Shown one piece after another: positions 1 through 18,850 of a stretch of 18,850 bases of DNA. The notes beneath the pieces were generated by a model. That model ran no database searches, had not been told where the DNA came from, and saw only the letters and a list, made by a program, of their open reading frames with translations. The position numbers and the translations under genes were made by a program. Source of the stretch: Tannerellaceae bacterium (lineage in GTDB: Bacteria; Bacteroidota; Bacteroidia; Bacteroidales; Tannerellaceae); the NCBI GenBank assembly GCA_031279915.1, contig JAITHO010000170.1, positions 1 through 18,850 of the forward strand. Reading direction: 5' to 3'. Position 1 is the stretch's first letter; the number at the start of each line of letters is the position of its first letter.

Positions 1-1
1 G

Positions 2-112
2 CAAGCGGATGGGAAATATGACAGGGGAACAAACTATGAGATGGATGGGAAAGTGCCAGTGGGGATATTTGAAGGTCTCGAAATAGATCTGCGAAAGCTG
101 TTTAGTGAGTGA
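2..112 (+). CDS. C-terminal end of a Uma2-like protein (partial)
   Basis: An open frame enters from the left edge and stops with TGA at 110-112, giving 36 residues. It ends in VPVGIFEGLEIDLRKLF. A hydrophobic strand followed by a short 'glEIDL..lF' ending is typical of the C-terminus of Uma2 (DUF820) family PD-(D/E)XK nuclease-like proteins in Bacteroidota. No catalytic residues lie in the visible part, so the family call rests on the tail alone and is tentative. The next gene starts about 12 bases after the stop, so the two may be co-transcribed. Confidence 0.45.
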   Translation, partial: QADGKYDRGTNYEMDGKVPVGIFEGLEIDLRKLFSE

Positions 113-123
113 TACGTATTACA

Positions 124-849
124 ATGATGAAACTTATCTATATATATCATAGCTGTTATGCAATAGAGGCGGAGGGCTTTGCCGTGATCTTCGACTACTA
201 CCACGATTCGGGCAATCTGCCGAGGGAGGGGTACGTACACGACAAGCTTCTCCGCTGTTCCAAGCCTCTATATGTCCTGGCATCGCACGTACATCCCGAC
301 CATTTCAACCGTGAGATCCTGGAATGGAAGAGCTCCAATATCATCCGCATACTATCGACCGACATACTCGATAGCGACAGAGCCAAAGCCTCCGACGGCA
401 TATTCCTGCAGAAGGGCGATATATGGCAAGACGAGCGACTGAAGATACAGGCGATGGGCTCAACCGACGTGGGCGTTTCCTACATTATATATATAGGTAA
501 CAAAACCATCTTCCATGCCGGCGACCTCAACAACTGGCACTGGAAAGACGAGTCGACCGACCAAGAGGTACAGGAGGCGGAATCCGCTTACCTTGCAGAG
601 CTCGACGGCTTAGCTGCCGTATCCGACAGTATCGACCTGGCCATGTTCCCCATCGATCCGCACATCGGCAGCGATTACATGCGCGGCGCAGAGCAGTTCG
701 TGGAACGCATCCACACTCGTGTAATGGCTCCTATGCACTTCGAGCCGCGCTATGACAAGGCAGCCGCCTTCGCTCCCATCGCTGCACGGCACAACTGTCG
801 CCTGCTGTCGGTATCCCGCAAGGGAGAAGAGTTCAACGACATATTATAG
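124..849 (+). CDS. MBL-fold metal-dependent hydrolase
   Basis: This is a 241-residue metallo-beta-lactamase-fold protein if it starts at ATG 124; an ATG at 127 and a GTG at 109 are alternatives. The metal-binding signature HVHPDH (HxHxDH, about residues 55-60) is intact. A later FHAGDLNNWHW segment supplies the bridging Asp, and APMHFEP near the C-terminus supplies the last His. The N-terminal 'iyHSCYaiE' strand is typical of small MBL hydrolases related to the UlaG/RNase Z-like branch. No lactamase-specific features or signal peptide are visible, so it is probably cytoplasmic. The substrate cannot be told from sequence. It begins the visible run of closely packed plus-strand genes, with 23 bases to the VOC gene. 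Confidence 0.85.
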   Translation: MMKLIYIYHSCYAIEAEGFAVIFDYYHDSGNLPREGYVHDKLLRCSKPLYVLASHVHPDHFNREILEWKSSNIIRILSTDILDSDRAKASDGIFLQKGDIWQDERLKIQAMGSTDVGVSYIIYIGNKTIFHAGDLNNWHWKDESTDQEVQEAESAYLAELDGLAAVSDSIDLAMFPIDPHIGSDYMRGAEQFVERIHTRVMAPMHFEPRYDKAAAFAPIAARHNCRLLSVSRKGEEFNDIL

Positions 850-872
850 CATCATCAATAAATCACTACTAT

Positions 873-1247
873 ATGAAGATCAAAGGAAAATTCGCACATT
901 TCAATATCGACGTTACTGATATAGACAGGAGCCTGACGTTTTATAAGCAAGCGCTCGGCCACACCGAGAAGCATCGCAAAACATCCCCTGACGGCTCATT
1001 CATCCTCGTATATCTTTCCGACGGCGAAAGCAACTTCCTGCTTGAGCTTACCTGGCTGAGAGATCATCCGCAGCCATACGAGCTCGGCGAGAACGAGAGT
1101 CATTTAGCCTTCACTGTTGATAATGACTACGAGGCCACACGCGAATATCATCGCGAAATGGGTTGGATATGCTACGAGAATATCTCCATGGGAATATACT
1201 TCATTGCTGATCCCGATGACTATTGGATTGAAATCTTACCACATTAA
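873..1247 (+). CDS. VOC/glyoxalase I-like protein
   Basis: This 124-residue single-domain protein of the vicinal oxygen chelate fold has two beta-alpha-beta-beta-beta modules. The four metal-ligand positions of glyoxalase I are all present: His9 (FAHFNIDV), Glu58 (FLLELT), His77 (SHLAFTV) and Glu120 (YWIEILP). The length is close to bacterial lactoylglutathione lyases, so a GloA-type isomerase acting on a hemithioacetal is plausible. Most Bacteroidales make little glutathione, so the true thiol or substrate is open. It sits 23 bases after the MBL hydrolase and 15 bases before the ROK kinase. An MBL protein next to a GloA-like protein recalls the glyoxalase I/II pair, but the MBL protein is not a clear glyoxalase II. 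Confidence 0.85.
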   Translation: MKIKGKFAHFNIDVTDIDRSLTFYKQALGHTEKHRKTSPDGSFILVYLSDGESNFLLELTWLRDHPQPYELGENESHLAFTVDNDYEATREYHREMGWICYENISMGIYFIADPDDYWIEILPH

Positions 1248-1262
1248 TATAATATCATAAAC

Positions 1263-2234
1263 ATGGAAAAACCGTATGTTGTAGGTATTGACCTCGGAGG
1301 TACCAATACCGTATTCGGCGTAGTTGACGCCAAGGGAACAATACTCGTTAGCGATAGCAGCATGAAAACGCAGGCTTATCCTGATATCAATGATTACATA
1401 AGCACTCTTTGCAATGGCATTAATGCTTTTGTAGAGAAAGTTGGAGGGCGGGACAAAATCAGAGGAGTAGGCATTGGCGCTCCAAACGGTAATTATTTTA
1501 GCGGATGCATAGAATTTGCCGCCAATCTGCCTTGGAGAGAAAATGTACCGATTGCACGCATGATAAGCGAGAAGCTGAACCTCCCCGTTGCGCTTACCAA
1601 TGACGCAAACGCCGCTGCTATCGGCGAAATGACCTATGGCGCAGCCCGCGGCATGAAGGACTTTATCATGATAACGCTCGGAACAGGAGTAGGAAGCGGG
1701 ATTGTCGTCGGAGGCAATCTGGTGTATGGACACGACGGAGTGGCAGGCGAACTCGGACACGTTATCATACGCCGCACCAACGGACGGCTATGCGGATGCG
1801 GACGCACGGGTTGTCTCGAAACCTATACATCAGCAACCGGAGTGGCCCGCACTGCCCGTGAGTTCCTCGAAAACCGAAAAGACGATTCGCTGCTCAGGCA
1901 AATCAATCCCGATACCCTCACCTCAAAGGACGTATACATCGCAGCCATTCAGGGCGATCAAATGGCTATCGAAATCTTTGAACTCACAGGACGGATACTC
2001 GGCGAAGCCTTTGCCGACTTTATCGCCTTCTCAAGTCCGGAAGCCATCATACTGTTTGGAGGACTTGCCAATGCAGGCGACTTGCTCCTCAAGCCCATAC
2101 AGGCTGCAATGGACAAAAACGTACTCAAAGTATTCCTCGGCAAAACCAAGCTTATCCTTTCGCAACTCAAAGAATCGGATGCTGCCATACTTGGCGCAAG
2201 CGCTCTTGGCTGGGAAGCTAAAGAACTGAGCTAA
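1263..2234 (+). CDS. ROK-family sugar kinase (glucokinase-like)
   Basis: This 323-residue ROK kinase probably phosphorylates glucose or another hexose with ATP in the cytoplasm. The N-terminal phosphate-binding motif GIDLGGTNTVFGVVD (from residue 8) is followed by the sugar-binding and catalytic region LTNDANAAAIGE (catalytic Asp about 114). GELGH (Glu163, His166) and the ROK zinc motif CGCGRTGCLE (Cys177, Cys179, Cys184) come next. The C-terminal LFGGLANAG adenosine segment is present. No N-terminal helix-turn-helix is seen, so it is an enzyme rather than a ROK repressor. Bacteroides ROK hexokinases such as RokA are the nearest functional analogues. The stop is 3 bases before the NUDIX start, which suggests translational coupling. 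Confidence 0.93.
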   Translation: MEKPYVVGIDLGGTNTVFGVVDAKGTILVSDSSMKTQAYPDINDYISTLCNGINAFVEKVGGRDKIRGVGIGAPNGNYFSGCIEFAANLPWRENVPIARMISEKLNLPVALTNDANAAAIGEMTYGAARGMKDFIMITLGTGVGSGIVVGGNLVYGHDGVAGELGHVIIRRTNGRLCGCGRTGCLETYTSATGVARTAREFLENRKDDSLLRQINPDTLTSKDVYIAAIQGDQMAIEIFELTGRILGEAFADFIAFSSPEAIILFGGLANAGDLLLKPIQAAMDKNVLKVFLGKTKLILSQLKESDAAILGASALGWEAKELS

Positions 2235-2237
2235 GCT

Positions 2238-2762
2238 ATGCCCCACCCGCTTCAACTGTTCAGCTTCTGCCCCATTTGCGGCGCCGGCTCTTTTACCGAG
2301 AGAAACGAAAAGGCCAAGCAATGCAGCCGGTGCGGTTTCATATACTATTTCAATCCTTCCGGATCGGTCGGCGTTTTCCTGCGTAACAGCAAAGGAGAAC
2401 TGCTGGTCGTCCGCAGGGCTAAGGATCCGGCCAAAGATACGCTCGATCTTCCCGGAGGCTTTGTCGACTGCTTCGAAACAGCCGAAGATGCTGTCCGCAG
2501 AGAAGTGAGCGAAGAAACAGGTCTCGCCGTTGGCTCCTGCAACTATCTCTTTTCCCTCCCGAACATCTATCCATACCTCGGATTCGACGTGCATACCATC
2601 GACCTCTTCTTTGAATGCGAAACCGAAAGCTTTGCCGACGCACGAGCTGCCGACGACGCTGAGGAGATACTCATCGTTCCGCAATCGGAGCTCAGAGCCG
2701 AAGAGTTTGGACTGCACTCCGTCAGCCGGGCCGTTGCCTTATATCTCGAACGGAAGCAGTAG
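2238..2762 (+). CDS. NUDIX hydrolase with N-terminal zinc ribbon
   Basis: This 174-residue protein has an N-terminal zinc ribbon (CPIC at residues 11-14, CSRC at 29-32) followed by a NUDIX domain. The NUDIX box is complete: Gly74, Glu80, then REVSEETGL (Arg88, Glu89, Glu92, Glu93, Gly95). The architecture resembles the NADH pyrophosphatase/NudC group in miniature, and also a broad set of Bacteroidota NUDIX proteins. Hydrolysis of a nucleoside diphosphate-linked substrate is expected, but the exact substrate is not shown. It follows the ROK kinase almost without a gap and is followed by 147 non-coding bases. Confidence 0.9.
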   Translation: MPHPLQLFSFCPICGAGSFTERNEKAKQCSRCGFIYYFNPSGSVGVFLRNSKGELLVVRRAKDPAKDTLDLPGGFVDCFETAEDAVRREVSEETGLAVGSCNYLFSLPNIYPYLGFDVHTIDLFFECETESFADARAADDAEEILIVPQSELRAEEFGLHSVSRAVALYLERKQ

Positions 2763-2839
2763 GAGCTGCATCAGGGCGGAAAAGTGGAAGCGGATAGGGA
2801 GAGCGAAGGCCAACAAATTCCACAACATTTTTACGAGAG

Positions 2840-2865
2840 TTATCATATCTTTATCGCTACCATTA
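2840..2865 (+). promoter_or_regulatory. possible promoter for the ligase-ACT pair
   Basis: The 147-base gap before the ligase gene contains TATCTTTA (about 2847-2854), a 7-of-8 match to the Bacteroidota -7 box TAnnTTTG. No good -33 TTTG is seen at the usual distance. The position would give a 5' leader of roughly 50 bases. Confidence 0.3.
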
Positions 2866-2909
2866 CATGCAATAAAGCAGTAATCATCCTTTAATACTTA
2901 TAATATCTT

Positions 2910-4211
2910 ATGATTTGGAACCCAACAATGGAATGCATGACGCGCGACGAGATGCGCAAGCTGCAAGGCATCCGACTGAAACGCACCGTTGAGCACGTGT
3001 ACCACAATTGCGAACCCTATCGCCGCCGCATGCAGGAAGCAGGCATAAGCCCCGGCGACATTAACGGCATAGACGACATAGTCAAGCTACCCTTCACCTC
3101 AAAGAAAGACCTGCGCGACTTCTATCCCTTCGAACTCCTCAGCGTACCCATGTCGGAAATCGTTCGCCTCCAAGCATCATCCGGCACCACCGGCAAGCCC
3201 ATCGTAGTTGGCTATACGCGCAAGGACTTGGCTATATGGGGCGAAGTCGGCGCACGATGCTTCACCGCCTACGGATTGGGGAAGCAAGACGTTGTGCAGG
3301 TTGCCTACGGATACGGACTGTTTACCGGAGGCCTCGGAGCACACTGCGCCGTCGAAACAATTGGAGGCACCGTGCTGCCCATGTCGAGCGGCAACACCGA
3401 AAAGCAAATCATGCTCATGCACGACTTCGGCTCCGTTGGACTGGCATGCACCCCATCCTACGCTCTGTTCCTGGCCGACGCTATGCACGACTCCGGCATC
3501 CCGCGCGAAGAATTTAAGCTGAGAGTAGGGGCATTCGGAGCTGAGCCCTGGACGGAAGCCATGAGAGGCGAGCTGCAAAACAAACTCGGCATCAAGGCAT
3601 ACGACCTCTACGGGCTGACCGAGATAATCGGCCCCGGAGTAGGCCACGAATGTGCGCTGCAGAACGGCACCCACCTCTGCGAAGACCATTTCCTGCCGGA
3701 GATACTCGATCCCGTAACCAGCCAGCCCCTCGAACCCGGGCAAACCGGCGAGCTGGTCTTCTCCACCATCACCAAAGAAGGAATGCCCCTCCTAAGGTTC
3801 CGCACCCGCGACCTCACCTCGCTTCACTACGAAACCTGCGAGTGCGGGCGAACATCAGTGCGCATGAGCCGCATCCTCGGACGATGCGACGATATGCTGA
3901 TCATAAGGGGAGTAAACGTATTCCCATCGCAGGTAGAAGCCGTTGTGTGCGAGATTCCCGAACTTGAGCCGCACTACTTCATCGTTGTCGACCGCATCAA
4001 CAATCTCGACACATTAGAAGTCCAGGTTGAAGTGAAAGAGGCCTATTACTCCGACGAAATCAGCCGCATGATGAACCTTCGCAAACACATCACCCACCGC
4101 CTACAAAGCGTGCTCGGAATATCCCCCGACATCAAACTCGTAGAACCCCGCAGCATAGAACGCAGCCAGGGCAAAGCCAAGCGCGTTAACGACAAACGAA
4201 AATTCAGTTGA
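2910..4211 (+). CDS. phenylacetate-CoA ligase family enzyme
   Basis: This 433-residue adenylate-forming enzyme of the PaaK group is the usual full length. It activates an aryl acid to the acyl-AMP and then the CoA thioester. Visible motifs are the phosphate loop SSGTTGKPIV (from residue 90), GAFGAEPW (207-214), YGLTE (234-238), the RTRDLT ribose-binding Asp (about 301), and the C-terminal hinge GRCDDMLIIRGVNVFPSQVE (from about 324). It is followed after 20 bases by a double-ACT protein, a pairing common in anaerobes. Often the pair lies near indolepyruvate ferredoxin oxidoreductase genes, where the ligase handles arylacetates from aromatic amino acid breakdown. No such oxidoreductase is in this window, so phenylacetate or indoleacetate as substrate is inferred. 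Confidence 0.92.
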   Translation: MIWNPTMECMTRDEMRKLQGIRLKRTVEHVYHNCEPYRRRMQEAGISPGDINGIDDIVKLPFTSKKDLRDFYPFELLSVPMSEIVRLQASSGTTGKPIVVGYTRKDLAIWGEVGARCFTAYGLGKQDVVQVAYGYGLFTGGLGAHCAVETIGGTVLPMSSGNTEKQIMLMHDFGSVGLACTPSYALFLADAMHDSGIPREEFKLRVGAFGAEPWTEAMRGELQNKLGIKAYDLYGLTEIIGPGVGHECALQNGTHLCEDHFLPEILDPVTSQPLEPGQTGELVFSTITKEGMPLLRFRTRDLTSLHYETCECGRTSVRMSRILGRCDDMLIIRGVNVFPSQVEAVVCEIPELEPHYFIVVDRINNLDTLEVQVEVKEAYYSDEISRMMNLRKHITHRLQSVLGISPDIKLVEPRSIERSQGKAKRVNDKRKFS

Positions 4212-4231
4212 ACCTATAAAACGACACTACC

Positions 4232-4657
4232 ATGTTAATCAAGCAACTTTCAATTTTTCTCGAGAACAAAAAAGGGCGATTCACCGAGGTTGCCCGCATA
4301 CTGGGCGAAGCCGGCGTTAACATGTCGGCATTCACCGTGGCCGAGAGCTCCGACTTCGGCATCCTCCGCCTCATCGTATCCGACACCGACCGCGCCATCC
4401 AAGCCCTTCGGGAGCGCCTCTACGCCGTGAGCGTAACCGACGTTGTATGCCTCTACTGCCCCAATCAGCCCGGAGCCCTTGCCGCAGCAATGGAAATAAT
4501 CTCCAACGCCGGCATATTTGTGGAATACATGTACGCCTTTTCCCAGGGCGACTCTGCCCACGTCATCATCCGTCCCGACGACGTTGCACGTTGCGTTGAA
4601 GTCCTCCAGGAGAATCGTCTGACCTTACTTGCCGCAAGCGATTTGTATAAACTGTAA
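4232..4657 (+). CDS. tandem ACT-domain protein
   Basis: This 141-residue protein consists of two ACT modules: about residues 3-68 (LSIFLENKKGRFTEVARIL, with GVNMSAFTV) and about 71-138 (PNQPGALAAAMEII, with GIFVEYMYAF). There is no catalytic domain, so it is a stand-alone small-molecule sensor, probably for an amino acid or related ligand. It is 20 bases downstream of the PaaK-type ligase and ahead of a terminator, so the two form a transcription unit. Such ACT proteins are regularly paired with PaaK-type ligases. A regulatory role on that enzyme or its pathway is inferred, not shown. Confidence 0.9.
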   Translation: MLIKQLSIFLENKKGRFTEVARILGEAGVNMSAFTVAESSDFGILRLIVSDTDRAIQALRERLYAVSVTDVVCLYCPNQPGALAAAMEIISNAGIFVEYMYAFSQGDSAHVIIRPDDVARCVEVLQENRLTLLAASDLYKL

Positions 4658-4742
4658 GAGACGTCCGCGCCACATCTCACTGCCCTGTAAATATGTAAAG
4701 CTCGCGCACTCTTTAATAGATACTTCTCTTTTTATTATATTC

Positions 4743-4774
4743 AGCCTTCCGAACAGATTTCGGAGGGCTTTTTT
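4743..4774 (+). terminator. rho-independent terminator after the ACT gene
   Basis: An 11-bp stem (AGCCTTCCGAA paired with TTCGGAGGGCT, one G-T wobble) has a 5-base loop and a T-run at 4769-4774. It lies 86 bases after the ACT gene stop on the same strand. Confidence 0.9.
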
Positions 4775-4810
4775 CTGTTTCATCCACATTTCCCCCACTA
4801 TCGCTTTACA

Positions 4811-5000
4811 TCCCACCGAGTGGAAAGTCTGCGGGAAATTTGCGGCACAGTTTCCACCGGGTGGAAAGTCTCAGGGAAATTTGCGGCACAGTTTCCACCG
4901 GGTGGAAAGTCTCAGGGAAATTTGCGGCACAGTTTCCACCGACGTGGGAAACCGTCCGGTAAATGTTCGGCAAGGCTTCCAACGGCGTGGGAAAGCGTTC
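4811..5000. repeat. 41-bp tandem repeat array with palindromic junctions
   Basis: Units begin with TGGAAAGTCT at 4821, 4862 and 4903, an exact 41-bp spacing. Units 2 and 3 are identical over the 38 bases compared, and unit 1 differs at two bases. Further units at about 4945 and 4988 (TGGGAAA) are increasingly diverged with a 42-43 bp spacing. Each junction reads TTTCCACCGGGTGGAAA, 8-base palindromic arms around one base, so the array can form serial hairpins. Open frames across it on both strands have no recognisable protein features and are best explained by the repeat. It starts right after the terminator of the ligase-ACT unit. Confidence 0.85.
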
Positions 5001-5781
5001 GGCAGATCGGTCGGATTGATGCAAACGGCATTGTTCGAGACCGAGGCAATGTTCAAATTGGCTCTGCAAAGGGGATAAGGAAGGACCGGACAGCAATAGT
5101 GTTCTTTTTCTTTGATTTTAAGTTATAATGCAATGAATAATATATGCCTAATTCGTGGAAGGAGGGGCTCTGCCATTGTTTTCTGTTTACGGCTGGATCG
5201 ATGGAGATTCTTGCGAGTCTTCGAGGAGCCTCCAATGCATGATCGTCCGATAATTGCTTCGAGCTCGGGATGTTGCTTCGGCGAAGAGCAATCGCTCTGA
5301 ATCGGCGATCTTGCGGCATTCACCGACAATCGTGCGATGCAGATTAATGCCGGTGGGCGAGGCCATGTTCTTCCTCTGGGCAGCGCTATCGGCAACGGAG
5401 GAGGGTCGGCATGCCTGCAAGGCCGATCGAACGGCTGCGTCCAGAGTCTGTTCTGAACCCCATTCCAATTGCCGGCATCACTCTTCGCAGGAAATAATCT
5501 CCCCGACCTCTTTACATTTGCCCGACTAATGATAAGGGCACAATCTCCATTAAGCGGGGCGATTTGGGCAAGCTTGTAAGATGCGGGATTCCGTCGAACA
5601 CTCCAAAGACATTTCTCCATAAAATAAAGGTTCCGACCGACTTAGATCTGCGAACCGGAGGGTATATCCTCCAGCAAATGCTTCAATATACATTTCAGAG
5701 CCGATTCCTCAGCATAAGGCTCAAACTTAAAACACATAACCGCACTTTCACAAGCACGGTTATGGATTGAATAAACCTAAT
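5001..5781. other. gene-free region, about 780 bases
   Basis: I see no convincing gene here. Open frames exist, the longest being on the minus strand at 5123-5620 (165 codons). Its translation is rich in Arg, Pro and Cys, has no family motif and looks like chance translation of a moderately GC-rich non-coding stretch. There are short inverted repeats: CATAACCG (5735-5742) with CGGTTATG (5757-5764), and a loose pairing of TTTACATTTGCCC near 5511 with GGGCAAGCTTGTAA near 5566. This may be decayed coding DNA, a decayed mobile element or structured RNA. Nothing in it decides between these. Confidence 0.5.
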
Positions 5782-5806
5782 AAAAAAAGTATCCTAACGA
5801 TACTTT
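5782..5806 (-). terminator. rho-independent terminator of ppk1
   Basis: On the minus strand, an 8-bp perfect stem (AAAGTATC with GATACTTT, loop of 5 bases) runs into a stretch of seven T. It lies about 48 bases past the stop codon of the polyphosphate kinase gene. Confidence 0.88.
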
Positions 5807-5853
5807 ACAAATATCCAATCTAATGATAGTCACCCCGAAATCTGCGTCGTTAG

Positions 5854-7908
5854 CTATACCCGACTTTTCAGGTATTCATAAACAGCTGTTTGCGAACGCA
5901 GAGCCGGAAAGGTTTTGGTTTTACGGACATTATTCATGTGCTCATCAATAACACATGCCTTAACATTATCTTGTAGTTGAAGATTCAGTATACGACGAAT
6001 CTCCTGCTTTAATACCGGATCTAATATCGGAGAAGCCGCCTCTATGCGACGATTTAAGTTGCGATGCATCCAGTCGGCCGAGGATATAAATATCTCATCA
6101 TTTCCACTATTATAAAAATACCAGATTCGCGCGTGCTCAAGATACATATCCACTATGCGAGTAACGGAAATGTTTGGACTAAAGCTCTGCCCAGGCATCA
6201 AGCAGCAAATCCCCCGAACAATCAAGTCGACGCGAACCCCAGCCTGACCCGCAACATACAGCATATCTATCATCTCCTTATCATGAAGCCCATTCATTTT
6301 CAAAACAATATGGGCCCGCCGACCAGCAAGCGCATTATTCGCCTCGCGCATTATCATTCGCCTAAGCTCGTCGACCATATTGCAGCGAGCAACAAGCAAC
6401 TTCTTGAACACCGGCCTTATACTCTCAGCCGACAAATTATCAAGATAGGCAAATGTCGCAGCAACGTCAGACGTAAGTATAGCATTTGATGTAAGCATAG
6501 CAATATCCGAATAAATTCCAGCCGTCTTCTCATTGAAATTGCCCGTACTGATGCACGCAATGTCTGAGAGAGGAAGGCAGCGAGATATATGTGCAATCTT
6601 AGCATGAACCTTCAAGCGGACATTGCTGTAAATGATGTGAATACCAGCCTGCTCCATCTGCTCAGCCGTAAACATATTATTCTCCTCGTCGAAGCGAGCC
6701 TTGATCTCAACATAAACACGAACATCCTTGCCGTTTCTCGATGCAGCAATAAGCTGATTGATAACCTCCGAATGCTCGGCCACCCTATATTGCGTTATTT
6801 TTATTCCCACAACATTCGGATCCGTAGCAGCCTCTTTCAGTATGCGGATGAGATAATCGAACGACTGATACGGAAAATGCAGTAACACATCCCTTTCATT
6901 CACCACATCCATTACCGACGAGGCTCTTTCCAGCAACGGAATTCGCATCGGATACGGCAGCTTAGCCTCAAGCTCTTCACCAATAGGGTTAGGCAAATGA
7001 CGCAAATCCGCCAAATTCATATAACGAGCGCCCGCAACCAGATGATCCTCCGTAAAATCAAAAGCCTCGCAGATGAAATTCAAAAAATCCGCAGGCATTG
7101 CGCTATCATACATCACACGGCTTGGATAGCCATTCTTACGCTCGCGAAGCTTCTGGCGCATATCTGCAACAATGTCGTTTTCCCGAAGATCATCCAGCTC
7201 AATATCAGCATCTCGCGAAAGCTTAATACTATAACAACTGTCAATAGTATAAGCAGGGAAGAGCCAGCCGAGATTCGCCCGGATAACATCATCTATAAAC
7301 ATTATATAATAAACCCCGTCCTGCTCCGGAAGCTTAATAAAGCGCGGAACCTTCGAGAACGGAATTTTCATTATAGCATATTGAAAAGTATCGTCAGCAT
7401 CCTTTTTTCGCATCCTGACCACAAGATATAACCTTCTGTCTCGAATGAATGTCCGAATTTCGCCAGGGCGAATCATTACGGGCGACAAAAATGGAAAGAT
7501 GTCTCGCGTGAAAAACTCACGAACAAAATCCTCATGGAAGGTTTTCAAACAACTGTCGTGATACAAAAAAATCCGGTTACGAAAAAGCTCCGGAATTATC
7601 ATCTCATAAAAGATCCTGTGATACTCATATTGCTGCCGGTTAACTTCAGCGGTAATTTCGGCTAATGTTGCTTCCGCAAGCGCGCTATCTTCGGCCTCAG
7701 ATATCCTTCGCTTCATCGCAACTCCCATGTGTCCGGCAACCCTTATTTCGTAAAACTCTTCAAGATTCGAAGAATAAATCGACAGAAATTTTATGCGCTC
7801 AAATATAGGCAAACTGTCGTCCTCGGCCTCCAATAGCACTCTATAATTAAACGACAACCAGCTTAAATCGCGCTTAAAATATTCAAACTTTTGAGATATG
7901 TCTGACAT
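5854..7908 (-). CDS. ppk1: polyphosphate kinase 1
   Basis: This 684-residue Ppk1 reversibly polymerises the gamma-phosphate of ATP into polyphosphate. All four Ppk1 regions are visible: the N-terminal domain beginning FKRDLSWLSFNYRVL, the head domain (about 115-310), and two phospholipase D-like catalytic domains. His435 in LKVHAKIAHI is the autophosphorylated histidine, followed by ISTGNFNEKTAGIYSD. The second conserved histidine is His592 in YLEHARIWYF. Full length and intact residues indicate an active enzyme. No exopolyphosphatase gene flanks it, unlike many bacteria where ppk and ppx are adjacent. It has its own downstream terminator and is monocistronic here. I found no clear TAnnTTTG promoter directly upstream. 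Confidence 0.97.
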   Translation of the reverse strand: MSDISQKFEYFKRDLSWLSFNYRVLLEAEDDSLPIFERIKFLSIYSSNLEEFYEIRVAGHMGVAMKRRISEAEDSALAEATLAEITAEVNRQQYEYHRIFYEMIIPELFRNRIFLYHDSCLKTFHEDFVREFFTRDIFPFLSPVMIRPGEIRTFIRDRRLYLVVRMRKKDADDTFQYAIMKIPFSKVPRFIKLPEQDGVYYIMFIDDVIRANLGWLFPAYTIDSCYSIKLSRDADIELDDLRENDIVADMRQKLRERKNGYPSRVMYDSAMPADFLNFICEAFDFTEDHLVAGARYMNLADLRHLPNPIGEELEAKLPYPMRIPLLERASSVMDVVNERDVLLHFPYQSFDYLIRILKEAATDPNVVGIKITQYRVAEHSEVINQLIAASRNGKDVRVYVEIKARFDEENNMFTAEQMEQAGIHIIYSNVRLKVHAKIAHISRCLPLSDIACISTGNFNEKTAGIYSDIAMLTSNAILTSDVAATFAYLDNLSAESIRPVFKKLLVARCNMVDELRRMIMREANNALAGRRAHIVLKMNGLHDKEMIDMLYVAGQAGVRVDLIVRGICCLMPGQSFSPNISVTRIVDMYLEHARIWYFYNSGNDEIFISSADWMHRNLNRRIEAASPILDPVLKQEIRRILNLQLQDNVKACVIDEHMNNVRKTKTFPALRSQTAVYEYLKSRV

Positions 7909-8075
7909 AACTGTGCTTGTGTTTTATCGCTTTAATAACGCGCCTTAAACCGCTTTATTGCATGCTTCTGCAAATGTTTTAATAATCGCCTGAACAGCTG
8001 ATGGCAGTAATAAAAAGGGCATGTTAAAATCGGCTATATTCAACAGCTATACAACGAATTAAATACCTCCGTCGA

Positions 8076-8312
8076 CAATTGTTTTTTTGTTCATGCTAAT
8101 TGGCAAAACACAAAAAACAATTATTTTTTTGTTCTTGCTAATTGGCAAGACACGAAAAACAATTATTTTTTTGTTCATGTCAATTGTCAGGACGCAAAAA
8201 ATAATTGTTTTTTTGTTCATGTTAATTGGCAGGACGCAAAAAACAATTGTTTTTCGCAATATGCCAATTAGCAGGACGCAAAAAACAATTATTTTTTGCA
8301 ATACAACTTTTT
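8076..8312. repeat. 42-bp tandem repeat array (six clear units)
   Basis: The motif CAATT (TAATT in one unit) recurs at 8076, 8118, 8160, 8202, 8244 and 8286, an exact 42-bp period. A typical unit carries a T-run, GTTCATG, TAATTGGCAGGACGC and an A-run. The A-run, CAATTG and T-run together form a palindrome (AAAAAACAATTGTTTTTT at 8238-8254 approximately). Because 42 is a multiple of three, open frames run through it on both strands, giving 14-residue repeat translations; I take these as by-products. No unique spacers are present. The bases from 7909 to 8075, between ppk1 and the array, hold nothing I recognise. Confidence 0.92.
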
Positions 8313-8512
8313 AAAGTATGCCGTCGATAATGATTCCGCGAAACTCCTGGATCGAACATAAGGCGTCGACATTTATTGCTCGAAATGCCTCGATCATACT
8401 AAAAACTTGGATAATTATTACCGGAAATATGGCAATAGTTTTTGAGCCCTCCATCCTTATTGTTCACAATATGGCAATGAGCGAATTTGTGAATATATAT
8501 ATTGATCTTCTA
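8313..8512. repeat. degenerate continuation of the 42-bp array
   Basis: The same 42-bp phase continues past the clear units. AATATGCCAAT at 8258 is echoed by AATAC at 8300, AACTC at 8342, AATGC at 8384, AATATGGCAAT at 8426 and AATATGGCAAT at 8468, each exactly 42 bases on, with ATTATT-like sequence just before several of them. An open frame at 8318-8566 on the plus strand shows a matching 14-residue rhythm (RNSWIEH, RNASIIL, GNMAIVF, HNMAMSE). It is in the same frame as the open frame through the clear array, separated by one TAA at 8312-8314. I read it as decayed repeat rather than a gene. From 8513 to 8763 I see nothing further. Confidence 0.65.
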
Positions 8513-8763
8513 ATAGCAACAAGCATAGAAAAGAATATAATTATTGTTTGTAGAAGAGGCAACTAACGTGTTTATATGAACTAAAATTGTTTTGTATACG
8601 AAAGCAGATGTGTCCAAAATTTATTATTATGATTTTTAATATGAATTTGAACGAGTTTATTCAATTCAATTATTTCAGAAAATATAGAAACTAAGGTACT
8701 TATTAAAATAATCATTGCTTAGTATATAGCAACATCAGTGTTTGCTTCAGTTTTTATGAACAG

Positions 8764-8801
8764 AAAGCCGGAGGAAAGATTGGAGTCTTTCTTCCGGCTT
8801 G
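8764..8801 (-). terminator. stem-loop terminator after the DUF3244-like gene
   Basis: A 15-bp stem pairs AAGCCGGAGGAAAGA (8765-8779) with TCTTTCTTCCGGCTT (8786-8800), with one mismatch or wobble. It lies 26 bases past the stop of the minus-strand gene. The T-rich tract after it on the minus strand is weak and interrupted. Confidence 0.75.
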
Positions 8802-8826
8802 TCGACAATTTTGCAGATAGGGCTTG

Positions 8827-9213
8827 TTAGTCTACTGTCAATTTATCCATCATGGAGCCGATTCGGGGATGGGTCATAAGCAGGAGATAGGATCCGGACT
8901 TGAGCCCGGTGCGAACCGGAACGGTTAATCCGCCATTGGCCGACACTATTGTTTCGTATACAACAACTCCTTTGGGCGTGGCTACTGACACTTTCAGGTC
9001 GGTCATGTCGGTTGCGAATGACATGAGCACTACGCCGTTTTCAACTGTTACTGAGGGCAATACTTCGAGTGCGGCATATCGTCCGGCTGGATTTTGCGAA
9101 CGAAAATCTTTGCTGGTCCATCCGCCCATTACTGCGGGTGCGTCTTCTGCAAATAAAGTGGGAAATGACATTGAGGCTGTTAGCATAAGCGCAAATAATA
9201 CAATTCTTTTCAT
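8827..9213 (-). CDS. small secreted DUF3244-like protein
   Basis: This gene encodes 128 residues from ATG at 9213 (MKRIVLFALML); an ATG two codons upstream at 9219 is possible. The N-terminus is a Sec signal peptide ending near SFPTLFAED (about residue 22). The rest is a single all-beta domain, LKVSVATPKGVVVYETIV then GLKSGSYLLLMT, with a 'G..V.....G.Y.L' pattern. This fits DUF3244, an Ig/fibronectin-like module found as small periplasmic or surface proteins in Bacteroidales. It lacks the Lys-rich ending of a T9SS sorting domain. It stands alone, with its own possible promoter and a terminator. Its function is unknown. Confidence 0.7.
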   Translation of the reverse strand: MKRIVLFALMLTASMSFPTLFAEDAPAVMGGWTSKDFRSQNPAGRYAALEVLPSVTVENGVVLMSFATDMTDLKVSVATPKGVVVYETIVSANGGLTVPVRTGLKSGSYLLLMTHPRIGSMMDKLTVD

Positions 9214-9262
9214 AATCATACATTTTAATAATTAAACATTTTTGTTAAATTCGATTCGGGCT

Positions 9263-9291
9263 CAAATTAAAATGTTGATTGTAGCTACAAA
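9263..9291 (-). promoter_or_regulatory. possible Bacteroidota promoter for the DUF3244-like gene
   Basis: On the minus strand, a -33-like TTTG (9291-9288) is followed after 17 bases by TTAATTTG (9270-9263), a 7-of-8 match to TAnnTTTG. Spacing is slightly short of the usual 19 or so. The leader would be about 45 bases. Confidence 0.35.
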
Positions 9292-9383
9292 AAAGGCCGA
9301 GGTATATATCTTGTCGCTGGCCGGTATATGAAAAATAAATAGGATTTTTATTATAGCATAACTTGTATAACTGTTGTGGATTG

Positions 9384-9417
9384 AAATATTTCGCAGGGCT
9401 TAGGTTGCGAAATATTT
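9384..9417. terminator. 12-bp perfect stem-loop downstream of the TPR regulator
   Basis: AAATATTTCGCA (9384-9395) pairs perfectly with TGCGAAATATTT (9406-9417) around a 10-base loop. It lies about 95 bases beyond the stop of the minus-strand TPR gene and may end the asnA-ung-TPR transcript. There is no long T-run on either side, so it could instead be a processing site or a protein-binding palindrome. Confidence 0.45.
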
Positions 9418-9511
9418 TGCTATAAATGTTGCTAAGAAGGAGCGTTCAAAGGAGGCTCTTTTAATATATGTGGCCAGATATTGGGGAATGGCGCAGGAAT
9501 ATGCAAGCTTC

Positions 9512-11224
9512 CTACATGGAACTAATGAGCTGTTCCAAAAGTCCGGGTGCGCAGTCGGCTTGGAAGATGTCGAGGGAGAGTCTTTTGCAACGGTTGTTAA
9601 TTGCTTGCCGCGATAGTTTGAGTATTTTGCCAATATTTACTTTTCGCACTCTGGCTTTTAGCAGATAGCAAATGAATATATCCTCTTTTGATGTAATCTT
9701 CAGCAAATTGGTTATGCCTAATTTGAATCTGGGATATTGCATGTCGGTTAATTCAAAAAACCCTTCCAGCTCGTCCATGGTTATAGTATTTATTTGCCGG
9801 TCATTATGCAGGCGCAGGTAAATTTCGGAGTTAAAATACTGTTTTGCGGCTTTTTCTTGATCTTCCAGGGTTTTGAGTATCCAGAGATTTGCAAGTTCAA
9901 AGAGATGTATCTTGGAGGCAATAAGGTCTCTTCTTTTTTTGTTTTTTTGCTTTTCTATTTGCAACTGAGCAATCATTGCAATATTTTTTTCAACTTGCTC
10001 GAGAGAACGTTGCATCTCAATGTTGTGGAAATTGAGGAAGACCTCTTCTCGAGCTTTTGCTTCGCGCATTCGTTTGCGGTGTATTCTTATAATGTAGGCT
10101 GTTGCGCAGGAAGTTACGAAGAATAAAACTGCGAGAGCAATCCAGAAGTTTAGCCATGCTCTATTGCTTGCTTCACGGGCTTTTGTTGCGATTTTTTGTA
10201 TTTTCTGATGATCATATAGGGCCTGCAATTCTATTGTTGTTTGCGTATGCAGGCGAGTTTCAAAGGTATCGCGTAGTAATTCATATTGCGTTTGATATTT
10301 TATATAATTCTCGTATCGATAGCTATGGCGTGAGAGCTGTGCGAGGTATTTATATGCTCCAAGACGAGTTTCAAGCTTTGGGGCATTTATGCAAGAGTTG
10401 AGATATCGAATTGCAGAGTCTGGTTGATTTATTGTAACAAAATAACGGCCAATATGCAGGCTGGCGAGAGGCAAATCTTCTTCGTCGGCGGTATTAACTG
10501 CCTCGCGGAGAGACACGTAAGCGCTGTCGTAGTCATGTCTTACAGTCAGGCGTTCTCCGAGTTCGGAGAGGATGGAAGGTTTCGCAATGTGGTTTGCATA
10601 TTGAAGCGCTTCTCTATAATAATCAATGGAGGTGTCAAGGCTGTCCATAAGTCCGTAATTACGTGCGATATTGCGCAAAATGTAAGACTGCGCAACGGTG
10701 TCATTCAGGAGCAAGATATGATGGAGTGATTTTTTGAGGTAGGTAATTGCATCCCTGTAAGCATATTGTGAGGTGTAGAGTTGGCCAAGTTGGTTGCAGG
10801 TGAGCGCAAGTTGGAAGGTATCTTTGGCTGTTTCGCCAACATCAATGGCTTTGAGATAGTATTCTTGCGCAAGTGGCGCATTTTGAAGTTCTTGCGAAAC
10901 TCGTCCCATGAAATAATATGCTTTGGCGAGGGCTTTGGGATTGTAGTGTCGTTCGTAGTATTGTACGGCGGTTTTGATGAGAGAGTCGTCGGTGTGACGT
11001 CGGTTAATTTTGTCTTGTGCGTTAGTGACGGCGATTGCCCATCTGGCGTTGTATTCGTCGGAGAAGGCGGTTCGGTCGAGACTTTTGAGTAGAATTATTG
11101 AGTTTTCGGGCTGATTGTCGACCATTCGTTCGGCAATCAAAAAGTATTCATAAGAGGTTTTTTCACACGATAGTGCAAAAAAAAAGACAGCAAGTATTAT
11201 GCTTAGTTGTAGAGTTTTTTTCAT
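9512..11224 (-). CDS. membrane TPR protein with C-terminal helix-turn-helix
   Basis: This gene encodes 570 residues from ATG at 11224 (MKKTLQLSIILAV); the frame extends 12 codons upstream into ung, but that part has no signal-like sequence. In order there are: a signal or anchor with a lipobox-like FALSC (Cys20); tetratricopeptide-type helical pairs at about 25-330 (for example KALAKAYYFMGRVSQEL); a transmembrane helix at about 358-380 (FWIALAVLFFVTSCATAYII); a basic coiled coil at about 381-435; and a C-terminal helix-turn-helix-like segment, VNIGKILKLSRQAINNRCKR (from about 529). This layout is common in Bacteroidales as one-component membrane regulators: periplasmic TPR sensor, cytoplasmic DNA-binding tail. 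Its targets are not evident. It begins 29 bases after the ung stop. Confidence 0.8.
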   Translation of the reverse strand: MKKTLQLSIILAVFFFALSCEKTSYEYFLIAERMVDNQPENSIILLKSLDRTAFSDEYNARWAIAVTNAQDKINRRHTDDSLIKTAVQYYERHYNPKALAKAYYFMGRVSQELQNAPLAQEYYLKAIDVGETAKDTFQLALTCNQLGQLYTSQYAYRDAITYLKKSLHHILLLNDTVAQSYILRNIARNYGLMDSLDTSIDYYREALQYANHIAKPSILSELGERLTVRHDYDSAYVSLREAVNTADEEDLPLASLHIGRYFVTINQPDSAIRYLNSCINAPKLETRLGAYKYLAQLSRHSYRYENYIKYQTQYELLRDTFETRLHTQTTIELQALYDHQKIQKIATKAREASNRAWLNFWIALAVLFFVTSCATAYIIRIHRKRMREAKAREEVFLNFHNIEMQRSLEQVEKNIAMIAQLQIEKQKNKKRRDLIASKIHLFELANLWILKTLEDQEKAAKQYFNSEIYLRLHNDRQINTITMDELEGFFELTDMQYPRFKLGITNLLKITSKEDIFICYLLKARVRKVNIGKILKLSRQAINNRCKRLSLDIFQADCAPGLLEQLISSM

Positions 11225-11253
11225 TGTCCGAGAAATAAAAAAATAAGGAGTTA

Positions 11254-11916
11254 CTACCATTCAATCCCCTTTTTCCGGCATGCTATCAGGTAATCATTTG
11301 TTTGACTGAAGTGTTTGTTACCAAAGAATCCTCTATAAACGGAGAGTGGGGAAGGATGTGGTGATCGCAGTACGAGGTTTTGCCTGTCGGGGATGATGTC
11401 GCCTTTTTTCTGTGCGTAGGCTCCCCACAGGAGGTATACTATGTGTTTTTTGTTTTCGACAAGTCGGCGTATAACGGCATCTGTGAAGGTTTCCCATCCT
11501 TTATTTTGGTGAGAGCCAGCTTGTCCGGCTCTGACGGTGAGGGTTGCATTGAGGAGTAACACTCCTTGTCGAGCCCAGCGGCTGAGGTCGCCGCTTGTGG
11601 GGATTTCGATGCGTAGGTCGTCGCGAAGTTCTTTGAAAATGTTGTCAAGAGATGGAGGGAAGGGTACTCCATCTCTTACTGAGAAGCAAAGTCCGTGGGC
11701 TTGTCCGAGCTCATGATAAGGGTCTTGTCCTAGGATAACGACTTTGACGTTGTCAAAAGGGCAATATTTGAAAGCATTGAAGATATCTGGGCCTGGCGGG
11801 TATACGGTTGCGGTCCGGTATTCCTCTTTTACGAAAGCGATTAGCTTATGAAAGTAATCTTTTTCAAATTCGTCGGCTAATTGTACTTTCCAGCTGGATT
11901 CGATTTTGACTTCCAT
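11254..11916 (-). CDS. ung: uracil-DNA glycosylase (family 1)
   Basis: This 220-residue enzyme removes uracil from DNA as the first step of base excision repair. Family-1 motifs are all present: the water-activating loop GQDPYH (residues 63-68, Asp65), the PPSLDNIFKEL segment (88-98), LLLNATLTVRAGQAGSH (120-136), and the HPSPLS minor-groove loop (187-192, His187). Length and motifs match the Escherichia coli enzyme closely. It follows asnA by 19 bases and precedes the TPR regulator on the same strand, so the three are probably co-transcribed, although no shared role is obvious. Confidence 0.97.
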   Translation of the reverse strand: MEVKIESSWKVQLADEFEKDYFHKLIAFVKEEYRTATVYPPGPDIFNAFKYCPFDNVKVVILGQDPYHELGQAHGLCFSVRDGVPFPPSLDNIFKELRDDLRIEIPTSGDLSRWARQGVLLLNATLTVRAGQAGSHQNKGWETFTDAVIRRLVENKKHIVYLLWGAYAQKKGDIIPDRQNLVLRSPHPSPLSVYRGFFGNKHFSQTNDYLIACRKKGIEW

Positions 11917-11935
11917 GGCTAGCGATTTTCGCGCT

Positions 11936-12970
11936 TCAGATAATGTTCATACCGGCGTTTATTGCGTCTTGCCGCATCTGTTCGGGCCAGATACTTGCCT
12001 GGATTTCTCCTATGTGAGCTTTGCGGAGATAAAACATGCAGAGTCGGCTTTGTCCGATTCCGCCGCCTATGCTTTGTGGGAGCTCGTTGTTTAGCAGCCG
12101 TTTATGGAAATATAGTTCTGTTCTGTTTTCTGCATTGCAGAGTGCGAGCTGCCGTAGGAGAGTTTGTGGGTCGACACGAATGCCCATTGAGCTGAACTCG
12201 AGGGCGTGGTTAACGAGATCGTACCACACGAGAATGTCGCCGTTGAGTCCTATTCCTTCGGGGGTTGTGGTCGACCAATCGTCGTAGTCAGGAGCTCGTC
12301 CGTCATGTTTTTCTCCGTTACTTAGCTTATTTCCTATGCCTATGATAAATACGGCGCCGTATTCTTTGGCGATAGCGTCTTCTCGTTCTTTGACGGATAG
12401 CTGTGGATAGCGTTGCAGGAGTTCCTCGGCATGTATAAAGTGGATGTCAGGCGGTAAAATCGGTCGTATTGCAGGAAACATTTCGTATACCATATATTCG
12501 GTTCGCACCATTGCAGCATATATTCGGCGAACAATCATGCGCAGGAAGTCGAGATTACGTTCGTTATCGCTCATAACTCGTTCCCAATCCCATTGGTCAA
12601 CATACAGTGAGTGGAAGTTCCCTAAAGATTCGTCGGGCCGTATAGCATTCATGTCGGTATAGATTCCATAGCCTTCCTCGATATTATAGTCAGCCAGGGT
12701 TAGCCGTTTCCATTTGGCGAGCGAATGTACGATTTCGGCCGTAGAATCTTGTAAATCTTTGATTGGAAAAGCTACCGGACGTTCAACGCCGTTAAGGTCG
12801 TCGTTGATACCTGTTCCTTTCATAACAAATAATGGGGCGGTCACTCTGCGAAGACGGAGTTCGGCCGACAAATTTTGTTGGAAGAAGTCTTTAATGGCTT
12901 TGATGCCTAATTCTGTTTGGGCAAGGTTAAGTAGAGCATGATACCCTGCCGGTTTGATCAAATAACTCAT
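11936..12970 (-). CDS. asnA: aspartate-ammonia ligase (asparagine synthetase A)
   Basis: This 344-residue AsnA makes asparagine from aspartate, ammonia and ATP in the cytoplasm. It has the class II tRNA-synthetase-like fold. Conserved segments include GTGINDDLNGVERPV (51-65), VHSLAKWKRLTL (81-92), SLYVDQWDWERVM (residue 121 onward) and the C-terminal ATP-binding GGGIGQSRLCMF. Length is near the 330 residues of the E. coli enzyme, and nothing is missing. It is the first gene of the minus-strand run asnA-ung-TPR, and a possible promoter lies directly upstream. Confidence 0.97.
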   Translation of the reverse strand: MSYLIKPAGYHALLNLAQTELGIKAIKDFFQQNLSAELRLRRVTAPLFVMKGTGINDDLNGVERPVAFPIKDLQDSTAEIVHSLAKWKRLTLADYNIEEGYGIYTDMNAIRPDESLGNFHSLYVDQWDWERVMSDNERNLDFLRMIVRRIYAAMVRTEYMVYEMFPAIRPILPPDIHFIHAEELLQRYPQLSVKEREDAIAKEYGAVFIIGIGNKLSNGEKHDGRAPDYDDWSTTTPEGIGLNGDILVWYDLVNHALEFSSMGIRVDPQTLLRQLALCNAENRTELYFHKRLLNNELPQSIGGGIGQSRLCMFYLRKAHIGEIQASIWPEQMRQDAINAGMNII

Positions 12971-12980
12971 GGTATATCCT

Positions 12981-13012
12981 GTAATTAGATTTTTTTTACT
13001 GCCGACAAAGTT
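12981..13012 (-). promoter_or_regulatory. possible promoter of asnA
   Basis: On the minus strand, TTTG in AACTTTGTCGG (near 13008-13011) is followed about 18 bases later by TAATTACA, a partial match to the -7 box. Placement relative to the asnA ATG is right (leader about 15 bases), but the -7 match is weak. Confidence 0.3.
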
Positions 13013-13060
13013 AACGAAATGTTTTTTTTATTGCAAGTTCTCTGTACTTTGTCATCGGAA

Positions 13061-13133
13061 TGCCGGGGAGCTTAGTGAATAGATCGTCAGTTTCCGGTTC
13101 TGAAGGTAGTGGGTTTGACTCCCACCCAGGTCA
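13061..13133 (+). tRNA. tRNA-Arg(CCG)-like gene or remnant
   Basis: The 73 bases fit the tRNA cloverleaf register exactly. The T arm is perfect (GTGGG 109-113 with CCCAC 121-125, counted from 13000). The anticodon stem is TCAGT/TCTGA (4 of 5 pairs) with loop TTCCGGT, anticodon CCG at 13094-13096 and T33 in place. The acceptor is TGCCGGG/CCAGGTC (5 of 7 pairs), followed by discriminator A. Several near-invariant bases are absent: position 8 is G, the D-loop lacks GG, position 56 is T rather than C, and one D-stem pair is broken. CCA is not encoded. A strong terminator follows, and a TACTTTG element (13045-13051) precedes. It is either a divergent tRNA, a tRNA pseudogene or a tRNA-like small RNA. 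Confidence 0.4.
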
Positions 13134-13168
13134 CTGCCAAACCTTAATTCGACATTTTTGCATACGTA

Positions 13169-13211
13169 AAGCCTTTCGCATAGCTTATTGCGAAAGGCTT
13201 CTTTTATTTTT
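13169..13211 (+). terminator. strong terminator after the tRNA-like unit
   Basis: A perfect 12-bp stem (AAGCCTTTCGCA with TGCGAAAGGCTT, 8-base loop) is followed by CTTTTATTTTT. It is oriented on the plus strand, 36 bases after the tRNA-like sequence, with no plus-strand protein gene upstream that it could serve. From about 13212 to the barrel gene promoter I see nothing else. Confidence 0.9.
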
Positions 13212-13394
13212 GGCAGGAGTTGTTCGGATTTTTTTTCAGAACGATCTCAAGTCCATCGTGATTTTGCGATGTTTTGCGTAGGCTGCTATCAGCTCGGAGA
13301 ATGTTTTGCGGAAAGAGATGCGGGCGGTTGTGCGTGTAATAATGAGGGTTTTGAGTAGGCGATCGCTGATAGGAGGAAACTCAAAAGTGTTTCT

Positions 13395-13402
13395 TATATT
13401 TG
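13395..13402 (+). promoter_or_regulatory. -7 box upstream of the barrel gene
   Basis: TATATTTG is a perfect match to the Bacteroidota -7 consensus TAnnTTTG. No clear -33 TTTG is present. It is so close to ATG 13407 that the transcript would have almost no leader, which also leaves ATG 13413 as a possible start. Confidence 0.45.
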
Positions 13403-13406
13403 CGAT

Positions 13407-14045
13407 ATGAAAATGCGTATCCCTTATATTAATGTAATGATAACGGCGGGTTGCTTGATGATTTTCGGCATGCAAAGCGCATACCCAAGGATTTATTTAG
13501 GCGGCAAGGCAGGTATATCACGGTCTTCAATCGTGCAGAAAATGGATCTCGACTATCGCTCCGGATGGAGCGTTGGATGGAACTTAGCGGCTATGGCCGA
13601 CGTTCCAGTGTCTGAGCGTTTTTCCTTACGTCCGGAGCTGGCTCTGATTTCGCAGGGAGGATCGTTTTTGGGCGGAGATGGGGTTGCATATATTTGGGAG
13701 CATGACGTTGACGCTTATGCCATTCAGCCAACTTTTCACATTGCATATAGCTTCCCGATTCTTGATGTAAAAATGACGGTTTATGCTGGGCCGGCTCTCA
13801 CATTCCAGCTCTCCAGCAAGCTTCAGTCGAAAGTATTAGTGCAAGAAGATGTGCCGCAGATGGAGCAGTCGGTACGCTCGTTTGACTTTGCCGGAAGTGG
13901 AGGAATCAGTGTAGAGTACAGAGGTGCATTTTTCTCGATTACGACAGTGAGCGGCTTATTAGACAGGCGACGCTTGCCGGTGGAGGGCGAAGGAAAGGTA
14001 TTGCAAAACAATTTGACCTTCTCGCTAGGCTATTTCTTCCGATAA
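13407..14045 (+). CDS. outer-membrane beta-barrel protein (PorT-like)
   Basis: This 212-residue protein has a signal peptide (about residues 1-26, ending MQSAYPRIY). The rest is alternating short beta strands such as IYLGGKAGISRS, GWSVGWNLAAMADV, MTVYAGPALTFQL and GGISVEYRGAFFSITTV. It ends with an aromatic strand, NLTFSLGYFFR. This is the pattern of the small 8- to 10-strand barrels grouped as outer-membrane beta-barrel/PorT-like proteins in Bacteroidota. It stands alone between the tRNA-like unit and converging genes. Function cannot be told; PorT itself is a T9SS component, but this family is large and mixed. Confidence 0.75.
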   Translation: MKMRIPYINVMITAGCLMIFGMQSAYPRIYLGGKAGISRSSIVQKMDLDYRSGWSVGWNLAAMADVPVSERFSLRPELALISQGGSFLGGDGVAYIWEHDVDAYAIQPTFHIAYSFPILDVKMTVYAGPALTFQLSSKLQSKVLVQEDVPQMEQSVRSFDFAGSGGISVEYRGAFFSITTVSGLLDRRRLPVEGEGKVLQNNLTFSLGYFFR

Positions 14046-14226
14046 CATTTTTTACAATCGTGTAGGATAAAGGGGCGGATTCCCGACTCTGTCCTAGCAC
14101 GATCGCTGTGCGTGCCGACGGATACAGTATGCCGACGCGCTTTGCTTTTGCCTTGAGCTAAAGGTTTCAACAACCCTCCTCCGTATCCAACTTGCATCGC
14201 CAATCGGCATTGATGCTCTGCACTCT

Positions 14227-14264
14227 AAAAAAAGAAGCCTTCCTGCGGGTACAGGAAGGCTTCT
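14227..14264 (-). terminator. terminator of the OmpA-like/TPR lipoprotein gene
   Basis: A perfect 13-bp stem pairs AGAAGCCTTCCTG (14233-14245) with CAGGAAGGCTTCT (14252-14264). On the minus strand it is followed by a run of T (complement of A at 14227-14233). It is 35 bases beyond the stop of the minus-strand gene. The gap on its plus-strand side, 14046-14226, shows no gene. Confidence 0.92.
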
Positions 14265-14298
14265 ATTGAGTTTGAACAAATGTTTGTTTGCGATTTAT

Positions 14299-15993
14299 TT
14301 ATTGTCCAAGTAATGAAGCAAATTCGGCATTGCTGATATACTTTGCAAATTCTATGTCGTTGGCTGCTTCTTTCAGGTATGTTCGGTCTTTGGCGATGGC
14401 CGATCGGAGGCTGCTGACGACGCTTCCGGTGTCATTCGTTCTTGCGGCTACGATGGCTTTGAGGTAGTCGGTAAGAGCATTTGGATTGACAACGGAGTTG
14501 AGTGTTTGCAAGGCTTTGCTGTAATCTTTGGTGAGAATCTGTGCTAAAGCGGCATTATTGCTCTTGGATGACGATAGCGCGGAAGCTGCTTGCGCAAAGT
14601 TGCCTTGCTGCAGATTAAGGAGTCCAAGAGCTTCGTTAAGCTCTGGTACGCCGGCTGCACTGCCAAGCAATTGCTGAGCCTTAGCTTGATCGCTTTTAGC
14701 GAGGGCGATCAGTCCGAGATTCATGTTGGTTTCCGGAGTGTTTTTAACGGAGCTTGCTTTGCTGAACATTTCTTCGGCTTTGGGGAGATCGCCTGCCATG
14801 AAGCGTATCATGCCGATGTTATTCCACGTGCGATAGTCATTGGGATAGAGCTGACTGGCCTTTGTGTATATAGATTCTTTTTCGTTAACATTATTGAGTA
14901 GGGTTGCGGCATACAGGATTTCTTCGACGCTAAGCGCTTGGGGATTGCTGTTGGCGAGCGCCTTGATTTCGTCGTCCGACTTGCCGATGATTTCAACGTT
15001 GGCGGTCAGCCTTGAGCGGCGTAATTGCGGAAGGATTTCGTCGGCGAGCACACTGAATACGGAGGAGATGTTCTTGATCTCCTTTTCGCGCTGTTCGGGA
15101 TCTTTGTACATGGAGAGCACTCTTAGCACCAGATCTTTGTCTTGAATGTTCGACTTCGATACTAGTTCTTGGAATCCATCCCAGTCTTGAGCTTGGTAGT
15201 GGGCATCGATCGGCACGTTGACTTTGGCCTTCTTGAGTTCTTGCGCTACGTAGCGTTCTGTTACGGCTTCGCGTCGTTCGGCAAGTCCTGTGTTGAGCTT
15301 CACGCCTCCGTCGGGCGATGCGTTGGCGAAGATTTCGACGGCTACGTTCTGATTTGGAGCTTCGTCGGCATTCTTAACCACATTCTTCCAGTCTGTGACT
15401 TCTTGCTTGCTGAGTTCTTTTGAACGGAGTTCGGCTTGCTGGATTAGGAACATGATATTGGCATCATAAGCTTGCTTGATGATGCGTTGGAACTTATCGG
15501 CTCCGATGGCGGGCTTAGCGGAGGCTGCATCGGCGAGTTCGGCTGTGGCTATCACTCCGTCGCCGATTTTGATGTCGGGGAGCTGCACGGCTTTGTTCTT
15601 AATCTTTGCATCGAAGGTCAGGTAGAGCTCCGATTTTTTCATCTCGGGCTTGTAATTGAATGTCGATTTCATGGTCACGTTTCCTCCGGCGCTTTGTGAA
15701 ATGCTTTGGTTGTTACCTTTTACTTTCTCTCCTTGGAATGTGTAGGCTGTGCCCCAGGATTCGCCTCCTTGATAACGGAGAACTGGTGTTACGGTCACTA
15801 CGGCATTCTTGTTAAACCATTTTGCGGGGAAGGTTGCGTCTATCGTTACCGGAACTTTTCCTCCAGCGGCTTCCAATGGTTGAGGAGTGGCTTTTACGTA
15901 ATCTCCGGCCAATGGATTCAATTTGCCGGAACAAGATGAAAGTGTCACAATAATCGCCAGCGTTAAGAGTGGCAATAAATACTTTTTGCTCAT
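14299..15993 (-). CDS. OmpA-like and TPR lipoprotein
   Basis: This gene encodes 564 residues from ATG at 15993 (MSKKYLLPLLTLAIIV). The upstream extension of the frame is Asn/Arg-rich and lies in the leader. The signal peptide ends in a lipobox, TLSSC (Cys21). Residues 25-150 are a beta-rich domain (KVPVTIDATFPAKWFN, then ELYLTFDAKIKNK). About 216-338 resembles the OmpA C-terminal fold seen in Bacteroidales surface lipoproteins: VEIFANASPDGGVKLNTGLA, RREAVTERYV, then a DWDGFQELV segment. About 365-540 is TPR-like (YPNDYRTWNNIGMIRFMAGD). It is likely outer-membrane anchored and peptidoglycan-associated, organising envelope or secretion machinery. P. gingivalis PorE also joins TPR and OmpA domains, but the order and the other domains differ. 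Confidence 0.8.
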   Translation of the reverse strand: MSKKYLLPLLTLAIIVTLSSCSGKLNPLAGDYVKATPQPLEAAGGKVPVTIDATFPAKWFNKNAVVTVTPVLRYQGGESWGTAYTFQGEKVKGNNQSISQSAGGNVTMKSTFNYKPEMKKSELYLTFDAKIKNKAVQLPDIKIGDGVIATAELADAASAKPAIGADKFQRIIKQAYDANIMFLIQQAELRSKELSKQEVTDWKNVVKNADEAPNQNVAVEIFANASPDGGVKLNTGLAERREAVTERYVAQELKKAKVNVPIDAHYQAQDWDGFQELVSKSNIQDKDLVLRVLSMYKDPEQREKEIKNISSVFSVLADEILPQLRRSRLTANVEIIGKSDDEIKALANSNPQALSVEEILYAATLLNNVNEKESIYTKASQLYPNDYRTWNNIGMIRFMAGDLPKAEEMFSKASSVKNTPETNMNLGLIALAKSDQAKAQQLLGSAAGVPELNEALGLLNLQQGNFAQAASALSSSKSNNAALAQILTKDYSKALQTLNSVVNPNALTDYLKAIVAARTNDTGSVVSSLRSAIAKDRTYLKEAANDIEFAKYISNAEFASLLGQ

Positions 15994-16074
15994 GTTAATG
16001 TAAGTTTTTGAATTGTTACTATTTGTTTGAATTATATGTTTTCGATTGGTATTACGTCCCCGATTTTCTTTTCG

Positions 16075-16082
16075 CAAAACTA
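16075..16082 (-). promoter_or_regulatory. -7 box of the OmpA-like/TPR lipoprotein gene
   Basis: The minus strand reads TAGTTTTG, a perfect fit to TAnnTTTG, about 82 bases before the ATG. No good -33 element is seen. Confidence 0.4.
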
Positions 16083-16148
16083 AACGTTTTTTTGATTATG
16101 CTGATACGCATCTCTTTATTTTCCGTACAATTAATACTTATTAATGAT

Positions 16149-18380
16149 TTACAGAACGAGCTTTTGGCTGTATGATTCTGTGCCGTATCTAAGCTGGGCT
16201 ATGTATATTCCCGGAGCCTGATCTTCGAGCTCTATTGTGGCCGAGGAGCCTTCGATTCGCCGCTCTATTAGCTTGCGGCCGTTGAGGTCGTAGAGGATGA
16301 GGATTGCAGAGGATATGTTGGGCTCCAGAACGATGTGCAGCGCGCGTCGTCCGCGCTCGGTGTATATGCCGGCGGGAGGGAGCTCCGGAACTGGTTCGAC
16401 CGAACTGCCGTCGGTGTAGCGCACTACCGGATCGATGAAGAGCGAGGTAGCGAATCCGACATTCGCAAATTGAGGCGCTTGGATCCAGCCGCCGGTGGAG
16501 CGAATCCAAGTCGTGTTGCCTACGGTCATTCCGCGACGCAGATTGTAGGCGGCGAAGCTGGAGTAGGGCGGCGAGGATATCCGATAGCCGATAAAGAAGC
16601 TGCCTGTGACTTTTACGGGAGCGGCAAACTTAACGAAGGTCTCCTGCGCGCGATTCAGCCGTTTGGGAGCCTCTACTACTGCATAACCGGGAGGCGACAT
16701 GTCTTTGTAGGCGGGAGAGAACGGCTCCGAATGCAGTTCGTCGGCGGCGCGTCCGTTGATTGAGGCATACAGAACGATCTCGGTTTTCATCGTCGACGGA
16801 TCATCGGTTACCGACGGAGTGACGATGTAAGCGCCTTCAACGTATGCCGTGCCGAACACCTGATACTCCTCAGCAAATTCTTTCGCTCCCGAGGCATTCA
16901 ATCCAAACAGATTCCCGCCTTGAGGATGTTGTGCGACTTCAATGCTGTCGTTGAGCCGAGCCTCCATGATATTGCTGAGCCGATAGCTGGGAGAGCTCTC
17001 GTAAGGATCGATTCCGCCTATCTGATTCGCCTTGACGCCGGCTGTATCCAGCCATGCCTTGAGCTGCTCGCCCGCATTCGACGAAGGCTCCCAAGCCTTG
17101 TGCAGAGCATAATAGAAGTCATCGCGAGGATCGTTGCAACTTGAGTTTCCGCCCGAAAGCAATCCCACAAGACGGCTGGAATCATCAAAGAGCGGACCGC
17201 CCGACGAACCCGCATCCGTGCACCCTTCGGCATACAGCCCCACATTCCAATGCGAGTTGGCCTGAAAATGACTGATGGGGAACGTTCGCAGCGTCAGAGT
17301 ATCCGCAACCCTATTGTATCGCTTCGGACTAGCTCGCGGATGATGCAGCACAGTGTAGGGCGGCAATCCACCCTTTTCATCCAGCGTCCAGCCTGCATAG
17401 AACGGACGAAAATGTGGCGGAGGCATCCCATTCAGCTCCAGCAGCGCCATATCAACCGATTCATTCACCCCCAAAAGCCGAGCCGACGCCATCGACATCT
17501 CCTCCGCTCCGCGAATAACCGTATCGCAAGTCGGACTGTTGTAGTTGAAAAAAGTTATTATACGCCCCGCTATCGCCACGTAATCAGGGTTGGAAATCTG
17601 GAAGTTATTATTCAGGCAATGAGAAGCGGTCAGCAGCAGCGGGCGTCCGTCGTTCGACGTATTATTCACCAAAACCCCCGTGCAAGCGCGAGTGCCGTCG
17701 ATAGTGAGCAGCACCGTCGTTCTCGACAGCGAATCACGACCGCCCTCCGACGCCAAACATTGCGTGGCCGGCATGCACCACATATCCTTGGCATCACCGC
17801 CGGGCTCGTAGCCAAGCAAGCTTCGATAAGCGTGATTTATCTCCCCTACCCTAATTTTACCCGCAAATGCCGCCCGCTCAGGCTCCTGATACTCAACAAC
17901 AATCTCCTCGCCCCATACCGGCGCCACCGGCAGCAACCCATCCTCCGAGTTATTCAAGCAATCGAATGCTCCCAAAATTTGCCTTTGCTTCGGATCATAC
18001 AAAAAAAGTTTCGCCCCCTCAGGCAGTTCAAATTCCGTAAACAAAATATTAATCGACAAAGCCCCGCGCGACCGAATCCGCAGCCGCCACACCAGCGTCC
18101 CATCATTAAGCCTGAAGCTCGCCCCCGAATTATCCCTACCGAAATCCGTTACAAACTTATACGCAAACTTATAGCCCCCGCGCAGCCCAACATTCTCAGC
18201 CGAATCCCGCATCAGCTCCAAAGCCAGGTCGAAGGGCGGCATCTCCTCCACCCGATGCTCCGTCAGCCCTCGCGTTTCGGCCAGCGGCAGCGGGCGTCCT
18301 CCGCGGCTCAGTTGCGCCATACAGCGGCCTCCCGTAGCCAGTAGCAGCGTAATTCCTATACATATATATATATACTTCAT
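16149..18380 (-). CDS. secreted trypsin-like serine protease with T9SS sorting domain
   Basis: This 743-residue protein has a signal peptide (1-22, ending CMAQ) and a propeptide-like region (about 23-200, WRLRIRSRGALSINI). The S1-type catalytic domain covers about 203-445, with His254 (LLLTASHCL), Asp310 (SVDMALLEL) and Ser393 (CTDAGSSGGPLFD). Cys233 and Cys255 sit where the His-loop disulfide is found. After a beta-sandwich region (about 480-660) the C-terminus (about 672-743) is a type A T9SS sorting domain: LYDLNGRKL, APGIYIAQLRYG, and the final SQKLVL. The layout resembles lysyl-endopeptidase-type proteases of Bacteroidota. It should cross the outer membrane through T9SS and be surface-attached or released. 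Cleavage specificity is not determined from sequence. Confidence 0.9.
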   Translation of the reverse strand: MKYIYICIGITLLLATGGRCMAQLSRGGRPLPLAETRGLTEHRVEEMPPFDLALELMRDSAENVGLRGGYKFAYKFVTDFGRDNSGASFRLNDGTLVWRLRIRSRGALSINILFTEFELPEGAKLFLYDPKQRQILGAFDCLNNSEDGLLPVAPVWGEEIVVEYQEPERAAFAGKIRVGEINHAYRSLLGYEPGGDAKDMWCMPATQCLASEGGRDSLSRTTVLLTIDGTRACTGVLVNNTSNDGRPLLLTASHCLNNNFQISNPDYVAIAGRIITFFNYNSPTCDTVIRGAEEMSMASARLLGVNESVDMALLELNGMPPPHFRPFYAGWTLDEKGGLPPYTVLHHPRASPKRYNRVADTLTLRTFPISHFQANSHWNVGLYAEGCTDAGSSGGPLFDDSSRLVGLLSGGNSSCNDPRDDFYYALHKAWEPSSNAGEQLKAWLDTAGVKANQIGGIDPYESSPSYRLSNIMEARLNDSIEVAQHPQGGNLFGLNASGAKEFAEEYQVFGTAYVEGAYIVTPSVTDDPSTMKTEIVLYASINGRAADELHSEPFSPAYKDMSPPGYAVVEAPKRLNRAQETFVKFAAPVKVTGSFFIGYRISSPPYSSFAAYNLRRGMTVGNTTWIRSTGGWIQAPQFANVGFATSLFIDPVVRYTDGSSVEPVPELPPAGIYTERGRRALHIVLEPNISSAILILYDLNGRKLIERRIEGSSATIELEDQAPGIYIAQLRYGTESYSQKLVL

Positions 18381-18423
18381 ATTTATTTTGTTTCAAATAA
18401 TGCATTTAAATTATGGATAGCCA

Positions 18424-18431
18424 CAAATATA
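18424..18431 (-). promoter_or_regulatory. -7 box of the secreted protease gene
   Basis: The minus strand reads TATATTTG, a perfect match to TAnnTTTG, 43 bases before the protease ATG. The leader would be about 35-40 bases. No -33 TTTG is obvious at the expected spacing. Confidence 0.5.
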
Positions 18432-18534
18432 CGTTTTTGGATTTACAGATGAGGCCTGCCCGCAGCGAAAGCCTGGTTATCGTTTTGAATTATGATTGCC
18501 GATATTCCATAGATGATTTATTCTCAAAATATTT

Positions 18535-18850
18535 TTTCGCAAACAAATAAAACCGTTAAATGGGCTCAAAAATTTGCTGGACGATATTTAAACGTGTAAA
18601 TGGCGTCCAGCAACTTTTGGAGTCCATATCACAGTGTAAATGGCGTTCAGCAATTTTTTTTCATCCAATTAAATTTATTTTTTTCAGATAAAACATCTGC
18701 CGAAATCCGATGAAATTCGTTTTTTTCGTCTAAAATCTGCTGGACGCCGATCACAAATGTTTTTTCCTCCAAAAATTTTGCTGGGCGGAAAACACACTTG
18801 TTTTTTTTCTAAAATCAATTGCTGGACGGAAAAATCAAACGTTTTTTCCT
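18535..18850. repeat. 40-41-bp tandem repeat array, runs off the window
   Basis: TAAATGG recurs at 40-bp spacing in three units (TTAAATGG or TGTAAATGG from about 18555, 18595 and 18635). GCTGGACG or close variants recur at 18699 (diverged), 18739, 18780 and 18821, spaced 40, 41 and 41. T-runs of six to eight bases separate the later units (about 18720, 18760, 18800, 18841). The first part carries the core inverted (CGTCCAGCAA at 18604-18613), which pairs perfectly over 10 bp with TTGCTGGACG at 18574-18583. The array continues beyond the right edge, so its full length is unknown. Between the protease promoter and 18534 I see nothing else. Confidence 0.8.

Follow-up and report, generated by a model that had tools for sequence, protein, structure and literature searches.

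Intergenic tandem arrays of a Tannerellaceae bacterium retain a 40–42-bp unit length while their sequences turn over

Bacterial repeats are usually recognised by their sequence. REP and BIME elements are intergenic palindromic repeats, sometimes in tandem, whose conserved REP sequence is tied to a Y1 (RAYT) transposase, and the LTRR repeats of heterocystous cyanobacteria form conserved-sequence families whose units, each a few tens of bp long, lie in tandem between genes. In plasmid iterons, direct repeats near 20–22 bp share a face of the helix, where an initiator protein binds. Eukaryotic satellite DNA combines a conserved monomer length with concerted sequence evolution and species-specific families. 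BrickBuilt of Porphyromonas gingivalis is described (PMC4596501) as one sequence family at 19 places that makes up 0.44% of the genome and has a leader, a tail, and small terminal inverted repeats.

The window analyzed here is the whole of an 18,850-nucleotide contig of a Tannerellaceae bacterium (assembly GCA_031279915.1, contig JAITHO010000170.1), and its end falls inside the third of three tandem arrays. These arrays resemble BrickBuilt (PMC4596501) in belonging to the Bacteroidales, in their intergenic tandem arrangement, whose step lies close to two turns of the helix (23 nt in BrickBuilt), in predicted long stem-loops, in the leader beside array 1, and in giving no Rfam match. They differ from it in comprising many families with one 40–42-bp step, in occupying 2.8% of the sampled sequence, and in sequence turnover at conserved sites; one conserved repeat sequence everywhere was not found (42 clusters; 0/22 in a hold-out between species, described below). 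Unlike REP/BIME with RAYT, they have no conserved sequence, and no Y1 transposase was found in the two genomes compared, both incomplete. The likeness to LTRR, judged by its description only, lies in the tandem arrangement between genes and in a unit size of a few tens of bp. Compared with plasmid iterons, the arrays are chromosomal and numerous, share no common sequence from site to site, and have no known initiator. They share length conservation and concerted change with eukaryotic satellites, but are bacterial, short, and dispersed over many gaps, without nucleosomes. An open-access literature search found no report of arrays with fixed length and varying sequence.

The features of the window are as follows.
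4689..4812, plus strand: leader of array 1, about 125 bp (blastn, terminator scan).
4811..5000, no strand assigned: array 1, 41-bp units (TRF, autocorrelation).
8075..8297, no strand assigned: array 2, 42-bp units (TRF, autocorrelation).
8298..8510, no strand assigned: decayed continuation of array 2, with the lag of 42 retained.
18535..18850, no strand assigned: array 3, 40–41-bp units in both orientations, cut by the contig end (autocorrelation).

Using autocorrelation, we detected all three arrays, with best lags of 41 at 4811–5000 (0.68) and 42 at 8075–8330 (0.80) and lags of 40 (0.49) and 41 (0.46) at 18535–18850, compared with dinucleotide-shuffle 95% levels of 0.36–0.39. This confirmed the 40–42-bp period that an earlier note on this DNA had given for the three arrays. 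TRF found array 1 (4813–4941; 3.1 near-identical copies of 41 bp, 96%, past which a decayed stretch continues) and array 2 (8075–8297; 5.3 copies of 42 bp, 85%). It did not detect array 3, probably because units of both orientations are mixed in this mosaic array: GCTGGACG cores lie at 18576, 18739, and 18821, and an opposite-orientation CGTCCAGC core lies at 18604. In the tail of array 2 (8300–8510), autocorrelation gave a lag-42 identity of 0.52 (dinucleotide-shuffle 95% level, 0.37). The palindrome TTTCCACCGGGTGGAAA forms the centre of the array 1 unit, and array 2, located upstream of a polyphosphate kinase gene (5854–7908, minus strand), holds a AAAAACAATTGTTTTT-type palindrome. The claimed match of 22/29 bases between arrays 2 and 3 was exact, and their common core is above chance: of 200 dinucleotide shuffles, none reached the best 29-mer match, 23/29, when only the same strand was considered, and 1/200 did so when either strand was allowed. 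The similarity of array 1 to arrays 2 and 3 was not above that of shuffles (0.995 and 0.89 of 200 shuffles, respectively, scored as well).

We sampled the genome of the window (G000) as 40 systematically chosen contigs (305 kb) and compared it with its closest relative among the genomes compared (G017). The search proposed in the earlier note, applied to this sample, revealed many more arrays of that period: 41 of the 47 tandem arrays in the G000 sample had a period of 40–42 bp or a multiple, with about one array per 7.4 kb (2.8% of sequence). G017 was similar (25/37 arrays), and other relatives treated in the same way had few such arrays or none. Among 121 arrays from both species, units of 40, 41, and 42 bp numbered 12, 55, and 54, and lengths of 39 and 43 bp, although permitted, were absent. 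Steps across the class were 21, 41–42, 63, 82–84, 123–126, and 167 bp, together with off-series steps of 23, 32, 45, and 54 bp in G000 and 22, 23, 46, 60, 66, and ~350 bp in G017. The arrays were mostly intergenic; of the 27 with genes on both sides, 7 lay between convergent, 11 between codirectional, and 9 between divergent genes. The three arrays of the contig belong to a class of intergenic bacterial satellites that extends across the chromosome, whose period is fixed in a systematic sample and whose sequences at separate sites are unrelated. The earlier description of such arrays as intergenic, dispersed, and diverging at constant length is supported.

The further proposal that they form one dispersed family was not. 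By their sequences, the arrays represent many families: 95 unit consensuses fell into 42 clusters, the largest two with 20 and 18 members, array 1 is related to neither array 2 nor array 3, and no motif generalised between the species. The families are also species-specific. The array 3 family had at least 49 matches (E ≤ 1e-3; a lower bound, with 40 of 49 candidates scored) on 21 contigs of G000, window included, and one match in G017; one G017 family had 48 matches there and none in G000. A cyclic motif fit to 54 non-redundant units gave an information of 11.5, compared with 10.2 in dinucleotide shuffles (sd 0.18); an earlier fit gave 11.3 compared with 8.6 in simple shuffles, and 25% of unit pairs were at or above the 95% level of simple shuffles. 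Some weak likeness among units therefore exists, in the form of A/T runs, palindromes, and real families. A motif trained on 32 G000 units recognised 0/22 G017 units above the 95% level (p 0.15), and we rejected a common motif across all arrays on this cross-species hold-out.

The sites of the arrays persisted between the two species. In syntenic gaps, 6/7 array gaps were also array gaps in G017, compared with 0/47 array-less gaps. One shared site spans exactly 192 bp between anchors in each species and holds 4.4 copies of 41 bp in both; copies were 95% identical within each species and 57% identical between species in register, whereas no other offset between −20 and +20 gave an identity above 0.39. 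The species hold in-register diverged arrays at this site, with no insertion. In four homologous array pairs there was one gap per 249 mismatches, with copy-number differences excluded as end gaps, compared with 16 per 359 in the flanks. Copy number was equal at only 2/4 related sites and differed at most shared sites, and greater decay of edge copies was not seen (0.919 at the edge, 0.911–0.917 inside). The 192-bp site, the persistent sites, and the species-specific families together show that unit length is retained while the sequence of the copies turns over in concert. The retained trait seems to be length, rather than the fast-changing sequence.

A typical unit of ~41 bp often carries palindromes of 14–20 bp. 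Dyad scores of at least 6 were found in 22/64 and 16/57 arrays, compared with 6.8% and 6.1% of dinucleotide shuffles, and palindromes were clear in only about a third of arrays. Dyad symmetry of the whole unit was a tendency (mean z 1.9 in 41 arrays and 1.6 in 27, with many arrays at chance), and its presence in every array was rejected. Compensatory changes within arrays were not in excess (24 were counted, compared with 18.8 in shuffles, the highest of which gave 28), leaving compensatory evolution unsupported as evidence for hairpins. Among the harmonics of the A/T signal, that at 20.7 bp was raised (z 4.3), that at 13.8 bp was strongest (z 7.1), and the fourth, at 10.4 bp, was not raised (z 0.4). 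The suggestion of the earlier note that the length reflects helix phase fits the step series, and the 20.7-bp harmonic is raised, but A-tract phasing at the helix repeat was not supported, the fourth harmonic being flat. Half-period identity was 0.292, compared with 0.279 in shuffles, and reached 0.5 in 3/121 arrays; an origin of the unit through doubling of a 20.5-bp unit was unsupported as a general rule.

We favor, at a probability of about 0.4, a DNA-level constraint with a step of two helical turns; the main rival is a ruler in the copying process. Within-array gene conversion or slippage would homogenise the copies, families would spread between sites within one species, and unit length would be held by the array being read as double-stranded DNA in these steps. 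The simplest reader would be a putative dimeric DNA-binding protein of low sequence specificity, bound side by side on palindromic half-units, which may mark or insulate the gaps between transcription units. We count for this constraint the period, the step series, the 20.7-bp harmonic, the palindromes, the persistent sites, the equal length, the few indels, and the occurrence in all gap types. Against it we count that 41 bp amounts to 3.9 helical turns of 10.5 bp, that the 10.4-bp harmonic is flat and the 13.8-bp one strongest, that palindromes are clear in about a third of arrays, the lack of a compensatory excess, the off-series steps, and copy numbers differing at most shared sites.

It is also possible, though the odds are against it, that the copying process itself duplicates DNA in ~41-bp steps, whether through a repair patch of fixed size, an enzyme that nicks or recombines DNA, or slippage on hairpins; the length would then be functionless, and the hairpins guiding the process would yield the palindromes. 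This accounts more directly than the DNA-level constraint for young low-copy arrays that already have the step (for units of at least 20 bp, 10/13 at 40–42 bp and 1/13 at 81 bp). It also fits the palindrome excess, the differing copy numbers, as expected from slippage, and single-stranded folding, which was better than in shuffles on the plus strand for arrays 1 (z −4.7) and 2 (z −3.9) and for the first part of array 3 (z −4.1; the second part, at z −0.9, was no better). Alone, however, it leaves the persistent gaps (6/7 versus 0/47) and the equal length at the strongly diverged 192-bp site unexplained. Moreover, neither Y1 transposase (PF01797; present in 19/36 genomes searched) nor Cas1 (PF01867; found in 1/9 genomes) was found in G000 (61% complete) or G017 (83%), and REP/RAYT and Cas1-type duplication were rejected on these incomplete genomes. 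The array units are contiguous, unlike CRISPR repeats with unique spacers and Cas1.

MITE-like mobile elements carrying a minisatellite, comparable to BrickBuilt, would bring the arrays by dispersal with the period inherited. The leader of array 1, which contains an intrinsic-terminator-like hairpin at 4743–4769, points in this direction: by blastn, its copies adjoin related arrays in L163 (82% over 125 bp) and L254 (71% over 105) and a different 42-bp array in L171 (73% over 104), and a 32-bp piece (94%) lies in L173 with no adjoining array. So do the families abundant in one species and absent or nearly absent from the other, and the array flanks, of which more pairs were similar than unique DNA predicts (47 pairs among 107 flanks in G000 and 96 among 85 in G017, with 30 pairs of each listed and neighbouring arrays of one gap included), although a separate dyad-symmetric repeat accounts for part of this similarity. 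Since 42 clusters at one period would need many independent elements, and diverged arrays stand in register at one site in both species without insertion, we consider this origin improbable. A function at the RNA level, as transcribed hairpin arrays that might stabilise or terminate transcripts or form their 3' ends, is very improbable: as RNA, both strands of arrays 1 and 2 fold better than shuffled sequence (z −4.9 and −2.8; −5.7 and −4.0), but 9/27 gene-flanked arrays lie in divergent gaps, rather than at gene 3' ends only as GC hairpins with a T run would, a terminator scan covering arrays 1 and 2 found no terminator-like site inside them, Rfam gave no match in the window, compensatory changes are not in excess, and RNA hairpins do not need a 40–42-bp step. 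Assembly errors or within-gene repeats are scarcely credible as a general account. ORF overlap of at least 20% occurred in 11/43 (G000) and 11/27 (G017) arrays, by a crude ORF caller, and 16/43 and 10/27 arrays lay where a contig or stretch ends; among the 42-bp arrays, some may be coding. However, the common periods of 40 and 41 bp are not multiples of three, as repeats inside an open gene would be, two ORFs tested over array 1 had no Pfam match or one only below cut-off, the separate assemblies of G000 and G017 agree on sites and step, and equally treated control genomes had few such arrays or none.

The DNA-level constraint has a fuller version, which we regard as doubtful: a few hundred short satellites would form a sequence-independent, dispersed scaffold between genes, stepping by two helical turns, for a putative dimeric architectural protein, with helical length as the conserved trait and the DNA evolving in concert like eukaryotic satellites. 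In these arrays, sequence is disposable and length is retained, both in numerous gaps between genes and between two separated species. Should the constraint act on DNA, this would be a chromosome-organising mode in Bacteroidales that is invisible to sequence searches; should it sit in the copying process, it would point to ~41 bp being measured by an enzyme or a mode of repair.

The array 1 family was present in six contigs, window counted. A copy of array 2 lies at C122 in G000, and the matches of array 2 (query 8075–8330) and this copy stop at the array ends; in G017, array 2 occurs on contigs C15, C25, C9, and C12 as well as at the orthologous site. At the G017-only array L266:3678, the gap is 344 bp, compared with 38 bp in G000.

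The three arrays of the window, which share a step of 40-42 bp, are as follows:

4811-5000, array 1, 41-bp unit
8075-8297, array 2, 42-bp unit, with a decayed tail at 8298-8510
18535-18850, array 3, 40-41-bp unit

The common 40-42-bp period claimed in the earlier note was confirmed by lag autocorrelation: lags of 41 (array 1), 42 (array 2 and its tail) and 40/41 (array 3) all exceed dinucleotide shuffles. That note had also proposed one family for the three arrays; the 22/29 match between units of arrays 2 and 3 was reproduced and is unlikely by chance, but array 1 is unrelated to both. In the source assembly (G000; 2.09 Mb, 229 contigs, 61% complete, with the window as the entire 18850-bp contig G000:C24), relatives at E<=1e-3 occur on 6 contigs for array 1 (window counted), 2 contigs for array 2 and 21 contigs for array 3, the last with at least 49 matches, a lower bound in that 40 of 49 candidates were scored. 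Some of these matches are both strands of one array. The gene content of the window is unremarkable and includes ROK kinase, NUDIX, AMP-binding ligase, ACT-domain protein, polyphosphate kinase, uracil-DNA glycosylase, AsnA and a trypsin-like protease. The polyphosphate kinase is nearest to that of 'Tannerellaceae bacterium isolate Pc512_bin25' (84%), followed by Parabacteroides and another Tannerellaceae record (61-63%); from the naming style, the lineage presumably inhabits insect guts.

Because loci fetched through chance matches (e.g. L007, L012, L060) also held arrays stepping near 41 bp, with other sequences, each eleventh contig of G000 was sampled in two rounds (40 contigs, 304,625 bp) and arrays were counted with TRF (period >=15, score >=100). 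Among 47 arrays, 34 had a period of 40-42 and 7 one of 81-83 or 167; the remaining six had 21, 21, 23, 32, 45 and 54. The further 40-42-bp arrays that the earlier note proposed to seek genome-wide are thus present: 41 of the 47 have that period or a multiple. Their density is 13.5 per 100 kb and they cover 2.8% of the sampled sequence; extrapolation gives about 280 in the assembly. At 16 of 43 G000 arrays one side lacks a gene because the contig ends there, which suggests that arrays interrupt the assembly and that their real number is probably higher. The closest relative compared (G017; ten stretches, 166 kb) had 15.1 per 100 kb, with 25 of 37 arrays at 40-42 bp or multiples.

Control genomes were treated identically at a looser score of 50. 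No such array was found in G007 (200 kb), six further genomes of the family (240 kb), six of the order (160 kb), 15 named Proteiniphilum-type loci (295 kb) or a Markov simulation (300 kb), and one was found in 8 named Parabacteroides loci (160 kb). Genus members gave 2 in 20 kb (G002), 1 in 36 kb (G003), 2 in 29 kb (G005), 1 in 36 kb (G008), 0 in 16 kb (G001) and 1 in 145 kb (ten others together), figures biased high by three stretches picked for arrays seen there; arrays next to the kinase gene in G001 and in G003 fall outside the counted stretches. Parabacteroides-type genomes instead carry short 22-bp arrays (2.5-3.5 per 100 kb), possibly a smaller version of the 41-bp feature. These palindromic arrays (L064, L093, L107; stretches of G007, G013, G027) often run to 3.4-3.9 copies, or 74-86 bp, and a ACAACTGTTGAAC-like core recurs in some of them.

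Across arrays, sequence varies at a fixed length. Among the 121 arrays of a broader collection from G000 and G017, partly picked via array hits, units were of 40 (12), 41 (55) or 42 bp (54); 39 and 43 bp were permitted and did not occur. A strict threshold split 95 unit consensuses, a few of which sample an array for a second time and some of which stem from other genomes, into 42 clusters. By single linkage, the two largest hold 20 and 18 (38 of 95). The array 3 family has 1 match in G017 at E<=1e-3 and 6 at E<=1, and one G017 family has 48 matches there at E<=1 and none in G000.

Array sites persist between the two species. Of the 54 syntenic gaps flanked by conserved genes on either side, 6 hold arrays in both species, 1 in G000 only, 0 in G017 only and 47 in neither (Fisher 2.7e-7), in a table that includes several loci retrieved through array hits and lacks gaps with neighbours failing the filter, including one G017-only array (L266:3678). 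Sites with one conserved flank added four where both species carry arrays and four where G000 alone does; the array 3 site is one of these last four. Units at the ten shared sites were clearly related at 3, diverged but in register at 1 and of little or no similarity at 6 (shuffle fractions 0.13 to 0.93; a second G017 array at one gives 0.035); cyclic identity at the site of array 1 peaks at 0.49, slightly over the 95% null level of 0.47. All ten keep a period of 41 or 42, or 82-84 where TRF prefers the double unit. Two sites have almost the same copy number in both species (4.4 and 4.4; 5.4 and 5.3); the six others compared do not (e.g. 6.1 and 8.3; 3.3 and 7.3).

At one site (L252:10154 and L245:10355), identical flanking words enclose exactly 192 bp in each species, and in both a 41-bp unit recurs 4.4 times. 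Identity among the copies is 95% inside either species; across species it is 57% when they are aligned in register and no more than 0.39 when the alignment is shifted by any other offset from -20 to +20. This is the clearest case, one of concerted evolution with net length unchanged. Four homologous array pairs have 1 gap per 249 mismatches against 16 per 359 in their flanks, a deficit that is suggestive only, as copy-number differences were absorbed by end gaps that had been trimmed, and changes passed from unit to unit are not independent.

The array patterns suggest that copies would be homogenised within arrays and that families would spread between sites. What holds the length is more evenly balanced. 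A ruler within the copying process is favoured by young low-copy arrays with units >=20 bp, 11 of 13 of which are already at 40-42 or 81. Persistent sites, together with equal length at a strongly diverged site, favour instead a constraint on the finished array, which may be read as DNA in two-turn steps; we lean towards this constraint and give the copying ruler nearly equal weight. The earlier idea of a length near four helical turns held in part. Array steps of 21, 41-42, 63, 82-84, 123-126 and 167 bp and a raised 20.7-bp A/T harmonic (z 4.3) suggest two helical turns as the quantum, but the 13.8-bp harmonic stands higher still (z 7.1), the 10.4-bp harmonic shows no rise, and some arrays step by 23, 32, 45, 46, 54, 60, 66 or about 350 bp. 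Tandem repeats of about 350 bp in 3-4 copies lie at L157:19-1307 and L158:1078-2112 of G017.

Palindromes are enriched in units of both species: a dyad score >=6 was reached by 22/64 G000 arrays (dinucleotide shuffles 6.8%) and 16/57 G017 arrays (shuffles 6.1%). Folding of single strands beats that of shuffles for arrays 1 and 2, most strongly on the + strand, and for the first part of array 3 but not the second; compensatory change within arrays showed no excess. Overlap with crude ORFs was below 20% for 32/43 G000 and 16/27 G017 arrays, and two ORFs across array 1 had no Pfam match above cut-off. The 27 G000 arrays with genes on both sides lie in convergent (7), codirectional (11) and divergent (9) gaps.

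Sigma-70-type promoter-like matches recur with the unit on both strands of array 2 (8078-8315); 4600-9300 holds 24, versus 10.6 (sd 3.7) in shuffles, for a motif type that may not suit Bacteroidota. Promoters of Bacteroidota are unlike the sigma-70 type. Window ~8040-8095, adjoining array 2, is strongly conserved between the two species, as are ~45 bp ending in TATATAAATATGATAT at the right end of the L252/L245 gap; such stretches are perhaps promoters.

Our search of the open-access literature found no description of arrays of fixed length and varying sequence. The nearest published case found is BrickBuilt of P. gingivalis, for which PMC4596501 gives a single 23-nt family present at 19 places, with a leader or tail at most of them. 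Array 1 has a dispersed leader and may be of BrickBuilt make. BrickBuilt is one family, whereas a one-sequence family was rejected for the G000/G017 array class as a whole.

Both species also carry a separate dyad-symmetric, MITE-like dispersed repeat of ~160-200 bp:

L152:3880-4076, copy
L152:16660-16847, copy
L153:513-700, copy
L244, copy

Its sequence runs GTCATTCCCGCGAAGGCGGGAATC...GATTCCCGCCTTCGCGGGAATGAC, in places with TGTCAAAAG / CTTTTGACA at its bounds, and weaker matches occur in L125, L127 and L164 of G000.
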